Shown piece after piece: positions 1 to 64,000 of a DNA stretch of 64,000 nt (the stretch's first letter is position 1; the number at the start of each line of letters is the position of its first letter). The notes below the pieces were generated by a model that did no database searches, was not told the DNA's origin, and worked only from the letters and a program-made list of their open reading frames with translations. Source of the DNA: a virus; IMG/VR virus record IMGVR_UViG_3300004369_000005, positions 28,121-92,120 of that record. One strand, written 5' to 3'. The position numbers and the translations under genes are program-made.

Positions 1-3000
1 TCAATTTCTGGAGGAGCAGTTGTGGTTCCCTCATAGACATAAAGTAATCTAAAAGCATCAGAGTATGACAAAATTTCTACTGCATTACTATCATAATCCG
101 TTCCTCTGAAAGGAATTACTCTGTCTCCAGCGGAATCTACAACAATTCTCTTTTTTCTTACAGCAGTCTTGAGTCTTGGTTTTGCATTACTGACTTCAAT
201 AGTTGCAGACAACTTAAGAATAGGAGCTGTATATGTTTGCAACTGTTCTTCTGTTAACGAAGTTGAGTTGAAATAATTTGTTGGTAGATTAAATGAAATG
301 CTACCAGAGGTTAATCCACTAGAGGTATCTGTAGAAGATCTGATTTCTACAAGATCTGGATCAATGTATACGATATCTCCTTCCGAAACTAGGTCTGCAT
401 CATTCTTTTTAAGAACGGTTACAATATAGTTGTTTTCATTGAAAGCAGTAAATCTCTGCGTACCAAATGGTAATTGTGCTGCAAACGTAATTAGACCACC
501 ACCAGCAGAACCAGATGTTACAAAGTCTCTTCTAAAGTTATATACGATCTTTGTATCTTCTGGACTGTTTACAATCTTAGAGATTGATCTACTGCCTGTT
601 GGGAACAATAACGTTCCTCCATTTGGATTTCCTAATTTAGGACGGAATCTTACAACGCTGGTTGCATTAACGTCACGATATAATGTTTCGTCAATATAGA
701 TTCTAGATTTGGCAGATCCTTTTTGCTCTGTAGCATATTGAACGATTGCTCTAATTACATTGTTTTCTGAATCGGAAAATTGAATCAAATCACCTTGCTG
801 TAATACAGAAGATGCATTGGCACTAAAGCTAGTAGATTCTAGGAACTTTGTTCCCATCTTACCAAAGAATGTAAAGGCAGTAACATCATATAACTCACCA
901 TATGCTCTGTCATCAATCAAAACATCTGCGGTGAAAGTATTGACACCACCAGAACCATAAGTTGCACCTAGTGATTTTACATTGTTTGGAGTATAAGTAA
1001 CGACTGTATTTTTGTGTAGTACGGTATCTAAAACACAAGGAGTCGTAATAGTTCCTACTGAAGTTGGAACTACCAAAGGTGGTTTTGTATACACGGTACT
1101 TACTGCTGATCGATCAAGAATATCGATTCTGTAGATAGATTCTCCTACCTGACCGAAAGTAATTTGAGTCTCATCAAATTCAACACCATCGATTTTTAGT
1201 TTAGGATCGGAATAACCAGCACCTCTCTCACTAACAATAAAGTGAGAAATAGTTCCTTCTGTAGCAATCTTTGTTAGAACACCATCCTCATCCTTTAGTG
1301 TTTCTCCTGGTAGGAATCTTCCTGAAATTGTTTTAACGAATAGTCTTCTTCCAAATGAATAGTTACCTGCCGCTGGTCCTTCGATGACGCCATATGCACC
1401 ACTAGTCAATCCAAAAATGTATTTACCAATACCATAAGATCCATCTGCTGGTTCTGTTTCTAATGTAATTTTTGTAAAGAACTGTGGGTCAAAATATGAC
1501 ATTCCAAAGATTGCATTGTATGCCTTGGATCCATTAGCAAGATTTCCCTGTGAGATAACTTTATCTAGATCGCTATTAAATCCAGTTCCTCTGCTTTTAA
1601 GATAAAAGTTACTTGGCTTTACTGTACCAATTACAGGAGTAATAGTATCGCTATAATCAACAACTCTACCATAAGTAACAGAACCACTATCTTCCTTTTC
1701 GTCACCTAGAGCGTCTGCTTGAGTTAGGAATACTTTTCTATACTTTTCACCTGAACTCTCGTCATACTCAAGGAATGTTCTTTCCAAGTCTGCCTTGTTA
1801 CCAACAACAGTAACTTCTAAATATTGAGCTGACAAATCATCAATGTTATCATTTAACGCTGGCTTGAATACCTTTGTAAAAGATACAACATCAACATAGT
1901 CAACAACGTTAGTTCCTGCTCTACTTCTTACATACCACAATTTTGCAAAGTAATTTGCACTCGATGGATTTGTAAGGTCGGATGAAACAACACCAGCAAT
2001 AGGTAAATTGTCGTTGACAGTTTTGATAGTTAGAGTTTTGATCGCTCTATTTGGATCTATAAATTTACCTCTACGTTCTAGAGAAGTTCTGTAATTTCCT
2101 TCTTCTTCATTTCCATTAGTACCAACATATCCATCATTATACATTGATGACAAATAGATTGTAGGATATGCAGTTAGTTCTGATCCTTCTTGGTTTAGTG
2201 GAACACTACCGAAGACATTAGTAATAGTATAAGTTGGGAGACCTTTTGTTTTGAGTGTTACGTTATCTGTAGTAAGACTTTCTCTTGCCTTATTAACTTC
2301 AAGATACTTAGTCTCTTTATTTACAATTTCAAAACCTCTGATGTATGCTTTACCAGGACCAATACTAGCGATCATCTTTCTAGATGCCTCGGTAGATTCT
2401 AGTCCGTTGTAAAGACCAAATTCATCTACAGCGTAAATACCATTGTTTCCATCTTTCTGGATGTAGTCTCTTACATCTACAGTAAAGTTGTCAACAACAT
2501 AATCACCACTTTCATCATATGTTCTTCTTGCAAGTGTCTGCTCGATGACACTATAATCAGCAGATGTTACTTTTCTAAGAATACTACCTTTCTTTACTGT
2601 AATTAGTTGAATAAAGTTTTTATCGGTAATAGCATCTAGAGCAAACTCTTTTAGTTTGAGAGAAATTTTTAGTCTATGAGCTCCAGGTGCTGTATAGTTT
2701 GAACTACCAATAGCATTATCATATAGAGAAGAATCTTCTTCTGGAGTAACAACTTCTTCTACAATAGTAAATCCAACTTTAGCGGATGGTTTGTCGTAAT
2801 ACTCATCAATAACTAGTAAATCTTCATCATTGCGGACAAAAAATCCATTGACAAAATAGATACCTTCTTCTACCTTAACACCAGAAGCAAATCCCATAGC
2901 AGGACTGCTAACATTAACTACATCTTTAGTGTCGGGATCTTTGACTTCGATACTAGTTGGTAGAACACTACCATCTGTTCCCACAACCATTAGTGGTGTA

Positions 3001-3485
3001 TTGACACCATCGATGACTTCCAGAGTTTCACCCTGTCTAAAAGTAGACTCAGCATTAGAGTTTCCACTGTTAATATAGTTAACATAAAGTGTATCAGCGG
3101 AAGTTTCTGTTGCTAAATTTGTTGCTAGTACGTTACCGATAACACCAGATGTTAGTCCGCGAATTTGTAGTCCCTTTAGTTGAGTAATATCATATTTTTT
3201 ATATACGATATCATCACCTTCTGAGACTGCTACCTCAGATACGGAAGATAATTTTACATAATCTAACTTTGTATTAAGACCTACCTCACCAGGAATAACT
3301 AATTCTCCCTGCTTAAATGCGTATCTACCAAAGGACTCAATCTGATTCTGAAGCAGAGATTGAATCTGGGAAAGTTCTCTACCTTGAATAGAGTATCCAG
3401 GACGGAATAGAATTTTATAAAAATTCTTATTTGCGTCGAAGTCCTCGTAATAAGGATTTACATTAAGGTTAGTCTTTTGTGGCAT
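1..3485 (-). CDS. DUF4815-type large virion protein, C-terminus beyond the window
   Basis: An open frame of at least 1,161 codons has its ATG at 3485 and continues past the left edge. The first residues (MPQKTNLNVNPYYEDFD, then a segment reading FRPGYSIQGRELSQIQSLLQNQ) match the N-terminus I associate with DUF4815 proteins, found beside the gp6/gp8 baseplate genes of T4-like cyanophages. The rest is beta-rich sequence with many Gly/Asp turns and no enzymatic motif. The start has a good ribosome site (GGCGGAG four bases before ATG) and a late promoter 35 bases further up. A terminator separates it from gp8, so it is its own late transcription unit. It is probably a baseplate-periphery or tail-fibre protein filling the role of T4 gp9/gp10; that role is inferred from position only. 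Confidence 0.8.
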   Translation of the reverse strand, partial: MPQKTNLNVNPYYEDFDANKNFYKILFRPGYSIQGRELSQIQSLLQNQIESFGRYAFKQGELVIPGEVGLNTKLDYVKLSSVSEVAVSEGDDIVYKKYDITQLKGLQIRGLTSGVIGNVLATNLATETSADTLYVNYINSGNSNAESTFRQGETLEVIDGVNTPLMVVGTDGSVLPTSIEVKDPDTKDVVNVSSPAMGFASGVKVEEGIYFVNGFFVRNDEDLLVIDEYYDKPSAKVGFTIVEEVVTPEEDSSLYDNAIGSSNYTAPGAHRLKISLKLKEFALDAITDKNFIQLITVKKGSILRKVTSADYSVIEQTLARRTYDESGDYVVDNFTVDVRDYIQKDGNNGIYAVDEFGLYNGLESTEASRKMIASIGPGKAYIRGFEIVNKETKYLEVNKARESLTTDNVTLKTKGLPTYTITNVFGSVPLNQEGSELTAYPTIYLSSMYNDGYVGTNGNEEEGNYRTSLERRGKFIDPNRAIKTLTIKTVNDNLPIAGVVSSDLTNPSSANYFAKLWYVRSRAGTNVVDYVDVVSFTKVFKPALNDNIDDLSAQYLEVTVVGNKADLERTFLEYDESSGEKYRKVFLTQADALGDEKEDSGSVTYGRVVDYSDTITPVIGTVKPSNFYLKSRGTGFNSDLDKVISQGNLANGSKAYNAIFGMSYFDPQFFTKITLETEPADGSYGIGKYIFGLTSGAYGVIEGPAAGNYSFGRRLFVKTISGRFLPGETLKDEDGVLTKIATEGTISHFIVSERGAGYSDPKLKIDGVEFDETQITFGQVGESIYRIDILDRSAVSTVYTKPPLVVPTSVGTITTPCVLDTVLHKNTVVTYTPNNVKSLGATYGSGGVNTFTADVLIDDRAYGELYDVTAFTFFGKMGTKFLESTSFSANASSVLQQGDLIQFSDSENNVIRAIVQYATEQKGSAKSRIYIDETLYRDVNATSVVRFRPKLGNPNGGTLLFPTGSRSISKIVNSPEDTKIVYNFRRDFVTSGSAGGGLITFAAQLPFGTQRFTAFNENNYIVTVLKKNDADLVSEGDIVYIDPDLVEIRSSTDTSSGLTSGSISFNLPTNYFNSTSLTEEQLQTYTAPILKLSATIEVSNAKPRLKTAVRKKRIVVDSAGDRVIPFRGTDYDSNAVEILSYSDAFRLLYVYEGTTTAPPEI

Positions 3486-3519
3486 TGTACTCCGCCAAAT
3501 ACTAGCATCTTGTCCCTAG

Positions 3520-3526
3520 TATTTAG
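3520..3526 (-). promoter_or_regulatory. T4-type late promoter (CTAAATA)
   Basis: CTAAATA on the minus strand lies between the gp8 terminator and the DUF4815 gene, 34 bases before its ATG. It matches the T4/cyanophage late box recognised by the gp55-type late sigma factor. The terminator-promoter-RBS-gene order supports it. Confidence 0.7.
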
Positions 3527-3533
3527 TAGAGAT

Positions 3534-3561
3534 AAAAAAAATCCCCCGCTTTCGCGAGGGA
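3534..3561 (-). terminator. Rho-independent terminator after gp8
   Basis: On the minus strand an 8-bp stem (TCCCTCGC / GCGGGGGA, one G-U pair) closes a GAAA tetraloop and is followed by eight T residues. It begins about 20 bases after the gp8 stop codon and closes the baseplate operon. Confidence 0.93.
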
Positions 3562-3582
3562 CTTAATAATCTGATTTTTAAA

Positions 3583-5433
3583 TCAGAACTCGATAACGAG
3601 TTTGATGTCTTCAATCTGGTCTGGAGCACGAGTGATTAGACGACGGTTCTCAACGTAGATTACATCACCTGAGTTGTTTTCAATTTCAGGAGTAGCAAGA
3701 CCTGCGTTGAATGTCTTACCTAGAAGTTCGGTTCCGTTAGCAAGTGTGGTCTCAACATCACCTGAAGCAGCAGATGTGTCACCAGTGATTGCGTTAGCAG
3801 AAGATTCGAATGCTCTTACAACACCAGAATCTAGGTGAGCTTCTACAGTTTGGATGTACTTGAGAACACCTTCACCAGCGATGTCATTACCGTTGCCATC
3901 TTTGTCAAGAGTCCAAGAAACAACTGTACCGTATGCAGTACCACCAGTTACAGTCTGCTGAATTCTTTCGTCAACGATGTAGTCAGCATCTGCACCAGTG
4001 ATCTTGACTGCCTTGAGACCTGAAGCGGTGTCTGCAGTTAGGAATGCAGTTGAACCCCACTGGAGAGGATCCTTAAGAATACCGATTCTACGGAAGTCGT
4101 TGTCAACTGGGAAGTCGCCTGAACCCTCATCATAGGTGAGACGGATGTTAGTCATCACGCGCTTACCATTGAGTTCTACTTCGTGGTCTGAACCATGACC
4201 GCCTTGAGGAGGCATAACTGCCTTAAGTGAACCGTAAGCAGTGTTAGGTACGGTAGCAGTAGAAGATAGACCAGAGTTGGTGAATACGAAACCTTGCTTT
4301 AGGAGAATATTACCGTAGGTGTAACCTGAACCACGAGCAAACATTTCAGCAGAGGTGATTGCACCAGCAGCACTAGTGGTGAATCTTACGATAGCACCTG
4401 AACCATCACCCTGAACTTCTGTGTAGAGAGTGGCGCTTGCAGGTAGATCATCGCCAGCATCTTCGATTAGAACTACATCGAGAGCACCATCAACTGCGAG
4501 AGCTTCTACAGCAACTCTAGAAGGATTGGTTGTTTCAACGATTGGCATGAAGTCCGATGAAAGGAACTTGATAACATCATCGGTGGGGATGGTATACATG
4601 TGCTTCCAGAGGTAGTTGCCACTTGGAGCACTCCAGATACCAGTTGAACCATCGTAGTTTGCACCATCAGTAGTTCTGGGTTGCTCTGCCTCTAGAACAT
4701 CAACACCAGTTGGGCTTGAAGGAGTCTCACCATTATAGAGACACTTGAATACTTCATAGTCAGAGTTCATTACATAGAACTTAGCGTCTGCAATCGAAGT
4801 AACAGATGATGAAGATACACCAGAGATACCTGTCTGACCGTTGCCAGATGCAGAGTAGTTAGGCTTCCACATGTCAAATCTTGGGTTGACAGAGGTGCTC
4901 CAGTTGTAGCGACGAATAACTGTTCTTGCGTGCTGAGAATCAATTTTCTTAGCAGCAATAATCTCATCATAGAGAGAAAGCTTCTCAGTCTGGTTATCCA
5001 GAGGAGCAGGAGGATTGTCCTCAGTGCCGTAACGATAAACGCCAGTTTGTGCTCCTACGCTAGTGGAGATAGTTGAACCACCGTCTGCTGTTTCTCTGAT
5101 GTCGGAACCTAAGGCAGGTGCAGAGTTAACTCCGCTTGAACCAAAAATGTCGGTAAGAAGAAGAGCGTTATCATAGATACCTGCAATAGTGGCACGGAAT
5201 GCAGTACCAGTGTAATCACCAGCGGAAGTTCCTACAAAAATTTCTCTGCCAACCGTAAAGTTGTTCTGGAGCTTCGAGTGAATCTCTAAGTATGCATACC
5301 ATCCTTGTGGGCGTCCCACAAAGAAATACATTCGAGAGCCGTCGCCAGCGGGATCGGCATCACTTTCTTGAAGTGATTCTAGGAATTGACTCGCATTAAA
5401 AATGCGAAACTTATCAGAGATAATAGCAGTCAT
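3583..5433 (-). CDS. 8: baseplate wedge protein gp8 (expanded)
   Basis: This 616-residue protein takes the place of T4 gp8, a dimeric baseplate wedge subunit that binds gp6, gp7 and gp10. The C-terminus is diagnostic: VIYVENRRLITRAPDQIEDI lines up with the T4 gp8 end (MIYMENRPPIIMAMDQTEEI). The N-terminus (MTAIISDKFRIFNA...YFFVGR) also follows the family pattern of a 'T.KFR' start and an 'F.GR..W' motif. T4 gp8 has 334 residues, so this version carries roughly 280 extra, mostly Gly/Ser/Thr-rich segments. It follows the giant gene at the gp7 position, as in the T4 order 6-7-8. The start has GGAAGA upstream and two late-promoter boxes about 45-60 bases before it. Confidence 0.9.
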   Translation of the reverse strand: MTAIISDKFRIFNASQFLESLQESDADPAGDGSRMYFFVGRPQGWYAYLEIHSKLQNNFTVGREIFVGTSAGDYTGTAFRATIAGIYDNALLLTDIFGSSGVNSAPALGSDIRETADGGSTISTSVGAQTGVYRYGTEDNPPAPLDNQTEKLSLYDEIIAAKKIDSQHARTVIRRYNWSTSVNPRFDMWKPNYSASGNGQTGISGVSSSSVTSIADAKFYVMNSDYEVFKCLYNGETPSSPTGVDVLEAEQPRTTDGANYDGSTGIWSAPSGNYLWKHMYTIPTDDVIKFLSSDFMPIVETTNPSRVAVEALAVDGALDVVLIEDAGDDLPASATLYTEVQGDGSGAIVRFTTSAAGAITSAEMFARGSGYTYGNILLKQGFVFTNSGLSSTATVPNTAYGSLKAVMPPQGGHGSDHEVELNGKRVMTNIRLTYDEGSGDFPVDNDFRRIGILKDPLQWGSTAFLTADTASGLKAVKITGADADYIVDERIQQTVTGGTAYGTVVSWTLDKDGNGNDIAGEGVLKYIQTVEAHLDSGVVRAFESSANAITGDTSAASGDVETTLANGTELLGKTFNAGLATPEIENNSGDVIYVENRRLITRAPDQIEDIKLVIEF

Positions 5434-5477
5434 GGTTGTTCTTCCGACGTTGTGATTAATTGTGCCAAAGTTATTTA

Positions 5478-5496
5478 TATTTATACGATTATTTAG
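5478..5496 (-). promoter_or_regulatory. two tandem late promoter boxes for gp8
   Basis: TATAAATA (5478-5485) is an exact T4 late box. CTAAATA (5490-5496) overlaps the TAA stop of the upstream giant gene. Both precede the gp8 ATG at 5433 and would give gp8 its own late transcripts in addition to read-through. Confidence 0.7.
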
Positions 5497-8400
5497 TCAA
5501 CCTCAATATTAATCATTTCATCACCTGCGGAGATGGTTGTTGGTCCACTGTAGACGGTACATCCATCGAAGGTTGTTCCAGTCTTACTCGTATATTGGAT
5601 AATGGATCCTCCGCTTGTAAAGAGGTAACCAGAATCCAGGAAGTATTTAGTAGGTTCAGCACCTGGGTCTCCACTGTTATTAACTGAAATTGTTCCGCTG
5701 ATGAGACCATTCTGTGAAGTAATTGCAATTGCATTTTGAATGGATGGATTAGCAAGATTGAAGTAGTCACCGTTGATTGTGTAACTGGAGTTCGGACGAT
5801 CTTCAAAGTCCGCAAGAGTCATTTGTGGGAACAATGCGGAGAATCTTTCAATAGAAACTCCAGATGCATTCGCGGAACCATCGTCATATCCAACATAATT
5901 CCAGTTTCTTAGGGTAGGTCCAGCATTACCTGTGGTATAGTTACCTAGGTAATCTCCAGAACCAGAAGAACCAAATAGTTGGTTGATAACATCAATCAGA
6001 TCTCCGTCTCTTGTTAGGACATCATGATCGTCAGTAATATCTACAAAACCGCCATCTCTGGTTGGAACTGGGTCGCTGAGGAAGATCGATTCGACGAATC
6101 CATCAACAACACCAGATCCAGGATGGATTCTGAGTAGTTCTGTTGGACCATTGTGTACGACTTCATGATGAATGCTAATATGATGTAACTCTTCAACATG
6201 ATTGACTGTTGTTCTGACAACAGAATCAGCGAAGATTCCAGTCTCTTGTGGGCGGGTTGTGATTGCGTTTGCTTCGATAGAAGACGCGGAAACAGAAGAG
6301 ATTGTTGGAGCAAGACTGGAGCGAATCTGCTTATGGGAGACCTTCCAATCTGCCAATCTAACTGCAGATTTCTTGATATCAACTTTGATTTCAATGTTGT
6401 CGCGGGTGAGAGATTCGAACCTTGCTTCAGAGTTGATTGCACCCGCACCTGCGGCACCACCAGACTCAGTAACGATATTTGCCTGTACCGTAGCAATAAC
6501 GGTAGGTCTAACCTGAGACTTGATGATAGTCTTGGCAATCTTCCAGTCAACGATCTGTACGGCATCTTTCTTGATGTCCGCCTTGATTTCAGTTGCACCA
6601 ACACTGAGGGAGTTAAAGGAAGCAATCGAATCCTTAGGAGCAATGCTGAGAGCATCACTAATAATAGAGATATGTGAAGTAGATGTAACAGTAGGAGCGA
6701 CCTGTGCCTTGACGATTGTCTGTGTGACTTTCCAATCAACCAGATTGATATCCGCTTTCTGGATCTCAAGTCTGTCTGGTTGCTTAATAGCATACATCTC
6801 ACCAAAGGAAGCAATAGAATCCTTAGGAGCAATACTAAGTGCCTCACTGATAATATCAATTCTATTGGTGGAGGTGATAGAAGGTCCAACCTGAGACTTG
6901 ATAATAGTCTTAGCAATCTTCCAGTCAACGATCTGTACGGCATCTTTCTTGATGTCTCTCTTAACAAGAGTTTCTTTACGGGCAAGAGTTTCAATAGCAG
7001 AGAACGAATCTCTAGGTGCAATACTGGTTGCGATTGCCTCAGTAACTGATGTACTGGTGAAGACAATAGAAGGTCTGAGAGTTGCCTTGACAATAGTCTG
7101 CTCGACTCTCCAATCATATAGATTGATATTTGCCTTCTGAATCTCAAGTCTATCAGGTTGTGTATAATGTGTAAGACTGTCGATAGAGACAAATGTCTCA
7201 GAAGGACGTGTTGTGATTGCTTCAGTGGAAGCGAGGAATGTTGTATTGGTGGAGACAATGGAAGGTGTAACTTGCTCCTTAATGATTGTTTGAGTAACTT
7301 TCCAGTCAACAATCTGAATTGCTTCCTTCTTGATATCTCTCTTAACAAGAGTTTCTTTCCAGGCAAGAGTTTCGATAGCAGAGAACGAATCTCTAGGAGC
7401 AATACTGATTGCATCACTGATGATGCTAATCTGTGAAGTGGAAGATACAGTAGGTCTGACAGTTGCCTTAGCATAGATCTGAGTGATCTTAACGTCAGGA
7501 ACAACTGCTTCCTTCTTAATATCTTGCTCGATAAGAGTCTCTTTCCATGCAAGACTATCGAGTTTCTCAAATGAAGCGTATGGTTTGACAGTGACAGATT
7601 CGGAGAATACGTTGAGTAGAGTAACCTCTGTCGTGATTGCCTTGTGAGCGGCAGCTGTGACAACTGTCTGAGTTACTACAGGGGCAGGGAAGAAGATGTT
7701 CTGTCTCTGCAGTTCACCGCGAATAATTGTTCTGTCAAAATCAAGCGTTGAGAATAGTCCGATGACTTTTCTAGCGCCAACGTCAGTCTTACGCTGAGTC
7801 TTAGCAGTGACATAAGATAGAGAGTCAATTGCTTGGACTGATTGAATCTGAGCGGTGATAACTCTTTCATTGAGAGTTGCTTTCTGCTCGACACTGACTG
7901 GTCTTGGTTCAAACCACTTAGCAAATTCGTTGTCTTCGTTGAACTTAACTTCAGAATCAACTTGCTTAATCTTAACAGCTGCAACAGACTGAATAGCAGC
8001 AACGCCACCAGAGACAACTTCAACCTTCTTAGGAATCTGCTTGAGGAATGTTCCTGCCAACCATGGTTTAGCTGTGGTGCCATCTACTCCTCTCTGTAGA
8101 TTTAAGAATCTATCAGTGAGTTTACGGTAGTATCTGACGACCTCATCGCCAATCATTAGGTAACCGTTCGTCTCAAACTTGCTAGTATCAGCAATGTATG
8201 CAACAGTATCTGTTGCTGTCATATCTAGATCTAGGTAAGCACCAGTCTCATAGTAGTTGAAGTTTCCTAGAGAATCGTTGAAGATTCTCTTTTGTGACTG
8301 CGTGGTAAGTTTTCTTGATGTCTGAGTGATAGAAACAGACTTGACAAAGGGAGTTCTGGTAGAAGCAATAGAAACATACTCGTTCTGACCCAAGAACATA

Positions 8401-11400
8401 TCAATCAGATATGTCTGAACCTTCTTATTCTTACTATCAGTAAACTTGGTAAGAGGTTGTACTACTCTACAATCCAAGTCTTTCTTTAGATTATCATCAC
8501 CTTCTACCTGAATAATTGCCGTGAGTGACTTGAAAACTGCTCTTGGAGATTCTGCGATAATAGCAGAAGTAGAGAATGCCAGTGGAACTGGTAGACTTGC
8601 AATAGAAATTTCGGATGCAATAGTCTTGATATTTGCATCAAGTTTTGGTTGAATACCAATAGTAACAAGAGATACAGCAATATCTCTTTCAACTAAGATG
8701 TCATATCCTCTAGCAACTACTGTCTTAGGAGCAGAAGTATATCCACTACCAGGGTTGATTAGATCAACACTGAGGATGTGACCGCCAAGAGTTAGAACCT
8801 CTGCCTGTGCTCCACCACCATTGCCATCTTCAGGAATAAACTGAATGATTGGTGGTGTATAGTATTGATATGCTGTAGGTTGTGTATTAGGATTATAGTT
8901 ACGCTGGTTCCACTCTAGTCTTGCAATTCTGCCAGTGAGAACTTGGTTTCCATTTTCGTCCTCTACCGTCTCCATAATAGGAACAACACTGAGACCTGTT
9001 CCTTCGGTAGATCCGTTGTATGCTTCGACACCAACAATACCAAAAATGGAGTTATTAGATGGAATAGAATTGCTGTAATCCTTAGAGGTTACAATGCTAG
9101 GAAGTGCAGAGATCTTTCTGAAAGCAGACTCGCCATCGACTCTAATAGTATCACCACTGTTTAGTGGTAAGAAAGTCTTTCTGTAAGATCTACCTAGTTT
9201 AGTAGCATTCCACTTACCATTTCTATCCGCAAGACGGATTCTTCCTGTCTCGTCTCTAGTAATAGTTCTGTCAATTTGATTAATGATAACGTTTGTGGTA
9301 ATTGAAGCATCAGCAATAGATGCTAGTCGTACAACATATCTGTCTCCAAATGCTTCACTTGTTACGAGTTCGTGGTATTGAGAAACAATAAATCTTGCTT
9401 TAATAGTTACAATATTACCAACTTCACTGAAGATATATGGATCAATAATATCTCCTATAGGAGCATCAAAAGATGAACCATTGGATTTAGATCCAATCGC
9501 TCTATATCCAGCATATCTCTTGTCTCGCATCCAAGAGTCATATGATACATTATCATCATTCCTAGCAAGTCTATTAACTGCTTGAACTGCAAAAGCTGTT
9601 GATTTATCGAGAGTGAATGTAATATCACCTTGGATGTAATAAGTGTTTGGTGAGTAGTCGTAGATATTGAGAATCTGACCGACATCCCTACCATAAAGGA
9701 GTCTCATATCAACATCATTCTGCTCTGTGATTGGAACATTAAAGTAGATGTTAGGACCAGAGATAGTGTAACTATAACCTTCTCTCTGTAAGACACCATC
9801 GACAAAAACGAACAAGAATTCTTTCTCGTCGATCTTCTGGACTGAGCGATCCTCCATATCCAGGATTAGGAATGGACCAGATCTTACACCATCTACCAAG
9901 TTGTAATCAATTGTAAGTCTCTTATAGTTACCAACTCCAAGACCTACAACTCTTTCAACTGCAGTTGGTTCGCCAATACTCTTAGCACCAAAATCTTGAT
10001 CCCAGATAGGAGCAACATCAAATACAATCTTGTTAGGAATTACAGTTCTATCAATATAATATGCATCGCCACCTGGGTAAGTTGCGTTATACTTAGGTTG
10101 CTGTAATACGGCATTGATGGTGATAAAGAAGTCCTCATCTTCCTCAGAGTTGACTTCTGTGCCATCTTCCCAATACAGTTCGAACTCTTTGGTTTCTCCG
10201 TCAACATAATCAGGGAGCGACCTTGAAACTGATTCTTCATTGAGAATGTCAGTAACATTAGCAAATAGAGAATCTACTGAAGAAATGACATCAGCACATT
10301 CACTATCTGGAAGCAGAGGATCTTCGATGATGTTATAATTTGTGTATACTCTCAGTGAAGTCCAGTTACCTTCGCTGTTTAGATTCTGTGGTGTCGCATC
10401 GACATATCCAGTTCCAAAAGCAAGGATGTCCTTAACAATTTGAATGTAAGAACTCAGTGCTGACGCCACATTAGCACATGCTGGGGTGAGAGAATCAATA
10501 GCAACGTCTGGATCTGTAACAGGAGCAATGTTGGTATAAGTTCCTGCACCCAGACTATTTCTCATTGCTAGTGTCATCTTCTCGACTAGCAAATCCCACG
10601 CAGCAATAGCTGCGGCAGTCTCTTCAACACTTCTATTAATAGATGTTAAAACTTCTCCATAAGGATATCCTGCATTGGTGTAATATAGTCTTCCAAATTC
10701 TACAACCTGCTCGGTGCCACCAAACTTAAGGTGATAAACAATTGCGTCGATGAGATATCCTAGATCTCTAGCACATTTTTCGACTGTTGTTTGGAGAGTG
10801 TAGTTATTGTAGATAGTAGCACTAACTTCTTCCTGCAAGTATGCTTTGTTTGCAGCAATTAGATTTGCAGCATCATAGAAAGTACCAGTATTAATACCAC
10901 TGAAGTAGAATGTAGCAGTATCAGATCCAGAGAATGATGGAGGAACACTGAAGGTATCTCCCTCATCAACAGTAAATGTATCGCCTGGTTCTACCGCTGC
11001 TGTGCTAGTTGGGCTAACAGCATTTCCATCAGTAATGCCATCAAAGGTTGTAGTTCCCGCAGGAGCTCCACCTCCTCCAAATCCAGAGTTAGAGAGTGCT
11101 GCTCTAGTCAGTGTAATTTGAGTCTCACTATCAATAGAAGCGATTCTAGTGCCTTCTGGGAAAGAACCACCAGAACTGATAAGCATACCAACAGCAACTT
11201 TGTTGGTGTCTGCCATCGTCAGAACTCTGGATCCTTGAATAAAGTTAACATTATTAATTACAATGTCCCAGTTCCTAATTGCCAGTTTAGAAAGATTGGT
11301 AGCATATCTAATAATATCGAGAGAAGATTCTTTATTGTCAGTAATATAATCGTAAGTATTATCTTCGTTAAAATACGATAGATAATCAACAGTCTTTACA

Positions 11401-14400
11401 TTACCTCCAAACCTTAAATCATGCTCGTATGCCTTGAGGATACTTCTCAGATCTGACTCATAACTAGATCCTTTGGTACTCCAATCTAGTGTTGGGTAGA
11501 TCTCTTTACCGTAACCAACAGATTCCGAGACAATAAAGTCAAGATTTCTTTCGATCTGATTAGCAGAATCTAACCATCTTCCGTTACGCTGGAAAATGTT
11601 TCTGATTTTTCTTAGATACCTGTTATTTGATGCAGTATCTTTGAATGCAAAATATCTGCCATAGAATTGCATTCCTTTGTATGATGTTACATCACCAAGT
11701 CTAGATCCAGTCAGTTTTGTGCTATTACCAAGAGGTGCTTGCGAGAATACAATATCACTTCCATCAATTGTATATGCTACTCCTGGTTCCTGTAAGATTC
11801 CATCTAAAGTAACAAAGATATTATTTACTTTTGCAGGAACAAAAGGATTATCAAAAGAATCTCTTAGTTGGAACCTAGTTGTACCAACGGTTTTGACGTT
11901 TGCTCCAGTATAAGGGGTGTCATTGATGTCAACACCATCGAATGAGTTCTTTGCATACCATGGCTTACCATCGGCAATAACATCATCATAGAATCCAGGA
12001 GTTGGGTTGTATACTCTAATAGTATATGCTCTGAATTCATTGAAATTAAATTCTGAGGATGCAATAGAACCAGGACCTCTTCTGATTCTGTTATTTTCTA
12101 CTTTTTGAATAGACTGAGTGATAACTCTATGTTTGATATCACTAGTAATAGTATTAACTTCTGGATTCCAAAGTTGTATAATAGAAGCCTTGCCAGATCT
12201 AGGCATCTTAGCAGGCATTCTTGTATTAGCATCAGTCTCAATATCAACTTGACCGAACAGTTTGAAACCAGCGGGGTGTGTTGTTGACTTAATTAAGTCT
12301 CTCCACTGATCGATTGGAGTTCTAGACTTGACAACATAGGAATAATCCTGATAGAAGAAACTATCAGTTATTCTCTGTGATCTGTCACTAACTTTACCTC
12401 TAGCAGAAGTATAAAATCCTGCATTGTCGTAAGATGATGTGATATTCTCAGTTAGTGTACTAAAATAGACTGCTTTCACCGCAGCTCTATTAGTTGGATT
12501 GCTAACACTAACAATAGGAAAATTATTTCTTACAATTCCCTGTAGTTGATTGAGTTTTAGTAAATTTGTACCAACTTTAAACTCACCAACTCGTGCTCGG
12601 AAAACTTCTCTTCCTTCTGCATTCGTTTGTGTTACAATCTCTCCTTTTTGGAAGTTACCAATCGGTTCTGTAGGAGATGATCTCTTCAGTGCAATAGTAA
12701 ACTGAGATGTAAAACTAGATGCTACTGTTTTGTCTAAATGGAAGGCACCACCATTGCGAGTAATCTTAATGCTCTGAGGAACACCAATAGTATTACTATC
12801 AACATACAACTCGGCATTAGATTCAATAATCTCTACTGTTGGTTTGTATGTGTATCCTTTTCCTGCATTCTCTACAGCAATAATAGAAATCTTACCATTA
12901 GTTACACTTGGTTTGAATCTAGCACCCTGTCCGTCTCCGTCAGTAATTACAACAACTGGATTTGTGTAATTTGATCCACCTTCTGTTACGGTTATACCAG
13001 TAATAACTTGTACTTTTTCATCAAACTCTACTTCAGCAGTTGCTTTGTATGTTGGAGTGATGTCTACACCAGTAATTACAGGAACTTTCTTATAGTTAAG
13101 ACCAAGATTAGTTACCTTAATAGTATTGATTTCGCCAATAGAGAAAGCACCTTTTGATGTGTACGTAATAACTCCCGATCCATCCCACAGAGGTTTGAAA
13201 GGAACATTGTATACAATTCTTGTAGGTGTTACATAAATTACAGTCTTCTCGCCCTGTAGAGGATCTGTAATAAGTTCTAGATATGCATCATCTGACGTTA
13301 CAACACCATTCTTGTCAAAATAGTAGAATGTTGTAAAATCAGTTCCTACTTTAGTATCATACTGGTTCTCAGCAATCCTAGGACCAAAACCAAATTTAAC
13401 TTCCGTAAACGCTCCTGTATTTCCAGGAAGAATAGTAGATGCAAGTTTTTCTTCTGTAATAAGATTGTATGCTCTACTTGGACTTAAGTCAAAATAAGTT
13501 CCAGTTAGAGATGAGTGTGAAGTATCAAACTTGTAGCGATAAAATTCCTGAATCTGAATATTTGGATTGGGGGTGAATGAAATGTTATCTTCAGAAATTT
13601 CAAACTTGAAGTTAGGAGATTCGACACTAGAAACAGTTACAAGTCTTGCTGGTGTACTACCATCAAAGAACGTGCTGCTATTTTGAATTGAAGTAGCAGT
13701 ATTTCTTTCAATACCATAATTGTAAACCAGGATTACTGATTGAGTGCTTCTATCATAAGTTAATACTTTTCCTGATGTTGATAATCCACCAACTTGGAAG
13801 TTTTCTGGGAAGTTATATTGTGCTTTATATAAAGTTACTATTTGACCGTCATAATGATTCGTATCTACAGAACCTTCAATGCCACGATTGACAGTAATCT
13901 CTGTTGGACTATCAATAGCAGTTACTTCCAGAATCTCGGATCCAATTTTAATCAGATCACCAATTGCGAGACCAGTAGTGCTCTTTAGTACAAGCTTGTT
14001 CTTTCCTTCTGCAAAACCAACGTGATCGACGTAGATGGAAAGTCTGGCAGTGCTTCTAGAAGCAGATGATCTGAAAAGAGATTCATCATCGACAGAAAGA
14101 TAATCACCTTTTCTATATCCAGTTCCTTTATTGGTGATGTCAACAGTAGCGACAGTAGCAGAAACTGTTGCAATAATTTCTAAACCTGTACTAGTTACTA
14201 ATCCAGTCTCATCATCAAACACCTTAATGTAGTCTGGAAGGTCATCATTAGTGATAATAAATGATCCTCCAATATAATTGTATCCAGGTGTTTTTACATA
14301 AACTTTATTGCCTACAATTTGACCGTTATTAATTGTAAAAGATGCAACTAACCCATCACCGTCACCGCCAGAAATTACAACATTATTGTAAACACCATCA

Positions 14401-17400
14401 CGGTATCCAGAGTGAGTTCCTTGGACCTGTAAATCTGATACAACGTTGTTTTTGACAATGATAGTTGCAGTTGCACCAGTTCCAGATCCACCAGTTAGTG
14501 CTACATCAGTATACGTAGCAGGAGCATAATCTGCTCCACCGTTTAGAATTTGGAATGCTCCAATACCAGTATCGGAAATTTCTGATTCATATTCTGGTGT
14601 TTTTAGAACTACATTTTGATATAGTCTCTTTCTAACATAATAGTCCTTTGTCTTGATAGAATCATCTGGTCTAATATCAACCGTGATTTTATCATCAATA
14701 CCAAGACCATGTGGACTTGAAGTCTCAATCAACGCAACACTCTGATTAACCTCAAATGGTTCTAAGTTATCGCTAAGAGAAGTAAGAACTACTGGTTTAG
14801 ATCCAGAAGTGTTAAAGAAGTCAGAAGACTGTAAGAAGTAGTCGCCACCAACTTCTTCTGCAACACCATTACCAGTTGGTTCATTTGCATTAGATGTAAA
14901 TTCTTGTCCTACTTGGAACTGTAATCCAGCACCAATTTGATCCCAATTCGTATCACCAAGTTCTACGATTCTGTATACTTTGTTTGGTAGAATTGAAGTT
15001 GCTGTAATTCTGCCTTGGTTAAGAGGAACCCAGTCACCCTCAGTTACTTTGATTTCTACTGTATTCTGACTGCTAGTTCCATTTAGAATTTCGCCTTTTG
15101 CTACAGCAGGGTTAATACCATCAGTCAAACTGAGGATTGCTCCTTTAGTAAAAGAACTCTTCTGATCGAGTAGAATAAAGAAGGTTTTGATGTCAGCTGA
15201 GAATGTTCCAGTGTTGTCAAATGTACCAATGACATTCTTAAGAACAATTTGATTGTCATTTCTGACTTCACCTACAATAACACCAGATGCATTAGAAGAT
15301 GGTTGTCTTAACGTATCATCTTCAAATAAGTAAGCATTTTGAATTGTAGTTAATTTAACTACTTTATTTTCATAGCTGTCAATATACTCTACAGGTTTTC
15401 CCTTAACAGACTCAACTAGTGCTTCTGCTTGAGATCCATCTGTACCTCTATTATCAAAATATAGTTTTGAATTGACAGAGAATACATCTGCAGATCTTTC
15501 TACAGTGACTCTATCAACTGTGCCTGCTTTTACGCTACCAATCTCTGCAATAACACCTTCGCCATTTCCAGGCATACCCAATTCATTTAATCTTCTAGAT
15601 TTCTTGGGAATGTCATTTTGGTTAATATTTGAATTGTAGTTACTATCTACTGGCAGTGAATAAAAGTTTTGTCCTAGAATGTATGGGAATTGTGGTACTT
15701 GATTGGCATTAATAGTAATGAAATAAGCATAAACTCCTTCTGGGAAATCAGGAGTAACACAAAATCGTCCATTGTTTTCATCTAGCGAACCATTTTTATG
15801 CTTATAGGTATAGTCATTTGTAAATGTACCTAAAGGATATTGATTGATTCCTGGTCCTCCACGTCTGGTGGCGTTAAGAATATAACTAGTTGTCATACGG
15901 GCAATGCCCGAATTATGGTCTAATGGGTCTTGGAAACCATAGGGACCATAGATTGGATTGCCATCATAAGCAAAACCAATAATTGGTGAGTGTCTTAGAG
16001 TTCCAGTTTCTTGGTTATTGGCAGTAATATTGTCATTAAGGGCATATCTAAATGCTTTTGGATTTGCAAATTGACCGTAACCGTATTCATATGAAATATT
16101 GTAATTTTCAAAGACATAACCATTCTGGTCGTCCATTACAGACTTATACTTCTCATATCTGTTGAAATTCCATTCTGTTAATTCAACTTGTGCCTTTGCA
16201 CCTTTTCCAACAGGAAGAATGTCAACTCTTACCGTACTCTGATTATAAAATACACCCTCAGAGTTTTTTTCGAATCCAGTAATTCTTCCATCAACATCAA
16301 TAATAGCAGTAAAGTCTGCAAAACGACCTTTGCCATTTCTATCAGTAATTCTTACAATAGGTGGAGAAGAATAAAACTCACCAGCATTATCAATAATCAA
16401 ACTGGTTACTTTATCGCCAGTTACAACTGCGCGAACAATAGCACCTCTACCAGAAGTTACCTCAATCGTTGGTTCAACAGGAAATACCTTCTGCGAAGTT
16501 ACAGTGTAACTTTCAACAACTGATCCTGATAGATTTGCTTGTACTAAATCAGGAACACCATCAACTAGAACAAATGGTGGTTTGGCATATCCTGAACCTT
16601 GATCTACAACAGATACAGATTCTAAATTTCCATATCTAATACTTTCTTTGTCTTTGTATCCATATAGACGAACACCATTAAGGAGAAGTCCAACTTCTGA
16701 CTTGGGAGTAGCATACTTTTCAGTAGTCTTAATTGCGTTTTTTCTAAGAATACGAAGAAGTTTTTGATCTTTAATTGGTTGGTTATCTAGAATACTTTCC
16801 TTAAAGATTTCATATGATGGAAAGCTAGAAGATGTGATATAATAATATTGTTCGTCTGCAAAAATAGCAGAAACATCAGTTGCAACTGGAGACAGTTGTG
16901 ACTCAATGGTTGGTTTAGTTGGAATCTTGACAGGAAGATTATTATTCAGGATCCATCTATAAATGTTAGATCCAGTCTGAGTGATCTTATTATCGGCAGT
17001 TTGGAAACCAGGAATAGAGATCTGAACCTTATCATTTGGATATGAATAAGGTTGAGCGTCGGTAATCTTGAAATCGTAGACTACACCTAAGGTCAGAAGT
17101 TCTACATCAGCACCTTTGATAATAACTGGTTTGTATACAGATGTACCTACCTCATGGGTATAAGTAACATCACCTCTTTTCTCGATAGTAAATTGAGTTA
17201 CATTTTTGTCATTGAAGGAGATAATTTCTTCTCCAATTAGAATTTTACCTTTTTCCTTCCATCCAACGGTAGAAAATACATTAACTCTTTTTCCAATACC
17301 TGTTGTATTAGAAAGAGTCTTAGTGAGACTAGTTTTTGTGGAAATAGCAAACTCACCAGTTACAGTCTCTGGTGCAAGGACCAGATTGACAATTGCTTCT

Positions 17401-18260
17401 CCATCTGCAGTAATATCGCCAATTACGTTATCTACAGTAGCGGAGACATATCCATACTCTTCTGTCTCTTCTTGTACTACTACTTTACCAATTAGATCGT
17501 TAACGTTGCCACTAACAACCTTTACTTTCAAAGCATAGATATTCGTCCAATCAGACTCAGAAGACTTAAGGGTAAAATCTGTTGGTTTGTATACTTCTGG
17601 TTTTTCCCTGGCATCTTTAGATATGATAGTATTAAAGATGAACTTGATAGAACTATCAGTACCTTTTGCCTTATAGAACTTATCAATGTTCTTGATAAGA
17701 GTTCTTTTATCAACTTCACCTTTTAGATACTTTTCTGGGAAAGAACCTAAGTATTGAGATTCAAAATTCTTGACAAATGCATACAGGAAAAGGTTACTAA
17801 TATTGTAAACCTTTACACCATAGTTATGACTTGCTGCATTTGTGCTTGTAAAAGTAGTAGACTCATACAAGTCACCTAATGATGTATTGCCACTTACTCC
17901 TCTATGGCAATTTTTAAATTCAGTTTCTGTTCTTTTTTCATAGAAAATAATCTCATCATTAATTCTGATGTAACCATTCTTCTCTGGGAATGAAGTTGCA
18001 TCATCAACAACGATGATTGTTTCAGTAGCATTAACTGTTACTGATAGTTCTGTGTACTGCTTTAGAAGACGTTTCTCATAATAATCAATATCAGCATACT
18101 TTTGGATATTGTTAATAATATCCAAGGTGCCGCCTTGCACTTCCTGTGCTTCATAATACTTCTCTACAAACTTACTAAACAGTTCGTATTCTGAAGAAAT
18201 GAATTCAGGAAGCTGCGACTCAATTAGAGTTGAAATTCTCTTAGTCTTTACAGCAGGCAT
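5493..18260 (-). CDS. giant baseplate-wedge-locus protein (4,255 aa) at the T4 gene 7 position
   Basis: One uninterrupted frame of 4,255 residues lies between gp6 and gp8, where T4 encodes gp7 (1,032 residues), the large initiator of wedge assembly. I infer a gp7-like scaffold role from position; I do not recognise gp7 sequence. Visible parts: an N-terminal helical domain (about 1-70, LPEFISSEYELFSKFVEKYY); an alpha/beta stretch (about 190-240); many Gly/Asp-rich beta repeats of the GSGY or GAGY type; a YHYH-like domain at about 755-850 (GNPIYGPYG, then GVYAYFIT, then FPYILG); a C-x-R-D-L module at about 2496 that recurs in the other giant protein; 63-residue tandem repeats at about 3534-4004; and a C-terminal beta tail. 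The start is four bases after the gp6 stop. The size suggests growth by internal duplication. It is almost certainly a virion protein. Confidence 0.85.
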   Translation of the reverse strand: MPAVKTKRISTLIESQLPEFISSEYELFSKFVEKYYEAQEVQGGTLDIINNIQKYADIDYYEKRLLKQYTELSVTVNATETIIVVDDATSFPEKNGYIRINDEIIFYEKRTETEFKNCHRGVSGNTSLGDLYESTTFTSTNAASHNYGVKVYNISNLFLYAFVKNFESQYLGSFPEKYLKGEVDKRTLIKNIDKFYKAKGTDSSIKFIFNTIISKDAREKPEVYKPTDFTLKSSESDWTNIYALKVKVVSGNVNDLIGKVVVQEETEEYGYVSATVDNVIGDITADGEAIVNLVLAPETVTGEFAISTKTSLTKTLSNTTGIGKRVNVFSTVGWKEKGKILIGEEIISFNDKNVTQFTIEKRGDVTYTHEVGTSVYKPVIIKGADVELLTLGVVYDFKITDAQPYSYPNDKVQISIPGFQTADNKITQTGSNIYRWILNNNLPVKIPTKPTIESQLSPVATDVSAIFADEQYYYITSSSFPSYEIFKESILDNQPIKDQKLLRILRKNAIKTTEKYATPKSEVGLLLNGVRLYGYKDKESIRYGNLESVSVVDQGSGYAKPPFVLVDGVPDLVQANLSGSVVESYTVTSQKVFPVEPTIEVTSGRGAIVRAVVTGDKVTSLIIDNAGEFYSSPPIVRITDRNGKGRFADFTAIIDVDGRITGFEKNSEGVFYNQSTVRVDILPVGKGAKAQVELTEWNFNRYEKYKSVMDDQNGYVFENYNISYEYGYGQFANPKAFRYALNDNITANNQETGTLRHSPIIGFAYDGNPIYGPYGFQDPLDHNSGIARMTTSYILNATRRGGPGINQYPLGTFTNDYTYKHKNGSLDENNGRFCVTPDFPEGVYAYFITINANQVPQFPYILGQNFYSLPVDSNYNSNINQNDIPKKSRRLNELGMPGNGEGVIAEIGSVKAGTVDRVTVERSADVFSVNSKLYFDNRGTDGSQAEALVESVKGKPVEYIDSYENKVVKLTTIQNAYLFEDDTLRQPSSNASGVIVGEVRNDNQIVLKNVIGTFDNTGTFSADIKTFFILLDQKSSFTKGAILSLTDGINPAVAKGEILNGTSSQNTVEIKVTEGDWVPLNQGRITATSILPNKVYRIVELGDTNWDQIGAGLQFQVGQEFTSNANEPTGNGVAEEVGGDYFLQSSDFFNTSGSKPVVLTSLSDNLEPFEVNQSVALIETSSPHGLGIDDKITVDIRPDDSIKTKDYYVRKRLYQNVVLKTPEYESEISDTGIGAFQILNGGADYAPATYTDVALTGGSGTGATATIIVKNNVVSDLQVQGTHSGYRDGVYNNVVISGGDGDGLVASFTINNGQIVGNKVYVKTPGYNYIGGSFIITNDDLPDYIKVFDDETGLVTSTGLEIIATVSATVATVDITNKGTGYRKGDYLSVDDESLFRSSASRSTARLSIYVDHVGFAEGKNKLVLKSTTGLAIGDLIKIGSEILEVTAIDSPTEITVNRGIEGSVDTNHYDGQIVTLYKAQYNFPENFQVGGLSTSGKVLTYDRSTQSVILVYNYGIERNTATSIQNSSTFFDGSTPARLVTVSSVESPNFKFEISEDNISFTPNPNIQIQEFYRYKFDTSHSSLTGTYFDLSPSRAYNLITEEKLASTILPGNTGAFTEVKFGFGPRIAENQYDTKVGTDFTTFYYFDKNGVVTSDDAYLELITDPLQGEKTVIYVTPTRIVYNVPFKPLWDGSGVITYTSKGAFSIGEINTIKVTNLGLNYKKVPVITGVDITPTYKATAEVEFDEKVQVITGITVTEGGSNYTNPVVVITDGDGQGARFKPSVTNGKISIIAVENAGKGYTYKPTVEIIESNAELYVDSNTIGVPQSIKITRNGGAFHLDKTVASSFTSQFTIALKRSSPTEPIGNFQKGEIVTQTNAEGREVFRARVGEFKVGTNLLKLNQLQGIVRNNFPIVSVSNPTNRAAVKAVYFSTLTENITSSYDNAGFYTSARGKVSDRSQRITDSFFYQDYSYVVKSRTPIDQWRDLIKSTTHPAGFKLFGQVDIETDANTRMPAKMPRSGKASIIQLWNPEVNTITSDIKHRVITQSIQKVENNRIRRGPGSIASSEFNFNEFRAYTIRVYNPTPGFYDDVIADGKPWYAKNSFDGVDINDTPYTGANVKTVGTTRFQLRDSFDNPFVPAKVNNIFVTLDGILQEPGVAYTIDGSDIVFSQAPLGNSTKLTGSRLGDVTSYKGMQFYGRYFAFKDTASNNRYLRKIRNIFQRNGRWLDSANQIERNLDFIVSESVGYGKEIYPTLDWSTKGSSYESDLRSILKAYEHDLRFGGNVKTVDYLSYFNEDNTYDYITDNKESSLDIIRYATNLSKLAIRNWDIVINNVNFIQGSRVLTMADTNKVAVGMLISSGGSFPEGTRIASIDSETQITLTRAALSNSGFGGGGAPAGTTTFDGITDGNAVSPTSTAAVEPGDTFTVDEGDTFSVPPSFSGSDTATFYFSGINTGTFYDAANLIAANKAYLQEEVSATIYNNYTLQTTVEKCARDLGYLIDAIVYHLKFGGTEQVVEFGRLYYTNAGYPYGEVLTSINRSVEETAAAIAAWDLLVEKMTLAMRNSLGAGTYTNIAPVTDPDVAIDSLTPACANVASALSSYIQIVKDILAFGTGYVDATPQNLNSEGNWTSLRVYTNYNIIEDPLLPDSECADVISSVDSLFANVTDILNEESVSRSLPDYVDGETKEFELYWEDGTEVNSEEDEDFFITINAVLQQPKYNATYPGGDAYYIDRTVIPNKIVFDVAPIWDQDFGAKSIGEPTAVERVVGLGVGNYKRLTIDYNLVDGVRSGPFLILDMEDRSVQKIDEKEFLFVFVDGVLQREGYSYTISGPNIYFNVPITEQNDVDMRLLYGRDVGQILNIYDYSPNTYYIQGDITFTLDKSTAFAVQAVNRLARNDDNVSYDSWMRDKRYAGYRAIGSKSNGSSFDAPIGDIIDPYIFSEVGNIVTIKARFIVSQYHELVTSEAFGDRYVVRLASIADASITTNVIINQIDRTITRDETGRIRLADRNGKWNATKLGRSYRKTFLPLNSGDTIRVDGESAFRKISALPSIVTSKDYSNSIPSNNSIFGIVGVEAYNGSTEGTGLSVVPIMETVEDENGNQVLTGRIARLEWNQRNYNPNTQPTAYQYYTPPIIQFIPEDGNGGGAQAEVLTLGGHILSVDLINPGSGYTSAPKTVVARGYDILVERDIAVSLVTIGIQPKLDANIKTIASEISIASLPVPLAFSTSAIIAESPRAVFKSLTAIIQVEGDDNLKKDLDCRVVQPLTKFTDSKNKKVQTYLIDMFLGQNEYVSIASTRTPFVKSVSITQTSRKLTTQSQKRIFNDSLGNFNYYETGAYLDLDMTATDTVAYIADTSKFETNGYLMIGDEVVRYYRKLTDRFLNLQRGVDGTTAKPWLAGTFLKQIPKKVEVVSGGVAAIQSVAAVKIKQVDSEVKFNEDNEFAKWFEPRPVSVEQKATLNERVITAQIQSVQAIDSLSYVTAKTQRKTDVGARKVIGLFSTLDFDRTIIRGELQRQNIFFPAPVVTQTVVTAAAHKAITTEVTLLNVFSESVTVKPYASFEKLDSLAWKETLIEQDIKKEAVVPDVKITQIYAKATVRPTVSSTSQISIISDAISIAPRDSFSAIETLAWKETLVKRDIKKEAIQIVDWKVTQTIIKEQVTPSIVSTNTTFLASTEAITTRPSETFVSIDSLTHYTQPDRLEIQKANINLYDWRVEQTIVKATLRPSIVFTSTSVTEAIATSIAPRDSFSAIETLARKETLVKRDIKKDAVQIVDWKIAKTIIKSQVGPSITSTNRIDIISEALSIAPKDSIASFGEMYAIKQPDRLEIQKADINLVDWKVTQTIVKAQVAPTVTSTSHISIISDALSIAPKDSIASFNSLSVGATEIKADIKKDAVQIVDWKIAKTIIKSQVRPTVIATVQANIVTESGGAAGAGAINSEARFESLTRDNIEIKVDIKKSAVRLADWKVSHKQIRSSLAPTISSVSASSIEANAITTRPQETGIFADSVVRTTVNHVEELHHISIHHEVVHNGPTELLRIHPGSGVVDGFVESIFLSDPVPTRDGGFVDITDDHDVLTRDGDLIDVINQLFGSSGSGDYLGNYTTGNAGPTLRNWNYVGYDDGSANASGVSIERFSALFPQMTLADFEDRPNSSYTINGDYFNLANPSIQNAIAITSQNGLISGTISVNNSGDPGAEPTKYFLDSGYLFTSGGSIIQYTSKTGTTFDGCTVYSGPTTISAGDEMINIEVD
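6250..7660 (-). repeat. 63-residue (189-bp) tandem repeats inside the giant wedge-locus gene
   Basis: Equivalent points (the 'DWKV/DWKI' codons) fall near 6345, 6543, 6732, 6921, 7110, 7302 and 7490. Spacings are 198, 189, 189, 189, 192 and about 189 bp. Each unit reads roughly DWK-x5-I(I/V)K-x2-V-x-P...SIAP(K/R)DS...IKKDAVQ. Alternate units are more alike: 6543 and 6921 share a near-identical block of about 30 bases, giving a 378-bp higher-order period. At least seven copies are visible. Confidence 0.9.
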
Positions 18261-18264
18261 TTAC

Positions 18265-20061
18265 TTACTCTTTGTATGCAGTGAATGAGGAATTGGCAAC
18301 GTCAACATCCAAGTAAACCTCACGGAGTGCCTGAATATCATTAGAAAGTGGTTTTACACGAACAGAGATTCTATTATCAAAGAAACTACCTTTGATGATA
18401 GTCAAATTATAAAGTTTGAGTTCACCTTTATCATAATCAATATCACCGACTTCCTTGTCTAGAAGGACTTTTTCACCTGTTGCGGTATCTAGTCTATATA
18501 GGACAATTTTGCCATCCCTATCTTCAAGATAGACATCAAACAAAGGATATTCTGTGACTCTAAATCCAGTAGTAGAAAGGGTTGCGCCATCACAATCTTT
18601 ATCAAAAGGATTCTGGTAACAGATTTCGTAATAGAACGTAGAATTTAACTGTGGATAGAAATCCTTCCTCATTGTGACTGTTGTCAAATTAGAGTTAATT
18701 GCTCGGTCTGCATCATCAATTACACCAGTAAATTTACTGTGTCTAAACTTACCGTTAAACTTCTCTGTATTTGATGTATTGATATAATCCTGCACTGTTC
18801 CAATAACTTTGTCGCGAATTTGTGCTGGTGATTGATCTGTTTTATCACCACTGTAATAAATCTTACTTTGTATCTCGACATATAGTACAGATGGGTCTAC
18901 AATCACTGGAGTAACAGAAGCAACCGAATACTTCTTCAACTCATCAATAATTTGCTTTTTAGTAACACTTGTTACATAAGTAGCATCCTTTGGTTTTAGT
19001 ACAATGAATACTTTTCCATACTGAGGAGGATCTGCATCTTCTCCGCCGTAAATAATGATGTCACTAGTAGCAGGATAAATTTTTCTAATAATAGATGAGT
19101 AATCATTTGATGTTACTGCTCTATCCTGTGATCCATATGCCTTAGGAGCATTGAACTTAATCTTGCTAATAGACTCCAGTCCTTCGCCTCCAGAAGCAGC
19201 AATCGTTGAATCAACAGTTACCTCGAAAGCGTTAGGAGAGACCCCTTGTGGGTTCTCCAGGACGCCAGAGAAGACGAATGTGCGTACACCATTGCTCTCT
19301 GGTCCAGAAGTGGTTAGATAGGAAACTTCTATTCTTGATCCATTTTCAAGTTTCTTACCTAGTACACCATCGCCAAAAACTAATTCGTATCTTTCATCCT
19401 CGATCTCGTCTAGAAAGAATACTTTAGAATCTTGATCTACATCTAAAATATTGTCTGCTACTAGATATGGTTCGCTAAACGATCCACCTGTAGGAAATAC
19501 GTTTACTCTTACTGTATTAGTATCAATGTTCTGGTTGTCAAGAATAAATTTCTGTGACTTAAGTGATGTATTAACAGTGTAAGTATTTTTTAAAAGAGTT
19601 CCTTCATACACAGGAACTTCTGTAAAAATTGCTTTTTGATTCGATACTTGTGCCTTTACATCATTAAGAACAACGTATTGATATGTCGTGTTGTCGTATG
19701 ATGCAACAAATCCTGTTCCTTTCTTAAGTAGGAGTTCAGTATCAGTTGTTGGGTTATTGTAATCGACTGTAAAACTAATATAAGCAACAGGAGATGTGAT
19801 GCTCTTAGGTCTGTAACCTAATTGCTTTGCCAGAGCAACCACATTGTCCCTGAGGGTGGCAGAATCAATGAATAGTTCATTGACTACCATGTTGGTGTTA
19901 AATGCCGTATAATACGTGTTATAGGCAAGTGTGTCGATTAGCGTTGATAACGCAGATCCTTCGAAGTCATAATCAGTAAAGTCCGACTGCGCTCTAAGGT
20001 ATTCCTTCAGAGCAGACTTGATATCTTCAAAGTCTAAATTAGCAACTTGAGTATATGGCAT
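18265..20061 (-). CDS. 6: baseplate wedge protein gp6
   Basis: The 598-residue protein is recognisable as T4 gp6 (660 residues), which forms the inner ring of wedges linking gp7, gp53 and gp25. The N-terminal signature is clear: FTDYDFEGSALSTLIDTLAY followed by NTNMVVNELFIDSATLR and NVVALAKQLGYRP, matching T4's DYDFEGSNMSVIIDLLSYN, NANMVSNEVFLDSATLREN and GYVPRSKT. A gpJ/gp47-like region follows (about 300-450, with YGKVFIVLKP). The ATG overlaps the gp25 stop as TAATG, so the two are translationally coupled, again as in the wedge order of T4-like phages. Confidence 0.95.
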   Translation of the reverse strand: MPYTQVANLDFEDIKSALKEYLRAQSDFTDYDFEGSALSTLIDTLAYNTYYTAFNTNMVVNELFIDSATLRDNVVALAKQLGYRPKSITSPVAYISFTVDYNNPTTDTELLLKKGTGFVASYDNTTYQYVVLNDVKAQVSNQKAIFTEVPVYEGTLLKNTYTVNTSLKSQKFILDNQNIDTNTVRVNVFPTGGSFSEPYLVADNILDVDQDSKVFFLDEIEDERYELVFGDGVLGKKLENGSRIEVSYLTTSGPESNGVRTFVFSGVLENPQGVSPNAFEVTVDSTIAASGGEGLESISKIKFNAPKAYGSQDRAVTSNDYSSIIRKIYPATSDIIIYGGEDADPPQYGKVFIVLKPKDATYVTSVTKKQIIDELKKYSVASVTPVIVDPSVLYVEIQSKIYYSGDKTDQSPAQIRDKVIGTVQDYINTSNTEKFNGKFRHSKFTGVIDDADRAINSNLTTVTMRKDFYPQLNSTFYYEICYQNPFDKDCDGATLSTTGFRVTEYPLFDVYLEDRDGKIVLYRLDTATGEKVLLDKEVGDIDYDKGELKLYNLTIIKGSFFDNRISVRVKPLSNDIQALREVYLDVDVANSSFTAYKE

Positions 20062-20453
20062 TATCGAGTACGCTCTAGGAAGAATTCTACATTTACGGGT
20101 GCATCATCCCTGCCTACGATATAATAACTTAACTCAATATCATATCCGTTATCCTCATCGTTTGGAATACAACGGATAGTGTCAACGGTAATCCTAGGTT
20201 CATACTTAGCAAGACAATTGGAAATCTCACCTCTGATGAGACCAGCACTACCATAGTCTAGTGGTTCGAACAACATTCTAGAAATGTTCGATCCTAGATC
20301 AGGACGAAATGGACGTTCTCCCTTCACAGTAAGAAGCAAAGCAGTGATCGATTGAGCGATAGCTGCTTTATCCTTCACTGTTACCAAATCATCGGAAACA
20401 GGATGCTTCTTAAATGTAACACTCAAATCTTTGAATGTCTGAAAGGAAGGCAT
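20061..20453 (-). CDS. 25: baseplate wedge protein gp25
   Basis: At 130 residues it is nearly the length of T4 gp25 (132). The GPW/gp25 fold is visible: LLLTVKGERPFRPDLGSNI, then LFEPLD, then RGEISNCLAKYEPRI, matching the family pattern 'T..GER..RP.FG..l..llFep.d...a..i...I..al..yEPRi'. gp25 nucleates sheath assembly and joins gp6 and gp53 at the inner baseplate. It lies directly upstream of gp6 with overlapping stop and start codons and has a possible late promoter in the short gap before it. Confidence 0.95.
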   Translation of the reverse strand: MPSFQTFKDLSVTFKKHPVSDDLVTVKDKAAIAQSITALLLTVKGERPFRPDLGSNISRMLFEPLDYGSAGLIRGEISNCLAKYEPRITVDTIRCIPNDEDNGYDIELSYYIVGRDDAPVNVEFFLERTR

Positions 20454-20476
20454 TTAGACACAGCACGGGATGTCTT

Positions 20477-20484
20477 TATTTATT
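20477..20484 (-). promoter_or_regulatory. possible late promoter (AATAAATA) before gp25
   Basis: AATAAATA fits the NATAAATA form of cyanophage late boxes and touches the stop codon of the upstream small gene, 24 bases before the gp25 ATG. The spacing is short, so this is tentative. Confidence 0.4.
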
Positions 20485-20699
20485 CACTCGTGCCAACGCT
20501 CTACAAAATCATCAAAACCACCCGCTCCTCCACAAGGACGCTCAAGGCGGTCTTCGGGAAGTGGATATAGTTCTTCCTTCATCTTTGATCTACGACGCTT
20601 TGCAGCGGCATCTAGAAGGCGATCACTGTCAGTTTCAGTGATGAGTGTCATACCTTCCTCAATAAATTCTTCGCTTTTGTCTACAGGAAATAATCCCAT
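20484..20699 (-). CDS. small charged protein, function unknown
   Basis: 71 residues from MGLFPVDKSEEF, rich in Arg, Glu and Asp, with a predicted helix around LLDAAAKRRRSKMKEELY and a short Gly-rich stretch (CGGAGG) near the C-terminus. I chose the ATG at 20699 because GGAG stands eight bases before it; an upstream in-frame start would overlap the preceding gene by 34 bases. It sits in the baseplate operon directly before gp25, but no family is recognised. Confidence 0.6.
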   Translation of the reverse strand: MGLFPVDKSEEFIEEGMTLITETDSDRLLDAAAKRRRSKMKEELYPLPEDRLERPCGGAGGFDDFVERWHE

Positions 20700-20701
20700 G
20701 T

Positions 20702-21205
20702 TTAACTCCAGTGATTGTTTGGTCTTTCCCACCAAAAATGTAAATCTTTGATAGTATCATCATAATAAAGTGAAACTAAGTCACTCTTATATTTACTATG
20801 GATATTTTCACATAATGATAAAGTGTAGTAATTCTTGTCTACAAACTTTTCCATTACCTTAGTAATCCAAGTATAATTGCCACCTCTGATTACACCTGCC
20901 TCACATAAAACAAAATTATCCCAGTCTAGAACCCAGTCAGCAAAATTAATTTCAAAATCAAGTTTATACTTATTTACATTTTCGTCTGGAAATGGCACAT
21001 TGACTGCTTCAATATGAAAAATCTCTCGATCCATAGATAATGAATGCGAGAGATGCTGAGTTACAATACCAGAGTAATCAGGAGACACGCACAAGAAACA
21101 AGTCTTTGAGGGATGAATATTCCAATCAGACATCTTGATCTTATACGACATCTCCTGAATGAGTGCCATCTCTTTGTCTTGTGAGATAAACAAAAGTTCT
21201 TTCAT
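20702..21205 (-). CDS. conserved-looking hypothetical protein (167 aa) in the baseplate operon
   Basis: 167 residues with mixed alpha/beta composition and many aromatic residues (WNIHPSKTCFLCVSPDY; FVLCEAGVIRGGNYTWI; HFWWERPNNHWS). The strand-loop FVLCEAGVIRGGN faintly recalls a nucleotide- or phosphate-binding loop, but I cannot name the fold. ATG overlaps the upstream oxygenase stop (ATGA), so it is probably co-translated with it. No signal peptide or membrane segment. Confidence 0.7.
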   Translation of the reverse strand: MKELLFISQDKEMALIQEMSYKIKMSDWNIHPSKTCFLCVSPDYSGIVTQHLSHSLSMDREIFHIEAVNVPFPDENVNKYKLDFEINFADWVLDWDNFVLCEAGVIRGGNYTWITKVMEKFVDKNYYTLSLCENIHSKYKSDLVSLYYDDTIKDLHFWWERPNNHWS

Positions 21206-21768
21206 CGTTCGATAATCATGTTGAAGGACAAGATAATTCTTTCCTTATCGCTCTGATTCACTTCAGTATAGTGATTACAGGCAGCAGGGAAAATAATTAG
21301 AGAACCTTCAGTAATCTCATCGGGTTGATGTGTCATTGTCAATCCTTTCATGAAATCTCCAAAGGGAGAGACAAATGTTGTTGGGGTATGAACTTCTGGA
21401 TCATACTCAATAAACAAAACAGCATTATACCCAATAGAACCATGGTTATGTACTGTATGGTTCATGCCATAGATTGACTTTTCAAACCACCACCACTGAG
21501 GAATAATACTAGTACATCCAACAGCATCACCAAAACGATTGATATCGCTTTCGATAATATCAACGACTGGTTGGAAACTCTCTTTTTCTTCTTTGTTGTA
21601 GTTTGTAAGCACGTTATCTTTTAAGGATAACTCTTTCTGCTTATACAGTTCAAGGAGTTTTGGTTTTTTAATTTCCCAGTCCTGAATCTGCAACTTGAAG
21701 ATTGGAACTGAGAACATTGGATATGCTTTGACATCCTCCTCGACTGCTGGAGTCGAGACCTCACTCAT
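21202..21768 (-). CDS. 2-oxoglutarate/Fe(II)-dependent oxygenase (2OG-FeII_Oxy_5-like)
   Basis: 188 residues with the jelly-roll pattern of cyanophage 2OG oxygenases: a proximal His pair in VHNHG (107, 109) followed by a strand (YNAVLFIEYDP), then EGSLIIFPAACNH with the distal His at about 166, and a basic 2OG-binding residue in ERIILSFN (Arg177). These enzymes hydroxylate protein or small-molecule substrates; the substrate is unknown. Acidic Asp is replaced by His/Gly spacing in the proximal motif, so metal ligation should be checked. It lies inside the baseplate operon, which raises the possibility of virion-protein modification. Confidence 0.75.
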   Translation of the reverse strand: MSEVSTPAVEEDVKAYPMFSVPIFKLQIQDWEIKKPKLLELYKQKELSLKDNVLTNYNKEEKESFQPVVDIIESDINRFGDAVGCTSIIPQWWWFEKSIYGMNHTVHNHGSIGYNAVLFIEYDPEVHTPTTFVSPFGDFMKGLTMTHQPDEITEGSLIIFPAACNHYTEVNQSDKERIILSFNMIIER

Positions 21769-21911
21769 CGTCCTTGACCTCTGTAACGCTTCTTAGCGCC
21801 ATTACGACTGGTAGCAGAATATTTTGTGTTCTTGCTGCTTCCTTGACGTGTGGTTTTGGGTTGCGACTCAATAATCTTCTTACCGCTAAGACCAACTTTT
21901 GCTCGTGCCAT
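21765..21911 (-). CDS. 48-residue basic protein conserved in cyanophages
   Basis: Reads MARAKVGLSGKKIIE..., continues with TRQGSSKNTKYSATSRNGAK and ends KKRYRGQGR. It is very Lys/Arg/Gly-rich, with no hydrophobic core. I recall similar short basic proteins next to baseplate genes of T4-like cyanophages, so it is likely genuine; it may bind nucleic acid or act as a peptide in the virion. ATGA overlap couples it to the downstream oxygenase. Confidence 0.7.
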   Translation of the reverse strand: MARAKVGLSGKKIIESQPKTTRQGSSKNTKYSATSRNGAKKRYRGQGR

Positions 21912-21941
21912 AATTAATTTTTAATTGACTTACTTATTTTA

Positions 21942-22280
21942 CTAGATAGGTCCTTGACTGTCAACTGTTACAGTTAATGCACCAGCAGACGCTACAATTC
22001 CTGCAGGACCAACAGGAGAGGTTAGAAGACTTCCAATGACTGCCATCGGTGTTCCATTCACCATAACGGTTGGAGAACCCGTGGAGATCACGTCACTATG
22101 CAAGTCTGGTGGTATAGGAAGTGCCGCAAAATGTGGTAAAGTAGTATCACCTACCTTATGAACGTTCCTGCCGTTAATAATAACATTAGGAGATGCACTA
22201 ATATATCCAACAGGAGACCAAGGACCATGACCTGTAGTCATATCCCATGGAGTATATAACGCGGGAGTATTAGATAACAT
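21942..22280 (-). CDS. PAAR-repeat baseplate spike tip protein
   Basis: 112 residues with PAAR-family features: GHGPWSPVGYISASPNVIIN, VHKVGD, LPHFA, then STGSPTVMVNGTPMAVIGS. PAAR proteins (T4 gp5.4) form a sharp metal-stabilised cone on the gp5 needle that pierces the outer membrane. The His residues near 18, 41, 50 and 61 are candidate metal ligands. It overlaps the upstream 288-residue gene by 11 bases. The pairing with baseplate genes fits the role. Confidence 0.88.
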   Translation of the reverse strand: MLSNTPALYTPWDMTTGHGPWSPVGYISASPNVIINGRNVHKVGDTTLPHFAALPIPPDLHSDVISTGSPTVMVNGTPMAVIGSLLTSPVGPAGIVASAGALTVTVDSQGPI

Positions 22281-23136
22281 TGAGTGGTACAGGAACCTTT
22301 GGAGTATTTATTCCGTACTCTAACCTCTTAATCGCCGTGTCCTGATCGTTCTGTACGGTCATATGCGCTGTAGAAAGAAAAGTGCCCGCGCTACTAACAA
22401 TCGTAATGTCAAAGAACACTCTTAACTTCATAATGTCACTAGGTTTGTAACTAATAATGTCGGAGCAACGCTTTAACCACCCCTCCATAACTGGAGCATC
22501 ATACATCTTCGCATCTGCAAACGTTAAAGGATAAAAACTCTCGGCGCTTATGCTGCTAGGATACTTCCTCTTTAACATCGAAGGATCAAACAATTCCCCC
22601 TCTGCCTCTAACTTCTCAATCTTTTCTAAAGTCTCATAATACACCCCATCCCCAGAAATCTTGACAATGGCATTCGGTAACCTCAGTAACCATTCCCTAT
22701 CATGAAAGTTACGTTCACTGAAATACCCCGAAATCGTCACCAGAGGCGCTGCACCAGTCGCAAACTCACTGTTGAATACAAAGGGTTCATTATACAGTGG
22801 AGCGACCCACAGGGGACTCACAGGCACCTCAAATTCAGTGTCAAAACTTCTGGTGGTGTCGAATGAAGGACGAGGTTCCTCCAAAATGCAGTAAGATGGA
22901 CCAGTCACTGACATACTGGTGATGACCTCGTTAGGCAGTGTTGGATATGCTTCTATCGTTAGTGAAAAACTTTGATAGGGTTTCACATACGTCGGTTCTG
23001 CGTCTGGAATGATATCTACGGTCGGTTTGAACTCATAGTCCCCTGCAGGTAGTCCAAGCAACTTTAAGGACCTTGGAGCGGTTGCTGGGAGGGGATAAAA
23101 CCCTACCTCGATCTCATCCGTGAATATCTCTGCCAT
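22270..23136 (-). CDS. hypothetical baseplate-operon protein (288 aa)
   Basis: The family is not recognised. The first half is beta-rich and Pro-rich and includes FYPLPATAPRSLKLLGLPAG. The second half holds a helical piece (ETLEKIEKLEAEGELFDP) and strands (LRVFFDITIVSSAG). There is no enzymatic motif or signal peptide. It is the gene immediately before the PAAR tip and overlaps it, so it may be a central baseplate or hub-associated virion protein; that is positional inference. Confidence 0.7.
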   Translation of the reverse strand: MAEIFTDEIEVGFYPLPATAPRSLKLLGLPAGDYEFKPTVDIIPDAEPTYVKPYQSFSLTIEAYPTLPNEVITSMSVTGPSYCILEEPRPSFDTTRSFDTEFEVPVSPLWVAPLYNEPFVFNSEFATGAAPLVTISGYFSERNFHDREWLLRLPNAIVKISGDGVYYETLEKIEKLEAEGELFDPSMLKRKYPSSISAESFYPLTFADAKMYDAPVMEGWLKRCSDIISYKPSDIMKLRVFFDITIVSSAGTFLSTAHMTVQNDQDTAIKRLEYGINTPKVPVPLNVI

Positions 23137-23366
23137 TAGACTGACTGCGCGACTCTTAGCAAATCTTTCTTAATCCCTTCAACATTATTGTGAAGATAAT
23201 CTAAAGTATCTGACAGTGTTTCGTACTCACTCGCCTCAGGGCGGCGGTACGCTAATGTCGGTCTCTCCAAGTTCGATACTCGCACTTCCAGACTCTCCAA
23301 TCTCTGCAACAGCACTAGGAGTTTTTCCTCCAAGCTTGTCTGTTGCTGCTCTGACGACGTTTCCAT
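23136..23366 (-). CDS. small coiled-coil protein (76 aa)
   Basis: METSSEQQQTSLEEKLLVLL opens a heptad-rich helix (LLQRLESLEVRVSNLERP), and a second helix follows (LDYLHNNVEGIKKDLLRVA). GAGGAG lies about 11 bases before the ATG. The stop/start junction with the 288-residue gene overlaps by one base. It overlaps the preceding ORF by 131 bases in a different frame. Likely a small structural or scaffold-type helical protein. Confidence 0.65.
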   Translation of the reverse strand: METSSEQQQTSLEEKLLVLLQRLESLEVRVSNLERPTLAYRRPEASEYETLSDTLDYLHNNVEGIKKDLLRVAQSV

Positions 23367-23481
23367 TATTTGAATCTCCTCTCATGAATGATTCCGCTGC
23401 CTTCGTCTCGAACTCGTCGCAAAATGCATCAAAGTTACTCAGAATGGCATCGAAGTTTTCAAAATCAACTTTCTGGGGCAT
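23236..23481 (-). CDS. first ORF of the late baseplate operon (81 aa), C-terminal half overlaps the next gene
   Basis: The N-terminal half (MPQKVDFENFDAILSNFDAF, then CDEFETKAAESFMRGD) looks like a real small protein with amphipathic helices. The C-terminal half is low-complexity Gly/Ser/Glu and runs through the next gene in another frame, so it may be non-native sequence after a frame change. No clear ribosome site precedes the ATG. The late promoter 43 bases upstream supports a gene beginning here. Confidence 0.5.
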   Translation of the reverse strand: MPQKVDFENFDAILSNFDAFCDEFETKAAESFMRGDSNNGNVVRAATDKLGGKTPSAVAEIGESGSASIELGETDISVPPP

Positions 23482-23523
23482 TTTTTTTCTGGCGGAATTT
23501 TTTATAACGGGACTTTACCAAAA

Positions 23524-23531
23524 TATTTATC
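23524..23531 (-). promoter_or_regulatory. late promoter (GATAAATA) of the baseplate operon
   Basis: GATAAATA on the minus strand fits the NATAAATA late consensus. It lies between a strong terminator (23603-23631) and the first baseplate-operon ORF, so it probably drives the genes from 23481 down to gp6 and beyond. Confidence 0.7.
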
Positions 23532-23602
23532 GGTCGTCTGGATACTTTTGTAGGTTAGGGGAGTCATGCGTTTTTGGAATCGCTTGGCGACCCGACTAGT
23601 AC

Positions 23603-23631
23603 AAAAAAACCCCCTAACAACTGCCAGGGGG
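23603..23631 (-). terminator. Rho-independent terminator at the early/late boundary
   Basis: Minus strand: CCCCCT paired with AGGGGG around a 10-base loop, followed by seven T residues. It ends transcripts from the small-gene region before the late promoter of the baseplate operon. Confidence 0.88.
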
Positions 23632-23642
23632 CGGGGTCTGTG

Positions 23643-23843
23643 CTAGGATGCTGTGGCGACTAGTCGTCGGCACTGCCTCTCAATCTGTCGCAATGCGTTC
23701 ACGTCGCTAGGACTGCTGCTGCATGTGCTGATGATGCCTAGGCGTTCGTGCTTGTATTTGCGGTGCTTTCGATCACTGGTGAGGATGAACCCATAGCGAG
23801 CGTGGATGGCGTCCGCTTCTCTGGTGAAGGACTTCTTAGACAT
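23643..23843 (-). CDS. small basic protein, weak HicA-like resemblance
   Basis: 66 residues: an N-terminal helix (SFTREADAIHARYGF), a basic strand pair (ILTSDRKHRKYKHERLGIIS) and a C-terminal helix (SDVNALRQIERQCRRLV). The layout, with basic/His residues before a 'S.SD..AL..I....RR' helix, faintly resembles small HicA-like dsRNA-binding folds, though the catalytic 'GSH' motif is not present as such. No antitoxin partner is evident. Last gene before the terminator. Confidence 0.6.
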   Translation of the reverse strand: MSKKSFTREADAIHARYGFILTSDRKHRKYKHERLGIISTCSSSPSDVNALRQIERQCRRLVATAS

Positions 23844-23846
23844 GGG

Positions 23847-24023
23847 TCAGGCGAAGGTGGGGAGACGGTCGATCGCTTCTTGCGCGTGATGCTCTGCAAA
23901 GACCCCAGCGATGAGGGCGGCGCTGTGTGCTGTGCCCTGTAGGGTGTTGCTGCTGACCCATCCTGTCTGGCGGGTGCTGATGTCAGAGGCGAGGCGGAAG
24001 CAGGTGGGGTTGCGCTTTGTCAT
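23847..24023 (-). CDS. 58-residue hypothetical protein
   Basis: Reads MTKRNPTCFRLASDISTRQT... and ends AQEAIDRLPTFA, with an Ala-rich helix (TAHSAALIAGVFAEHHAQEA). The frame has high GC in third positions, like its neighbours at 24-25 kb. It stops three bases before the next ATG. No recognised family and no clear ribosome site. Confidence 0.5.
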   Translation of the reverse strand: MTKRNPTCFRLASDISTRQTGWVSSNTLQGTAHSAALIAGVFAEHHAQEAIDRLPTFA

Positions 24024-24090
24024 GCTGTGCTGTGTTGATGTGGTTAGTCTACAGGCAAGGGGGGCAGCAGAGACCCCCCTAGTGTACGGT

Positions 24091-24363
24091 TCAGAGATCG
24101 ACCATCATGGCATTCATCTCATCGGCATCGATGGCGCACGAATCCCAACGCACCCCATCCTTGGTTTGCACGAGGTGGCGACCGATCATGCCGTCAGTCA
24201 TGGCACGAACGAACTTATCCCAAGGGGTCTCATCGTTGCCGCAGAACTCAACACACGCCTTAGCGGTGTTGTAGAGGAATTCATCGTTGCCAATCCAGAG
24301 GGCAGCGTTCCAGGTTTCGTAGGTCGCCCAACCGTTGTAGGTGCTGAGGGTGGAAGCGGTCAT
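24091..24363 (-). CDS. NGW-x-YETWN family small protein
   Basis: 90 residues starting MTASTLSTYNGWATYETWNA. The motif NGW-x-(N/T)YETWN-x-ALW is one I recognise from small proteins of phages and some prokaryotes (DUF7249-like); its function is unknown. I placed the start at 24363 because a TATAAT -10 box sits only 23 bases upstream; a longer reading frame would extend through that promoter. Confidence 0.75.
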   Translation of the reverse strand: MTASTLSTYNGWATYETWNAALWIGNDEFLYNTAKACVEFCGNDETPWDKFVRAMTDGMIGRHLVQTKDGVRWDSCAIDADEMNAMMVDL

Positions 24364-24385
24364 GTCGTTTGTTTGAACTGAAGTC

Positions 24386-24438
24386 ATTATAGGGGCAGGG
24401 GGTTGCCCTTGTGGGGCAATGGTGGACGGTTCAGTAAC
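24386..24438 (-). promoter_or_regulatory. early-type promoter with upstream element (for the NGW gene)
   Basis: TATAAT at 24386-24391 followed by the leader GACTTCAGTTCAAACAAAC. The upstream element (GTTACTGAACCGTCCAC, a divergent copy) starts 47 bases before the -10 box. Confidence 0.55.
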
Positions 24439-24613
24439 CGTAACGCTGGCGGCGCATCTCGGTTTGGTAGCGGCGCTCATCGATGTCGTCAGCGGTGAAG
24501 TAATCATCGAAGTCGCCGTCGCCCATGTCGTAGGCATAGTTGGCGGGTTGCTGCCCTGCCTTGCCAGTGAGGGAGGCGAAGGAGAAGCGGTCGAAGTTGG
24601 TTTCGTTTGTCAT
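24431..24613 (-). CDS. 60-residue acidic hypothetical protein
   Basis: MTNETNFDRFSFASLTGKAG, then an Asp/Tyr-rich centre (YDMGDGDFDDYFTADDIDE) and an Arg-rich end (RRYQTEMRRQRYGY). The start at 24613 follows a TATACT box by seven bases; the longer frame reads through the promoter. Function unknown. Confidence 0.6.
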   Translation of the reverse strand: MTNETNFDRFSFASLTGKAGQQPANYAYDMGDGDFDDYFTADDIDERRYQTEMRRQRYGY

Positions 24614-24619
24614 GTGCTT

Positions 24620-24673
24620 AGTATAAGGGGTCAGGGGCGCAGTCTGGGGGTGATAGTGTGCCAGTTCCTCAAT
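24620..24673 (-). promoter_or_regulatory. early-type promoter with upstream element
   Basis: TATACT at 24620-24625. The upstream element ATTGAGGAACTGGCACA occupies 24657-24673 and begins exactly 48 bases before the -10 box. It overlaps the stop codon of the upstream gene. Confidence 0.6.
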
Positions 24674-24884
24674 CGAACAACAGGGCGGCGATTGCCTCAA
24701 TCCCTGCCTCGTCTGCCTTGACGGTGACCCATGCCATAGGGTTGCCCTTAGCGGGGCACTTCCAGATCACCACATCCTCATCGTAGGTTGCTGCCAGTTG
24801 GTAGGCATGGGTCATGTCAGTCGCCCACATGCAACCGTGAGGGTCGAACGTACCGAACGATTTGGGTTGAACTGCGATTGCCAT
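24669..24884 (-). CDS. 71-residue hypothetical protein
   Basis: MAIAVQPKSFGTFDPHGCMW followed by a compact alpha/beta sequence (AYQLAATYDEDVVIWKCPAKG, MAWVTVKADEAGIEAIAALLF). No family is recognised. The ATG lies about 24 bases after a TATAAT -10 box. GC-rich codon use like its neighbours. Confidence 0.65.
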   Translation of the reverse strand: MAIAVQPKSFGTFDPHGCMWATDMTHAYQLAATYDEDVVIWKCPAKGNPMAWVTVKADEAGIEAIAALLFD

Positions 24885-24907
24885 GTGTGCTTTGCTTTGT
24901 TCCCCTT

Positions 24908-24960
24908 ATTATAAGGGCGAGGATGCCGCGGCCAAGGGCAGCGAGTGCCAGATCTCCAAC
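24908..24960 (-). promoter_or_regulatory. early-type promoter with upstream element
   Basis: TATAAT at 24908-24913 lies within a CCTTAT/ATAAGG palindrome. The upstream element GTTGGAGATCTGGCACT starts 47 bases before it (24944-24960). A second GGCACAC copy is at 25003-25010 without an obvious -10. Confidence 0.55.
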
Positions 24961-25056
24961 TGTCTGCTGTGTCTTAACAACAGGCAGGGATGGCATACAA
25001 TAGTGTGCCAATTGCAGCGGTAGTATGGGTGAACTAGTTTGAGCCGCGAGTTTGTG

Positions 25057-25263
25057 TTACTTAGCGTCTGGAATTAGGGAGATCAAAGTATCCTCATCAT
25101 AGAGATCTACGATCTCTTCAGTTACTTCATCCCATGTCAATTTGTCGTACTCTCGTTCTAACAAATCAACGCACATATGCACGAGGGAATCTGTATCCAT
25201 GCCATCTACAATATGCCAGACATAGTTCTCAACGAGTTGGCGACGATCCTGTTCGGTAGGCAT
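25057..25263 (-). CDS. small acidic protein of a common cyanophage type
   Basis: 68 residues from MPTEQDRRQLVENYVWHIVD. The pattern LVENYV-x-HIVDGMD followed by acidic helices and an 'L..LIPDAK' end is one I associate with recurring small cyanophage proteins of unknown function. ATG at 25263 preferred over an in-frame TTG six bases upstream. Confidence 0.7.
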   Translation of the reverse strand: MPTEQDRRQLVENYVWHIVDGMDTDSLVHMCVDLLEREYDKLTWDEVTEEIVDLYDEDTLISLIPDAK

Positions 25264-25299
25264 AATCAAATGGTGAAGAATGTGTGGACTAAGTTATAC

Positions 25300-25653
25300 T
25301 CAGACCAGCAGGTCATTGATAGCAAGGGCACCAAGTCTCATGCCAGAGCGAAACTCAGTGACAAAGAATTCAGTGCCATTGTAGAGGCGAATGAACCACT
25401 CAAAGTTCTTCTGAAACACACCCTCACCAGCGATTCCATGCTCGGTCATGATAGCATTCAGGCGAGACTTGGTGGTGTTAGATTGCCAACCACCATCAAA
25501 CAATTTGATGCCGTTGTCATCAACTTCGGCAATCAGATTGCCATGCAGGTAGACATAAGAAATGCCGTCAACATTCAGCACCTCAGTGTTATCGAGTTTC
25601 CAATCAGTGCCGTTGGTGATAGCGGCATTCATGAGTCGTTCGATCTTACGCAT
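25300..25653 (-). CDS. conserved cyanophage hypothetical protein (GGWQSNTTKSRLN motif)
   Basis: 117 residues. The motif LFDGGWQSNTTKSRLNAI is distinctive and recurs in small early-type cyanophage proteins that I remember; the preceding segment (VLNVDGISYVYLHGNLIAEV) is a beta meander. Function unknown. Start chosen at MRKIERLMN (25653), downstream of a TATAAT box and a leader of about 36 bases. Confidence 0.75.
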   Translation of the reverse strand: MRKIERLMNAAITNGTDWKLDNTEVLNVDGISYVYLHGNLIAEVDDNGIKLFDGGWQSNTTKSRLNAIMTEHGIAGEGVFQKNFEWFIRLYNGTEFFVTEFRSGMRLGALAINDLLV

Positions 25654-25689
25654 GAGAGAAAAGTGAAGTGGTTTGTTTGAACTGAAGTC

Positions 25690-25743
25690 ATTATAGACAC
25701 AGGGTCGGCAGGAATGCGACCGATGCTGTGCCACTTAATCAAC
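25690..25743 (-). promoter_or_regulatory. early-type promoter with upstream element
   Basis: TGTGTCTATAATG with TATAAT at 25690-25695, an extended-type -10. The upstream element GTTGATTAAGTGGCACA starts exactly 48 bases before it (25727-25743) and overlaps the stop of the upstream gene. Confidence 0.65.
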
Positions 25744-25870
25744 TGTCCTCTCGCCAGGTCAGAGGATCTTCCTGTTCGATATCCTCTTGCATGTCGAAAG
25801 GCATCATCTCACGATCATCAATGTCGAGATCGAAGATCTCACCAGGCATGTCTTGAATTTCATCCCACAT
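25739..25870 (-). CDS. 43-residue acidic protein
   Basis: MWDEIQDMPGEIFDLDIDDR, then EMMPFDMQEDIEQEDPLTWR and a short acidic end. Highly Asp/Glu-rich, with no hydrophobic core; possibly a DNA-mimic-like or binding peptide, but that is speculation. It lies between two genes of the same strand, and the frame is clean. Confidence 0.5.
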   Translation of the reverse strand: MWDEIQDMPGEIFDLDIDDREMMPFDMQEDIEQEDPLTWREDS

Positions 25871-25901
25871 TGTTAGTTAAGCGAAGAACAGTTAGTGTTA
25901 A

Positions 25902-26093
25902 TCAGAGACCGTTGAGGTAATCAGCGAGTGCCTCATCATACTCTGCTTTGGTGTTAAAAACACGACCGTGAATCATGCGAGGATAGGTAGCATCAACACC
26001 AGCATGTGCTACCATCTGGCAGTCTGCCTCATCGTATCCCATCTCAATGAGAGTGGCGACGTAGGGGTTGTTCGTTTGGGTTTCGTTTGTCAT
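25902..26093 (-). CDS. 63-residue hypothetical protein
   Basis: MTNETQTNNPYVATLIEMGY, a UBA-like 'L.eMGyde.d' helix opening, then VDATYPRMIHGRVFNTKAEY and an acidic C-terminal helix. The first residues MTNET match those of the 60-residue gene at 24613, along with identical leader sequence. Start placed at 26093, seven bases after TATAAT. Confidence 0.65.
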   Translation of the reverse strand: MTNETQTNNPYVATLIEMGYDEADCQMVAHAGVDATYPRMIHGRVFNTKAEYDEALADYLNGL

Positions 26094-26099
26094 GTAGAC

Positions 26100-26153
26100 A
26101 TTATAGACACAGGGTCGAGCGGTTTGGGGGTCACAGTGTGCCACTTCTCCAAC
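26100..26153 (-). promoter_or_regulatory. early-type promoter with upstream element
   Basis: TGTGTCTATAATG with TATAAT at 26100-26105. The element GTTGGAGAAGTGGCACA starts exactly 48 bases upstream (26137-26153), in non-coding sequence just after the neighbouring stop codon. Confidence 0.65.
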
Positions 26154-26156
26154 TGG

Positions 26157-26420
26157 TTAGTCTTGAGTGGTGTAATCTATCTCAAATGCACCCTCACATT
26201 CAGGCACTTCATAATCATCTAAAATCACACGATAATCAATCGATTTGATACACCAACCTGTGGCACATGTGATCTCTTCTACGAGATCATCACCATCATC
26301 TGCCTCCCAAACTGTACCAAATACACCTTCACGGAGTTCTTCTTTATATTCATATGTGATGGGTTCATCATAAACATCATCACTAAAATCAAAGGCGATG
26401 TCAGTAACTTGGAATTGCAT
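26157..26420 (-). CDS. 87-residue acidic hypothetical protein
   Basis: MQFQVTDIAFDFSDDVYDEP..., then VWEADDGDDLVEEITCATGW and CIKSIDYRVILDDYEVP. Regular beta-strand spacing with Asp/Glu loops; no enzymatic motif. Proteins of this look recur among small cyanophage genes. Function unknown. Confidence 0.65.
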   Translation of the reverse strand: MQFQVTDIAFDFSDDVYDEPITYEYKEELREGVFGTVWEADDGDDLVEEITCATGWCIKSIDYRVILDDYEVPECEGAFEIDYTTQD

Positions 26421-26433
26421 GATTGTGATTGAA

Positions 26434-26643
26434 TTAGTTTACTTCAGCGAGCAACAGTTTGTGACAACGATCTGCCTCTACGAGTTCTTCATCATCAAGT
26501 TCATCCCATTCAACATACTCATAGGCACCACGGTTAGACTCAACGCTGCCATCAGATAGCAAGGGGTGATACATAAGAACTCGCTGGTGATTACCATCCA
26601 AAGTGTATACTAACTGGTTTGCTTTAGAGTGAATGAAAACCAT
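26434..26643 (-). CDS. 69-residue hypothetical protein
   Basis: MVFIHSKANQLVYTLDGNHQ..., an N-terminal beta hairpin and an acidic helix (EWDELDDEELVEADRCHKLL). I prefer the ATG at 26643 (GGGA eight bases before it) to the one at 26661, which overlaps a possible TATACA -10. A further GGCACAC copy of the early element stands upstream at 26701-26707. Confidence 0.6.
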   Translation of the reverse strand: MVFIHSKANQLVYTLDGNHQRVLMYHPLLSDGSVESNRGAYEYVEWDELDDEELVEADRCHKLLLAEVN

Positions 26644-26709
26644 GAAAAATCCCGTCAACATGTATACAATACACGATAACGGGACCTTTGCAATATTCAG
26701 TGTGCCAGT

Positions 26710-26868
26710 TTAGAAAGTGTCATAGTATTCATCCACTTCTCTCTTGAATTTGGTAACTTTCTTCTTAGTCTGTCTGCGAATATTCTTCACTTCGTAACCA
26801 AAATCTTCAAAATCTTCATCGAATTGTTGATACTTTTGGTTGTCGGACTGATTGTAACGCTTACCCAT
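26710..26868 (-). CDS. 52-residue basic hypothetical protein
   Basis: MGKRYNQSDNQKYQQFDEDF, then a Lys/Arg-rich helix (KNIRRQTKKKVTKFKREVDE). Probable single long helix. A GTATTA-G-TAATAC palindrome lies just upstream of the start (near 26881-26895), where a promoter could be. Function unknown. Confidence 0.5.
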   Translation of the reverse strand: MGKRYNQSDNQKYQQFDEDFEDFGYEVKNIRRQTKKKVTKFKREVDEYYDTF

Positions 26869-26902
26869 TGTAATTGTAAAGTATTAGTAATACAAAGCAA
26901 TA

Positions 26903-27148
26903 TTATTTAGATTCAATCAAGATATTATTCTTGATTGAAGTATGAAGAAACTTACCCAGACTACCTCCAGTCTTCAATTCAATGCTAATGAGTTCTTTAC
27001 ACAAATCTTCTTGGAATTGCTCTACATTTTCACAGTTAAACGTATATTCTTTGTCTTTATTGCTATTATACACGATTTTAACAGTGTTATCAACAATTTC
27101 GATGCTATCTACAGCTGTAGAGATCAAATTGTCGTACTTTTTAGACAT
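26903..27148 (-). CDS. 81-residue hypothetical protein, possibly KTSC-like
   Basis: MSKKYDNLISTAVDSIEIVD..., then VKIVYNSNKDKEYTFNCENV and GGSLGKFLHTSIKNNIL. The order of beta strands, aromatic 'YTF.C' and a 'G.S.GKF.....I' helix resembles small KTSC-domain proteins, but the KTSC signature is missing. It is preceded by a 150-base AT-rich leader. Confidence 0.65.
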   Translation of the reverse strand: MSKKYDNLISTAVDSIEIVDNTVKIVYNSNKDKEYTFNCENVEQFQEDLCKELISIELKTGGSLGKFLHTSIKNNILIESK

Positions 27149-27518
27149 TTTAAGTGGTTTGTTAATGTTTAAAGGTTAAAAACTCAAAAAATTAAGAAAT
27201 CTTAAAAATTAAGATTCTCAATAAACTCAAAATATTAAAAAACTCAATATTTTGACTTTTTGAGTTTTTGAGAAAAGCGGCAGGAGCACCCCTTTGCCTC
27301 ATGACAGTATTATAGGGTATCTGGGAGTGCTTTGGAGGTGTTGTGGACGGTTTCAGAGGTGTCACAGAGGCACTTGACGTTCGTTAGGTTGCGTGCTAAG
27401 CCAACATCGACTCCGCACCTTACCCCTATTTTATTAAGCATTTATTATTATTGATTCTCAACTAGACTATCTTATTGAGAACCATTGGTATGACTAGCGC
27501 GGAAGCACCTTGAAAACC
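27149..27518. other. AT-rich non-coding region with inverted and direct repeats and one promoter
   Basis: No gene is visible over 370 bases. It contains a perfect 10-bp inverted repeat (AAAAACTCAA / TTGAGTTTTT, 27238-27269), an 8-bp one (AATCTTAA / TTAAGATT, 27198-27216), several TTTTGAGTTTTT-like direct repeats on the minus strand (27175-27269), and TTCTCAA/TTGAGAA arms near 27455-27482. A TATAAT box (27309-27314, minus) would start a transcript with a leader of about 150 bases for the 27148 gene. It could be an attenuator-type leader or a replication origin. Confidence 0.5.
27238..27269 (-). repeat. perfect 10-bp inverted repeat in the leader
   Basis: Arms at 27238-27247 and 27260-27269 with a 12-base spacer. 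On the minus strand the hairpin ends in a run of T residues and lies between the promoter at 27309 and the gene starting at 27148, which fits an attenuator or weak terminator. Confidence 0.5.
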
Positions 27519-27680
27519 TTATTGATTCTCATTAGCACGGTGTCTTGTCACTGCTAGTATATTTTGTCCTGGGTTGAGATCTTTCACAACTTGTGCTGCA
27601 TCTTCATAGTCTATTGCATCTACTACAGTATGGTATCTTACCATATGATATTCTTCATCCCATGTCTGTACTGTATACAT
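27519..27680 (-). CDS. 53-residue hypothetical protein
   Basis: MYTVQTWDEEYHMVRYHTVV, then a helix (EDAAQVVKDLNPG) and a strand (NILAVTRHR). I chose 27680 because GGAGAGG precedes it at good spacing; ATGs at 27692 and 27701 would overlap the upstream gene further. Last gene of a run of overlapping ORFs. Function unknown. Confidence 0.55.
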   Translation of the reverse strand: MYTVQTWDEEYHMVRYHTVVDAIDYEDAAQVVKDLNPGQNILAVTRHRANENQ

Positions 27681-27852
27681 TATCCTCTCCATCAGATGCA
27701 TTCAATTTGTCTGTCTCTTTCTGAATGAAATCAGTTAACAAGTCAATGAAGTCTTGTTCGGTCCAATCATTGAATACAGACTCATAAGGATCATTCTCAT
27801 CCCATGAGATTGTGAATGTGTTATCATCTTCCTGTTCTACATTGATTGTCAT
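27655..27852 (-). CDS. 65-residue acidic hypothetical protein
   Basis: MTINVEQEDDNTFTISWDEN, then a Trp/Asp-rich stretch (VFNDWTEQDFIDLLTDFIQK). A strand-strand-helix layout with 'SWDENDPYESVFNDWTE'; similar sequences recur in cyanophages as I recall. Joined to the upstream gene by an ATGA overlap. Confidence 0.65.
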   Translation of the reverse strand: MTINVEQEDDNTFTISWDENDPYESVFNDWTEQDFIDLLTDFIQKETDKLNASDGEDNVYSTDMG

Positions 27853-28028
27853 TGTGGTTCACATACGATGTACTGATAATAGTTGCCGTAAGTATCTTGT
27901 GCTTGACGACAGAAATACATTGGGTTCTTTGGTTGTAGTGATACAATCTCATTAAGAGTGATTAGTGCAATAGCAAATTGTATGAATGGTAGGACCTTTA
28001 CTATTGTCTCACGATAGTTGTTCTTCAT
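27849..28028 (-). CDS. 59-residue small membrane-type protein
   Basis: MKNNYRETIVKVLPFIQFAI then ALITLNEIVSLQPKNP: a basic N-terminus and one hydrophobic segment (about residues 12-27), followed by a Cys- and Tyr-containing tail (FCRQAQDTYGNYYQYIV). Start and stop both overlap neighbours as ATGA. Probably a single-pass inner-membrane peptide. Confidence 0.55.
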   Translation of the reverse strand: MKNNYRETIVKVLPFIQFAIALITLNEIVSLQPKNPMYFCRQAQDTYGNYYQYIVCEPQ

Positions 28029-28249
28029 TCAAATACTGGTATTACTGGTGGATTCCATTCATCTCTTACTGCTTTCATAATATGTTTGGGAGTACCATAG
28101 TAACCCATATGCATCCATACACAATCAATGTATTGTAGATCTTCTCTATCTACTGTTGGATTGAATGAATCACAATATTTGACAATATCATAGGGAACTT
28201 TAACTTGTTTCCAGGTGATAGGTTCTTCAACATAGTATGGGACAGTCAT
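28025..28249 (-). CDS. 74-residue hypothetical protein
   Basis: MTVPYYVEEPITWKQVKVPY, then a Cys/Trp-rich core (YIDCVWMHMGYYGTPKHIMK). No recognised family. Overlaps both neighbours by four bases. Confidence 0.6.
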   Translation of the reverse strand: MTVPYYVEEPITWKQVKVPYDIVKYCDSFNPTVDREDLQYIDCVWMHMGYYGTPKHIMKAVRDEWNPPVIPVFE

Positions 28250-28326
28250 TTCTTTACTGGTGCTGTTAGTTCAAGAGTGAGTGTTAGTAGTAGTATGAAT
28301 GAGAAGATAAAGAGTGTACTAATCAT
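28246..28326 (-). CDS. 26-residue hydrophobic micropeptide
   Basis: MISTLFIFSFILLLTLTLEL followed by TAPVKK. One transmembrane span with a basic C-terminus. The ATG overlaps the end of the upstream oxygenase gene and the TGA overlaps the next ATG, so the reading frame fits the overlapping gene chain although it is very short. Confidence 0.4.
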   Translation of the reverse strand: MISTLFIFSFILLLTLTLELTAPVKK

Positions 28327-28879
28327 GATTGTAATTTTCCTCTTTAAATTGACACCATCCTGTTGCAATAAACTTAGTTGATGTTGTTGGTGTTACACCT
28401 TTATGTGGGTGAGTCCAGTATGCAGGCCATATTGCCATCATACCTTGTCTTGCACGTAGTTTCATGTTTTGGTATGGAAACTCTGTCCCTTCATTACAAG
28501 TATTAAGATAGATCATCCATGCAATATGTCTACGTGGATGATAGGATGAGTATTCACAATGAGGGGAGAAATAACCTTCACCTTCATTATAACGTTGAAT
28601 ATTATAATAGGGGCAGATTTCCCATGGTTCAATCTGTTCTAGGAAGTGATACTTATTAACATAGTTTTGTATCCCTTTCACAACAGCAGGATAGATGAAT
28701 GAGTTGTACTGAATGAATTCAGTTTGGAAGAAGTTAGCATGAAGATCAGTAGAGAGTTTATACTCTGGGTTGACTTCATCATGATTAATTGCACCAGGAA
28801 CTGTACGCTTATCCTTTTGGAATAGCGCACAGCAGGTAGCAGCATCATAGTCTTCCATTACCTTGTAGAGTTCAATCAT
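28319..28879 (-). CDS. 2-oxoglutarate/Fe(II)-dependent oxygenase, prolyl-hydroxylase-like
   Basis: 186 residues. The core reads YNIQRYNEGEGYFSPHCEYS, then RRHIAWMIYLNTCNEGTEFP, then IWPAYWTHPHKGVTPTTS and KFIATGW. This follows the prolyl-4-hydroxylase-type order 'Y..G..f..H.D/E...R..t.l.YLN..feGGeT.F......p..G....f......H.g.pv..G.K.i...W'. Likely Fe ligands are His107, Glu109 (in place of Asp) and His157; Lys169 would bind 2-oxoglutarate. Substrate unknown. It lies among tiny early-type genes, unlike the other two oxygenases in the window. Confidence 0.8.
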   Translation of the reverse strand: MIELYKVMEDYDAATCCALFQKDKRTVPGAINHDEVNPEYKLSTDLHANFFQTEFIQYNSFIYPAVVKGIQNYVNKYHFLEQIEPWEICPYYNIQRYNEGEGYFSPHCEYSSYHPRRHIAWMIYLNTCNEGTEFPYQNMKLRARQGMMAIWPAYWTHPHKGVTPTTSTKFIATGWCQFKEENYNHD

Positions 28880-29252
28880 CAGTCAAATGATCGACACATG
28901 CTAATTTCTCAAGAACTTCTTGATTATGTTTTTCGAGAGCACATGGCATTGCTTCTTTGAGTGCTTCTGTTACATTCTCTTTAAATGAACGATACGGAAT
29001 GAAGATATCATCATCCTCAGTCTTATAGTCTGGATGATTCTCTTTAAACTGACGCTCTACCTCATACACAAGATTAGACACAATGTCATTAATGACTTCC
29101 ATTGTGTGTGGTTGAAGTTGATCCCAGAGGTATCCAGGGAGCAGATCATCCTTGACACGATCTAGCATTGCTTTTTTACATTGCCATTGATCGTCAAAGA
29201 TGTTGAGAAACTCTTGCCAATCGTCTTGAGATTTAAAGTTGGGAATACTCAT
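28872..29252 (-). CDS. 126-residue helical hypothetical protein
   Basis: MSIPNFKSQDDWQEFLNIFD..., largely alpha-helical with Cys residues, a central helix (TMEVINDIVSNLVYEVERQF) and an acidic end. No recognised motif. Overlaps the oxygenase by eight bases. Confidence 0.6.
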   Translation of the reverse strand: MSIPNFKSQDDWQEFLNIFDDQWQCKKAMLDRVKDDLLPGYLWDQLQPHTMEVINDIVSNLVYEVERQFKENHPDYKTEDDDIFIPYRSFKENVTEALKEAMPCALEKHNQEVLEKLACVDHLTDD

Positions 29253-29407
29253 TTGTTTTTAGGGCAATTGTGTTGTAAATTGTGTTGAATCATTGTGAGT
29301 GCTGAATTAATATCAAGGGCATAATCTTCATAGATCCAATCTCCTACCGTGATAGTGTAATACACCAAACATTTAGGATTTGATTGGCGAATTGTAATAT
29401 CAATCAT
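29249..29407 (-). CDS. 52-residue hypothetical protein
   Basis: MIDITIRQSNPKCLVYYTIT then VGDWIYEDYALDINSALTMI: two strands and a helix. ATGA overlaps at both ends place it in the same overlapping chain. Function unknown. Confidence 0.5.
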   Translation of the reverse strand: MIDITIRQSNPKCLVYYTITVGDWIYEDYALDINSALTMIQHNLQHNCPKNK

Positions 29408-29637
29408 TTGTTCTTCTCACAATAAAGGAAATACTTGTATTCTGCGACTTGATGTGGTGCGTATCTAATTATATCACATTCTTTGTACTTGTCAACCACC
29501 TCAAATGATGATTCATTGATTGGTGTGTCATTCATTGATAAGACTGCAATGATTAACATAACAGTACCTAGAACACCAAGAGTAAGTGCTACACCATTAC
29601 GAAACTCTTTGAAAGCATACTTGTCATCTTCAGTCAT
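29404..29637 (-). CDS. 77-residue single-pass membrane protein
   Basis: A charged N-terminus (MTEDDKYAFKEFRNG) precedes one hydrophobic segment (VALTLGVLGTVMLIIAVLSM, residues 16-35) and a hydrophilic Cys-containing tail. Likely inserted in the host inner membrane, N-terminus in the cytoplasm. No recognised family. Confidence 0.65.
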   Translation of the reverse strand: MTEDDKYAFKEFRNGVALTLGVLGTVMLIIAVLSMNDTPINESSFEVVDKYKECDIIRYAPHQVAEYKYFLYCEKNK

Positions 29638-29812
29638 AAGGTTGCTGGGGGTCTTTCTTCCAGGTATCAGTATAGCACAACCATGGTTCTAGTTTGGGTG
29701 ACATTTCAGCAGTCCAATGATAACCATTTACATCAATGGCATCTAGGTAATGAATACGAGTCTTTGGGTCAATGACTCGTGAGATTGTCACAAATTTGGT
29801 TCTTTCCATCAT
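29630..29812 (-). CDS. 60-residue hypothetical protein
   Basis: MMERTKFVTISRVIDPKTRI, then a beta segment (YLDAIDVNGYHWTAEMSPKL) and a Trp-rich end. Overlaps both neighbours. Function unknown. Confidence 0.55.
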   Translation of the reverse strand: MMERTKFVTISRVIDPKTRIHYLDAIDVNGYHWTAEMSPKLEPWLCYTDTWKKDPQQPYD

Positions 29813-29976
29813 TCAAACCCCTCTACTGGATATTGTTGTGGTTTATCTTTCCATTCAGTGATAGCCATGACGAGATCAATGAGTGAAGCATCTTTACCTT
29901 TGTAGGATGCGGCACAGAATACATCATCCCACCAATCTGCTACAATATCATACAATTCTTGTTGTTCTTCAGTCAT
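29809..29976 (-). CDS. 55-residue acidic hypothetical protein
   Basis: MTEEQQELYDIVADWWDDVF, then a helix (DASLIDLVMAITEWKDKP). I chose 29976 because it overlaps the upstream stop as ATGA and has GAGGA six bases before it; an ATG at 29997 is also open. Confidence 0.55.
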   Translation of the reverse strand: MTEEQQELYDIVADWWDDVFCAASYKGKDASLIDLVMAITEWKDKPQQYPVEGFE

Positions 29977-30176
29977 GATCGTCCTCGTAAATTCCATGGG
30001 TCAACACCTTCTGGGATTGGGGAATTCCATAATCCTTCATCAGCATACATCTCATACCAACCATAGTTTAGTTCTCCAAAAAATGCAAGTCGGTCAATGT
30101 CATCATTATACTCACTGAATCTGAAGTAAAACACATTACGCCAGTGCCAATAGGCATCACTAAACCATTCAGTCAT
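29973..30176 (-). CDS. 67-residue aromatic-rich hypothetical protein
   Basis: MTEWFSDAYWHWRNVFYFRF..., unusually rich in Trp, Tyr and Phe, with a 'GLWNSPIPEGVDPWN' end. ATG at 30176 preferred; the longer frame would need TTG. Function unknown. Confidence 0.55.
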   Translation of the reverse strand: MTEWFSDAYWHWRNVFYFRFSEYNDDIDRLAFFGELNYGWYEMYADEGLWNSPIPEGVDPWNLRGRS

Positions 30177-30555
30177 CTTCAGCAAGTCTCGTCATCGCAT
30201 CACCATTCTCTTCATAGAGTTTATCAAGTGCTTCCAATGCTTTTCTTTCTTGTTCGGACATTGACATGATTTTGTCAGCTCTATAATCGCCAGACTTCCA
30301 GCGACGATACCTTGCTAGATTGCGTCTATCAAAGTCTAGAACATCAAAGCGAAGTTCGAATCGTCTCCATCTAAAACAGAATCCAATGTCACGAGGACCA
30401 ATACCAATAATCAGGAAGGGAAACCATTCAAGAGGAGCAAAATCATCCCATTGAATACACATATCAATGAGAGCAAACTTACTAGAGATTGGAAGCAGTT
30501 GGAAATACCACTCACTCCCATAGTCTTCGTAATAGAGGTAATCAAAGAGTTTCAT
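30169..30555 (-). CDS. 128-residue hypothetical protein
   Basis: MKLFDYLYYEDYGSEWYFQL..., then a hydrophobic core (EWFPFLIIGIGPRDIGFCFR), a basic strand region (RWRRFELRFDVLDFDRRNLA) and an acidic helical C-terminus. ATG at 30555 preferred over an upstream TTG. No recognised family. Confidence 0.6.
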   Translation of the reverse strand: MKLFDYLYYEDYGSEWYFQLLPISSKFALIDMCIQWDDFAPLEWFPFLIIGIGPRDIGFCFRWRRFELRFDVLDFDRRNLARYRRWKSGDYRADKIMSMSEQERKALEALDKLYEENGDAMTRLAEDD

Positions 30556-30724
30556 TGGAATAATATACTTTAAGGTTGTCTCCACCAATATTCAGATGGT
30601 AAATTGTACCATCATTACCGTAGATGCCAATCCATACATGGCGTCCCTCTTCCATAGTTTCGTAGTGAAACATTCTAACATCTTCGAGCACAATTTCGTC
30701 TGGGTTTGTAGTAAATCTACTCAT
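30542..30724 (-). CDS. 60-residue beta-rich hypothetical protein
   Basis: MSRFTTNPDEIVLEDVRMFH..., alternating hydrophobic strands (HVWIGIYGNDGTIYHLNIGG). Similar to small beta-barrel-type cyanophage ORFs, function unknown. ATGA overlap with the upstream gene. Confidence 0.6.
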   Translation of the reverse strand: MSRFTTNPDEIVLEDVRMFHYETMEEGRHVWIGIYGNDGTIYHLNIGGDNLKVYYSNETL

Positions 30725-31188
30725 GCTACTCCATTAGCACTATCAGCTAATGCTTCCATGTCAGAATGTCCCCATGGTGGCATATGATCGCCTTTGATCT
30801 TGGGTTCACTACCAAAGTTCTTCTCATAATGAGCGTTCATCTTAGCCCATTCTGCATCACGCTTCATAAACTCCTGGTATTTCTTCTCCAGGTCCTCATC
30901 CATGGTGAGTTCATACTCTTTACAGACCTTACGCTGATCTTCCTCACGCACACAGTCATTGAATACCAATGACATAGCACCAGAGCGAATAGATTGTGGG
31001 TCCATGCCTACACATAGCATGAACTTCTCAAATAACTTGAAATACTGCTTGCAGTTGAGGTCTGCTGCTGGTGCAGTGATAAGATAATGCTCTTCAGGGA
31101 TAAAATCATCATCAGTCCAGGATGATGTACCATACGTGGGAGTGAACGTAGCATCAAACTTAAATTGTACTTCTGCTTCGTAGGTCAT
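30721..31188 (-). CDS. 155-residue hypothetical protein of a cyanophage type
   Basis: MTYEAEVQFKFDATFTPTYG..., then FIPEEHYLITAPAADLNCKQ, YFKLFEKFMLCVGMDPQSIR and a Lys/Glu helix. The 'F.P.....L.....D.....F..FL...G......I' layout recurs in cyanophage proteins I remember without a function. No catalytic motif visible. Confidence 0.7.
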   Translation of the reverse strand: MTYEAEVQFKFDATFTPTYGTSSWTDDDFIPEEHYLITAPAADLNCKQYFKLFEKFMLCVGMDPQSIRSGAMSLVFNDCVREEDQRKVCKEYELTMDEDLEKKYQEFMKRDAEWAKMNAHYEKNFGSEPKIKGDHMPPWGHSDMEALADSANGVA

Positions 31189-31352
31189 TGGTCGTTCTCG
31201 TCAGGATTCTTAGGGTTTGCGAATGTACCGTAGTTGTAAGTATAGTAGAGAAAGTTGTTGATGCTACGCTCGATGCCTAGCGATTCTTTTACATCCAACC
31301 ATGACTGATATTCTAGTTGGAGATCTTCACCCAATTCAATTGTGACTTCCAT
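31185..31352 (-). CDS. 55-residue hypothetical protein
   Basis: MEVTIELGEDLQLEYQSWLD, then a Tyr-rich stretch (NNFLYYTYNYGTFANPKNPD). ATGA overlap with the next gene. Function unknown. Confidence 0.55.
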   Translation of the reverse strand: MEVTIELGEDLQLEYQSWLDVKESLGIERSINNFLYYTYNYGTFANPKNPDENDQ

Positions 31353-31355
31353 AGT

Positions 31356-31493
31356 TTATTTGCCAGTATACTGATAGCACTTGTAGTTTGGATGATAACG
31401 ATCAATATATTTCTGTGCGTGTTCGATACAGGTAAACCAACACTTTTTCTTCTCAGTAAGATCCTCAAGGAAAATGGGGAAAGTTGTCAGGTG
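31356..31493 (-). pseudogene. detached C-terminal reading frame (about 45 aa) after the AbrB-like gene
   Basis: The frame encoding KKKCWFTCIEHAQKYIDRYH and PNYKCYQYTGK looks like real protein (paired Cys, His, aromatic pattern). It has no ATG, GTG or TTG start of its own: upstream in this frame lies only a Ser/Thr/Lys-rich sequence that is the +1 shadow of the AbrB-like gene. It joins that gene if the ribosome shifts +1 near 31465-31475, or if a base has been lost there. It may be a C-terminal domain of the upstream gene or a separate gene that lost its start. Confidence 0.45.
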
Positions 31494-31848
31494 GGGAAAC
31501 TGTTCGATCTTTCTGCTGTTCGTTACCTTGATCTCTTGTTTGGAGGAACTTTTCCGCGTTGTTGATGTCTTGCTGGATTTCTTCTGCGGACTGGTCGATG
31601 ATATACTCTTTGATTGCGTCTTCTTTGACGCTGTACCAGTCGTGAGTTTGCTCGTGTTCTTCTTCAGTGCTGCTGCTGTCTTCGACTCTACGGATGATGA
31701 TCGTGTTGTTGTCTTGGATGTCCCACTCGATGATGTCATCTTCTTCCCAACCGAGTTCTTGCATGAGTTCTTCTGGGAATTCGACGAAGAGGTCTTCTGA
31801 GTCTTCATACTGTTGCACTTCAAGGGTAAACTTATTTGATGTATCCAT
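31465..31848 (-). CDS. AbrB/MazE-like protein (SpoVT-AbrB swapped-hairpin type)
   Basis: 127 residues from MDTSNKFTLEV. The N-terminal part holds the pattern 'L.V......dLFVEFPEELMQELGW then EEDDIIEWDIQDNNTIIIRR', the small beta swapped-hairpin DNA-binding arrangement of AbrB/MazE antitoxin-like proteins (typical 'i.iP..l...lgl..Gd.v.......g.i.i'). The C-terminal half is acidic and helical. Probably a DNA-binding regulator; no toxin partner is adjacent. The reading frame stops at CCT TGA, where a second plausible frame takes over. Start at ATG 31848 preferred over GTG. Confidence 0.65.
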   Translation of the reverse strand: MDTSNKFTLEVQQYEDSEDLFVEFPEELMQELGWEEDDIIEWDIQDNNTIIIRRVEDSSSTEEEHEQTHDWYSVKEDAIKEYIIDQSAEEIQQDINNAEKFLQTRDQGNEQQKDRTVSPPDNFPHFP

Positions 31849-32512
31849 TTTCACGTAGCCACTCTCCTGTCAATGGTGTTGGTTTGTAAGTAGTCCACAT
31901 TGTACCAGCAGCACATGCTTCTAGTGCTTTTTGTGTCATTCCCTCTGTTCTACCAGCCCAGGATGCCTCTGCCTCCCAAGGCACAGCAGATGCAGGATAT
32001 GTACGCTCTGCCAGTGTACGCCATAGAATAGGCACAGATTCTTCAGGCATAATGATAGCAATCATGCTATTGTCGATGCTACCTGCCATACAGTCTTGTG
32101 CTGCGTGCCATCCTTCATGACGCATTACTGCCATCAGTGTGCCAGGATGATCCATGTACTTCTTATTGAGATAGAAGTTGTTTGACACTGTGTGGTAGAC
32201 TCCACGATGTCCGACTGGGAAATAACGCTCATCAGCAAGATATACTTTCACACCAATGTCATTCAGTGTGGAGAGCATGTTGTTGAACTCTTGTGCTACT
32301 ATCGTAAACTCTTCCATGTTATCATAATTGGAAGAGATGTCTAGCATAGAATAGACTTCCTTAACATCTTTGGTACACTCACGGAGCAACATACACCCCA
32401 TTGCGTCCATGCTGTAGAATCCTTTGGTAATCTTGTCCTCATTAGCAAGGGCAACATGTGCTGTGCCTAGACTAACAGCAGTGAGGAGCGCAAGGAGTGT
32501 TTGTTTCATCAT
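31832..32512 (-). CDS. exported protein with HExxH zinc-protease-like motif
   Basis: 226 residues. A cleavable signal peptide is visible (MMKQTLLALLTAVSLGTAHV, then ALA-NED around residue 24). An HEGWH motif (132-136, in MRHEGWHAAQDC) fits the zincin HExxH signature; WEAEAS at about 179-184 could supply a third, glutamate ligand. Several Cys (40, 46, 141, 195) may form disulphides in the periplasm. It may act on cell-wall or envelope protein during lysis or infection, but that is inference; a similar hypothetical protein is familiar from cyanophages. ATG at 32512 or 32509. Confidence 0.7.
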   Translation of the reverse strand: MMKQTLLALLTAVSLGTAHVALANEDKITKGFYSMDAMGCMLLRECTKDVKEVYSMLDISSNYDNMEEFTIVAQEFNNMLSTLNDIGVKVYLADERYFPVGHRGVYHTVSNNFYLNKKYMDHPGTLMAVMRHEGWHAAQDCMAGSIDNSMIAIIMPEESVPILWRTLAERTYPASAVPWEAEASWAGRTEGMTQKALEACAAGTMWTTYKPTPLTGEWLRENGYIK

Positions 32513-32658
32513 GATTGGAGTGGTTCAGTCTTACGTTTTTCTTGGATAGCAGCAAATAGTTCTGCTTGACGTGCGTCGTCTTGATCTACAACTGCTTGCA
32601 TAAAGTCAGCTACTAGTTGACGCATCTCTTCAGAGATCGAAGGTTGTTCTGAGTTCAT
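32509..32658 (-). CDS. 49-residue hypothetical protein
   Basis: MNSEQPSISEEMRQLVADFM, then QAVVDQDDARQAELFAAIQE: one amphipathic helix. Stop overlaps the start of the exported protein. Function unknown. Confidence 0.5.
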   Translation of the reverse strand: MNSEQPSISEEMRQLVADFMQAVVDQDDARQAELFAAIQEKRKTEPLQS

Positions 32659-32845
32659 CGTAATCTGTGTAAAGGGTTTCTTCTGACTCGTGATTCTCAG
32701 GATCTAACCACTCAAACCACTCATCTGCAAAGGCAATAGCATCATCATTACGATCTTCTGCAATCAACTCACGGAAACGTTCTACTACCCAACCACAAAT
32801 ATCGTCACGTTGTTCGGAAATGCGAAGTGCATCAAGGTTATTCAT
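32630..32845 (-). CDS. 71-residue acidic helical protein
   Basis: MNNLDALRISEQRDDICGWV then VERFRELIAEDRNDDAIAFA and FEWLDPENH. Acidic and helical, no recognised family. Overlaps its neighbours. Confidence 0.55.
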   Translation of the reverse strand: MNNLDALRISEQRDDICGWVVERFRELIAEDRNDDAIAFADEWFEWLDPENHESEETLYTDYDELRTTFDL

Positions 32846-33090
32846 AGTTTGTTAGCGAAGAGAACGTTGTTGAGGTGGTCGTACTGGATGAATTCTACAT
32901 CATCAGGGAGCATAGAGACAGCAGCAGCGGCAAAATCGTTAGGAAACTTCTTGAATAAGCGCCAGAACTTTTGAATGCCGTCGTAGTCTAGATCTTCATG
33001 TGGAAGGACACGAATCTCCCATGAACCACGAGTGTATCGGTTAGGATACGGGTTAATGTACTCGCGGATGTGCTCTTGTAGCAAATTCAT
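32842..33090 (-). CDS. 82-residue hypothetical protein
   Basis: MNLLQEHIREYINPYPNRYT..., then SWEIRVLPHEDLDYDGIQKF and a hydrophobic helix (FPNDFAAAAVSMLPDDVEFI). No known motif. Confidence 0.6.
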   Translation of the reverse strand: MNLLQEHIREYINPYPNRYTRGSWEIRVLPHEDLDYDGIQKFWRLFKKFPNDFAAAAVSMLPDDVEFIQYDHLNNVLFANKL

Positions 33091-33314
33091 TTGACAAATA
33101 CCTCAGAGGAGTGTTCCTGGTGCAGTTGTGCTGCCTGCTTCAAATAATAGCACATATGCGCTACATATTCAACGTCTTCGTCACAAGGTTCGAAATCGTA
33201 AGCACAATTCCAATCGACAGTGCCGTCAGCATTAACTGGCGCACCGTAGAAATCATCACCATCGAGGGCAAAAGCATGATCGTCAGCAACAAGATAGAAC
33301 TGAGGAGCAGACAT
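33087..33314 (-). CDS. 75-residue hypothetical protein
   Basis: MSAPQFYLVADDHAFALDGD, then Cys-containing acidic sequence (WNCAYDFEPCDEDVEYVAHM). A strong sigma70-like promoter lies upstream, so this is the first gene of the chain running down to 27519. Confidence 0.65.
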   Translation of the reverse strand: MSAPQFYLVADDHAFALDGDDFYGAPVNADGTVDWNCAYDFEPCDEDVEYVAHMCYYLKQAAQLHQEHSSEVFVK

Positions 33315-33337
33315 TGGAGGAGAAGCGAAGGAACTAC

Positions 33338-33366
33338 AGTGTACTATGTATGTTAGAGAGTGTCAA
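33338..33366 (-). promoter_or_regulatory. sigma70-type promoter
   Basis: TTGACA (33361-33366) and TACACT (33338-33343) with an exact 17-base gap, 24 bases before the 33314 ATG. Unlike the other promoters here, it has a canonical -35 box and lacks the 48-base upstream element. Confidence 0.75.
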
Positions 33367-33370
33367 GGGG

Positions 33371-33751
33371 TCACTTCATGTAAAGATAACCGCCCGCCCA
33401 GTCTGCATTCTCAAGCAACCACTCGCGGTCCTTAATCAGGCAGAGGTTAAAGCGAACATGCTTAGCAGGTGCTTTAAATGATGCTGGTTTGTATACTTCA
33501 CCAGTCTTCTTGTCAACAAAAGCATGAACGGAGCGAGAACCGTTAGCATCCATGATGATCTTGTGATACTTGCGACCAGATTCAATGTAGAACTTGTAGT
33601 CGCTGCTGGTGTGGCGGGACTTGTAGTTATCCAGCAGAGCATCACACAGCATCAGAGTCCACTTGCGGATGTTAAGTTCGATGGTGTTGCGAGCATCAGC
33701 GGTGGCGCAGAACTCAGCGAAGGTTTCGGACTTGGTGATGGTGGCAGTCAT
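33371..33751 (-). CDS. 126-residue conserved cyanophage hypothetical protein
   Basis: MTATITKSETFAEFCATADA..., then YYIESGRKYHKIIM-like sequence with SRSVHAFVDKKTGEVYKPAS, a motif repeated in small cyanophage proteins as I recall. The 'HAFVDKKTGEVYKPASF' segment is the most recognisable. Start at 33751 follows a TATACT box; a longer frame to 33811 would read through the promoter. Function unknown. Confidence 0.75.
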   Translation of the reverse strand: MTATITKSETFAEFCATADARNTIELNIRKWTLMLCDALLDNYKSRHTSSDYKFYIESGRKYHKIIMDANGSRSVHAFVDKKTGEVYKPASFKAPAKHVRFNLCLIKDREWLLENADWAGGYLYMK

Positions 33752-33772
33752 GTCGTTGTCTGAACTGATGTC

Positions 33773-33825
33773 AGTATAGATGGTCTTGGTGGGGTTTGGG
33801 AGAGAGATCATGCCACTTCCGCAGC
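33773..33825 (-). promoter_or_regulatory. early-type promoter with upstream element
   Basis: TATACT at 33773-33778 followed by a leader close to that of the 24363 gene (GACATCAGTTCAGACAACGAC). The upstream element (GCTGCGGAAGTGGCATG) starts 47 bases before the -10 box (33809-33825), inside the end of the upstream gene. Confidence 0.55.
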
Positions 33826-34014
33826 TGGCACACGGGACACGGTGAGACGCTTGAAGTTATACTCGCGCCAGGCATCACATGCCTCGTTCACCATGCGATT
33901 GTGCTGACGATCCATGCCCTTTGCCGTCTTGCAACGCTTGACCTTACGGAAATACACGATGGGGATCTCGGTCTCGGGCATGTCGATCTCGATCTTGTAG
34001 TGAGAGTAGGTCAT
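33808..34014 (-). CDS. 68-residue basic hypothetical protein
   Basis: MTYSHYKIEIDMPETEIPIV, then RKVKRCKTAKGMDRQHNRMV and an Arg-rich end. The ATG follows a TATACT box by 26 bases. Function unknown. Confidence 0.6.
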   Translation of the reverse strand: MTYSHYKIEIDMPETEIPIVYFRKVKRCKTAKGMDRQHNRMVNEACDAWREYNFKRLTVSRVPAAEVA

Positions 34015-34039
34015 GGGTGGTTCCCTTGTCGATGTCCTT

Positions 34040-34091
34040 AGTATAGGGCTCAGGAGAGCAGTTCGAGCACCTCGTGGGACAGTTCCTCAAC
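34040..34091 (-). promoter_or_regulatory. early-type promoter with upstream element
   Basis: TATACT at 34040-34045; the element GTTGAGGAACTGTCCCA starts 46 bases upstream (34075-34091). Here the element lies within the end of a coding ORF, where it also encodes VEELS. Confidence 0.5.
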
Positions 34092-34178
34092 TGGCATATC
34101 GCGTTCGATCTCGATCACATCGTATTCTTCATCGAGTTGATCCAGGAGCCAGCGGTCGAGCATAACTTCATTCATCAT
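34050..34178 (-). CDS. 42-residue acidic protein
   Basis: MMNEVMLDRWLLDQLDEEYD, then an acidic helix (IERDMPVEELSHEVLELL). The C-terminal codons contain the early promoter element. Start at 34178 or 34175. Function unknown. Confidence 0.45.
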   Translation of the reverse strand: MMNEVMLDRWLLDQLDEEYDVIEIERDMPVEELSHEVLELLS

Positions 34179-34413
34179 TGTCTTGTTTGATAATTTTGTC
34201 GTAGTTGAGATTAGCATGGTATACGTCATTGAATCTGACGCATACTTCCTTGAGAGCGGGATCTTGTTTAGGCACAGGTTTGTGCCCGACAGAGCGTAAT
34301 TGTCGCCACGTCATGACAGTATCATGAGGACGTTGTGCTTTGTAAAATGGTTCTAGCGCAGCATACTCACGAACTGTGAGTGTATGACGTGGCGGTAAAG
34401 AACCTTGTGTCAT
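34168..34413 (-). CDS. 81-residue basic hypothetical protein
   Basis: MTQGSLPPRHTLTVREYAAL, then a Lys/Arg-rich centre (QRPHDTVMTWRQLRSVGHKP). No family recognised. ATGA overlap with the upstream gene. Confidence 0.55.
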   Translation of the reverse strand: MTQGSLPPRHTLTVREYAALEPFYKAQRPHDTVMTWRQLRSVGHKPVPKQDPALKEVCVRFNDVYHANLNYDKIIKQDNDE

Positions 34414-34547
34414 ACTTCTAAAAGCGAAAATTCAATGTGGTCGCAGCATGAATCATCATCATGCAAGTCAATCATGTCAGTGTCAGTGAGACAGGTGAGT
34501 TTACCGAAGAGAAAGTCGATGAATTCGTGATCTTCTTTAGAAAACAT
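34410..34547 (-). CDS. 45-residue acidic protein
   Basis: MFSKEDHEFIDFLFGKLTCL then an Asp/Glu-rich stretch (TDMIDLHDDDSCCDHIEFSL) with paired Cys. Overlaps the upstream gene by 11 bases. Confidence 0.45.
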   Translation of the reverse strand: MFSKEDHEFIDFLFGKLTCLTDTDMIDLHDDDSCCDHIEFSLLEV

Positions 34548-34704
34548 TGGTCCAGCGAGTGTGGTTTGCTTTAGTGATACGTCCTTCTGTCAACATGTTA
34601 TCACACACATTACAGAAGACTTGAAACTTCTCTTCTCTTGTGAGTGTGTCAACACCATCACAAGTTTTCATAACCTTGAGAATGTATGCTTTGGTAGTAA
34701 TCAT
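34537..34704 (-). CDS. 55-residue hypothetical protein
   Basis: MITTKAYILKVMKTCDGVDT, then REEKFQVFCNVCDNMLTEGR; two Cys in an FCNVC motif might bind metal. TGATG junction with the upstream gene. Function unknown. Confidence 0.5.
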   Translation of the reverse strand: MITTKAYILKVMKTCDGVDTLTREEKFQVFCNVCDNMLTEGRITKANHTRWTNVF

Positions 34705-34856
34705 CAGAAGTTCAGGAGATAGGTGTTGTCAGGATAGATACCGAACTCTTCACAACGGCACTCGTAAGCAATACGCTTAAGCATCTCAATATCCATCTCT
34801 TCAATGGACTTGAGAATAGTGCGGCGCATCTGAGCGGTGATGGTGTCGTCTTTCAT
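34704..34856 (-). CDS. 50-residue hypothetical protein
   Basis: MKDDTITAQMRRTILKSIEE, then a helix (DIEMLKRIAYECRCEEFG) with two Cys. First gene after the TATACT box at 34882. Function unknown. Confidence 0.5.
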   Translation of the reverse strand: MKDDTITAQMRRTILKSIEEMDIEMLKRIAYECRCEEFGIYPDNTYLLNF

Positions 34857-34881
34857 GGGTCGTTCCCTTGACTACCTTTGT

Positions 34882-34887
34882 AGTATA
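34882..34887 (-). promoter_or_regulatory. -10 box TATACT without the spaced upstream element
   Basis: TATACT on the minus strand, 26 bases before the 34856 ATG. A GTTGAGGGACAC sequence lies upstream but at 57 bases rather than 45-48, so this promoter looks like an exception. Confidence 0.45.
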
Positions 34888-34890
34888 GAG

Positions 34891-35067
34891 TCAATCCATC
34901 TCACAGGCGAGGTATCCTAGACACTTTACCAAGTGTCCCTCAACCTCAGTATCGGACAGACCATGGCGCAATGCTGTATCACGCACCATGGCAATGGGAG
35001 CACCCCACAGCAGGTCGATCAGGAACTTCAGTTCAGAGGCGGTCAGAGGGACTTCAGCGGTCTTCAT
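34891..35067 (-). CDS. 58-residue helical protein
   Basis: MKTAEVPLTASELKFLIDLL, then WGAPIAMVRDTALRHGLSDT and GYLACEMD. A compact helical sequence, function unknown. GC-rich codon use. Confidence 0.5.
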   Translation of the reverse strand: MKTAEVPLTASELKFLIDLLWGAPIAMVRDTALRHGLSDTEVEGHLVKCLGYLACEMD

Positions 35068-35111
35068 AGGTCACAGGGGTCAGAGGGGCATTACAGGCGC
35101 TTCTAGGTGCC

Positions 35112-35393
35112 TCAGACGAACGATAGGACACTAGGGCGCATGGGTTTTAGGATCTGCATGGCACTGTAGGGTGTGGTATCATGAATGTCAACCACATCTC
35201 CTATTTTCTTTGAGTTGATAGGTGCGTAGTATTTTTTTGTGCTGGGTTTGTAGAATCCCCAGATGGATTTAACTTGCTCGGAAGTGTAACTAAATTGATA
35301 GTGGTTAACAATCCAAATACGAACAATACCACGACTGGGAGTGTCATATTCGTAAGAATATCCTTTAGGCGGGACATGAGGGAACTCTAGCAT
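35112..35393 (-). CDS. 93-residue hypothetical protein
   Basis: MLEFPHVPPKGYSYEYDTPS..., then a beta segment (GIVRIWIVNHYQFSY) and a basic region (YKPSTKKYYAPINSKKIGDV). Similar proteins recur in cyanophages as I recall, unnamed. TGATG junction with the next gene upstream. Confidence 0.65.
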   Translation of the reverse strand: MLEFPHVPPKGYSYEYDTPSRGIVRIWIVNHYQFSYTSEQVKSIWGFYKPSTKKYYAPINSKKIGDVVDIHDTTPYSAMQILKPMRPSVLSFV

Positions 35394-35635
35394 CAGCAGT
35401 AAACAGGAGAGTAATCTTTGCCAGTGTATGCTTCAGTGTTGAAATCAGTAACCTCAGCACCGTTGGCAAGATAGTTGCGGATGTCGTAGAGAGCGTCAGA
35501 CTTGACACGAGTGGTGAAAGAAGTCATCTGCTGAGAGAGTTCTTCAGTGGGGTGCCAGATCACACGCTTGACGAAACGCTTGCCACCAGCGACGGGGAAG
35601 AAGTCAACCTGGGTGGCAGAGGTTTGGAGTTGCAT
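35393..35635 (-). CDS. 80-residue hypothetical protein
   Basis: MQLQTSATQVDFFPVAGGKR, then FVKRVIWHPTEELSQQMTSF and YLANGAEVTDF. No family recognised. The ATG follows a TATAAT box that abuts a palindrome. Confidence 0.65.
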   Translation of the reverse strand: MQLQTSATQVDFFPVAGGKRFVKRVIWHPTEELSQQMTSFTTRVKSDALYDIRNYLANGAEVTDFNTEAYTGKDYSPVYC

Positions 35636-35658
35636 GGGTGTCTCTCGATTACCTTGTA

Positions 35659-35713
35659 ATTATAGGGTGTGCTCCGCGCTTGCGGAGCGTGGCGCGGACA
35701 GTTTGCGAACTGT
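35659..35713 (-). promoter_or_regulatory. early promoter overlapped by two palindromes
   Basis: TATAAT at 35659-35664. Directly upstream, covering the usual -35 zone, is GCTCCGC-GCTT-GCGGAGC (35671-35688). Further up is ACAGTT-4-AACTGT (35698-35713), whose second arm lies in the GTT...AACTG early element 46 bases before the -10 box. It could be a repressor operator. Confidence 0.55.
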
Positions 35714-36363
35714 CACACCAGTTTGTCGATGAGGAACTCTGAAAGAGCGGTCCAATCAGGACAGGTAACATCATGGCAGTAAGTCATACCAGCAGCATTA
35801 CCACGTTTTTGCTGAAGAATACGGAAGTCCCACTTATATTTGTCTTTGCGTGACTTGCTAGTAGAATTATCACGGAGAGTTGGTTTAGTACCAAAAACAG
35901 GATGCTGAGATTCAAAGAAAAGATCTTTCTTCTGGTCGAAAATAGTGATCCACACTGTATTATACTGAAAATCAATGAAAACCAGTTTATCACACGGATC
36001 ACCCTTACTGATAAGATTCTCGTGTTGCCAACTCTCACTCTTACCATAACGTGACGCTTTCACTTCAATACGAATTTTCTTACCTTTATGCGTAAACCAC
36101 AAATCGTATGTACCATCGCCTGCGTTGGTGTTTTTATCACCGTCCCACTGAATATCAAAGTAAGTAAGAGCACCGATAAGGTTATACAAATACATCTCAC
36201 CCCACTTACCAGTGTCATCTGCACCGCCACGAGTAGCAAGAAACTCAAAAGGAGAACCTACCCAATAGGTACGAGAAAGAATCTCCTCCTCCATAGTCTG
36301 CAAGGTGCTACTCAAAGCAGAATTTGCCTTATCAATATTTAATTGAAATTGTGTGGCGGTCAT
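35713..36363 (-). CDS. PD-(D/E)XK-family nuclease
   Basis: 216 residues from MTATQFQLNI. The catalytic core of restriction-endonuclease-like proteins is clear: a helix with Glu in GKWGEMYLYNLIGA (Glu57), then GDGTYDLWFTHKGKKIRIEV-K, giving Asp87 and the E-x-K pair Glu100/Lys102. The downstream KLVFIDF strand fits the fold. It could degrade host DNA, process phage DNA or act in repair; the sequence does not decide between these. The start follows a promoter; a longer frame (to 36396) would include the -10 box. No methylase partner is visible. Confidence 0.8.
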   Translation of the reverse strand: MTATQFQLNIDKANSALSSTLQTMEEEILSRTYWVGSPFEFLATRGGADDTGKWGEMYLYNLIGALTYFDIQWDGDKNTNAGDGTYDLWFTHKGKKIRIEVKASRYGKSESWQHENLISKGDPCDKLVFIDFQYNTVWITIFDQKKDLFFESQHPVFGTKPTLRDNSTSKSRKDKYKWDFRILQQKRGNAAGMTYCHDVTCPDWTALSEFLIDKLV

Positions 36364-36384
36364 GGGTGAATTGCTTTGATACAG

Positions 36385-36438
36385 ATAGTATGGCATGAAA
36401 AAGGGGTGCCGTCAAGCACCCCGAACCAGTTCCTCAAC
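36385..36438 (-). promoter_or_regulatory. early promoter of the nuclease gene with upstream element
   Basis: TACTAT (36385-36390) has a GTTGAGGAACTGGTTCG element exactly 48 bases upstream (36422-36438). A TTGACG lies between them with a 19-base gap to TACTAT (17 to an overlapping CATACT), so this site combines a -35-like box and the element. Confidence 0.6.
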
Positions 36439-36485
36439 TGTCACCCCAGATCGGGTGGAGTTCTGTTTTAGCATGTTCTGTCATG

Positions 36486-36755
36486 TTAACATGCTGCTCC
36501 CACATAATCGCATCCTCTAGATTGTAGAAAATAGCTTGTTGTTTCGCTTGTCCCTTCTTCTTGTTCTTCATCCACACAACTGCGTACTTCATGCCAATAA
36601 TCACGATAAACTACAAGATTTGCTTGGTATCTACCATTACGCTTTTGCTTATCTGGTAGATCAATAAAACAGATTGTGATATAATCATCACAAATGAAGT
36701 TCACCCACCCTTTAGTGTGGTGATACTGGACCATCATACCATACTCAAACTTCAT
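36486..36755 (-). CDS. 89-residue hypothetical protein
   Basis: MKFEYGMMVQYHHTKGWVNF, then ICDDYITICFIDLPDKQKRN. The 'GWVNFICDDYITIC' segment reads like a recurring small cyanophage domain; function unknown. Confidence 0.65.
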   Translation of the reverse strand: MKFEYGMMVQYHHTKGWVNFICDDYITICFIDLPDKQKRNGRYQANLVVYRDYWHEVRSCVDEEQEEGTSETTSYFLQSRGCDYVGAAC

Positions 36756-36958
36756 CAGTCAATTTCTTCGAATGCCTTACGGTTAGCATTCTTTGGATCA
36801 GGGAGTCTAAACATAGTTTTCAAATCATTGAGATCATTAATTTGTTCTTGCAATTTATCTAATTGATTTTGTAGAATCTGAAAGTTATGATCGTTGTTAT
36901 TTTGTAACATCAACAAGTTTTTTACTGCTGTTTTAAAATCTTCTTCAGTCATTGTCAT
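36755..36958 (-). CDS. 67-residue coiled-coil protein
   Basis: MTMTEEDFKTAVKNLLMLQN, then a heptad helix (FQILQNQLDKLQEQINDLND) and a short tail. The one-base overlap with the next gene suggests coupling. Function unknown. Confidence 0.6.
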   Translation of the reverse strand: MTMTEEDFKTAVKNLLMLQNNNDHNFQILQNQLDKLQEQINDLNDLKTMFRLPDPKNANRKAFEEID

Positions 36959-36961
36959 TAA

Positions 36962-37264
36962 TTAGGATCTATTAGGTAATTTATCATATTGCCATTTTTC
37001 AGCAAGTTCATCTGCAAAGTCAACCTCACGATTACCCATCATCAAAGATTTTAGCACAGTTGCCTTCTCCATGCCTTTTCTGTGATAATCTATCACATCT
37101 TGGATGCAAGATAGCATCTCTTCATATGCTCGTCTGCTTGATACTTTCTCATCTTGGAGGTAATCATCGATGCAATCTTGCATACGATCTTTGCGCTGCG
37201 TTTCATACTCTTTCTGCCAATAGTTATCGGAAACTTGAATGTCAGGGCGTCCTTCAATAGTCAT
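36962..37264 (-). CDS. 100-residue hypothetical protein
   Basis: MTIEGRPDIQVSDNYWQKEY..., an Arg/Asp-rich helical protein ending in AEKWQYDKLPNRS. TAATG overlap with the upstream gene. Function unknown. Confidence 0.6.
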   Translation of the reverse strand: MTIEGRPDIQVSDNYWQKEYETQRKDRMQDCIDDYLQDEKVSSRRAYEEMLSCIQDVIDYHRKGMEKATVLKSLMMGNREVDFADELAEKWQYDKLPNRS

Positions 37265-37452
37265 TAGTTGAATTCCTCGTTGCGACGTTTGTCAAGATAA
37301 GCAATAATTTCACCACGCCATTCCATCAACTCATGGTAACATTTCTGCTCGTGAGCGTCCTGACGTAATTGATGATCTGGTTTCAATACACTCTCATAAA
37401 AAATATGAAATGCATCGCGACGTTTTTCGTGCTTTGGTAGATCCCAGTTCAT
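37264..37452 (-). CDS. 62-residue basic helical protein
   Basis: MNWDLPKHEKRRDAFHIFYE, then RQDAHEQKCYHELMEWRGEI. First gene of the small-gene region. Function unknown. Confidence 0.6.
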   Translation of the reverse strand: MNWDLPKHEKRRDAFHIFYESVLKPDHQLRQDAHEQKCYHELMEWRGEIIAYLDKRRNEEFN

Positions 37453-37488
37453 AGTAGTTTAGCGTGGTTCAATGTATTTTAGATGATT

Positions 37489-37516
37489 GTGTGAGGATAT
37501 CTGTATATACTCACAC
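37489..37516 (-). terminator. hairpin after the halogenase gene, weak terminator candidate
   Basis: GTGTGAG and CTCACAC arms, extended inward by ATAT pairs with one mismatch, lie about 15 bases after the halogenase-like gene's stop. There is no clear T-run, so termination is uncertain. Confidence 0.4.
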
Positions 37517-37520
37517 TTTC

Positions 37521-38648
37521 TTAACTATTGACCCCATCATGCCATTGCTTGAACGACATGCGAGGCCAGATTCCATACTCAACTCCTGCGAGATTCTTAG
37601 AGTTTAACACTTCATATGGGTGAGCGACTGCCTGGGTGTGATACTTTACAAACTGGTAGTCTGGGTTGAATGGCAGTGTCTTAGCATAGTTCCAAAATGG
37701 TGTCTCAAATTGAGACCCATACTGATAATGCCACAAGATGAATGTTTCAAGTTGTTTCATTATAGCGCGGATGCTAGCATCTTGTGCTTCCTTTGACTTT
37801 CCATTAACAATGTGATCCCATGCATGTCCTGCAACATTACGATAAAACGTTGTAGATGTTGCCTCCAATGGTTCTAAGAATGCAAAGCGATTACCATTGA
37901 GAATAGTCCTCTCACCAGAGAACATAGACTTACAAATGTAATTGCGAAACCGCAATACATCATCAATATCACTCTCTATGATATTGAATCTATCAAGAAA
38001 ATCTTCTCTTGCTTCCTCATCAGTTGTGATAGTATTATTATACAGATAACCATATGAAATACTATCATCATTAGGGATGACAAACGTCCACCCATGTGGT
38101 GTGGCAACACATTTTGTGTCACGCAGATCAGGATCAGCACCATCAGCAAATGCAATGATAGCAGAGTTATGTGGATTGATTAATGTATCATAATCATCCC
38201 AGTTGTTGTAGTGTTTACCACGACAATCAAAAATGTAATCAGCATCTATTTCTGATTCAGGATCTTCAATTGCTTTCTCTACCACATTCACATACTGTGA
38301 GTTTCTTACTTTTTCAGATAATTTGTAAGTTTGGAAATGACATGCAATACTATCCATGAAGAACTTGTGATAGATATGCTTTTGCTTCTTTCCCCAGTTT
38401 TCATAAAGAATACCAAGTTTCAAAGTAGCACCAATGTCATTATTCCACCAGTCCATGTTAAGTGACGATGAAATCAATTGTAATACATCTGGTGTGGTGC
38501 TCTGCCCTACCTTTTCAATAGGACAGTTAGGATCATGATACATATCAATCTCAAATTGATTAGTACCATACTTGCCACCATAATAACCAAAGTTCAATGC
38601 TGTAATAGATCCAGCATTACCACTACCAACAATAGCAATCTTCTTCAT
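37521..38648 (-). CDS. flavin-dependent tryptophan-halogenase-like protein
   Basis: 375 residues. FAD-binding GSGNAG is at 8-13. The halogenase 'G.sT.P' motif appears as GQSTTP (48-53), with the catalytic-type Lys in GATLKLGILYENW (Lys77, equivalent to PrnA Lys79). YIFDCRGKHYN and RFAFLEPLEATST (254-266) match the later family motifs. The signature GWxWxIP is GWTFVIP (186-192): the second Trp is Phe. Bacterial PrnA/RebH enzymes have about 530 residues, so this is a short version; lacking partner genes, it may be a monooxygenase or a halogenase of unknown substrate. Such genes occur in T4-like cyanophages. It overlaps the PKHD oxygenase by four bases, so the two are coupled. Confidence 0.82.
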   Translation of the reverse strand: MKKIAIVGSGNAGSITALNFGYYGGKYGTNQFEIDMYHDPNCPIEKVGQSTTPDVLQLISSSLNMDWWNNDIGATLKLGILYENWGKKQKHIYHKFFMDSIACHFQTYKLSEKVRNSQYVNVVEKAIEDPESEIDADYIFDCRGKHYNNWDDYDTLINPHNSAIIAFADGADPDLRDTKCVATPHGWTFVIPNDDSISYGYLYNNTITTDEEAREDFLDRFNIIESDIDDVLRFRNYICKSMFSGERTILNGNRFAFLEPLEATSTTFYRNVAGHAWDHIVNGKSKEAQDASIRAIMKQLETFILWHYQYGSQFETPFWNYAKTLPFNPDYQFVKYHTQAVAHPYEVLNSKNLAGVEYGIWPRMSFKQWHDGVNS

Positions 38649-39319
38649 TTATATGCTGGTCCCCACGCCCACGCTACAAGTGTACGTCTCTTACCAGATA
38701 GAACATGATCTACCTTGTGATTCATCATCGATGGGAATACAAGAATATCTCCCTTGTTTAATCTAACAGTTTGGTAATCAATCTCCCCTTTACGTAGACA
38801 AGCAAACTGAAAATCTCCTCCTTCGAAGTCTTCACCCTGTTGATCTAACATAATAGTCATCGACAGTTTTCTGCACGTTCTAGGATCTCCTGGTGCCATT
38901 AGATGATCGTTGTGCCAATCATAGTGACCCCCAAAAGTTTCTTCATATACATCAGAAGTAAGATTCTCTGGTTCTTCATACTCACTGTATTGAACTTCTT
39001 CAACACCAGACAGTGCGAATTGCCAATCTGGATCAGACTCATTAGCACTAGCAAACTGCAACTCAACTAATGACAAAAAGAAAGGATCACCCAACCATGA
39101 GATCTTTGACTTTCTGATCTTTTCGTCTATTGATTTGTCATCATTAACTGCTCCTGGTTGCATTACAAGATCCATACCCTTCAGGCGTTCTTCGATCAAT
39201 TCGATAGCATCATCAGGTAATGTAGCAACTTTATATTTTTCAAACTGTTGAAACTGAAAGTCAATTATGTTTTCTCCTTCAGCATCATATAGAACGCTAC
39301 CTTTAGAAGCAACTTCCAT
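38645..39319 (-). CDS. PKHD-type 2-oxoglutarate/Fe(II) hydroxylase
   Basis: 224 residues with a clear C-terminal 2OG domain: GGHYDWHNDHL with His136 and Asp138, RKLSMTIMLDQQGEDFEGGD, GDILVFPSMMNHKVDHV with His201, and GKRRTLVAWAWGP with Arg211. This matches the PKHD/PiuC-type 'H.D...R.lS..i.L....eGGdf.......GdlvvFPs...H.v.pV..G.R.....W'. The N-terminal 80 residues are a separate alpha/beta region. It is the partner, by overlap, of the halogenase-like flavoprotein, so the two may act on one substrate. Confidence 0.88.
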   Translation of the reverse strand: MEVASKGSVLYDAEGENIIDFQFQQFEKYKVATLPDDAIELIEERLKGMDLVMQPGAVNDDKSIDEKIRKSKISWLGDPFFLSLVELQFASANESDPDWQFALSGVEEVQYSEYEEPENLTSDVYEETFGGHYDWHNDHLMAPGDPRTCRKLSMTIMLDQQGEDFEGGDFQFACLRKGEIDYQTVRLNKGDILVFPSMMNHKVDHVLSGKRRTLVAWAWGPAYK

Positions 39320-39561
39320 TATTCATCTCCTCCATCATCATCTACTCGATCAACTGATGCAATATCACATACAGGAACTTCATGTTCCCCTCCAATAAGA
39401 TACCATGGCATGATCTGACCGTGGTATTCTGGGTGTGCTTGGTAATCTTCAGGATATACACGATCACCAAGATACTTCACTTCAGTATCTGGAATGTTAT
39501 GCTCTCGCAGCATTGCTTGCAACTGCAAGTGAATTAACTCTGGTGCTGATGGTACTTTCAT
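39319..39561 (-). CDS. 80-residue hypothetical protein
   Basis: MKVPSAPELIHLQLQAMLRE, then a beta segment (VKYLGDRVYPEDYQAHPEYH) and an Asp-rich end. One-base overlap with the PKHD gene. Function unknown. Confidence 0.6.
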   Translation of the reverse strand: MKVPSAPELIHLQLQAMLREHNIPDTEVKYLGDRVYPEDYQAHPEYHGQIMPWYLIGGEHEVPVCDIASVDRVDDDGGDE

Positions 39562-39593
39562 TTAGATCACATTTCAACATTCGCAGCATAACA

Positions 39594-39953
39594 TCAATTA
39601 GGTGGTGCTGTCAACCCCGTGGTATTTGCGTTCCACCATGTGAAGTCACCGTTTTCATCCATGACATAACAGCGCCAGTAATAGTCTGGATCAGGACAAT
39701 TTTCTTCTGATGGGAACCATGCTGCTGCTTCTTCTGCTGCTAGATCAGATGATGCTACCTCAATAATATCCCATTGACCTGTTGCTTTCATCATGTCAAG
39801 GACATTATCATCAGTAAACTCTTCATACCAAGCAAAGATATCTGCCTTCTTATCTTCAGGAATTGGAGTCAGTCTGTAAAAATAAATCAACGATGTCTTT
39901 TTAGTTTTACAATAGAACTCCATTAAGTCGGCATAGTTAATCCAATCATTCAT
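39594..39953 (-). CDS. 119-residue hypothetical protein
   Basis: MNDWINYADLMEFYCKTKKT..., then a Trp- and acidic-rich body (AWFPSEENCPDPDYYWRCYV, DENGDFTWWNANTTGL). ATG at 39953 overlaps the assembly-chaperone stop by eight bases; the longer frame starts with TTG. It could be a tail-fibre-associated factor, from position only. Confidence 0.6.
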   Translation of the reverse strand: MNDWINYADLMEFYCKTKKTSLIYFYRLTPIPEDKKADIFAWYEEFTDDNVLDMMKATGQWDIIEVASSDLAAEEAAAWFPSEENCPDPDYYWRCYVMDENGDFTWWNANTTGLTAPPN

Positions 39954-40818
39954 TTGTATCAGCCTCAATCATTTGCAATAGATTTCTCAAATATGCTTCT
40001 GCCTCTTGCTTGCTGGCAGTAGCAATTGGTGTGACTTCATCCCAAACTGCACCAGATTCTTTAAGTGCATCCATAAAAGTATTAATATATACACCTTCAC
40101 TGAGATTTCTAACAATCAAATAAGATGAGAACTTCTCAGTAAATGTAGCAAGATAATGACTTGCTAATGGCACAAATTGATCTGCTGAGTCTAGGTATCC
40201 AATGTTTGGATCTTTCTCCAACCAGATTTTCTTATAGTAATTGGGACTAATTGGAAACTTAACATCACCCGCCTCACCAGTTGGTACAGACACAGGGATG
40301 TCTCTTAGTTTCTGTCTGTATAATCTATACAATGCTTTCTCCTCATCACTAACAGGAGAATCTTCAATGAAAACATAATCTGTTTCAGCAAGAAGGAAAT
40401 TACGTGCAAGTCTAACTGTCAACCAGTTGACTTGTGTAGTCATTGCTCTGATCTTAGCAAACTCATTATCATACTGAATATTTTCTAATGACTCAATTAG
40501 AAAAAACGTTTCTTTTAACTTTTGATAGACCGCTTTGCCTTCAGCAATACGATCTACCTCCAACATAGTAAATTCATAATCTTTCCAGAAGTATTCTCCT
40601 GTCTTATGATCCTTTCTATACTTACGTCTTTGGCACATGTAAGTATCATTAGAATACCAGACAAAGTATACTAACTTGTCTCTATCAGAATCCCATGTAG
40701 GATATAGCATAGGTGCAATTTCATCATTATAATATCCATCGGGGACAACCTTAGTCACATTGTTATATGTGATTGTCCTTGCGACAGCATCTAATTGCAA
40801 AATAGTTTGTTGAGCCAT
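39946..40818 (-). CDS. tail fibre assembly chaperone-like protein
   Basis: 290 residues. Near the middle, RLARNFLLAETDYVFIEDSP, then EKALYRLYRQKLRDIPVSVP matches the phage tail-assembly-chaperone (APC) pattern 'R...L..tDw...........yr.YR..LRdip'. The N-terminal half is aromatic and acidic, and the C-terminal half is helical. It follows the collar genes, where tail-fibre chaperones normally sit, and has its own late promoter. It probably helps fold or attach the adhesins encoded upstream. Confidence 0.7.
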   Translation of the reverse strand: MAQQTILQLDAVARTITYNNVTKVVPDGYYNDEIAPMLYPTWDSDRDKLVYFVWYSNDTYMCQRRKYRKDHKTGEYFWKDYEFTMLEVDRIAEGKAVYQKLKETFFLIESLENIQYDNEFAKIRAMTTQVNWLTVRLARNFLLAETDYVFIEDSPVSDEEKALYRLYRQKLRDIPVSVPTGEAGDVKFPISPNYYKKIWLEKDPNIGYLDSADQFVPLASHYLATFTEKFSSYLIVRNLSEGVYINTFMDALKESGAVWDEVTPIATASKQEAEAYLRNLLQMIEADTNE

Positions 40819-40845
40819 GTCCTCACAGAGTTATTTCCTCAAGTA

Positions 40846-40852
40846 TATTTAG
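40846..40852 (-). promoter_or_regulatory. late promoter (CTAAATA) before the chaperone gene
   Basis: CTAAATA overlaps the TAA of the glycine-rich tail gene, 28 bases before the chaperone ATG (GAGGAC immediately before it). The overlap with a stop codon is the same arrangement as at gp8. Confidence 0.6.
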
Positions 40853-43800
40853 AATGCTTTGATAAGATACTTGACAGCATGATATGGTTCAATTACAGGA
40901 ACAGGCCAATCAGGATCTAGTGATGCCTCAGGTAGAATAGGATTAGTTGACTGCAATGTGAATCTTGCATCCAATCCAAGCAATCCAGCAGGATAAATTG
41001 ATCGTGGATCCCCTTTGACAACATATGTCAGTTCATCAGCAGATGTAGGAATTGCACCAGATGCAGCTTTAAATTTCAATTCAGTAACTTCTTGGTATTC
41101 ATAGATGAAATCACAGATACCGTAATGATCTGCGTCAGTGCTACTCTCTGCTAGGTTGGGGTTTCTGTCTTGTGATAGTTTAATTCTCACATTAGGAACT
41201 CTAGCACCCTCAGGTAGATTTACTTCATACCAATACCATTGAGTATCACCACTACCACCATCAATTTCTTGGCTAATATCATTAAAAGGAACGATAACAT
41301 CAATAGCAGTCCATGCACTCAGCGACAAATCAGTATTGTAATATACTTTCAGTTCATCGCCACCATTCTCTGGTTGTTCTCCACCATTAACACCGTTACC
41401 TCTACATGCTTTGACAATAAACTTGGTAACGTTAGTGCAATCCATCTCTGATAGGACAACAAATCTTTCAGTATTGTTTCCTTTAAATTTCACATAATGA
41501 GTATATGCTGCTGGTGTAATTAATGTAGACAAATTAAGTCCATCAACTTCTCCAGCAGCGTTAACAGTTGCTGTTGCATATGCTTTAGTACCTGCACCAT
41601 GTTTAATCCTGACTCTTGGTGCATCACCATATCCAGCACCACCATTTGTCAATGTAATACCATTTACTTTACCATTAGCAAGACTGACAGTTGCTGCAGC
41701 ACCATCACCGCCACCACCACCAGCGACAAATTCTACTTCAGGAACTTGTGTTGTTGGTAACTTAAATCCACCTGCTGTACCAATACCAGTTCCACTAGTA
41801 TATACATCAACATCTTCAGAACCAGCAATGAGTAGAGGATCCTCAATCAAAGTAGTTTCTCCACCAACCCAACCAACAACTTCACCAAAACCAACAGTAA
41901 CAAAACCACCACCACCATCACTAGTTCCACTGACACCAGATCCTTTACTGCCAACTTCAATAGCAATAGAAGTTGCAGATGTAATTTGATCTCTATCAAC
42001 TAGAACTGTTGCAAATCCACCAGCACCACCACCGCCGCCACCACCAGTCCAGTAGCTACGATCTTCTCCCCAAGTCCATGAAATATATCCATCCCCAGTA
42101 TTGCTATCAGTGTGTCCGTTATTAGTAAATACGCTAGTTTTATATGAGGTCATTCCACGACCACCACCATATCCACCACCGTGACCTGCAGCTCCACCGC
42201 CTCCGCCGCCATATCCACCACCAGAGATAGTATAAGATGACGTAGCGATACCACCACCGCCGCCACCGCCACCGCCGCCGTTACATCCAGCGTTACCACC
42301 TCTTCTACCAGCGCCAGCAAATAGGTTTCCAGTTGTTGCTAGAGGAGTGTTAGAAGACCATCCAGGTGTGTTGTTTGGTTGACCTGGGTCACCACAATCA
42401 AGATATCCAGGGTCATATCCACCAGCACCACCGCCTCCACCAGCACCAGCAATAATAGATCCAGCACTATTTTTAATAGCAGAGGCACCACCACCTCCAC
42501 CACCCCACGTTCCGCCACCATTGGGACTACCAGACTGTGCTCCATTTGCTGAATATCCACCAGCACCACCATTAACGTTTACACCTTTAACTCCACATGC
42601 ATAACTTCCAGTGAATCCATTGGTAGGAGAGTTAACTCCAAGAACAAGAACAGATCCAGCGCCACCTTGTGTGCCACAAGGAGAAGAGTTTCCTCCTCTA
42701 GCACCAGCAATGGTAATTTCAATGTATGTAATAGTGTAAGAACTAGTAATATTGATATTTCCAGATCCAGTTTGCGTTCCGCTGCTAAAGTTATAACCAG
42801 TATCACTTACATAATTATTCTTACCATCAGATCCATCGTTAGTTGCAGTTGTTCCTGTATTATCTCCACCTTCTCCACCTGTTTGTGGATCATTTGGTTG
42901 ATCTTTGATATATTTTATACTACCACTTCCAGATCCACCAGCAGTAGATTTATTAGCTAGAACTGATACCAATGTAGAAGCACTACCAGTAATACTTACA
43001 GTTCCACCAGCACCGCCAGCTTGAGTTCCACTTCCAGAATAACCTCTTTCCCCACCACCACATGTAATTACAAGTTCAGATCCAACGCTTACAGAACTAC
43101 CAGTTCCAGAGTTACCATTTGTAGTACCATTAGCACCAGATCCACCACCACCAGCAACGGTCACAATCATTTTTTCCCAAGTTGCTGGAAGTGCTAGATT
43201 AGTAGTCTGTGGTGACGTATACGAATACAATAGATTGTATTCAATCAGTGGTTCTCCACCAATGAATCCTGTTCTACCACCAATCTTGGAATTCTCATCC
43301 ATGGTTTTGAATGTAGTAACAGGAATAGACGTTATCAATTCATATGTTCCTGCAGCAGAAGATCCAGAAGCATAATAATACTCTTGTCCGTCAGCTTCAT
43401 ATTTGATACTACCACTAGTTAAGTTTGCACCAGGAACATAGTCGAAGATATCAAATGTAGCAACTGTATTGTCTGGCAATGGCTGCTTTAATAAGCAGTG
43501 ACTGTGTTCGAAAGAAACTCCACCAACAGGGAAGAACTGAGATAGTGCTCCCGTCGCTGCCTTATATTCAGCAAGGTATCTATCACCACTATATGATGCC
43601 ATAGCTTCAATCACGTTTCCAGGAACAGTGTGATAAGCAAAGTGAGAGTGTTCTGGTACGCCAGGTATACGCTTTTCTTTAAGACTAACTTTAATCTCTT
43701 GCTGTCCCGAAACAGTTGTACTCGTAGTGTCTGTTACGTTTGTATATCCAACCGTAGTCAAACTACCAAGAGAGAACAATCCTTTCTGAACGTCTTTAGT

Positions 43801-44670
43801 AAGTAACCACACACCACCAAGTGAATCATATCCTAACGATTCACTAATTAATCCAATAGTAGGAGTGTTAGCACCATAAACAGGACCATATCCAACAATT
43901 TTTCTTGCCTTTAAATCAGGAACAGCAAATGTACCTAGATTGCCAGCACCCATCAACTGAAAGACATTATCAGGTGTGACATCAGCTAGTGATCCATTAC
44001 TATCAAACAACATAGAAATGCTTAATGTACCAGATGCGATACTAATCTGAGTTCCTTGAGCGTCAGTAAGATAGTAATTTGGTTGAGCTAATGGATTATA
44101 ACCAGATCCTGGGTTGATGATCTTAATATCAATAATAGAAAATGTGCCATCACCATTGTCCTGTGTTACTGGATTAATGGAGATTGGTGTACCACCATCT
44201 AATGGATTTGCTGGATCATAATTTGGTGGATTATCAATGTATAATAGTGTATTATCACCAGTTCCATTATATGTTGGACTAGAAATTAACTGAGCGCCTT
44301 GTCTAGCAATACCACCATATTCATTACCGATTGCTTGGAAAAGCAATGGATAATCTTCAATGTAATATAATCCTCCATCACAATAAAGATATCCTTTATA
44401 CTGATACTCTGGATGAGTATCAATTTTTGCAGCACTCTCATTGTAGATATCTCTATATGGTGCTAGACTACCACCGTCAGGTGAAGTTGCAGCGGGATTT
44501 GGTTGATATTTCAAGTCATAAGAAGATTGATAGTTAGGATCGTTATCCTGAACTTTCAATGTAGTGATAATCGATCCAATCTCTGTGGTATCATAGAACT
44601 TATCAGAGTAATAATTTGCTCTGGGATTTCTATATTCAGGATTTAAGTTGATGGTATTTTGTGCTGGCAT
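40849..44670 (-). CDS. glycine-rich tail collar adhesin (1,273 aa)
   Basis: An N-terminal collar-type domain (YKGYLYCDGGLYYIEDYPLL, then FQAIGNEYGG) is the short-tail-fibre 'G.l.cDG..y....yp.L...ig..yGg' motif. Residues of roughly 480-930 are dominated by Gly-rich repeats with Gly runs (GGGGGGGGGG, GGYGGGGGG), followed by a beta jelly-type C-terminus ending YHAVKYLIKAF. The Gly-rich stretch resembles polyglycine adhesin bundles of phage tips. It is very likely a tail-fibre or receptor-binding component. It ends with the same 'Y-[LI]-I-K' tail as the other collar proteins here. Confidence 0.85.
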   Translation of the reverse strand: MPAQNTINLNPEYRNPRANYYSDKFYDTTEIGSIITTLKVQDNDPNYQSSYDLKYQPNPAATSPDGGSLAPYRDIYNESAAKIDTHPEYQYKGYLYCDGGLYYIEDYPLLFQAIGNEYGGIARQGAQLISSPTYNGTGDNTLLYIDNPPNYDPANPLDGGTPISINPVTQDNGDGTFSIIDIKIINPGSGYNPLAQPNYYLTDAQGTQISIASGTLSISMLFDSNGSLADVTPDNVFQLMGAGNLGTFAVPDLKARKIVGYGPVYGANTPTIGLISESLGYDSLGGVWLLTKDVQKGLFSLGSLTTVGYTNVTDTTSTTVSGQQEIKVSLKEKRIPGVPEHSHFAYHTVPGNVIEAMASYSGDRYLAEYKAATGALSQFFPVGGVSFEHSHCLLKQPLPDNTVATFDIFDYVPGANLTSGSIKYEADGQEYYYASGSSAAGTYELITSIPVTTFKTMDENSKIGGRTGFIGGEPLIEYNLLYSYTSPQTTNLALPATWEKMIVTVAGGGGSGANGTTNGNSGTGSSVSVGSELVITCGGGERGYSGSGTQAGGAGGTVSITGSASTLVSVLANKSTAGGSGSGSIKYIKDQPNDPQTGGEGGDNTGTTATNDGSDGKNNYVSDTGYNFSSGTQTGSGNINITSSYTITYIEITIAGARGGNSSPCGTQGGAGSVLVLGVNSPTNGFTGSYACGVKGVNVNGGAGGYSANGAQSGSPNGGGTWGGGGGGASAIKNSAGSIIAGAGGGGGAGGYDPGYLDCGDPGQPNNTPGWSSNTPLATTGNLFAGAGRRGGNAGCNGGGGGGGGGGIATSSYTISGGGYGGGGGGAAGHGGGYGGGRGMTSYKTSVFTNNGHTDSNTGDGYISWTWGEDRSYWTGGGGGGGAGGFATVLVDRDQITSATSIAIEVGSKGSGVSGTSDGGGGFVTVGFGEVVGWVGGETTLIEDPLLIAGSEDVDVYTSGTGIGTAGGFKLPTTQVPEVEFVAGGGGGDGAAATVSLANGKVNGITLTNGGAGYGDAPRVRIKHGAGTKAYATATVNAAGEVDGLNLSTLITPAAYTHYVKFKGNNTERFVVLSEMDCTNVTKFIVKACRGNGVNGGEQPENGGDELKVYYNTDLSLSAWTAIDVIVPFNDISQEIDGGSGDTQWYWYEVNLPEGARVPNVRIKLSQDRNPNLAESSTDADHYGICDFIYEYQEVTELKFKAASGAIPTSADELTYVVKGDPRSIYPAGLLGLDARFTLQSTNPILPEASLDPDWPVPVIEPYHAVKYLIKAF

Positions 44671-44674
44671 GACT

Positions 44675-46090
44675 TTAAATCTTAATGAGATATTCCATTA
44701 CAATAAATGGCATCGTAATTTGATCTAACGATGCTGCATCATCTACACTCAATCTAAGTGTAGTTTCTAAATTTTCTGGAGATAGTTCCAGTGCATCGGT
44801 AACCAAAGTAAAATTATGAGTACCTGCTTCAAAATTAATTTTATGAAAGTGACTGGTTGATCCCTTATTAAGAGCTGTAGTTTCAGTCAATTCATTAAAC
44901 AGTGAAGCATTGATTGTACTATCAGATACATTAAAGTTACTATTTAATGGAAGAACATCATGCAAATATGAATTCTTCCAGTCTAGTGGAACACCACTAG
45001 TACCTTCTTTATAGTATCCAGTAACATCCTCATTAGAATTAATATCACCACTCTGATCTGGAATACAAGTGCTGCCGCCAGCAACACCACCAAGAGGGTT
45101 TGTACCTGATTGGAATGAAGGTTGAATGCTACCATTCAATCTACATCCTCCCGAGGAAACTGGGAAATTATTCCAGTCTTGATTCAATAGACAATAATAC
45201 TTCCATGTTTCTTCCAACGTGTCACCATCGTTGTAACATGCTCCACTATATGCTGTTGGGTCAAAACTACCAGAGAAAGCACCAATTAGATATTGATATC
45301 CTCTTGCTAACTTATTGGATGCCATTGCAACGCAAGGTGGTTGATTACTACCAGGATAGTTACAACCAGATGCTTTAGTATTATCCATCCACGTCTGAAT
45401 GGGAACTGTACTTGCATTCCAATATGCGACTAGTCCAATAGGAAATGGTGCCAAGTAACCATCTGGATCAGCTGGTTCAACCTCAGTTCCAATAGATTTT
45501 AGTCTAGATCTTCTCCAAGTACCAAAATGCATGTGACCGTGGATACCTTGAGCGTCCACTTCTTCACTATCAGTAATTTTTGAATTGTCTGTTGCAACAG
45601 ACCATCCAGGTTTTCCCTTCATCAAAATTTCCTGTGATGGCACAAGAAATGAACCACTGTATGTTAATAGAATTTCAGTACCTAGTGTTGCTGACGCCTC
45701 AACACCAACACCACTCTTTGAAATTTCATCACCATTTTGAGTAATAACTCTAATACCACGATATACACCAGCATCAGCACCAGGGGTAGGTCGTGGATAC
45801 TTAGATCCAAGATCAGGAACAACGAACTGTTCGTCCGTTAAAAACTGCATTGGATCGCCTTGTGTATCTCTCCTAACAAATTTACCAGTTAATCCTCTAC
45901 CACAAACTGATGCTAAAGCAGGAAAATCAGAGGCATTATAAACTGTGCCATCACAACGAAGATATCCTGAGGGGAGCATTTCTTTGTTGGAAGCGGCATT
46001 GAGATCATTGTTAATCTCCATGGGCCAAATAATTATTTGACCCGTTAGATTACCATATTTTGCTTTTTCTTTTGAATATACAGCAGGCAT
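44675..46090 (-). CDS. tail collar adhesin (471 aa)
   Basis: Starts MPAVYSKEKAKYGNLTGQII, then LPSGYLRCDGTVYNASDFPA-LASVCG and FVVPDLGSKYPRPT, the tail-collar signature (PF07484) of T4 gp12-type short fibres. A His-rich motif (QGIHGHMHFGTW) could bind a metal, as in gp12. C-terminus MEYLIKI. One of three adjacent paralogous adhesins. Confidence 0.87.
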   Translation of the reverse strand: MPAVYSKEKAKYGNLTGQIIIWPMEINNDLNAASNKEMLPSGYLRCDGTVYNASDFPALASVCGRGLTGKFVRRDTQGDPMQFLTDEQFVVPDLGSKYPRPTPGADAGVYRGIRVITQNGDEISKSGVGVEASATLGTEILLTYSGSFLVPSQEILMKGKPGWSVATDNSKITDSEEVDAQGIHGHMHFGTWRRSRLKSIGTEVEPADPDGYLAPFPIGLVAYWNASTVPIQTWMDNTKASGCNYPGSNQPPCVAMASNKLARGYQYLIGAFSGSFDPTAYSGACYNDGDTLEETWKYYCLLNQDWNNFPVSSGGCRLNGSIQPSFQSGTNPLGGVAGGSTCIPDQSGDINSNEDVTGYYKEGTSGVPLDWKNSYLHDVLPLNSNFNVSDSTINASLFNELTETTALNKGSTSHFHKINFEAGTHNFTLVTDALELSPENLETTLRLSVDDAASLDQITMPFIVMEYLIKI

Positions 46091-47724
46091 TAGTAAGCTC
46101 GGATGATGTATACGATCGTGAGGGAGGGTTGATTAGTAGTAACAGTAATATTTAGAGCGTCATTGAGATTATCTGGACTCACAGAACCAATACTCAATTC
46201 ATTTATAGTAAAGGTTTCTTGAGGTTTTAGAGTTGCTTGACTCATCTGAATATCAAATGTTCCATGGTTATGACTTAGGAACAACGTAGAATCTGGTTCA
46301 TTTTCACCAATATTACTCATAGAAGTAGGCCATGATCCTTCTAAGAAAGTAATATCAAATGTACCAGACGTTTCAATAGGTCTACTCAGTTTAACTAGGT
46401 AACTATAGTTAGAATCATCCGTGCCTTCTCTTTCAATCTCAGTAATATATGTGCCTTTGGCGATTGGTTCTCCATCAACCATTTGCCATGGGTGAATCTT
46501 ATCGTATGCGTAGTAAGTAATACCCGCATCCTCATCGACCTTCGTAGTTCTAATATCAGTTCCTGGTGGAAGTGTAAACTCAGTATCTTGTGCGTTACAG
46601 GGAACACTTGCTACAGTGAACCAGAGTGAAGGATCTTCTGGGTTGTCAATTAATCCATTATAAGTAGAACTGGTGTCTTTACCAAAGAAATTTCTTCTTT
46701 CACCAAAAATCATTGGTTTTGGCATTAATCCAGTCCACGCTGGAATAGAGTGAGATTTTTCAGGTACAGTAGGAAATACATCAGTAAAACCTTTTACATC
46801 AACAAAATTATATTCCTGAGATCCTGCTTGTGGACTTTCTCTAGTAGGAGTTCCATCATTCCATTCAGGTGCAGGAACTTTAGACCAATAGTCTTTACCA
46901 TCCGCATTATTAAATTGCCAAAATCTATCAACTGTTGGTAGAGTATGTTCGTATTGTTCGTCGCCATAGAATGCCAAAAGAGTTCTACCTTGCTGCCAAG
47001 ATCTTGCTTCAGCATCACTTGGAAGTAAAGCACACTGGAATTGAGTTGATGCAATAGGACTACAGTTTGGGTGTGCTGCGTTACCACTAATTTGAACCTG
47101 AGTAGAACTAAATGTCATAGGTCCAATAAAACCAGCAGTAGAACTTTCGATTTTATCTGCGTGTCCGTGCGATGGGAAGTGGTTAATACCTAGTTTTCTA
47201 TTTAATGTAGTAACTGATGTTTGGAAATCTCCACCAGTTACTGCCAATTCAGTAAACTTACCAACCAGAGTTTGATTTGCTGGCAGCTGGAAATCAATAT
47301 CACAATTAGCAGACCAGGATGTTTTAATAGAAACCTCTGTTCCCATCTCTGATAAAAGATCACGAAATCTAGTGCCATCTGCATCAATAAAGGTATTCAG
47401 TACATCTCCCTGTCCCATTTGATAGTCGGGATTGGCAAGATAACTTTCATCAAGATCAATTAGAACTCTGGATGTAAGGTTAGGAGTAAAAAATTCACCT
47501 TCAATGTTAGGAAATTCTCCACTCAAACTTCCACCATATGTTTCACCAATCATAGATGCTAGCATTTGAAAATCGCTAGCATCTCTTCTTTTTCCATCAC
47601 AAACAATCCATCCTTTGGGGATATTTTCCAATGTAAATCCATCGTTACCATTGCCAGCCCATGGCATGATCGCGCCAATTTTGGCGGTCTTCATGGTTTT
47701 TAGTGAATTGTAGTATTGTGCCAT
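46090..47724 (-). CDS. tail collar adhesin (544 aa)
   Basis: Contains IGAIMPWAGNGNDGFTLENI, IPKGWIVCDGKRRDASDFQM and LASMIGETYGG followed by FFTPNL, another collar domain. HFPSHGHAD and LSHNHGTF are His motifs like those of gp12-type fibres. I chose ATG 47724; the longer frame uses TTG and overlaps the giant gene's stop. Ends IVYIIRAY. It overlaps the next collar gene by one base. Confidence 0.87.
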   Translation of the reverse strand: MAQYYNSLKTMKTAKIGAIMPWAGNGNDGFTLENIPKGWIVCDGKRRDASDFQMLASMIGETYGGSLSGEFPNIEGEFFTPNLTSRVLIDLDESYLANPDYQMGQGDVLNTFIDADGTRFRDLLSEMGTEVSIKTSWSANCDIDFQLPANQTLVGKFTELAVTGGDFQTSVTTLNRKLGINHFPSHGHADKIESSTAGFIGPMTFSSTQVQISGNAAHPNCSPIASTQFQCALLPSDAEARSWQQGRTLLAFYGDEQYEHTLPTVDRFWQFNNADGKDYWSKVPAPEWNDGTPTRESPQAGSQEYNFVDVKGFTDVFPTVPEKSHSIPAWTGLMPKPMIFGERRNFFGKDTSSTYNGLIDNPEDPSLWFTVASVPCNAQDTEFTLPPGTDIRTTKVDEDAGITYYAYDKIHPWQMVDGEPIAKGTYITEIEREGTDDSNYSYLVKLSRPIETSGTFDITFLEGSWPTSMSNIGENEPDSTLFLSHNHGTFDIQMSQATLKPQETFTINELSIGSVSPDNLNDALNITVTTNQPSLTIVYIIRAY

Positions 47725-47729
47725 TTGTA

Positions 47730-50700
47730 TCAGAGTTCCGTGAGCCACCAACCGCGTAGGTTAGATGGGATAGATCTTTCATCTTCTGCACCAGGAGCAT
47801 CAGTTGGACCGACATAAATCAATCCGAAGGATGCGTTTCTGGTCTGTACGATTAGTTCTCCACTATCCCAAGCAACAGAATTGAATCCGCTACCTTCTTT
47901 AATGGTAGAACCTGTGATGTCACCCTGAACTGCAACTGACAAACCACCAACCTTGAGTGCTCTAATGACTAACTGAGAGTCATAAGATAGGTTTCCACTG
48001 CATTCAATGAATCTAATCATATCACCAGTTTCAGCATAATCTGGTAGATACAGAACCATATTGGTGCCTGCAGGATTATTTAGAATGTAGTTGTTATTAG
48101 GTTGTAATGGGGATCCTTGTGTCTGACCGATACCTGTAGCAGATTGTTCTACGTAAGTATATCTACGACCACCATTTCTAGTGAAGTAACGCTGAATACC
48201 GAAGGTATCGATAGAACCATCTTGATAGATCTTAAAGTCTCTTGGACCTTCAGTTCCACCAGTTCCAGCATTACCAATGTTATCGATATGGAAGATTGGT
48301 GTAGTTGCATCACCAAACGCATCGCCATCATTAGCAATTAATTTGCCTCTGACATAGAGTTGTTCTCCAACATCAACAGATCCCGTGTCACCATATACTT
48401 TAAACTTAAGTTCTTCAGTGCAGTTACCCCATGCTTCACAATTATCTTCGAAGACGTTGATGTCACCATGAATGAAGGCATGACCCTTGAGGAACATACC
48501 ACCCTTCCTAGTCTTGGCGTCTAGAATTGCACCATCAGCGGGGTGATCGTCATCGTTAGCAACGTTGAAGATTAGAGTCTCTCCATCGCAACCATACATT
48601 CTCAATTCACCACTGTATAGTTCTAAAGCATCATGAATAATAGTTGTACCACCACCAAATGTTGCGGTATAGAAATCGCGAGGATGATCTCCAATAAAAT
48701 CAGGATCAAGAACATTAAGTGCTTGCTGAACTGATTGTGTTGCTTTAGATAGTCTTACAGAATATGCAGAATCTTGACCGTCAATACTATCTGGATAGAA
48801 CCATTCAGTAGTTACAGCAGATGTAATAGGATCAGTAGTGCTAATTCTAAAGAAGTGTGGGGAGTCTAGTTTGTTACCAACTATTCTAGAATCTGCTAGT
48901 TTAACCTGAATTAGGGAAGCAAGGTATGATGGGTTAGCAGGTGTTCTATTAGTTGCAGGGATGTCCTCAATTAGTTTGCTGCTTAACTTATACTTGTAGA
49001 TCTTAACAACTGTTGCTCCACCACCAGTGAAGTTAAGTTTACTAGTTCCTTCAAGTCCTCTACCACCATTTGGATAAGAAGAAGCAGGATAATCAGCATT
49101 GTAGATTGTAGGCAGATAACCCTGACCGCCAGAAGTATAAGGATTATCGGTGATAATCATGATCTCACCGCGACCTGATGATACTCCAGCACCTTCATAA
49201 ACTGCGATCATGTCGCCCTTCTGGAAGACGCTGATGTCATTAACAGGAATGTTGACATCATCTACTGTAAATCCTACAGAAGTTGTAGTAATTGGACCAC
49301 CAATGTTAAGGGTGAACTTACTAAATCTGTAACCATAAGCAATACTATTCTCAATAGTATGGTTGACTGGAGTAGAACTCCACCATCCACCATGTGCGAA
49401 TACTGCACCTTGTGTAGTACCAATAACAGTGTCACCATTACAGACATTAACGTCAAATGTGGTGCCATACTTGTTATTGATATAGAGGTGGTTATCAAGT
49501 GATGGATCGGGACTTGGATATGTAAAGTCTCTATCGCAGAGACCATTCAAGTTCAGTGTTCCGTTAACATTGAGTAGTGATGTGCTTGTACCATCACCAA
49601 TGGTTACATCACCAGTAGTAGAATCAACAACGAATACATCATTTGCAGTTCCACCAGAACAGTCAGAAGAAATTCTGAACTTAATTTTCTCTTGACTTAG
49701 AGGACTTTGAATCTGTAGAACTTCACCAACGTCATATGTCGTTGGATCTGGTGCTTGTGGTGTGCTGTCACGACCCAAGATAATATAATCATTGAGTTTT
49801 AGACTGCTACCAATTCTGGAGAGATATACATTAGTGATAGACTGCTGGTCGAATGGAATATCCTGAGTAGTCCAAGTAGCATCAAACTGTACGTTACACT
49901 TGTAAACAGAAGTTCTATCTGGGTGATCGTTTCTTACGCCAGTAAATGTACCAAATGGTTGTCTTTCAACAACAATGTAGTATGGTCTGACATTAATTCT
50001 AGGTGTAGAAACAACCTTAACAAATTCAACATGAGTTGAAATTGATGTCGCAGAACCTGTAACATATGTGATTCCAACAACACCGTAGTTATCAATATTA
50101 GCACCAGTGTTTGATCGCTGGAACAACTGGAACTTAACACCTGCCTGCTGTGCTGCAACAGGAATGTTAACTTCCATCTTAACGAACTGTCTGTTCGTAT
50201 CAGCATCCATAAACTGAACGAACTGTGGTGTTGTTACCAGATCTCTAACACCAGCTGGGACAATATCACCAATAGTAACCCATGTATTGCCATCATCAAG
50301 AGAGTATCTTAGTTGTAGTGCTTCATTTGCCAATGCAGGAGAAACGATATCTGGGAATTCTCCACCATTGCTATCAGTTCCGACGTGAACGTCGAATTCC
50401 ATCTTGGAAATAGCACCAGTAGATAGGAATGATCCATCAACTGCATCAAGTGTTACGTAACGAGCTCCACTGCCTTTGAAGTGGATGTATGTCTGACCTG
50501 TGTTAAATCCGCCACTGGATCCTATACCAGGACCAGAGTTATCAAAGAGAACACCCTGATAATCATTAACAAATGATGCTGTTGGATCTGCTTGGTCGAT
50601 ATCAGCAGTGTCTAGAGCAACACGGGACTCGCCAACACCTTCAGGAGAATCAATCAATAGAATGTCATTCTCACGGAAGTATGACTCACCATCAACTAGT

Positions 50701-53700
50701 GGAGCATTCAATAGTGGTAGGTAATACTGATTACCAGTTAGTTCAGGTAGCTCCTGAGGTTCAACCTGTGGGTTGCCACCAATTTCAGTGATTTCATTCT
50801 GATATTGAATACCACCCCAGTTTGAACTACCAACAGTATCAATCTCGTTATATCCTGCTTCTCCAGTCGTCAAACGTGCTACTGTAATAATATCAACGTT
50901 GTTGTTGAATAGACCGTCACCAAGTTCACCAGATAGGTGCTCCATATTGGAAGAACCAGATCTGTTTCTGAATGCAGAGAATGTGAATGCATCCAGACCA
51001 CCACAGAGAACGAGGTTGGAGTTAACTTCAGCAGTTGCATTGACAACCAAGTTGTTTCTAATAGTGGTTGTACCACCCTGACCTGCCATAGTCAGGTTAG
51101 AAACGTTAGTAGCGAAGTTGAGGATGTTGGTTACAGAGTTACCACCAAAGAAGTCAACTGTACCAGCAGTAGATGTTAGTGTTAGACTATCAGTAAGTCC
51201 TCTTCTGGTGATAGGACCACCATTAACATCAGCACCAACACCAAGGATAATATCACCAGCAACCTTAAATGACTTGGTGTCAATCGTTGTTGTTGATAGA
51301 GTCTCAGAAGGTTGTGCGTATGCACCACCAATGACTACCTTAGAAATATTAGCGTTGTTGTCATCAGGAGTATGACCGATGTAGATGTTACTGTGTAGTG
51401 ACTTATTACCAAGGAAGAAGAACTGATCTCCTTCTACATCATCACCAAGGAAGAATCTAGACTGTACCTTGTTGGCGTTACCAATGTAAATGTCTTGAGA
51501 TGACGTAGTGGTGTTACCAATTGTGATTAGTTCAGCACCATTTGCAAGTGCAAGGGTGTTAGTGTTATCAACGATTGTCGCTGCAGTTACATTGTTAGCA
51601 ATGTTAACTGTACCAACGAATGTAGCATCATCAATCACATTGAAGATACCAGTTGTAATACCAGTTCTGATCTCAGCAGTATCAGTTCCATCTACACCAG
51701 GATGGTTGTAGACTTCAATGTCTCTGTGGAATCTTACATCTTCAGTGAAACGAGCATCACCTTGAACTACCAGTGCTCTGTCTAGTTCTGCATTGGTGAT
51801 GTTAACACCAACCTTACCATAGTTATCTGGTCTGCCATTTTCAGAAGAAGCAGTAGTTAGTGTAGAAACACGGAATACTGCTTGCTTAGCATCAATAAAG
51901 GAGACGATAGTAGAACGCTGTGCGTTGTTGAGGAGATCATCAGAATAACCAACAACAAATGCATCAGATACTTTATCTACAGTACGTGTAGCGAATGAAG
52001 CGTTGTTGATCCAACTATCCTGAGTCGTCTTACGACCAGTGATGAATGTTGTACCAATAACTTCAAGGTTTGCACGAGGATCAGTGTTCTTAGGTTGTAC
52101 CCAAGCAGTATCATATGCCTCATGATCGACTCTGTTAAGAGTGTTAATACCAAGTTTGAAGTCACCCCAGGTATCACTATCAGTTCTCATTACTTCAGAA
52201 CCGATTACACCATATTCCTTCCACTTGTTCTCCGCATAGAACATTCTTCCATTTGGAGATGGAGCAGCATTGAAATTAATGATGTCTGTATCCCAGTCGT
52301 AACTACCAACAGGGATGCTTACCTGACTGTTAACAGGAACAATCTCGATAAAGAGTTGATTACTCTGACCGTTGAATGCATACTCCGCATTGTTGATGAT
52401 CTTCCAGTTTCCGATGAAAGATGCATATCTAACAATGTTCTCAAGCTTAATAGTTGAGGTAGGAGTAATTGGTGGGGTAAAGTCGTCAAGTTTAATTGGG
52501 TTGTTTGCTGGATCGATAAAGGTGATCGTAGCAATGTAGGTGGAACCAGATTGCTCGATTTCAATAGCATCAATGTTAGCATTATCAATTTCAGTGAAGA
52601 TGTTTGCATAGATCCAACCAAGAGAACCAGTCTTATTAACTGCATCTCCCTTGAGAAGCATATCTCCTGGTTCTGGTAGAACACCACCAGAGATAGTAAC
52701 GATAGTTTCACCACCTTGCTGCGTTTCTTGTGGTACACCACCATATACAACATACTGCATGATGTTAATGGAAGTTCCACCATTAGCAATGGTGAGTCCC
52801 TGGTTTGGTGCTACATTACCATTTGAAACTGCACTACCTGCAGGTGCATGAATTAGAGACTTGTAACCAAGTCCTTTACCGCGTCTATTATATTCAAATA
52901 CAGCAGAAGAAACTGTGTTCTGACCGATGCGAATATGTCCGCCTTCACCAATACCATCAATCTGATCGAAGTTGAGGTATTGATCTTGTGGTTGACCGTT
53001 AGCACCAGTTGAATTTACTAGAGAGTAAATTAGTAGTGGAGTTCCTTGCTGAACGAGTTGATTGTCAGGAACGTTGATTTCAACAGGGGAGAGGAATCTG
53101 CTGACTAGCTGACCGTTGTCATCACCAACAACTGTGATGTTCTTATTGAACGTTACAGGTGTATCAAAGGTAGTAACGAGTTGTCCGATTACGTCATCCT
53201 CGTCTCCATCATCGGCAAGAACTGCTCTATCGATGAAGGTTTCTTCACCAGTGATAGCATTGATTCTTCTGTTACCGATGTAGAGGTCACCCTGGGAGTT
53301 AATACCCGTGTAGAAGACGATACCAGCATCTTGCTTCTTCGACTGTGCGTAGAAGTCCTCTTCGGGTTCTAGGACGATCTCCTGACGGGCAGGAAGACCT
53401 GTTGAGTAGTTACCAGGACCGAAACCAAGGTATTCAAACGTGTGGTTACCAGCACGAGCGATAGATGGTCTACGGAGTTCAACATAGTAACGCTGATCTG
53501 AGAGAACTGTGCTATCACCAGCAATAGGAATCAAGCGATCTTCCGAACCTGAAGTTGCATTACCTTCCTGTGCCTGAATTCTGTTATCAATTACATTACC
53601 ATCAAAATCACTAGTAGTATTAGTATACTTGTTACTGATGAATGCTGGTTGATGTAGTAGATCCGTAACGAGTTCTCTAGTTACAGAGTGCTTGGTATCA

Positions 53701-56700
53701 TTAACAGTAACCTTACCATGAATATAGTTGTCAGCAGCAGAGAATGCCTGAGGTGGATCAATTAGAGCACTGTAGTATGCTTTTTCTGCCTCACTTGTAC
53801 CAGAACTCTTAAACCAGAGAGGATCGTTTCTGTAGTTTAGAGGATACAGTTTACCAACTGGTTGTGAGAACTTAAACTTCTGGAAGTTACCACCAGCACC
53901 AGCACCTTGTGGGAATGGTGAGATGTTACCGCGCAAGCAAGTTAGATAGTAGATACCATCTTGCTGACCTGGGATTCTCTTCTGAAGTTCTTTACTATCA
54001 AAGATGTAGAAGGTGTCTTCAATGATACCTGCATCTTCGACAGATGCAACATAGTATTCAATACCAGTGTCATCTTGGATTGTATCACCAGGAGTAATGG
54101 TATAAACGTTAGCGCCGTTTTGCTTGTAATAATACTCTGGGAAATTTTTTCGGATATGTGTCTTCAGAGGTAGCGATTTACCCATATCCTGGTCTTCCAG
54201 CATATCAGCAAACACAGTTGTGTCGCCTTGTGTCTGAGAGAATCTAGTGTTGTAATACTCACTATACTCTAGGGAAGCAGTGCCCTTAGCACCACTGATA
54301 CCCTTGATGATGAGATAGTGATCTCCACCAACACTATAGTATCCATGGATAAATGCACTACCTGAAGAGTTACCAGCAAATGTTACCCTGTTTGCACTAG
54401 GACCACTGGATAGACTTTGAGTTTTATTAGTGTTGAAAGCACCACCCTGAGGAGAAGAAATCTTGACAGTTGTAAAGATTTCATTTCTCAAACCACTGAA
54501 GTTGACAGTATCAACACCATGATCGAATACCGTAATTTCTAGATACTTAATTTCTGGATCTAGTGGATCTTCAACATAACGACCAGACTGGATGCTAGCA
54601 GCAATACCAGAAGAGAATCTGGCGACACTGGTATAGTTTGTATCCTGTGGTTCACCTGTTAAAGGTCTTCTAAATGGATCATATCTTTCCTCTTCTTTGA
54701 GGGTATCATCTAGATCAAAGTCACGCTGAGTGAAACCAATGTATTCAGCAGGTTGCTGTGGGTTGATGAAACGTGCTCCATATACGTTACCAGATACAGG
54801 CTTGAGGAGTAGTTTCTGTGGTACTAACTTACGAGTATCGTCAGTTCTTGTCTTAATAACAAATCCGTTGATAGGATCTCTAGCGTTCTCAAGGTACTTA
54901 GGAATGACATAACGTAGTTTATAAGTTCTCTCGTCCGCTTCACGAGTATCACTAATACGCTCATACCATGTATCAGTAGTGCTTTGCTTACCAGCAAAGT
55001 CACCTTGGTGAATTCTATAGAAGATCTCCTGCTGAACGATATCAGTGTCGCCAGATAGAGCACCAGTAATCTTATCCTTAACGTTAAGATACCACTTACC
55101 ACCCTCAGCATCAGAGCTAGAGAATGTTGGATCGAAGCGCATTGGACTGAGCTTCTTGTTAGCAAATACTCTGAATGGTTTTCTGCTACCACCAATAGGA
55201 ATATCAAATTGAATTGGATTGACACCACCTTCAGTGTAAGTGCTGACCTGCGCTCTTGCTTCTGCTTCAGTTTTGTGAACTGTGAAGATCTTAGAAGTCT
55301 GATACCTTACATAGAATTCCTTATAAGGATTGATTCTACCATAATTAGGATCGTTGGAGTTAGTTACAGCAACATCAGGATCGTTAATAAACTGAGATGC
55401 AACTGCAGGTAATTCACTACCTTCTACTTCTCTAAAGAATACTTTCTGAATAGTAGTAGCAGAGTTTGGTTTATCGAAGATATGTGCGATGTCAGACTCA
55501 ATACCACCCAAAACAGTATCAGTTAGAGTACACTGATAGTTGTGTAGATCATATTTGTCATCGATGATGAACTGATAGAGATCGATCTCTACATCTGGAT
55601 CAATAGATTCTGTCTCAGATGCATAGATGTAGATACCTGCTGCTGCATTCTCCTTAGACGATGCAAGCATCAACTTGGTTGCATCACTACCGTTGAAGTA
55701 TGTTGTTCCAGAATAGTCAACAGGTTGTGTTGCTCTACCAGGAGCAATTACATAGTATACTTCATTAGTATCAAAACCATTTGGTAGTCTAACCAGACGC
55801 TTGTCAACATCTACATACTCGTTACGATCTGGATCAAAGCGAGGACGTGGTACAAGTCTGACAGGAGTTCCAGTCTCGAAGTTGTGTGCTTCAGGAGATC
55901 CAGTACCTGTCTTATCAATAGTAAATACAGTCGCTCTAGATGCTAGTAGTGAGGTATTGAAGGTTGCTTCCTGTCTGGGAATAGTAGGAACTTCATTACC
56001 ATTAGCATCAGTGTAGGTTAGACCAGTGTTGATGATAGTAGTGATGTTCTGAATAAGAACTTCAATAGCATCTGCAACAGCAGCACACTCGCGTTGTGTA
56101 GGTGATGTAGTGGTGTCCTGAATAACATCAGGATTTTCTCCTTCTGGTCCAACAACTACAGTCTCAGGGAGAGTGTCAGCCCATGCAGGAGTCTCGAACT
56201 TAAAGTGTAGATTAACAGTACCAGTTGCACCTACAGGAGTTGCATTCTGTGTCTTACCAAAATCTAGTCTAGATCCTCTTACACCCAGTTCAATAAACTG
56301 ATCGTCAATAATATTCTTAACGAAAGTATTTTCTGGAATATTAGTATAGGTAGGTACAGCAGTTGATTGTAGAAGACCGTTGACATATGGAGTAGGAGAT
56401 GACTGATATTCAGTAACACTCATGCCAATGACAATACCTCTAGTGTCACCAACGTTGACTCGTGCTGCTGTTGCTGGTGCAGAAGTAATTTCACAGTTAT
56501 AAGCAACAAAGTCAAAATTACGCATTGCTGCAGTTGCCAACTGACCGACATAGTTCCATGCATCGGTTGTTTCTACTGCTTCTCCATCGATGTAATCTAG
56601 TTGAGCTCCAACAAAGTATGCTTCACCTGCCTGAATGCTGTTGATGTTACCACCATAACGTAGGTCATTGACGACTGCATCAACGATATAAGAAACGTCT

Positions 56701-59700
56701 CTAAAGCACTTAGATGCCTCTGCATTGGTGATAAAGTCTCCGCTATTAACAGGAGGTAGATCATCAATTGAACCCTCTGCAATGGCATCCATGAAGATGT
56801 CAAAGAGAGTTTCAATAGTAGAACGAACGTTAGCACAATCCCACTCACCAGTGCTGAGATCAGGAAGATCTTGGATGTTACCAGCGTAGAGAGCATCACA
56901 AACAATACCAGTTAGAGTATCGATTGTCTGTAGAACGTCAGAACAATTGCCTAATCTATACTCTTTAGGTTGTGTGATTGCTGCGGCAGCAGGATATGAA
57001 TGACGCTGCTTATAACCATCACGAGCACAAGTAAAGGTCAGAGCATTAGGTTGTACTCTAATACTTGTTCCAGTGCTAATGCTATGTGCTCCAATTGTTA
57101 CTATAACATCACCTGTTTCAGGATCATATGTAGCATTAGTTGGTGTATATGTTGTGTTGACAGATGCGGGTGCTTGAACTTCAACAGTCTTAGGAGTTAC
57201 AGCAGTGATAATCATCTGCTGACCTGAGTTAGAATCAGATGTTCTAGGATAGGTATGCTCGGTAGCATAGTTATCCATAGCACATCTAAAGGTAAAGCTG
57301 TTATCAACAAACCTTACAGTGTTTGATGTAGTTAGACCATGTGGAGCACCAAAGTATAGTGTTACCTTACCAGTAGATGTGTTATAAACAGCATTGCCTG
57401 GCGTATATGTTACACCGTTATTATCTACAACAGCATCATTAGCGACACTAACAAAGCGATGATCGTAATCACCACCAACAACAATACTATCTGCAAGTGC
57501 AGTAACAAAACTATGTTCGTAAACTAGATTGTTAGATGCACCAACGTTGAAAGTAATAGTGTTTGCAGTTGTTGCAGTGATACTAGTTGCAGTCTCATAT
57601 GTTGGATCTGGAGTTGCTCCTGGGAAGGATGCCTCAGCAGTTACAGTACCAACACCAGTGCTGGTTGTACCGATTGCATCATCAAGGATGCCAAACAGGT
57701 TGTAGATAGCAATAGCAACAGACTGACACTTAGGTAGGAGACTTGTCTCGCCATTGCTGATGTCAGAGTCCCAATCAGTTACGATAGTATAATCGATGAA
57801 CTGCTCTTGTGCTGGGGTTGGAGACCAGTTAGTAGGAGTTATAACCTCGTTACGCATTACTGCAATAGCAAGATCTCTTACTTCTTGGAATACTTTCTTC
57901 GCTTCATCACGCTCAGCATCAATGAATGTCTCAACTTTCCATGCAGTTCCATCCCACGCCCATCTGATTCCCTCTTCAGTATAGAATCCAGAAGTAGGAC
58001 CAGTTTGTGTATTACCAACAACTGGTGCTGTTGGGAAGTCTAAACGGAAGTCTGCTGGATAGAACTCATTAGAGATATAGATGTTAGCAGCTCTTAGAGT
58101 CTTGATGTTTCCACCAAACTTAACGTCCCACATTACTTGTTCTAGGACGCTATACACATCATCCAGACAATCCTGCTTAGTGTTACCCTCGGAAGGAGTG
58201 TACTGGTTGTATGTAACAAGCATACGCTGATATGCTTCTTCTGCAATAAATTCCTTGTTAGCAAGTACAAGGTTATATGCATCAGCGTGAATGTCTGAGA
58301 AGACGGCAGGATCACCCTTCTGGTCTAGAGTTAGAGCAGGAAGACCAGCAATTTCTCTGACATAGTATTGATTGTTGACTGCACGGTTCATCAAATCAGC
58401 AGCACGTTTGAATGCTGTGATAGAAGGACCGACTTCGAAGTCAACACCATTTGCTAGCAAAGTGTTTGCATTTGCAAAGTATTCTTTAGTTGCAGCGATG
58501 GTATACTCGTTACCACCGAACCAGAGATCCTGTGCGATAGCATCAACAACATGACCGATGTCTCTACGGCACTTAGCGTTACCAGTAGTTCCAAACTCAG
58601 TGTTGTATAGTCCAGTGTTGACTACAGGAAGATCATTTAGGTTCTGATCGTTGATTGCATCTACAACGTAGCTTACTAGGTTATCAATGTAAGAAACAAC
58701 ATCTTGACATGCATTAGGAGAAGTTACAGGAACGTCATTACCAGAACCAACCTCATAGTTAGGAGCACCAGGAGTTACACCTAGATCCTTATAATATAGT
58801 TCATTGCGAATTGCCTTCGCCATGTACTCTTCTGCTTCTTGGAAAGCAAGAATTGCTTCATCTTTCTCAGGAGTTACAATGCCATTAGTAATAGGTACGC
58901 CTGATCCATCGAAGTATTGTTCGATGAACTTAACTGTGTGACTGTTACCTTTGTGGAACATGTCAACAGAGATAGCATCGATAAAGTAACCGATGTCACG
59001 AGCACACTTGGCAGCGCCTGCAGGATATGATCCTTTGTTGAGAGGTGTGGGTCCAATGTTCTCCCAGTCTACCTCATCATCTGGACCACGTAGAAGAGAA
59101 CCTAGATTGTTGTTGCCGAAGATTCCATCAACAATACTCCAGAGGTTATCAATGGTAGACTGAACGTCGCTGCAAAGATACTCATTAAGGTGATTGTCAG
59201 TATTAGCACCAAAAGTAATGCAGTTGTTTATTGCACTAACAAAACTATGTGGGTATACATCAGCAGGATCGCTAGCACCTACGTTTACTGTGATCGTGTC
59301 AGCAGTAACAGCATCAACACGAATATACTTACCAGCAGCAGGGTCAGTAGCACGAGGATAAGCAGTTACTTGAGTGTTGCCATCCATGGTGCAGGTGAAT
59401 GATAGTCCACCAGTTGCAATCTGAATATGATCGCCAACCTTTAGATCGTGGTTAGCAATAGTAAGTACAGAATTGCCAGTAGCTCCATCATAAGTTGCAT
59501 TATGTGGTGTGAAAGATCTTACAATCTGACCGTAATCAGAACCAGGAGCATTGTCAGGGGTTACCTGTAGATTCTTAAAGTACAGTTGATTGGAAACTGC
59601 CTTCATCATCATATCTCTTGCCTTCTGGAAGATGGCACGACTCTCTAGTAGTTCACCATTCAAACCAGCGGTGATCTGAGTGTTCTCATCTTGGAAGTAT

Positions 59701-62700
59701 TCTGCAGCAAATCTATAAGAATACTCATTACCAGACATAAACATGTCTAGTGAAATTGCTTCGATGAAATAGTTAATATCTCTTAGACACTTATTCTCAC
59801 CAGCACCAGAATTAGCATTGTCTAGAGGGAAGTTTGCTAGTTCACCTAGACCAAACTCTAGAATCTGAGTAACAGTGAAAGTTAAAGTATCGATAGCAGA
59901 CTGTACGTTAGCACAGGATGCTGGGTTATCATTGTTACCTAGGTTGCTACCAGGAGATCCAACACCACCAGGGTTCTGACCTGGGGTTGGGTCGCCAGTT
60001 ACACTATTATCTTCATATACAGCACCAGGAAGATTGTTGGTGATAGCAAGCTTCATGGTGTCTCTTGCTCTGTTAAATGCTACCTTAGCAGCAGCAATCT
60101 CACCAGGATCGTTGATACCATCAGCAATGTACTGACCTGTGCCCTCATCAAAATACTCAGCACCAAATAGTCTAGAATACTTGTTAAATCCTCTGAATAG
60201 GTCAAGAGAAACAGCATCGATGAAGTGACCGATGTCACGCTTACACTTAAACTCAGTAGAATCAGATGCTGGTGTAGCAGACTGCTGCATGATATTCCAT
60301 GCATCATCAATGATGACCTGTCTGTTGTTCTGAATCAAGCGATATGCATCAGCAAATCTAGACTGCGAATCAGTCTGAGTATCACCAGGGAAGTAGAAGT
60401 CTGGGTTCTGAATTGCAACCTGTGCTAGAGCACGATCAGCAATCTCTTCCTTGTTCTTAACAATTAGACGGTATGCATCTGCAAGTCTAGATCTGGAATT
60501 TGTTTGAGCGTCACCAGGGAAGTAGAAATCTGTACGCTCTGCAGCAATCTTAGCGAGTGCTCTATCAGTAATTTCTTTACTGTTACGACGAATAAGTCTG
60601 AATGCATCAGCATAACGTGACTCAGCAGTCTCGTTTAGTTCACCAGGAATATAGAAGTCTGGATGATAAACAGAAATTTCTGCTAGTGCTGCGTCAAGGA
60701 TAAACTGACGGTTAGCAACAATACGGTTGCGAGCATCCTTATAACGACCAGCAGGATCTTCTTTATTGCTGCTATCAACGGTAACATTCTTACTATCAAA
60801 GATCTGATTACCATCAGCATCTAGTGATTGAGAAGAACCATTGCTTCCTGGGTTAATACCATATGGAGCCAGAATGCTGTTAGGATCAGTATCCCAGATA
60901 TCTGCTTTAACATCTAACAGGTTAGCAATTGCTTTCTTACACAGATCTCTTGCTCTTCTGTATGCAAACAGTGCTGCTTCTTCTTCTCCTACTAAACCAT
61001 TCTCTAGTGGAACCTGTTGTCCGAAGGTAGGTGAGTTTGGATCTTCATCTAGAACAAAGTAGAACTTAGTAGCATCAATGATGTTTCTGTTACCACCATC
61101 TCTAAGGTCTTCTGCGATAGCATCAACAATGAAACCAATGTCACGCTTGCACTTAGCTCCGTTAGTATTACCACCGTTTCCATCATAGTTAGGATATGCA
61201 ATCAGCATCGATGCATATGCTTCCTCAACAATCTGGGAACGGTTGTCAAGAATCAGGTTACGTGCGTCGAAGTAACGGTTAGCAGCAGGATTTAGACCAG
61301 GGTTAACATAAGGAATGTTCTGGAGTCTAGGATACTTCTCAAAGATATAACCAAAGACTTCCTCCTGGATCATGCGACGGTTGCTTTCGATTAGGTTAGC
61401 AGCGTCGATGTTAGTGGAGTTAAGATTAAACTCCTGATCTCCAGTTGGATTGAGTACAGATCCTTTAGCAATATACTTAACAAAACCAGTTGGTTCTAGT
61501 GTTGCTTGATACTCACTGATGTTATTGAGACTATCAAGTTTGACATATAGTTTATCTTCTGTCTTACCACCAATTCTATAACCACCAATGGTAGCAGCAG
61601 GACGATTGAGTGGATTGTCTAGATCAGTACCACCAAGGTATAATCTAGTGCGGTTCTCTTGTCCGTTAAGTTGCTCTCTGCTACCTTGAACGTCAATGGT
61701 GTAGTAAAGGACTTTCTCGGTATTTGTCTCACTTGCTTTAACCTGCTGAGGAGGAATAATGTCAGTGATATAACCTGCCTTATCTTGGTTAAAGGAGAAT
61801 CCTTTGAAACCAATAGCATGAAGTGATGTATTACCGAAGTTGGAGTTAGAGTTGGTGATCGACATGTCACCGCCACTTTCCATCAGGAAGTGATCTGCGA
61901 AACCAACAGCGAAGATCGAAACGTTCTGGATGAATGCATCTTCCGAAGCACGAACGTGGAAGTTTCTCCAGTCATCCTTCCAGTAAGAATCACCCTTCGC
62001 GTGATAAGGAACTGTAGCAAATGCGTCTACTAGTGATGCTTGGTTCCAAGTGTTAGCATACTCATCATAGCGGATGAATGCTCTGTCGTCTCTCTGGAGC
62101 GAAACACCCGTGTACTGAGCGATAACCATGGATTTAAATCCAGTGGCTTTTAGACCATTCGCCCAGATACCACAAATACCCCAAACAGAACGGATTGAAA
62201 CGTTGAAGACATATGGAGATGCAGACTCAACAGAATCAACTTCCGCGAGAACCTGTGCGTTCTGACCTAGTGCAGGAGAAGAATCTACGTTAACAATCTT
62301 CTCTGAGAAAATTCCGTTACCGATACCAGATGCAACGAAAGGAACACGATAGGTGAACTTACGAGGATCATTCTCATCAATATCATAGATGTCCCAGAAA
62401 CCTTCAATCTCGTCATCAATCTCAGTATTAGAGATAGCAACAAACTGACCTGCAAAGTATCCGTGGTCTACCTTAGTAGTAACCTCAATCTGTGTTGTAG
62501 ATGCAGGGATTGTGTTATCTGAAGTTGCATCAACGAACTTCAAAGATTCAATAACACGAGAGTCAGATAGAGGTCCAACGATTCTGTTCTCTTGAACGTT
62601 GAAATCGAATTCGCCAGGTTGGTTGATCTCTGGTTGATATCTCTCAAATGCTTTAGCAATCTTTCTGTAAAAGAGTTGCAGTTCTTCTTTATCTGCGTAC

Positions 62701-63368
62701 TCGAATACAGTTAGTTTGTGGTGAGAGAAGTTAGGTGGAGTTAGTCTACTAAAGTCAGTAGGGTCAAAGTAGACTTGACCTCCCTTATTTGGATCATAGA
62801 GAGGAGATTCTGCAGTAGTCTGACCGTCCTTAATAGTAAACTGCCAGAAGTAGCAACCACCAGTTACGTTAAAGATAGCAGAACGAGGAACAGTTACCGA
62901 CGCAGGGTCAGGAACATAGAGAGGACGAATTGTGGTACGACGAAGGTCATAACCTACAAGTGATGAACCCCTAGGGATAATAGCACCACCCTCAGTGTTG
63001 TTGAACTTCCAAAGGATGTTATTTACATCACTAATGTCTAGGTTAGGGTCAGCACCCCAAGCATTAGTACCCTGATCGAATAGGAATTGTTCGATTTCAC
63101 TGGTGTCTTCTACACCAGGACGGTTGTCAATATAGTGAATACCAGGCATCAGCATAATGCTGAACTGGTCGAACCTATCGTTCGAAGGACCAGGAGTATA
63201 AGAATACCTAGCAACTTCCAAGAAAGCACGCTGAATACTCTTAAATGGAGTTACAGGTGAGTTACCTCTGTTAGATAACGAATCTGTTGCGTTAAAATCG
63301 TCTGGTGAAACATAAAGATACTTACCAGTTTTTGAGCTGATAAGGTTATCTAAACGTGTTAAAGGCAT
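47730..63368 (-). CDS. giant tail-fibre/baseplate protein (5,212 aa)
   Basis: The largest ORF in the window: one frame of 5,212 residues. The N-terminus (MPLTRLDNLISSKTGKYLYV, then SPDDFNATDSL and FKSIQRAFLEVARYSY, GIHYIDNRPGVED) resembles the N-terminal domain of large cyanophage tail/baseplate proteins, with gp10-like baseplate attachment inferred. A beta-helix-like section follows (about 70-500), then a duplicated-helix region (about 740-2,450) with seven C-x-R-D modules and four 43-residue tandem copies, long Gly/Asp-rich beta domains, and a C-terminal fibre domain (VLYLPDYAETGDMIRFIEC, SNLRGWWLTEL). It has its own exact late promoter. Gene products of this size are rare; it is probably a long structural polypeptide of the baseplate or fibres. 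Confidence 0.85.
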   Translation of the reverse strand: MPLTRLDNLISSKTGKYLYVSPDDFNATDSLSNRGNSPVTPFKSIQRAFLEVARYSYTPGPSNDRFDQFSIMLMPGIHYIDNRPGVEDTSEIEQFLFDQGTNAWGADPNLDISDVNNILWKFNNTEGGAIIPRGSSLVGYDLRRTTIRPLYVPDPASVTVPRSAIFNVTGGCYFWQFTIKDGQTTAESPLYDPNKGGQVYFDPTDFSRLTPPNFSHHKLTVFEYADKEELQLFYRKIAKAFERYQPEINQPGEFDFNVQENRIVGPLSDSRVIESLKFVDATSDNTIPASTTQIEVTTKVDHGYFAGQFVAISNTEIDDEIEGFWDIYDIDENDPRKFTYRVPFVASGIGNGIFSEKIVNVDSSPALGQNAQVLAEVDSVESASPYVFNVSIRSVWGICGIWANGLKATGFKSMVIAQYTGVSLQRDDRAFIRYDEYANTWNQASLVDAFATVPYHAKGDSYWKDDWRNFHVRASEDAFIQNVSIFAVGFADHFLMESGGDMSITNSNSNFGNTSLHAIGFKGFSFNQDKAGYITDIIPPQQVKASETNTEKVLYYTIDVQGSREQLNGQENRTRLYLGGTDLDNPLNRPAATIGGYRIGGKTEDKLYVKLDSLNNISEYQATLEPTGFVKYIAKGSVLNPTGDQEFNLNSTNIDAANLIESNRRMIQEEVFGYIFEKYPRLQNIPYVNPGLNPAANRYFDARNLILDNRSQIVEEAYASMLIAYPNYDGNGGNTNGAKCKRDIGFIVDAIAEDLRDGGNRNIIDATKFYFVLDEDPNSPTFGQQVPLENGLVGEEEAALFAYRRARDLCKKAIANLLDVKADIWDTDPNSILAPYGINPGSNGSSQSLDADGNQIFDSKNVTVDSSNKEDPAGRYKDARNRIVANRQFILDAALAEISVYHPDFYIPGELNETAESRYADAFRLIRRNSKEITDRALAKIAAERTDFYFPGDAQTNSRSRLADAYRLIVKNKEEIADRALAQVAIQNPDFYFPGDTQTDSQSRFADAYRLIQNNRQVIIDDAWNIMQQSATPASDSTEFKCKRDIGHFIDAVSLDLFRGFNKYSRLFGAEYFDEGTGQYIADGINDPGEIAAAKVAFNRARDTMKLAITNNLPGAVYEDNSVTGDPTPGQNPGGVGSPGSNLGNNDNPASCANVQSAIDTLTFTVTQILEFGLGELANFPLDNANSGAGENKCLRDINYFIEAISLDMFMSGNEYSYRFAAEYFQDENTQITAGLNGELLESRAIFQKARDMMMKAVSNQLYFKNLQVTPDNAPGSDYGQIVRSFTPHNATYDGATGNSVLTIANHDLKVGDHIQIATGGLSFTCTMDGNTQVTAYPRATDPAAGKYIRVDAVTADTITVNVGASDPADVYPHSFVSAINNCITFGANTDNHLNEYLCSDVQSTIDNLWSIVDGIFGNNNLGSLLRGPDDEVDWENIGPTPLNKGSYPAGAAKCARDIGYFIDAISVDMFHKGNSHTVKFIEQYFDGSGVPITNGIVTPEKDEAILAFQEAEEYMAKAIRNELYYKDLGVTPGAPNYEVGSGNDVPVTSPNACQDVVSYIDNLVSYVVDAINDQNLNDLPVVNTGLYNTEFGTTGNAKCRRDIGHVVDAIAQDLWFGGNEYTIAATKEYFANANTLLANGVDFEVGPSITAFKRAADLMNRAVNNQYYVREIAGLPALTLDQKGDPAVFSDIHADAYNLVLANKEFIAEEAYQRMLVTYNQYTPSEGNTKQDCLDDVYSVLEQVMWDVKFGGNIKTLRAANIYISNEFYPADFRLDFPTAPVVGNTQTGPTSGFYTEEGIRWAWDGTAWKVETFIDAERDEAKKVFQEVRDLAIAVMRNEVITPTNWSPTPAQEQFIDYTIVTDWDSDISNGETSLLPKCQSVAIAIYNLFGILDDAIGTTSTGVGTVTAEASFPGATPDPTYETATSITATTANTITFNVGASNNLVYEHSFVTALADSIVVGGDYDHRFVSVANDAVVDNNGVTYTPGNAVYNTSTGKVTLYFGAPHGLTTSNTVRFVDNSFTFRCAMDNYATEHTYPRTSDSNSGQQMIITAVTPKTVEVQAPASVNTTYTPTNATYDPETGDVIVTIGAHSISTGTSIRVQPNALTFTCARDGYKQRHSYPAAAAITQPKEYRLGNCSDVLQTIDTLTGIVCDALYAGNIQDLPDLSTGEWDCANVRSTIETLFDIFMDAIAEGSIDDLPPVNSGDFITNAEASKCFRDVSYIVDAVVNDLRYGGNINSIQAGEAYFVGAQLDYIDGEAVETTDAWNYVGQLATAAMRNFDFVAYNCEITSAPATAARVNVGDTRGIVIGMSVTEYQSSPTPYVNGLLQSTAVPTYTNIPENTFVKNIIDDQFIELGVRGSRLDFGKTQNATPVGATGTVNLHFKFETPAWADTLPETVVVGPEGENPDVIQDTTTSPTQRECAAVADAIEVLIQNITTIINTGLTYTDANGNEVPTIPRQEATFNTSLLASRATVFTIDKTGTGSPEAHNFETGTPVRLVPRPRFDPDRNEYVDVDKRLVRLPNGFDTNEVYYVIAPGRATQPVDYSGTTYFNGSDATKLMLASSKENAAAGIYIYASETESIDPDVEIDLYQFIIDDKYDLHNYQCTLTDTVLGGIESDIAHIFDKPNSATTIQKVFFREVEGSELPAVASQFINDPDVAVTNSNDPNYGRINPYKEFYVRYQTSKIFTVHKTEAEARAQVSTYTEGGVNPIQFDIPIGGSRKPFRVFANKKLSPMRFDPTFSSSDAEGGKWYLNVKDKITGALSGDTDIVQQEIFYRIHQGDFAGKQSTTDTWYERISDTREADERTYKLRYVIPKYLENARDPINGFVIKTRTDDTRKLVPQKLLLKPVSGNVYGARFINPQQPAEYIGFTQRDFDLDDTLKEEERYDPFRRPLTGEPQDTNYTSVARFSSGIAASIQSGRYVEDPLDPEIKYLEITVFDHGVDTVNFSGLRNEIFTTVKISSPQGGAFNTNKTQSLSSGPSANRVTFAGNSSGSAFIHGYYSVGGDHYLIIKGISGAKGTASLEYSEYYNTRFSQTQGDTTVFADMLEDQDMGKSLPLKTHIRKNFPEYYYKQNGANVYTITPGDTIQDDTGIEYYVASVEDAGIIEDTFYIFDSKELQKRIPGQQDGIYYLTCLRGNISPFPQGAGAGGNFQKFKFSQPVGKLYPLNYRNDPLWFKSSGTSEAEKAYYSALIDPPQAFSAADNYIHGKVTVNDTKHSVTRELVTDLLHQPAFISNKYTNTTSDFDGNVIDNRIQAQEGNATSGSEDRLIPIAGDSTVLSDQRYYVELRRPSIARAGNHTFEYLGFGPGNYSTGLPARQEIVLEPEEDFYAQSKKQDAGIVFYTGINSQGDLYIGNRRINAITGEETFIDRAVLADDGDEDDVIGQLVTTFDTPVTFNKNITVVGDDNGQLVSRFLSPVEINVPDNQLVQQGTPLLIYSLVNSTGANGQPQDQYLNFDQIDGIGEGGHIRIGQNTVSSAVFEYNRRGKGLGYKSLIHAPAGSAVSNGNVAPNQGLTIANGGTSINIMQYVVYGGVPQETQQGGETIVTISGGVLPEPGDMLLKGDAVNKTGSLGWIYANIFTEIDNANIDAIEIEQSGSTYIATITFIDPANNPIKLDDFTPPITPTSTIKLENIVRYASFIGNWKIINNAEYAFNGQSNQLFIEIVPVNSQVSIPVGSYDWDTDIINFNAAPSPNGRMFYAENKWKEYGVIGSEVMRTDSDTWGDFKLGINTLNRVDHEAYDTAWVQPKNTDPRANLEVIGTTFITGRKTTQDSWINNASFATRTVDKVSDAFVVGYSDDLLNNAQRSTIVSFIDAKQAVFRVSTLTTASSENGRPDNYGKVGVNITNAELDRALVVQGDARFTEDVRFHRDIEVYNHPGVDGTDTAEIRTGITTGIFNVIDDATFVGTVNIANNVTAATIVDNTNTLALANGAELITIGNTTTSSQDIYIGNANKVQSRFFLGDDVEGDQFFFLGNKSLHSNIYIGHTPDDNNANISKVVIGGAYAQPSETLSTTTIDTKSFKVAGDIILGVGADVNGGPITRRGLTDSLTLTSTAGTVDFFGGNSVTNILNFATNVSNLTMAGQGGTTTIRNNLVVNATAEVNSNLVLCGGLDAFTFSAFRNRSGSSNMEHLSGELGDGLFNNNVDIITVARLTTGEAGYNEIDTVGSSNWGGIQYQNEITEIGGNPQVEPQELPELTGNQYYLPLLNAPLVDGESYFRENDILLIDSPEGVGESRVALDTADIDQADPTASFVNDYQGVLFDNSGPGIGSSGGFNTGQTYIHFKGSGARYVTLDAVDGSFLSTGAISKMEFDVHVGTDSNGGEFPDIVSPALANEALQLRYSLDDGNTWVTIGDIVPAGVRDLVTTPQFVQFMDADTNRQFVKMEVNIPVAAQQAGVKFQLFQRSNTGANIDNYGVVGITYVTGSATSISTHVEFVKVVSTPRINVRPYYIVVERQPFGTFTGVRNDHPDRTSVYKCNVQFDATWTTQDIPFDQQSITNVYLSRIGSSLKLNDYIILGRDSTPQAPDPTTYDVGEVLQIQSPLSQEKIKFRISSDCSGGTANDVFVVDSTTGDVTIGDGTSTSLLNVNGTLNLNGLCDRDFTYPSPDPSLDNHLYINNKYGTTFDVNVCNGDTVIGTTQGAVFAHGGWWSSTPVNHTIENSIAYGYRFSKFTLNIGGPITTTSVGFTVDDVNIPVNDISVFQKGDMIAVYEGAGVSSGRGEIMIITDNPYTSGGQGYLPTIYNADYPASSYPNGGRGLEGTSKLNFTGGGATVVKIYKYKLSSKLIEDIPATNRTPANPSYLASLIQVKLADSRIVGNKLDSPHFFRISTTDPITSAVTTEWFYPDSIDGQDSAYSVRLSKATQSVQQALNVLDPDFIGDHPRDFYTATFGGGTTIIHDALELYSGELRMYGCDGETLIFNVANDDDHPADGAILDAKTRKGGMFLKGHAFIHGDINVFEDNCEAWGNCTEELKFKVYGDTGSVDVGEQLYVRGKLIANDGDAFGDATTPIFHIDNIGNAGTGGTEGPRDFKIYQDGSIDTFGIQRYFTRNGGRRYTYVEQSATGIGQTQGSPLQPNNNYILNNPAGTNMVLYLPDYAETGDMIRFIECSGNLSYDSQLVIRALKVGGLSVAVQGDITGSTIKEGSGFNSVAWDSGELIVQTRNASFGLIYVGPTDAPGAEDERSIPSNLRGWWLTEL
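56690..61160 (-). repeat. duplicated C-x-R-D modules in the giant fibre gene
   Basis: Seven divergent copies begin near 61151, 60243, 59788, 58999, 58568, 58166 and 56710. Consensus: C-x-R-D-(I/V)-G-x-(F/I/V)-(I/V)-D-A-(I/V)-x2-D, then G-N-x3-YF and a helical arm (F-x-R-A-x2-M-x-A-(I/V)-x-N). The same module occurs once in the other giant gene near 10775. Confidence 0.85.
60280..60745 (-). repeat. 43-residue (129-bp) tandem repeats in the giant fibre gene
   Basis: About four copies of (R/S)-Y-A-D-A-(F/Y)-R-L-I-x-(N)-x4-I-x-D-x-A-L-A-x-(I/V)... ending DFYFPGD. Repeat starts are spaced 129 bp (for example 60341, 60470 and 60599). The pattern is a recent duplication compared with the C-x-R-D modules. 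Confidence 0.85.
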
Positions 63369-63403
63369 GACTACTCTGACCCTGCAAACTTTTGTCCTCG
63401 GTT

Positions 63404-63411
63404 TATTTATA
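63404..63411 (-). promoter_or_regulatory. T4-type late promoter (TATAAATA) of the giant fibre gene
   Basis: An exact T4 late box on the minus strand, 35 bases before the ATG of the 5,212-residue gene and in a gap after the HNH-like gene's stop. Confidence 0.75.
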
Positions 63412-63470
63412 CCAGATTATCATTGAAAATACTGTTAGGTTCTAAGATTTCATTATAAAGAGATTTGAAC

Positions 63471-63821
63471 CTATCTGATAATAATAAGTTGCGGTAGATC
63501 TACCATACCATGTTCTAATAATCGATTGCAATTAGCACATATTGCAGCACATTTGTCTATTTCTTCTTGCAGTGTTTTGTAACTTGCAGATTGCAACAAC
63601 TTGGATACACTATGCTTTTTAGGGGTTGGATCTACATGAATTAAATCCATTACGACGTGCGGAAATTCTTTATTGCAGATAATGCAAGGATGACTCTTTG
63701 CTTCATCTACTATCTGCTTTCTCCTCGCATAACTAATCTGATTTTCTTTACGAGTCTTAGAATTTCTTCTAGCCCACTCACGCTGATACTTACGATTTTC
63801 TTCTTTATCTTTATAAGGCAT
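63471..63821 (-). CDS. HNH-type endonuclease-like protein
   Basis: 116 residues: a Lys/Arg-rich N-terminal helix (KDKEENRKYQREWARRNSKT), then a zinc-knuckle HNH core: CIIC (46-49), DLIHVDPTPKKHSVSKLL with His62, EEIDKCAAICANCNRLLEH with Cys95/98 and Asn99/His104. The order C-x2-C...H..P.K...C-x2-C matches small phage HNH homing endonucleases; the usual CANCHR is CANCNR, so one His is changed to Asn and activity is uncertain. It lies between a tRNA gene and the giant fibre gene, a typical position for a homing-type mobile gene. Confidence 0.75.
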   Translation of the reverse strand: MPYKDKEENRKYQREWARRNSKTRKENQISYARRKQIVDEAKSHPCIICNKEFPHVVMDLIHVDPTPKKHSVSKLLQSASYKTLQEEIDKCAAICANCNRLLEHGMVDLPQLIIIR

Positions 63822-63906
63822 AGTCTGAATACTTCCTTAAAACAGATGTAGATGTAGTAGAACTGTTCGCCCCATGTTACATCCCCACGCAATTTATTTA
63901 ACATAA

Positions 63907-63979
63907 CTCCTCCACCTGGGCTCGAACCAGGGACATAGTGATTAACAGTCACTCGCTCTACCGACTGAGCTATAGAGGA
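63907..63979 (-). tRNA. tRNA-Asn (anticodon GTT)
   Basis: The minus strand folds as a standard cloverleaf: acceptor TCCTCTA paired with TGGAGGA (one G-U pair), D arm GCTC...GAGC, anticodon stem AGTGA/TCACT with loop CTGTTAA, T arm CCTGG/CCAGG with TTCGAGC. Anticodon GTT reads AAC/AAT. CCA is not encoded. It begins immediately upstream of the HNH-like gene, as tRNAs of T4-like phages often do. Confidence 0.95.
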
Positions 63980-64000
63980 ATGTATTCGCTATTCGGAAAT

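Follow-up and report, generated by a model that had tools for sequence, protein, structure and literature searches.

The window analysed here, a stretch of 64,000 nucleotides from a virus in IMG/VR (record IMGVR_UViG_3300004369_000005, positions 28,121 to 92,120), contains a small-gene cluster in which we found 11 clear copies and one weak copy of a 22-bp inverted repeat (dyad) with the consensus GTGNCASTT-N4-AASTGNCAC upstream of early-type promoters. Every copy lies on the minus strand, and no further occurrence of the spaced dyad was found in the 92-kb record outside these small-gene-cluster sites. The dyad at 36423..36444 (GTGACAGTTGAGGAACTGGTTC) precedes an ORF ending at 35713 and is separated by a gap of 30 bases from the -10 hexamer CATACT (36387-36392); its spacer holds a terminator-like hairpin (GGGGTGC/GCACCCC followed by T5). 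The same gap of 30 was measured for the dyads at 35695..35716 (GTGACAGTTCGCAAACTGTCCG; -10 TATAAT, 35659-35664), which precedes the ORF at 35635-35393, at 34076..34097 (ATGCCAGTTGAGGAACTGTCCC; TATACT, 34040-34045), and at 34918..34939 (GGGACACTTGGTAAAGTGTCTA; TATACT, 34882-34887). The last of these is a perfect dyad, kept in S-WAM2 and S-RSM4, at a promoter that an earlier note on this DNA had described as lacking the element. A copy additional to those listed earlier, at 26702..26723 (ATGACACTTTCTAAACTGGCAC), is also kept in S-WAM2 and S-RSM4 and stands 30 bases from a weaker -10-like hexamer, TATTGT (26666-26671).

Slightly different gaps were found at the remaining sites. The dyads at 33810..33831 (GTGCCAGCTGCGGAAGTGGCAT; -10 TATACT, 33773-33778) and 24945..24966 (CAGACAGTTGGAGATCTGGCAC; TATAAT, 24908-24913) have gaps of 31, while gaps of 32 were measured at 26138..26159 (TAACCAGTTGGAGAAGTGGCAC; TATAAT, 26100-26105), at 25728..25749 (AGGACAGTTGATTAAGTGGCAC; TATAAT, 25690-25695), and at 24658..24679 (TGTTCGATTGAGGAACTGGCAC; TATACT, 24620-24625), where the distal arm has decayed. 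A weaker dyad at 27344..27365 (GTGACACCTCTGAAACCGTCCA) lies 29 bases from TATAAT (27309-27314), and its S-RSM4 counterpart is GTGACACCTCTGAAACTGTCCA. The weak copy, at 24423..24444 (GTTACGGTTACTGAACCGTCCA), precedes a TATAAT ending at 24386; the promoter there had been called divergent, which its position on the minus strand with all other sites contradicts, and although its gap (31) is correct, the operator is poor, a better S-WAM2 copy (CAGTCAGTCGGGCAACTGGCAC) being found before the homologous gene.

All of the -10 boxes listed in the earlier note were present, with its coordinate mostly corresponding to the last base of the hexamer, and the distances of 45-48 bp given there are equal to the gaps of 29-32 between the full dyad and the -10. 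The pattern it quoted was clearly enriched (11 matches at ≤3 mismatches versus 1.86 expected, with none of 100 shuffles reaching 11). The one-sided form of the element, GTTGNNGAACTGGCACA, was real but incomplete, since it represents mainly the promoter-proximal half of the 22-bp dyad.

Measured from the last base of the dyad, the -10 hexamer, of the SigA-like TATAMT type, is reached after 29-32 bases with a peak at 30, which places the dyad centre at approximately -53 to -55; the start codon usually follows 27-34 nt past the first base of the -10. Information amounted to ~1-2 bits per operator position and only ~0.1-0.2 bit per -35 position. A TTGACA match of at least 5/6 occurred in 14% of sites versus 1.3% of shuffled spacers, and a recognisable -35 (≥4/6) was present at about one third of sites, so that dependence on an activator need not hold at all of them.

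The enrichment and fixed spacing extended to other cyanophages. Scanning IMG/VR with the dyad alone returned at least 120 stretches, compared with 13 for the reversed control. In the IMG/VR contigs among the matches listed, which were picked without regard to the -10, TATA[ATC]T began 29-31 bases past the dyad 48 times, as against ~30 matches over the remaining 87 offsets. The isolate genomes showed the same offset peak, with 46 sites at 30 and 21 at 31 (control, 0-1), and at spacings of 29-32 the dyad outnumbered a control dyad by 24 to 0 in S-PM2, 31 to 0 in P-SSM2, 27 to 1 in S-CRM01, and 14 to 0 in the window. It is on these two offset counts that the fixed-spacing claim is based, the wrong-spacing columns of the joint operator/-10 matrix being an unclean control because a strong operator alone clears the joint threshold. 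That matrix was trained partly on genomes that it scanned; the consensus counts are independent of it. Eight of the nine isolate genomes carried the dyad above control, the exception being S-SM2, a Synechococcus T4-like phage with almost no sites. Syn9 (10 sites, 44775-52997) and P-TIM40 (15 sites, 46480-55025) carry it mostly in the small-gene cluster; in addition, P-HM2 carries the element and S-TIM5 a related variant of it.

Taken together, the dyad at near-constant distance and the weak -35 argue for the activator binding at around -44 to -60 that the earlier note had raised. The recurrence of the dyad at hundreds of places in other cyanophages, without a corresponding regulon in their hosts, makes it very probable that a regulator of the first phage genes docks there. 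We consider it likely, from sequence evidence, that a dimeric DNA-binding protein, most probably an activator, binds the dyad and brings SigA-type RNA polymerase to early promoters whose -35 is weak. In the proposed mechanism, each promoter would consist of the 22-bp operator, a near-unconstrained spacer of 29-32 bp in which any -35 is weak, and a -10 of the SigA type. A homodimeric protein would sit on the dyad at approximately -53 to -55; given the near-constant distance, it would contact RNA polymerase, most simply through the alpha C-terminal domain or sigma, and this contact would open promoters lacking a good -35 and thereby switch on the early small-gene cluster. Both binding of a protein at the dyad and its acting by activation rather than repression are inferred, and the early timing of these promoters is presumed from their location in the small-ORF cluster and from the early-gene element reportedly described by Doron et al. 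(2016). The binder could be encoded by the phage, and then either be synthesised immediately or enter with the virion, or it could belong to the host and have other sites in the host's own genome.

That the activator is specifically a host transcription factor recruited right after injection is a sub-case of the dimeric-activator reading that we regard as quite possible, at somewhat below an even chance. Expression of the early genes precedes the build-up of phage proteins, and the distribution of the dyad tracks phages of Cyanobiaceae hosts, both marine and freshwater. Furthermore, no universal phage regulator was found: among the compared genomes, no protein showed the full pattern (present in every operator-rich genome and in S-TIM5, and not in S-SM2), the proteins common to all operator-rich phages belong to known replication, structural or unknown-function families, and the S-TIM5 proteins shared with T4-like cyanophages, in a phage bearing the variant element, include no evident regulator. 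Against a host factor, however, 300 Cyanobiaceae genomes yielded only 13 distinct dyad sites at ≤1 mismatch, below the reversed control, with no phage-like promoter array at the matches inspected; relaxed arms combined with the spaced -10 pattern matched in none of 151 genomes; and a whole Synechococcus genus gave 34 sites at ≤2 mismatches versus ~206 for the control, with no recurrent promoter site. A host regulon was rejected at 0, 1 and 2 mismatches and with the relaxed spaced pattern, an absence that informs on the origin of the binder. One match recurred in four Synechococcus genomes and had no promoter-like setting in the two inspected. Phage contamination was rejected as a source of the host matches, which had no phage proteins nearby save methylase homologues in one case.

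We hold more tentatively that a dimeric activator specific to the phages, either synthesised immediately or virion-delivered, binds a 22-bp operator absent from hosts, and that the unrelated T4-like and S-TIM5-like lineages share this architecture with related operators. Two candidate binders were rejected: P-TIM40 and P-HM2, both of which bear the element, lack the first, a 70-aa HTH-like family (phrog_1920/1308), and the second, an acidic MazE/AbrB-like family, was not detected in S-CRM01 and was only doubtful in P-HM2.

The dyad could instead be the operator of a phage repressor that shuts the early promoters once middle transcription begins, which we judge unlikely. A dyad is typical of dimeric DNA-binding proteins and is present on the entire early-type set, and early transcripts of P-HM2 drop later in dark infection (PMC5082946), but a centre near -54 falls outside the core promoter, and the narrow distance and weak -35 fit activation better. 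Still less probable are recently duplicated promoter cassettes with no shared regulator, comparable to the mobile promoter/stem-loop cassettes of T4-type phages. Some copies in the window do have the leader TGACTTCAGTTCAAACAAA or the stretch GACCCTGTGTCTATAATG in common; however, mean pairwise identity among window sites was 0.71 for operators and only 0.29, near chance, for spacers, and spacer information was low across 594 sites, so the spacers are unrelated and recent duplication is rejected. Since the repeat is inverted around a 4-base loop and many of its copies lie at gene ends, it might also be a hairpin in DNA or RNA, either a processing or terminator stem closing the upstream gene or a hairpin promoter; terminator-like hairpins are indeed present in 54 of the 594 spacers. 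This reading is very improbable, however, given that these hairpins are separate from the dyad, lying between it and the -10, that the spacing to the -10 is strict, and that stems would be mismatched at many sites. The variable positions also lack compensatory covariation: among 822 unique sites, drawn from the window, IMG/VR contigs and the nine isolate genomes, complementarity was observed in 365 versus 388 expected at pairs 4/19 and in 375 versus 419 at pairs 7/16, which indicates two half-sites of a dimer operator.

Returning to the dimeric-activator reading, the anatomy of the element (dyad, spacing and -10) is now clearer and can be set beside known systems. Doron et al. (2016, ISME J) reportedly described a 'novel regulatory element', said to be abundant and conserved, at early genes of the T4-like cyanophages Syn9 and P-TIM40, with which we presume the dyad to be identical: both belong to early-type small-gene promoters, and we found the dyad in both phages. 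Its symmetry, spacing and absence from hosts were measured here independently of that study. As in T4 middle promoters, an upstream element would offset a poor -35, but the MotA box sits at -30 and does not form a 22-bp dyad. The earlier view of the element as neither the MotA box nor the late box is upheld. The T4 genome contained no matches to the dyad arms, and motA and asiA are missing from cyanomyoviruses (PMC2984593). Early transcription in T4-like cyanophages has to proceed in the absence of Alt, ModA/B, MotA and AsiA, and a 2010 review called the way in which it does so unclear (PMC2984593). An operator of 22 bp at a fixed position makes this question directly testable, as the dyad can serve as bait for isolating its binder, and any genome or metagenome of cyanophages can be searched with its consensus to locate early-type promoters.

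The late promoters of P2/P4 resemble the cyanophage promoters in having a dyad, the Ogr/Delta site, centred at approximately -55 and a weak -35, and their activator is a phage-encoded zinc-finger protein touching the alpha subunit; the site itself, TGT-N12-ACA, differs in sequence from the cyanophage dyad. NtcA- and PhoB-dependent cyanobacterial promoters likewise have a SigA -10 preceded by an activator site that is palindromic or repeated, although neither the NtcA site (GTA-N8-TAC) nor the Pho box (CTTA-N7-CTTA; both quoted in PMC3037559) matches the dyad. T4-type late promoters (NATAAATA) are present in the same phages and, unlike the dyad promoters, have a gp55-type box at -10 and no upstream operator. 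At some IMG/VR loci, TATAAATA directly follows a dyad promoter.

When the minus-strand sequence around each early-type promoter named in the earlier note was read and the sites were extracted and aligned, the upstream element proved to be a dyad, which reached the 22-bp consensus GTGNCASTT-N4-AASTGNCAC once S-WAM2 was included. The earlier note had placed a pattern 45-48 bp from the -10 boxes, and that pattern was enriched in the window (11 matches with three or fewer mismatches versus 1.86 in shuffles). The simplest dyad, CASTT-N4-AASTG, occurred nine times in the 92-kb record versus twice for the reversed pattern used as control, and 7/9 copies lay in the small-gene cluster. Every dyad in the window mapped to the minus strand, at 24.4-36.4 kb, and scanning the remainder of the 92-kb record for the spaced dyad yielded none. 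The promoter at 34882, previously considered free of the element, carries a perfect copy (CACTT-ggta-AAGTG). The original observation was confirmed and sharpened.

The fixed distance was tested most cleanly on IMG/VR contigs chosen by the dyad only, ignoring the -10. An exact scan for the G-form of the 22-bp dyad returned at least 120 stretches versus 13 for the reversed pattern, and TATA[ATC]T occurred 29, 30 and 31 bases past the dyad 9, 31 and 8 times, respectively, with few matches elsewhere, although these counts are not all independent because some contigs are near-duplicates. The -10 peak fell again at 30-31 in isolate genomes, and the start codon mostly followed the -10 by 27-34 bases.

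By DNA similarity the relatives are S-RSM4, S-H9-1, S-WAM2, S-RIM32 and further Synechococcus myoviruses; the whole genomes examined were S-WAM2, S-RSM4, Syn9, P-TIM40, S-PM2, P-HM2, S-CRM01, S-SM2 and P-SSM2. Sites scoring at least 13/16 exceeded the reversed control in every isolate genome counted, with the smallest excess in S-SM2, and spaced sites numbered 8-31 per genome versus 0-2 for the control, except in S-SM2 (2 versus 1). They lay mostly within small-gene clusters; the main P-HM2 cluster directly precedes gp25/gp6. Searches for the arms found no match in T4, Ma-LMM01 or P-SSP7, and one each, equal to the control, in Syn5 and Pelagibacter phage HTVC008M. S-TIM5, a cyanophage that is not T4-like, carries a variant (approximately GNCASTY-N4-AASTGGCCC, gap 31) before several genes. 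S-SM2 (sequence handles L221-L230), a Synechococcus T4-like phage nearly without the element, is useful for gene-content contrast.

Doron et al. 2016 reportedly described a novel regulatory element governing early genes in Syn9 and P-TIM40, said to be conserved among T4-like cyanophages. Because the dyad is present in the small-gene clusters of both phages, it is very probably that element. A 2010 review called early and middle control in cyanomyoviruses unclear and listed them as lacking alt, modA, modB, motA and asiA (PMC2984593); in P-HM2, three classes (early, middle and late) are distinguished (PMC5082946).

Averaged over sites, the -35 is weak, yet TTGACA matched at 4/6 or better at about a third of sites versus 11% of shuffled spacers. 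Given that average weakness, the element is best seen as a site that would support a SigA-type polymerase from about -54. The activator reading proposed earlier is supported in part, and its mechanism is inferred. The arms would suit a dimeric protein that reads each half-site independently. A binder encoded by the host is a tentative proposition. With Synechococcus WH7803 and other hosts picked through a D1 scan, six host genomes had no dyad at one mismatch or fewer, 300 Cyanobiaceae genomes had 13 such sites, fewer than the control, and relaxed arms with a spaced -10 pattern matched in 0/151 genomes. At two mismatches one entire Synechococcus genus held 34 sites versus about 206 for the control. 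The deficit against the reversed pattern may stem from coding constraints, and no avoidance is claimed. A recurrent Synechococcus site had no promoter-like setting in the two copies inspected. A phage-encoded binder is about as tentative or slightly less likely, and no phage protein family compared across genomes had the distribution expected of one. A small-gene-cluster protein with a MazE/AbrB-like acidic N-terminal domain (window 31465-31854, minus strand) has homologues in Syn9, S-WAM2, S-RSM4, S-PM2, P-TIM40 and, more weakly, P-SSM2. The very basic phrog_516 protein (about 47 aa, function not annotated; window 21768-21920, minus strand) occurs in all T4-like cyanophages examined and also in S-TIM5 and HTVC008M. 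Recent copying was rejected as the cause of the pattern, since inter-site identity in the window was 71% in the operator and 29% in the spacer; selection therefore maintains it. A folded strand was unsupported, the two variable symmetric pairs being slightly less complementary than independent arms would be across 822 unique sites.

Terminator-like hairpins occupied the spacer at 54/594 sites (about 9%; shuffled 0.3%), including that of an upstream gene at window 36393-36422, between operator and -10; upstream genes can thus end inside the promoter. Six dyad loci in IMG/VR contigs (L012, L014, L025, L035, L102 and L111) look like composite promoters: the dyad is followed by a TTGACC -35, a -10 such as CATAAT and then, some 40 bases on from the dyad, an adjoining late-type box, TATAAATA, as though a single promoter might act at both early and late stages. 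The freshwater phage S-CRM01 (L212-L220) has many sites, with a left arm that is often GTGCCAGTC and a recurrent GTTATGCTAGCTAAGT in the -10 region. A gene frequently found downstream of the operator (S-CRM01 105712, minus strand, and 27 other sources) encodes a protein whose K-x-DG-type motif, TTKWDGAPAVICGID, is similar to motif I of ligases/nucleotidyltransferases.

Follow-up and report, generated by a model that had tools for sequence, protein, structure and literature searches.

A compact halogenase-like gene and an oxygenase gene at the end of a tail-fibre cassette

The window analysed here, 64,000 bases long, comprises bases 28121-92120 of a partial virus record of 92,120 bases. Its DNA just downstream of the gene pair described below matches Kyanoviridae, the T4-like cyanophages (e.g. 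S-H9-1 and S-RSM4), and the source is a marine cyanobacterial virus. Upstream of the pair lie three fibre/virion structural genes, a PHROG 4697 chaperone, a 124-aa ORF and an 80-aa PHROG 2020 gene, and small conserved genes lie downstream. An earlier note, made from the letters, had placed two overlapping ORFs right after tail-fibre genes; both were found where it put them, on the minus strand, with an exact four-base overlap (ATGA at 38648-38645), and the genes upstream are indeed tail-fibre and fibre-assembly genes. The features of the locus are:

37264..37452, minus strand: small conserved gene, 62 aa, right border of a variable slot
37521..38648, minus strand: compact flavin-dependent-halogenase-like protein, 375 aa (P0001; PF04820, PHROG 2928, AF2 model, Foldseek)
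38645..38648, minus strand: 4-bp ATGA overlap, halogenase start over oxygenase stop
38645..39319, minus strand: 2OG-Fe(II) oxygenase with a prolyl-hydroxylase/PiuC-like fold, 224 aa (P0002; PF13640, PHROG 61, Foldseek)
39319..39561, minus strand: PHROG 2020 protein, 80 aa, conserved left border of the variable slot
39946..40818, minus strand: tail (fibre) assembly chaperone (PHROG 4697 / PF16778)
40849..47751, minus strand: three tail-fibre/virion structural genes (1273, 471 and ~552 aa)

Two paralogues of the oxygenase are present elsewhere in the window, at 28319-28879 and 21202-21768. The window also holds one ORF of ~5212 aa (47730-63368) that is partly related to cyanophage fibre proteins and unusually large for a fibre or adhesin, and two overlapping minus-strand ORFs in different frames (31356-31823 and 31465-31854), both with counterparts in two related loci (L003 and L004).

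The flavoprotein has a halogenase fold and a largely conserved active site

The flavoprotein matched PF04820 (Trp_halogenase) at 112.5 bits (E=3e-32; the Pfam gathering score is 21) and PHROG 2928, 'tryptophan halogenase', at E=6e-61. Its AlphaFold (AF2) model, built on an alignment of 15 relatives, had a mean pLDDT of 79.9 and a pTM of 0.82, and the best 50 PDB matches of this model in Foldseek were all flavin-dependent halogenases (FDHs), enzymes that put chlorine, bromine or iodine on aromatic rings, with E values from 3e-22 to 7e-20. PyrH, PrnA, RebH and Thal were among the matches (TMq ~0.73-0.80; E ~1e-21 and TMq ~0.79 for the first three). The fold comparison with PrnA and RebH, together with the mapping of the active site, bears out the suggestion that this is a halogenase-like flavoprotein. 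For the mapping, residue equivalences were taken from a profile alignment to PrnA and conservation was counted over 109 homologues:

38610..38627, minus strand: GSGNAG, residues 8-13, FAD-binding GxGxxG
38502..38504, minus strand: Q49, flavin-strap position (Glu in PrnA, E49, and PyrH, E46); Gln in 98/109 relatives
38418..38420, minus strand: K77, equivalent to the catalytic Lys79 of PrnA and Thal; 109/109 relatives
38361..38369, minus strand: HKF, residues 94-96, equivalent to the substrate-stacking motif H101-x-F103 of PrnA
38073..38093, minus strand: GWTFVIP, residues 186-192, a WxWxIP variant that has Phe for the second Trp
37854..37880, minus strand: FLEPLEATS, residues 257-265; E262 equivalent to PrnA E346, A263 in place of a conserved Ser
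37542..37577, minus strand: C-terminal YGIWPRMSFKQW, residues 358-369, conserved YxxW(7x)W, tentatively PrnA Y444...W455 (low posterior)

K77, W187, F257 and P260 are invariant in the 109 homologues; 106 of them retain E262 and 100 retain H94. In the profile alignment W187 and F189 fall on the two Trp of the PrnA signature; the usual WxWxIP of FDHs is thus absent from the flavoprotein, which reads WTFVIP. Compared with the tunnel motifs, FLEPLEATS matches FX[DE]PX[EFL], and in Fx.Px.Sx.G the F and P match while S is replaced by A and G by S. The form of the signature, the length of 375 residues and the retention of a catalytic-type Lys had all been read correctly from the sequence. The caution that halogenation was not assured was also well placed, as three departures were seen: Phe for the second Trp of WxW, Gln for the strap Glu, and Ala for the catalytic-region Ser. 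With the second Trp, the strap Glu and the active-site Ser all replaced, the chemistry may have shifted.

PrnA, RebH, PyrH and Thal share with the flavoprotein the fold, GxGxxG, Lys79, Glu346 and H101-x-F103; they differ from it in their length (~500-540 aa) and in having GWxWxIP, the strap Glu, the active-site Ser, the free-tryptophan anchors and the C-terminal part. Among the residues that anchor free L-Trp in PrnA (Y443/Y444/E450/W455), the E450 position is M364 here and the Y444 and W455 positions are perhaps kept, W369 being the tentative equivalent of W455 in the alignment. Because the substrate insert is cut to 7 residues and these anchors are incomplete, we do not class the protein as a tryptophan halogenase. 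Judged from sequence and model, it very probably belongs to the PF04820 family with its core active site intact, and we predict with the same high confidence that it is an active enzyme of the FDH family. True halogenation is a more guarded prediction, which we consider somewhat favoured.

Both genes of the pair are under constraint. For the halogenase gene dN/dS was 0.08-0.09 against its two closest relatives (L001 and L002) and ~0.1 against L003-L035 (overall ~0.08-0.11); for the oxygenase gene it was 0.11-0.15 against L001 and L002, the two relatives that share it. These low values indicate that both are maintained genes. A pseudogene or truncated gene was ruled out by the dN/dS of ~0.1 and by more than 100 homologues of similar length, and a frameshift hiding a missing domain by the presence of the same short segment in all compact relatives.

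The flavoprotein belongs to a compact clade of phage halogenases

At 375 residues the flavoprotein is ~120-160 residues shorter than its characterised relatives. The segment after HxF is 7 residues long as against 46-69 in long phage halogenases, and ~40-60 C-terminal residues are absent. Phe at position 189 was counted in 106/109 relatives, a figure that is partly circular since one search pattern contained GWxF; the WxF claim therefore rests on an unbiased set, made up of isolates from tblastn and loci from search patterns outside the WxWxIP motif. Within this set the compact cyanophage members all have Phe at the second Trp and a short post-HxF segment, a loss of ~40-60 residues, and the long phage halogenases, VirX1 of Syn10 included, all have Trp and a long one. 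The halogenase of Campylobacter phage CP21 is intermediate, with the Trp kept and a 27-residue segment. In a quick tree, which gave long-branch warnings, one branch separates the long from the compact forms (SH-aLRT 95).

The compact clade is common in marine phages, with at least 465 relatives in one scan. Among bacterial genome contigs a search gave one compact match (L110:5998-7143; PAAV01000009.1, a Chloroflexi MAG); its neighbour in the tree is a viral locus, and the contig is probably a mis-binned viral one. The short clade is a variant within an enzyme family that is already known and carries the annotation 'prnA'; it does not amount to a system of a new kind. T4-GC 212, the cyanophage 'prnA' cluster published in 2010 (S-ShM2, S-SSM5, S-SSM7, S-PM2 and others), lumps short genes of 1104-1167 bp with long ones of 1437-1593 bp (PMC3037559); the window protein belongs with the short members. 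In the literature searched we found no paper that separates the short form from the long or assays a short one.

VirX1 of cyanophage Syn10 (PDB 6QGM) is an FDH that prefers iodide. To our knowledge it was the first viral halogenase to be characterised and is the only characterised viral member, and we know of no natural substrate for it. The flavoprotein resembles VirX1 as a phage-borne PF04820 protein with the Lys/Glu core, encoded where a tail-fibre module is followed by 2OG oxygenases. VirX1, however, has 530 aa, keeps GWVWNIP and the strap Glu, has 69 residues after the HxF position where the flavoprotein has 7, and falls in the long clade (SH-aLRT 95). Syn10 carries two halogenases in tandem (L028:7377-8900 and 8890-10482), and S-RIM44 has the same tandem pair; in Syn10, VirX1 is the 'hypothetical protein' CPUG_00131, and it is its neighbour CPUG_00132 that is annotated as tryptophan halogenase.

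2OG oxygenases are regular members of cyanophage fibre modules

The oxygenase matched PF13640 (E=1.4e-11) and PHROG 61, and its sequence matches include PiuC and Sbal_3634. Its predicted ligands are:

38906..38914, minus strand: HxD Fe ligands H136 and D138
38717..38719, minus strand: distal Fe ligand H201
38687-38689, minus strand: 2OG-binding R211

The model (pLDDT 77, poor over the N-terminal 26 residues) has the DSBH fold, and Foldseek returned a Pseudomonas prolyl-4-hydroxylase (P4H), PiuC and PHD2. With PiuC/YbiX and the Pseudomonas enzyme it has in common the PF13640 fold and the HxD...H and Arg ligands, but identity by structure is 17-19% and the window oxygenase belongs to the phage PHROG 61 subfamily. 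The name 'PKHD hydroxylase' given to it earlier holds at the level of the superfamily (PF13640) and not at that of the NCBIfam PKHD/Fe2+-dioxygenase equivalog (YbiX/PiuC), whose cut-off of 143 bits it missed with 48.5.

The pair occupies a slot at the end of the fibre cassette that holds other cargo in relatives. The S-CAM4 cassette runs from a short tail fibre through a 2OG oxygenase, the tail assembly chaperone, a second 2OG oxygenase, an 'endonuclease V' gene and two hypotheticals to PHROG 2020 and a third 2OG oxygenase; L003 has this gene order with the halogenase in last place, and the window has the oxygenase and the halogenase there. The S-CAM4 oxygenase in this slot was rejected as an orthologue of the window oxygenase (E=0.14). 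By tblastn coordinates, 50 of 51 phage records (e.g. L123:4924-6543) have a 2OG oxygenase whose end lies no more than ~100 bp upstream of the PHROG 4697 chaperone; many of the 51 records are near-duplicates, and together they represent ~14 phage species. This pairing makes 2OG oxygenases a standing part of the cyanophage fibre module, and suggests that those next to the chaperone serve fibre modification rather than DNA repair. Published suggestions for cyanophage 2OG oxygenases are DNA repair or effects on 2OG/nitrogen (PMC9146016; PMC3037559).

Several genes in or near fibre cassettes are labelled 'DNA endonuclease V' (PHROG 274; L121:5572-6078, L123:7013-7528, L003:6024-6539). For the S-H9-1 copy there is also a match to PHROG 81, a 2OG-oxygenase family (E 1e-6), and the L003 copy matches an oxygenase HMM; from these matches the endonuclease V label on the fibre-cassette genes may be wrong.

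Halogenase genes lie near fibre genes in S-ShM2, S-RIM4, Syn10 (VirX1 and the second, tandem halogenase) and S-RIM44, and the long halogenase of S-SRM01 lies between a fibre and an adhesin tip. Compact halogenases away from fibres are found in S-MS29 (between gp33 and the helicase loader), Sf-CH8 (between the major head protein and the tail completion protein) and AG-345-E15 (a few genes after ribonucleotide reductase), and S-PM2 and S-B64 are further exceptions. The link to fibre genes that the earlier note drew at this locus is thus recurrent across phage halogenase loci though not universal.

Oxygenase and halogenase are associated statistically

The four-base overlap had been taken as a sign that the two enzymes carry out two steps on one substrate. 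The same oxygenase-halogenase pair is present in L001 and L002, whose halogenases are 95-97% identical to that of the window. In L003-L007, L014 and L035 (~69-78% identical), however, the PHROG 2020 gene overlaps the halogenase by 4 bp with no oxygenase between them, and an operon conserved by descent was ruled out for the nearest relatives (L003-L007 and L035; 76-78% identical). Overlaps of this size are common in the window (4/43 same-strand neighbours). Among 64 non-redundant loci, 27 have a 4-bp upstream overlap and the partner is an oxygenase in just 8 of them, three of which (L088, L096, L102) are weak HMM matches; other partners are as unrelated as talC (S-ShM2), gp33 (S-MS29) and a DNA methyltransferase (L009). 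The overlap therefore does not support two successive steps, which leaves a looser link between the halogenase and 2OG oxygenases, statistical in kind. Oxygenases make up 23/126 (18%) of immediate halogenase neighbours, compared with 6/163 (4%) of S-ShM2 control genes (p=5e-5) and 41/480 genes 3-8 places away (p=0.003), both p values being uncorrected for shared ancestry.

A model in which the oxygenase and the flavoprotein perform successive oxidations of one substrate can draw, besides the overlap itself, on the recurrence of the adjacency, which occurs at 17/64 loci with 9-10 changes on the tree and so arose or was lost repeatedly, and on the resemblance among the adjacent oxygenases of the window, L016, L017 and L020. 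We nevertheless consider it quite improbable. Besides the closest relatives that lack an adjacent oxygenase and the predominance of other overlap partners, the adjacent oxygenases as a whole come from different subfamilies and may be upstream, downstream or divergent, and the best database match of P0002 adjoins uvsW in S-RIM50, not a halogenase. Across 37521-40200 of the window, moreover, the nearest relative is L002 for the upstream genes, L001 for the 3' part of the oxygenase gene and most of the halogenase gene, and L002 again for the halogenase end. Such switching of the nearest relative across the pair is a sign of homologous recombination, and by this comparison the two genes have in part recombined separately.

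A possible role in fibre modification

Our tentative explanation of the whole is a working compact halogenase that acts on an aromatic group of the fibres or a fibre ligand, in parallel to the oxygenase. FADH2 would come from a host flavin reductase; none of family PF01613 was found in the 92-kb record, which is partial, and the host could supply one. O2 and FADH2 would form the C4a-hydroperoxide, which with seawater-derived halide would yield HOX, and Lys77 would guide HOX towards an aromatic ring, rich in electrons, that His94, Phe96 and possibly Trp369 hold in place. With the post-HxF insert and ~40-60 residues of the C terminus gone, and with no counterpart of PrnA E450 conserved, we would expect an open pocket, better suited to a bulky or polymeric substrate than to free tryptophan. 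The enzyme would then modify an aromatic group on the virus fibres or a fibre ligand alongside hydroxylation by the oxygenase, and not as an obligatory second step on the oxygenase product.

The fixation of 2OG oxygenases in fibre cassettes makes a fibre or fibre-associated substrate, fibre ligands included, our leading hypothesis for the halogenase, with a probability that we would put somewhat below even. We count towards it the oxygenase-chaperone pairing, the position of the slot, the presence of long and compact halogenases in fibre modules and the oxygenase enrichment. The compact halogenases that lie off fibres in S-MS29, Sf-CH8 and AG-345-E15, on the other hand, fit mobile cargo with a diffusible substrate equally well. 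The flavoprotein could be an auxiliary metabolic enzyme acting on a small aromatic host metabolite (an indole, a phenolic, a pigment precursor or a signal), with the fibre position an insertion hot spot and nothing more. That the slot is a cargo slot, and that the gene recurs in many unrelated places (witness its overlaps with talC, gp33 and the methyltransferase gene), would favour such a role, as would the iodination of many small aromatics by VirX1 in vitro (PMC8407142) and published guesses of host protection or metabolism (PMC2984593; PMC9146016). Against it, part of what binds free tryptophan in PrnA is missing here, and halogenases of both lengths recur in fibre modules; we regard a metabolite substrate as somewhat unlikely.

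A different question is whether the clade has left halogenation and become a flavin monooxygenase, a hydroxylase or epoxidase working on an aromatic substrate. WxWxIP is thought to hold the substrate off the flavin, so preventing monooxygenation (PMC8407142), and all compact cyanophage members have WxFxIP; the replacement of the strap Glu by Gln and of the Ser by Ala points the same way, as does the best NCBIfam match of the flavoprotein, a sub-threshold one to the flavin monooxygenase QhpG. Active, bona fide FDHs that lack WxWxIP nevertheless exist, Bmp5 for example (PMC8407142), and Glu262 is nearly invariant. In Thal any substitution of Lys79 abolishes tryptophan bromination, whereas the Lys79 variant tested still makes the flavin hydroperoxide (PMC7948982): the Lys is essential for halogenation and dispensable for the hydroperoxide. 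Taken with these results, the strict conservation of Lys77 argues for halogenation chemistry over plain hydroxylation, and we judge a switch to monooxygenation improbable.

Returning to the fibre substrate, the broadest form of the proposal is that marine T4-like phages chemically decorate their own receptor-binding fibres once these are translated, with 2OG oxygenases encoded in the cassette hydroxylating, and compact halogenases halogenating, fibre residues or ligands bound to the fibres. We offer it as a speculation with the odds well against it. The oxygenase-chaperone pairing and the occurrence of halogenases in fibre modules bring two puzzles, the substrate of VirX1 and the 2OG oxygenases, into one testable proposal. 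Independently of substrate, a natural clade ~100-150 residues shorter than other FDHs that keeps the Lys and Glu with a linked WxW-to-WxF change offers a ready test of the roles of the Trp motif and the substrate insert. If fibres are indeed decorated in this way, the decoration would tune adsorption or stability and explain the many 2OG oxygenases of these phages, and no flavin halogenases directed at proteins or polymers would be known that are smaller than those of the compact clade.
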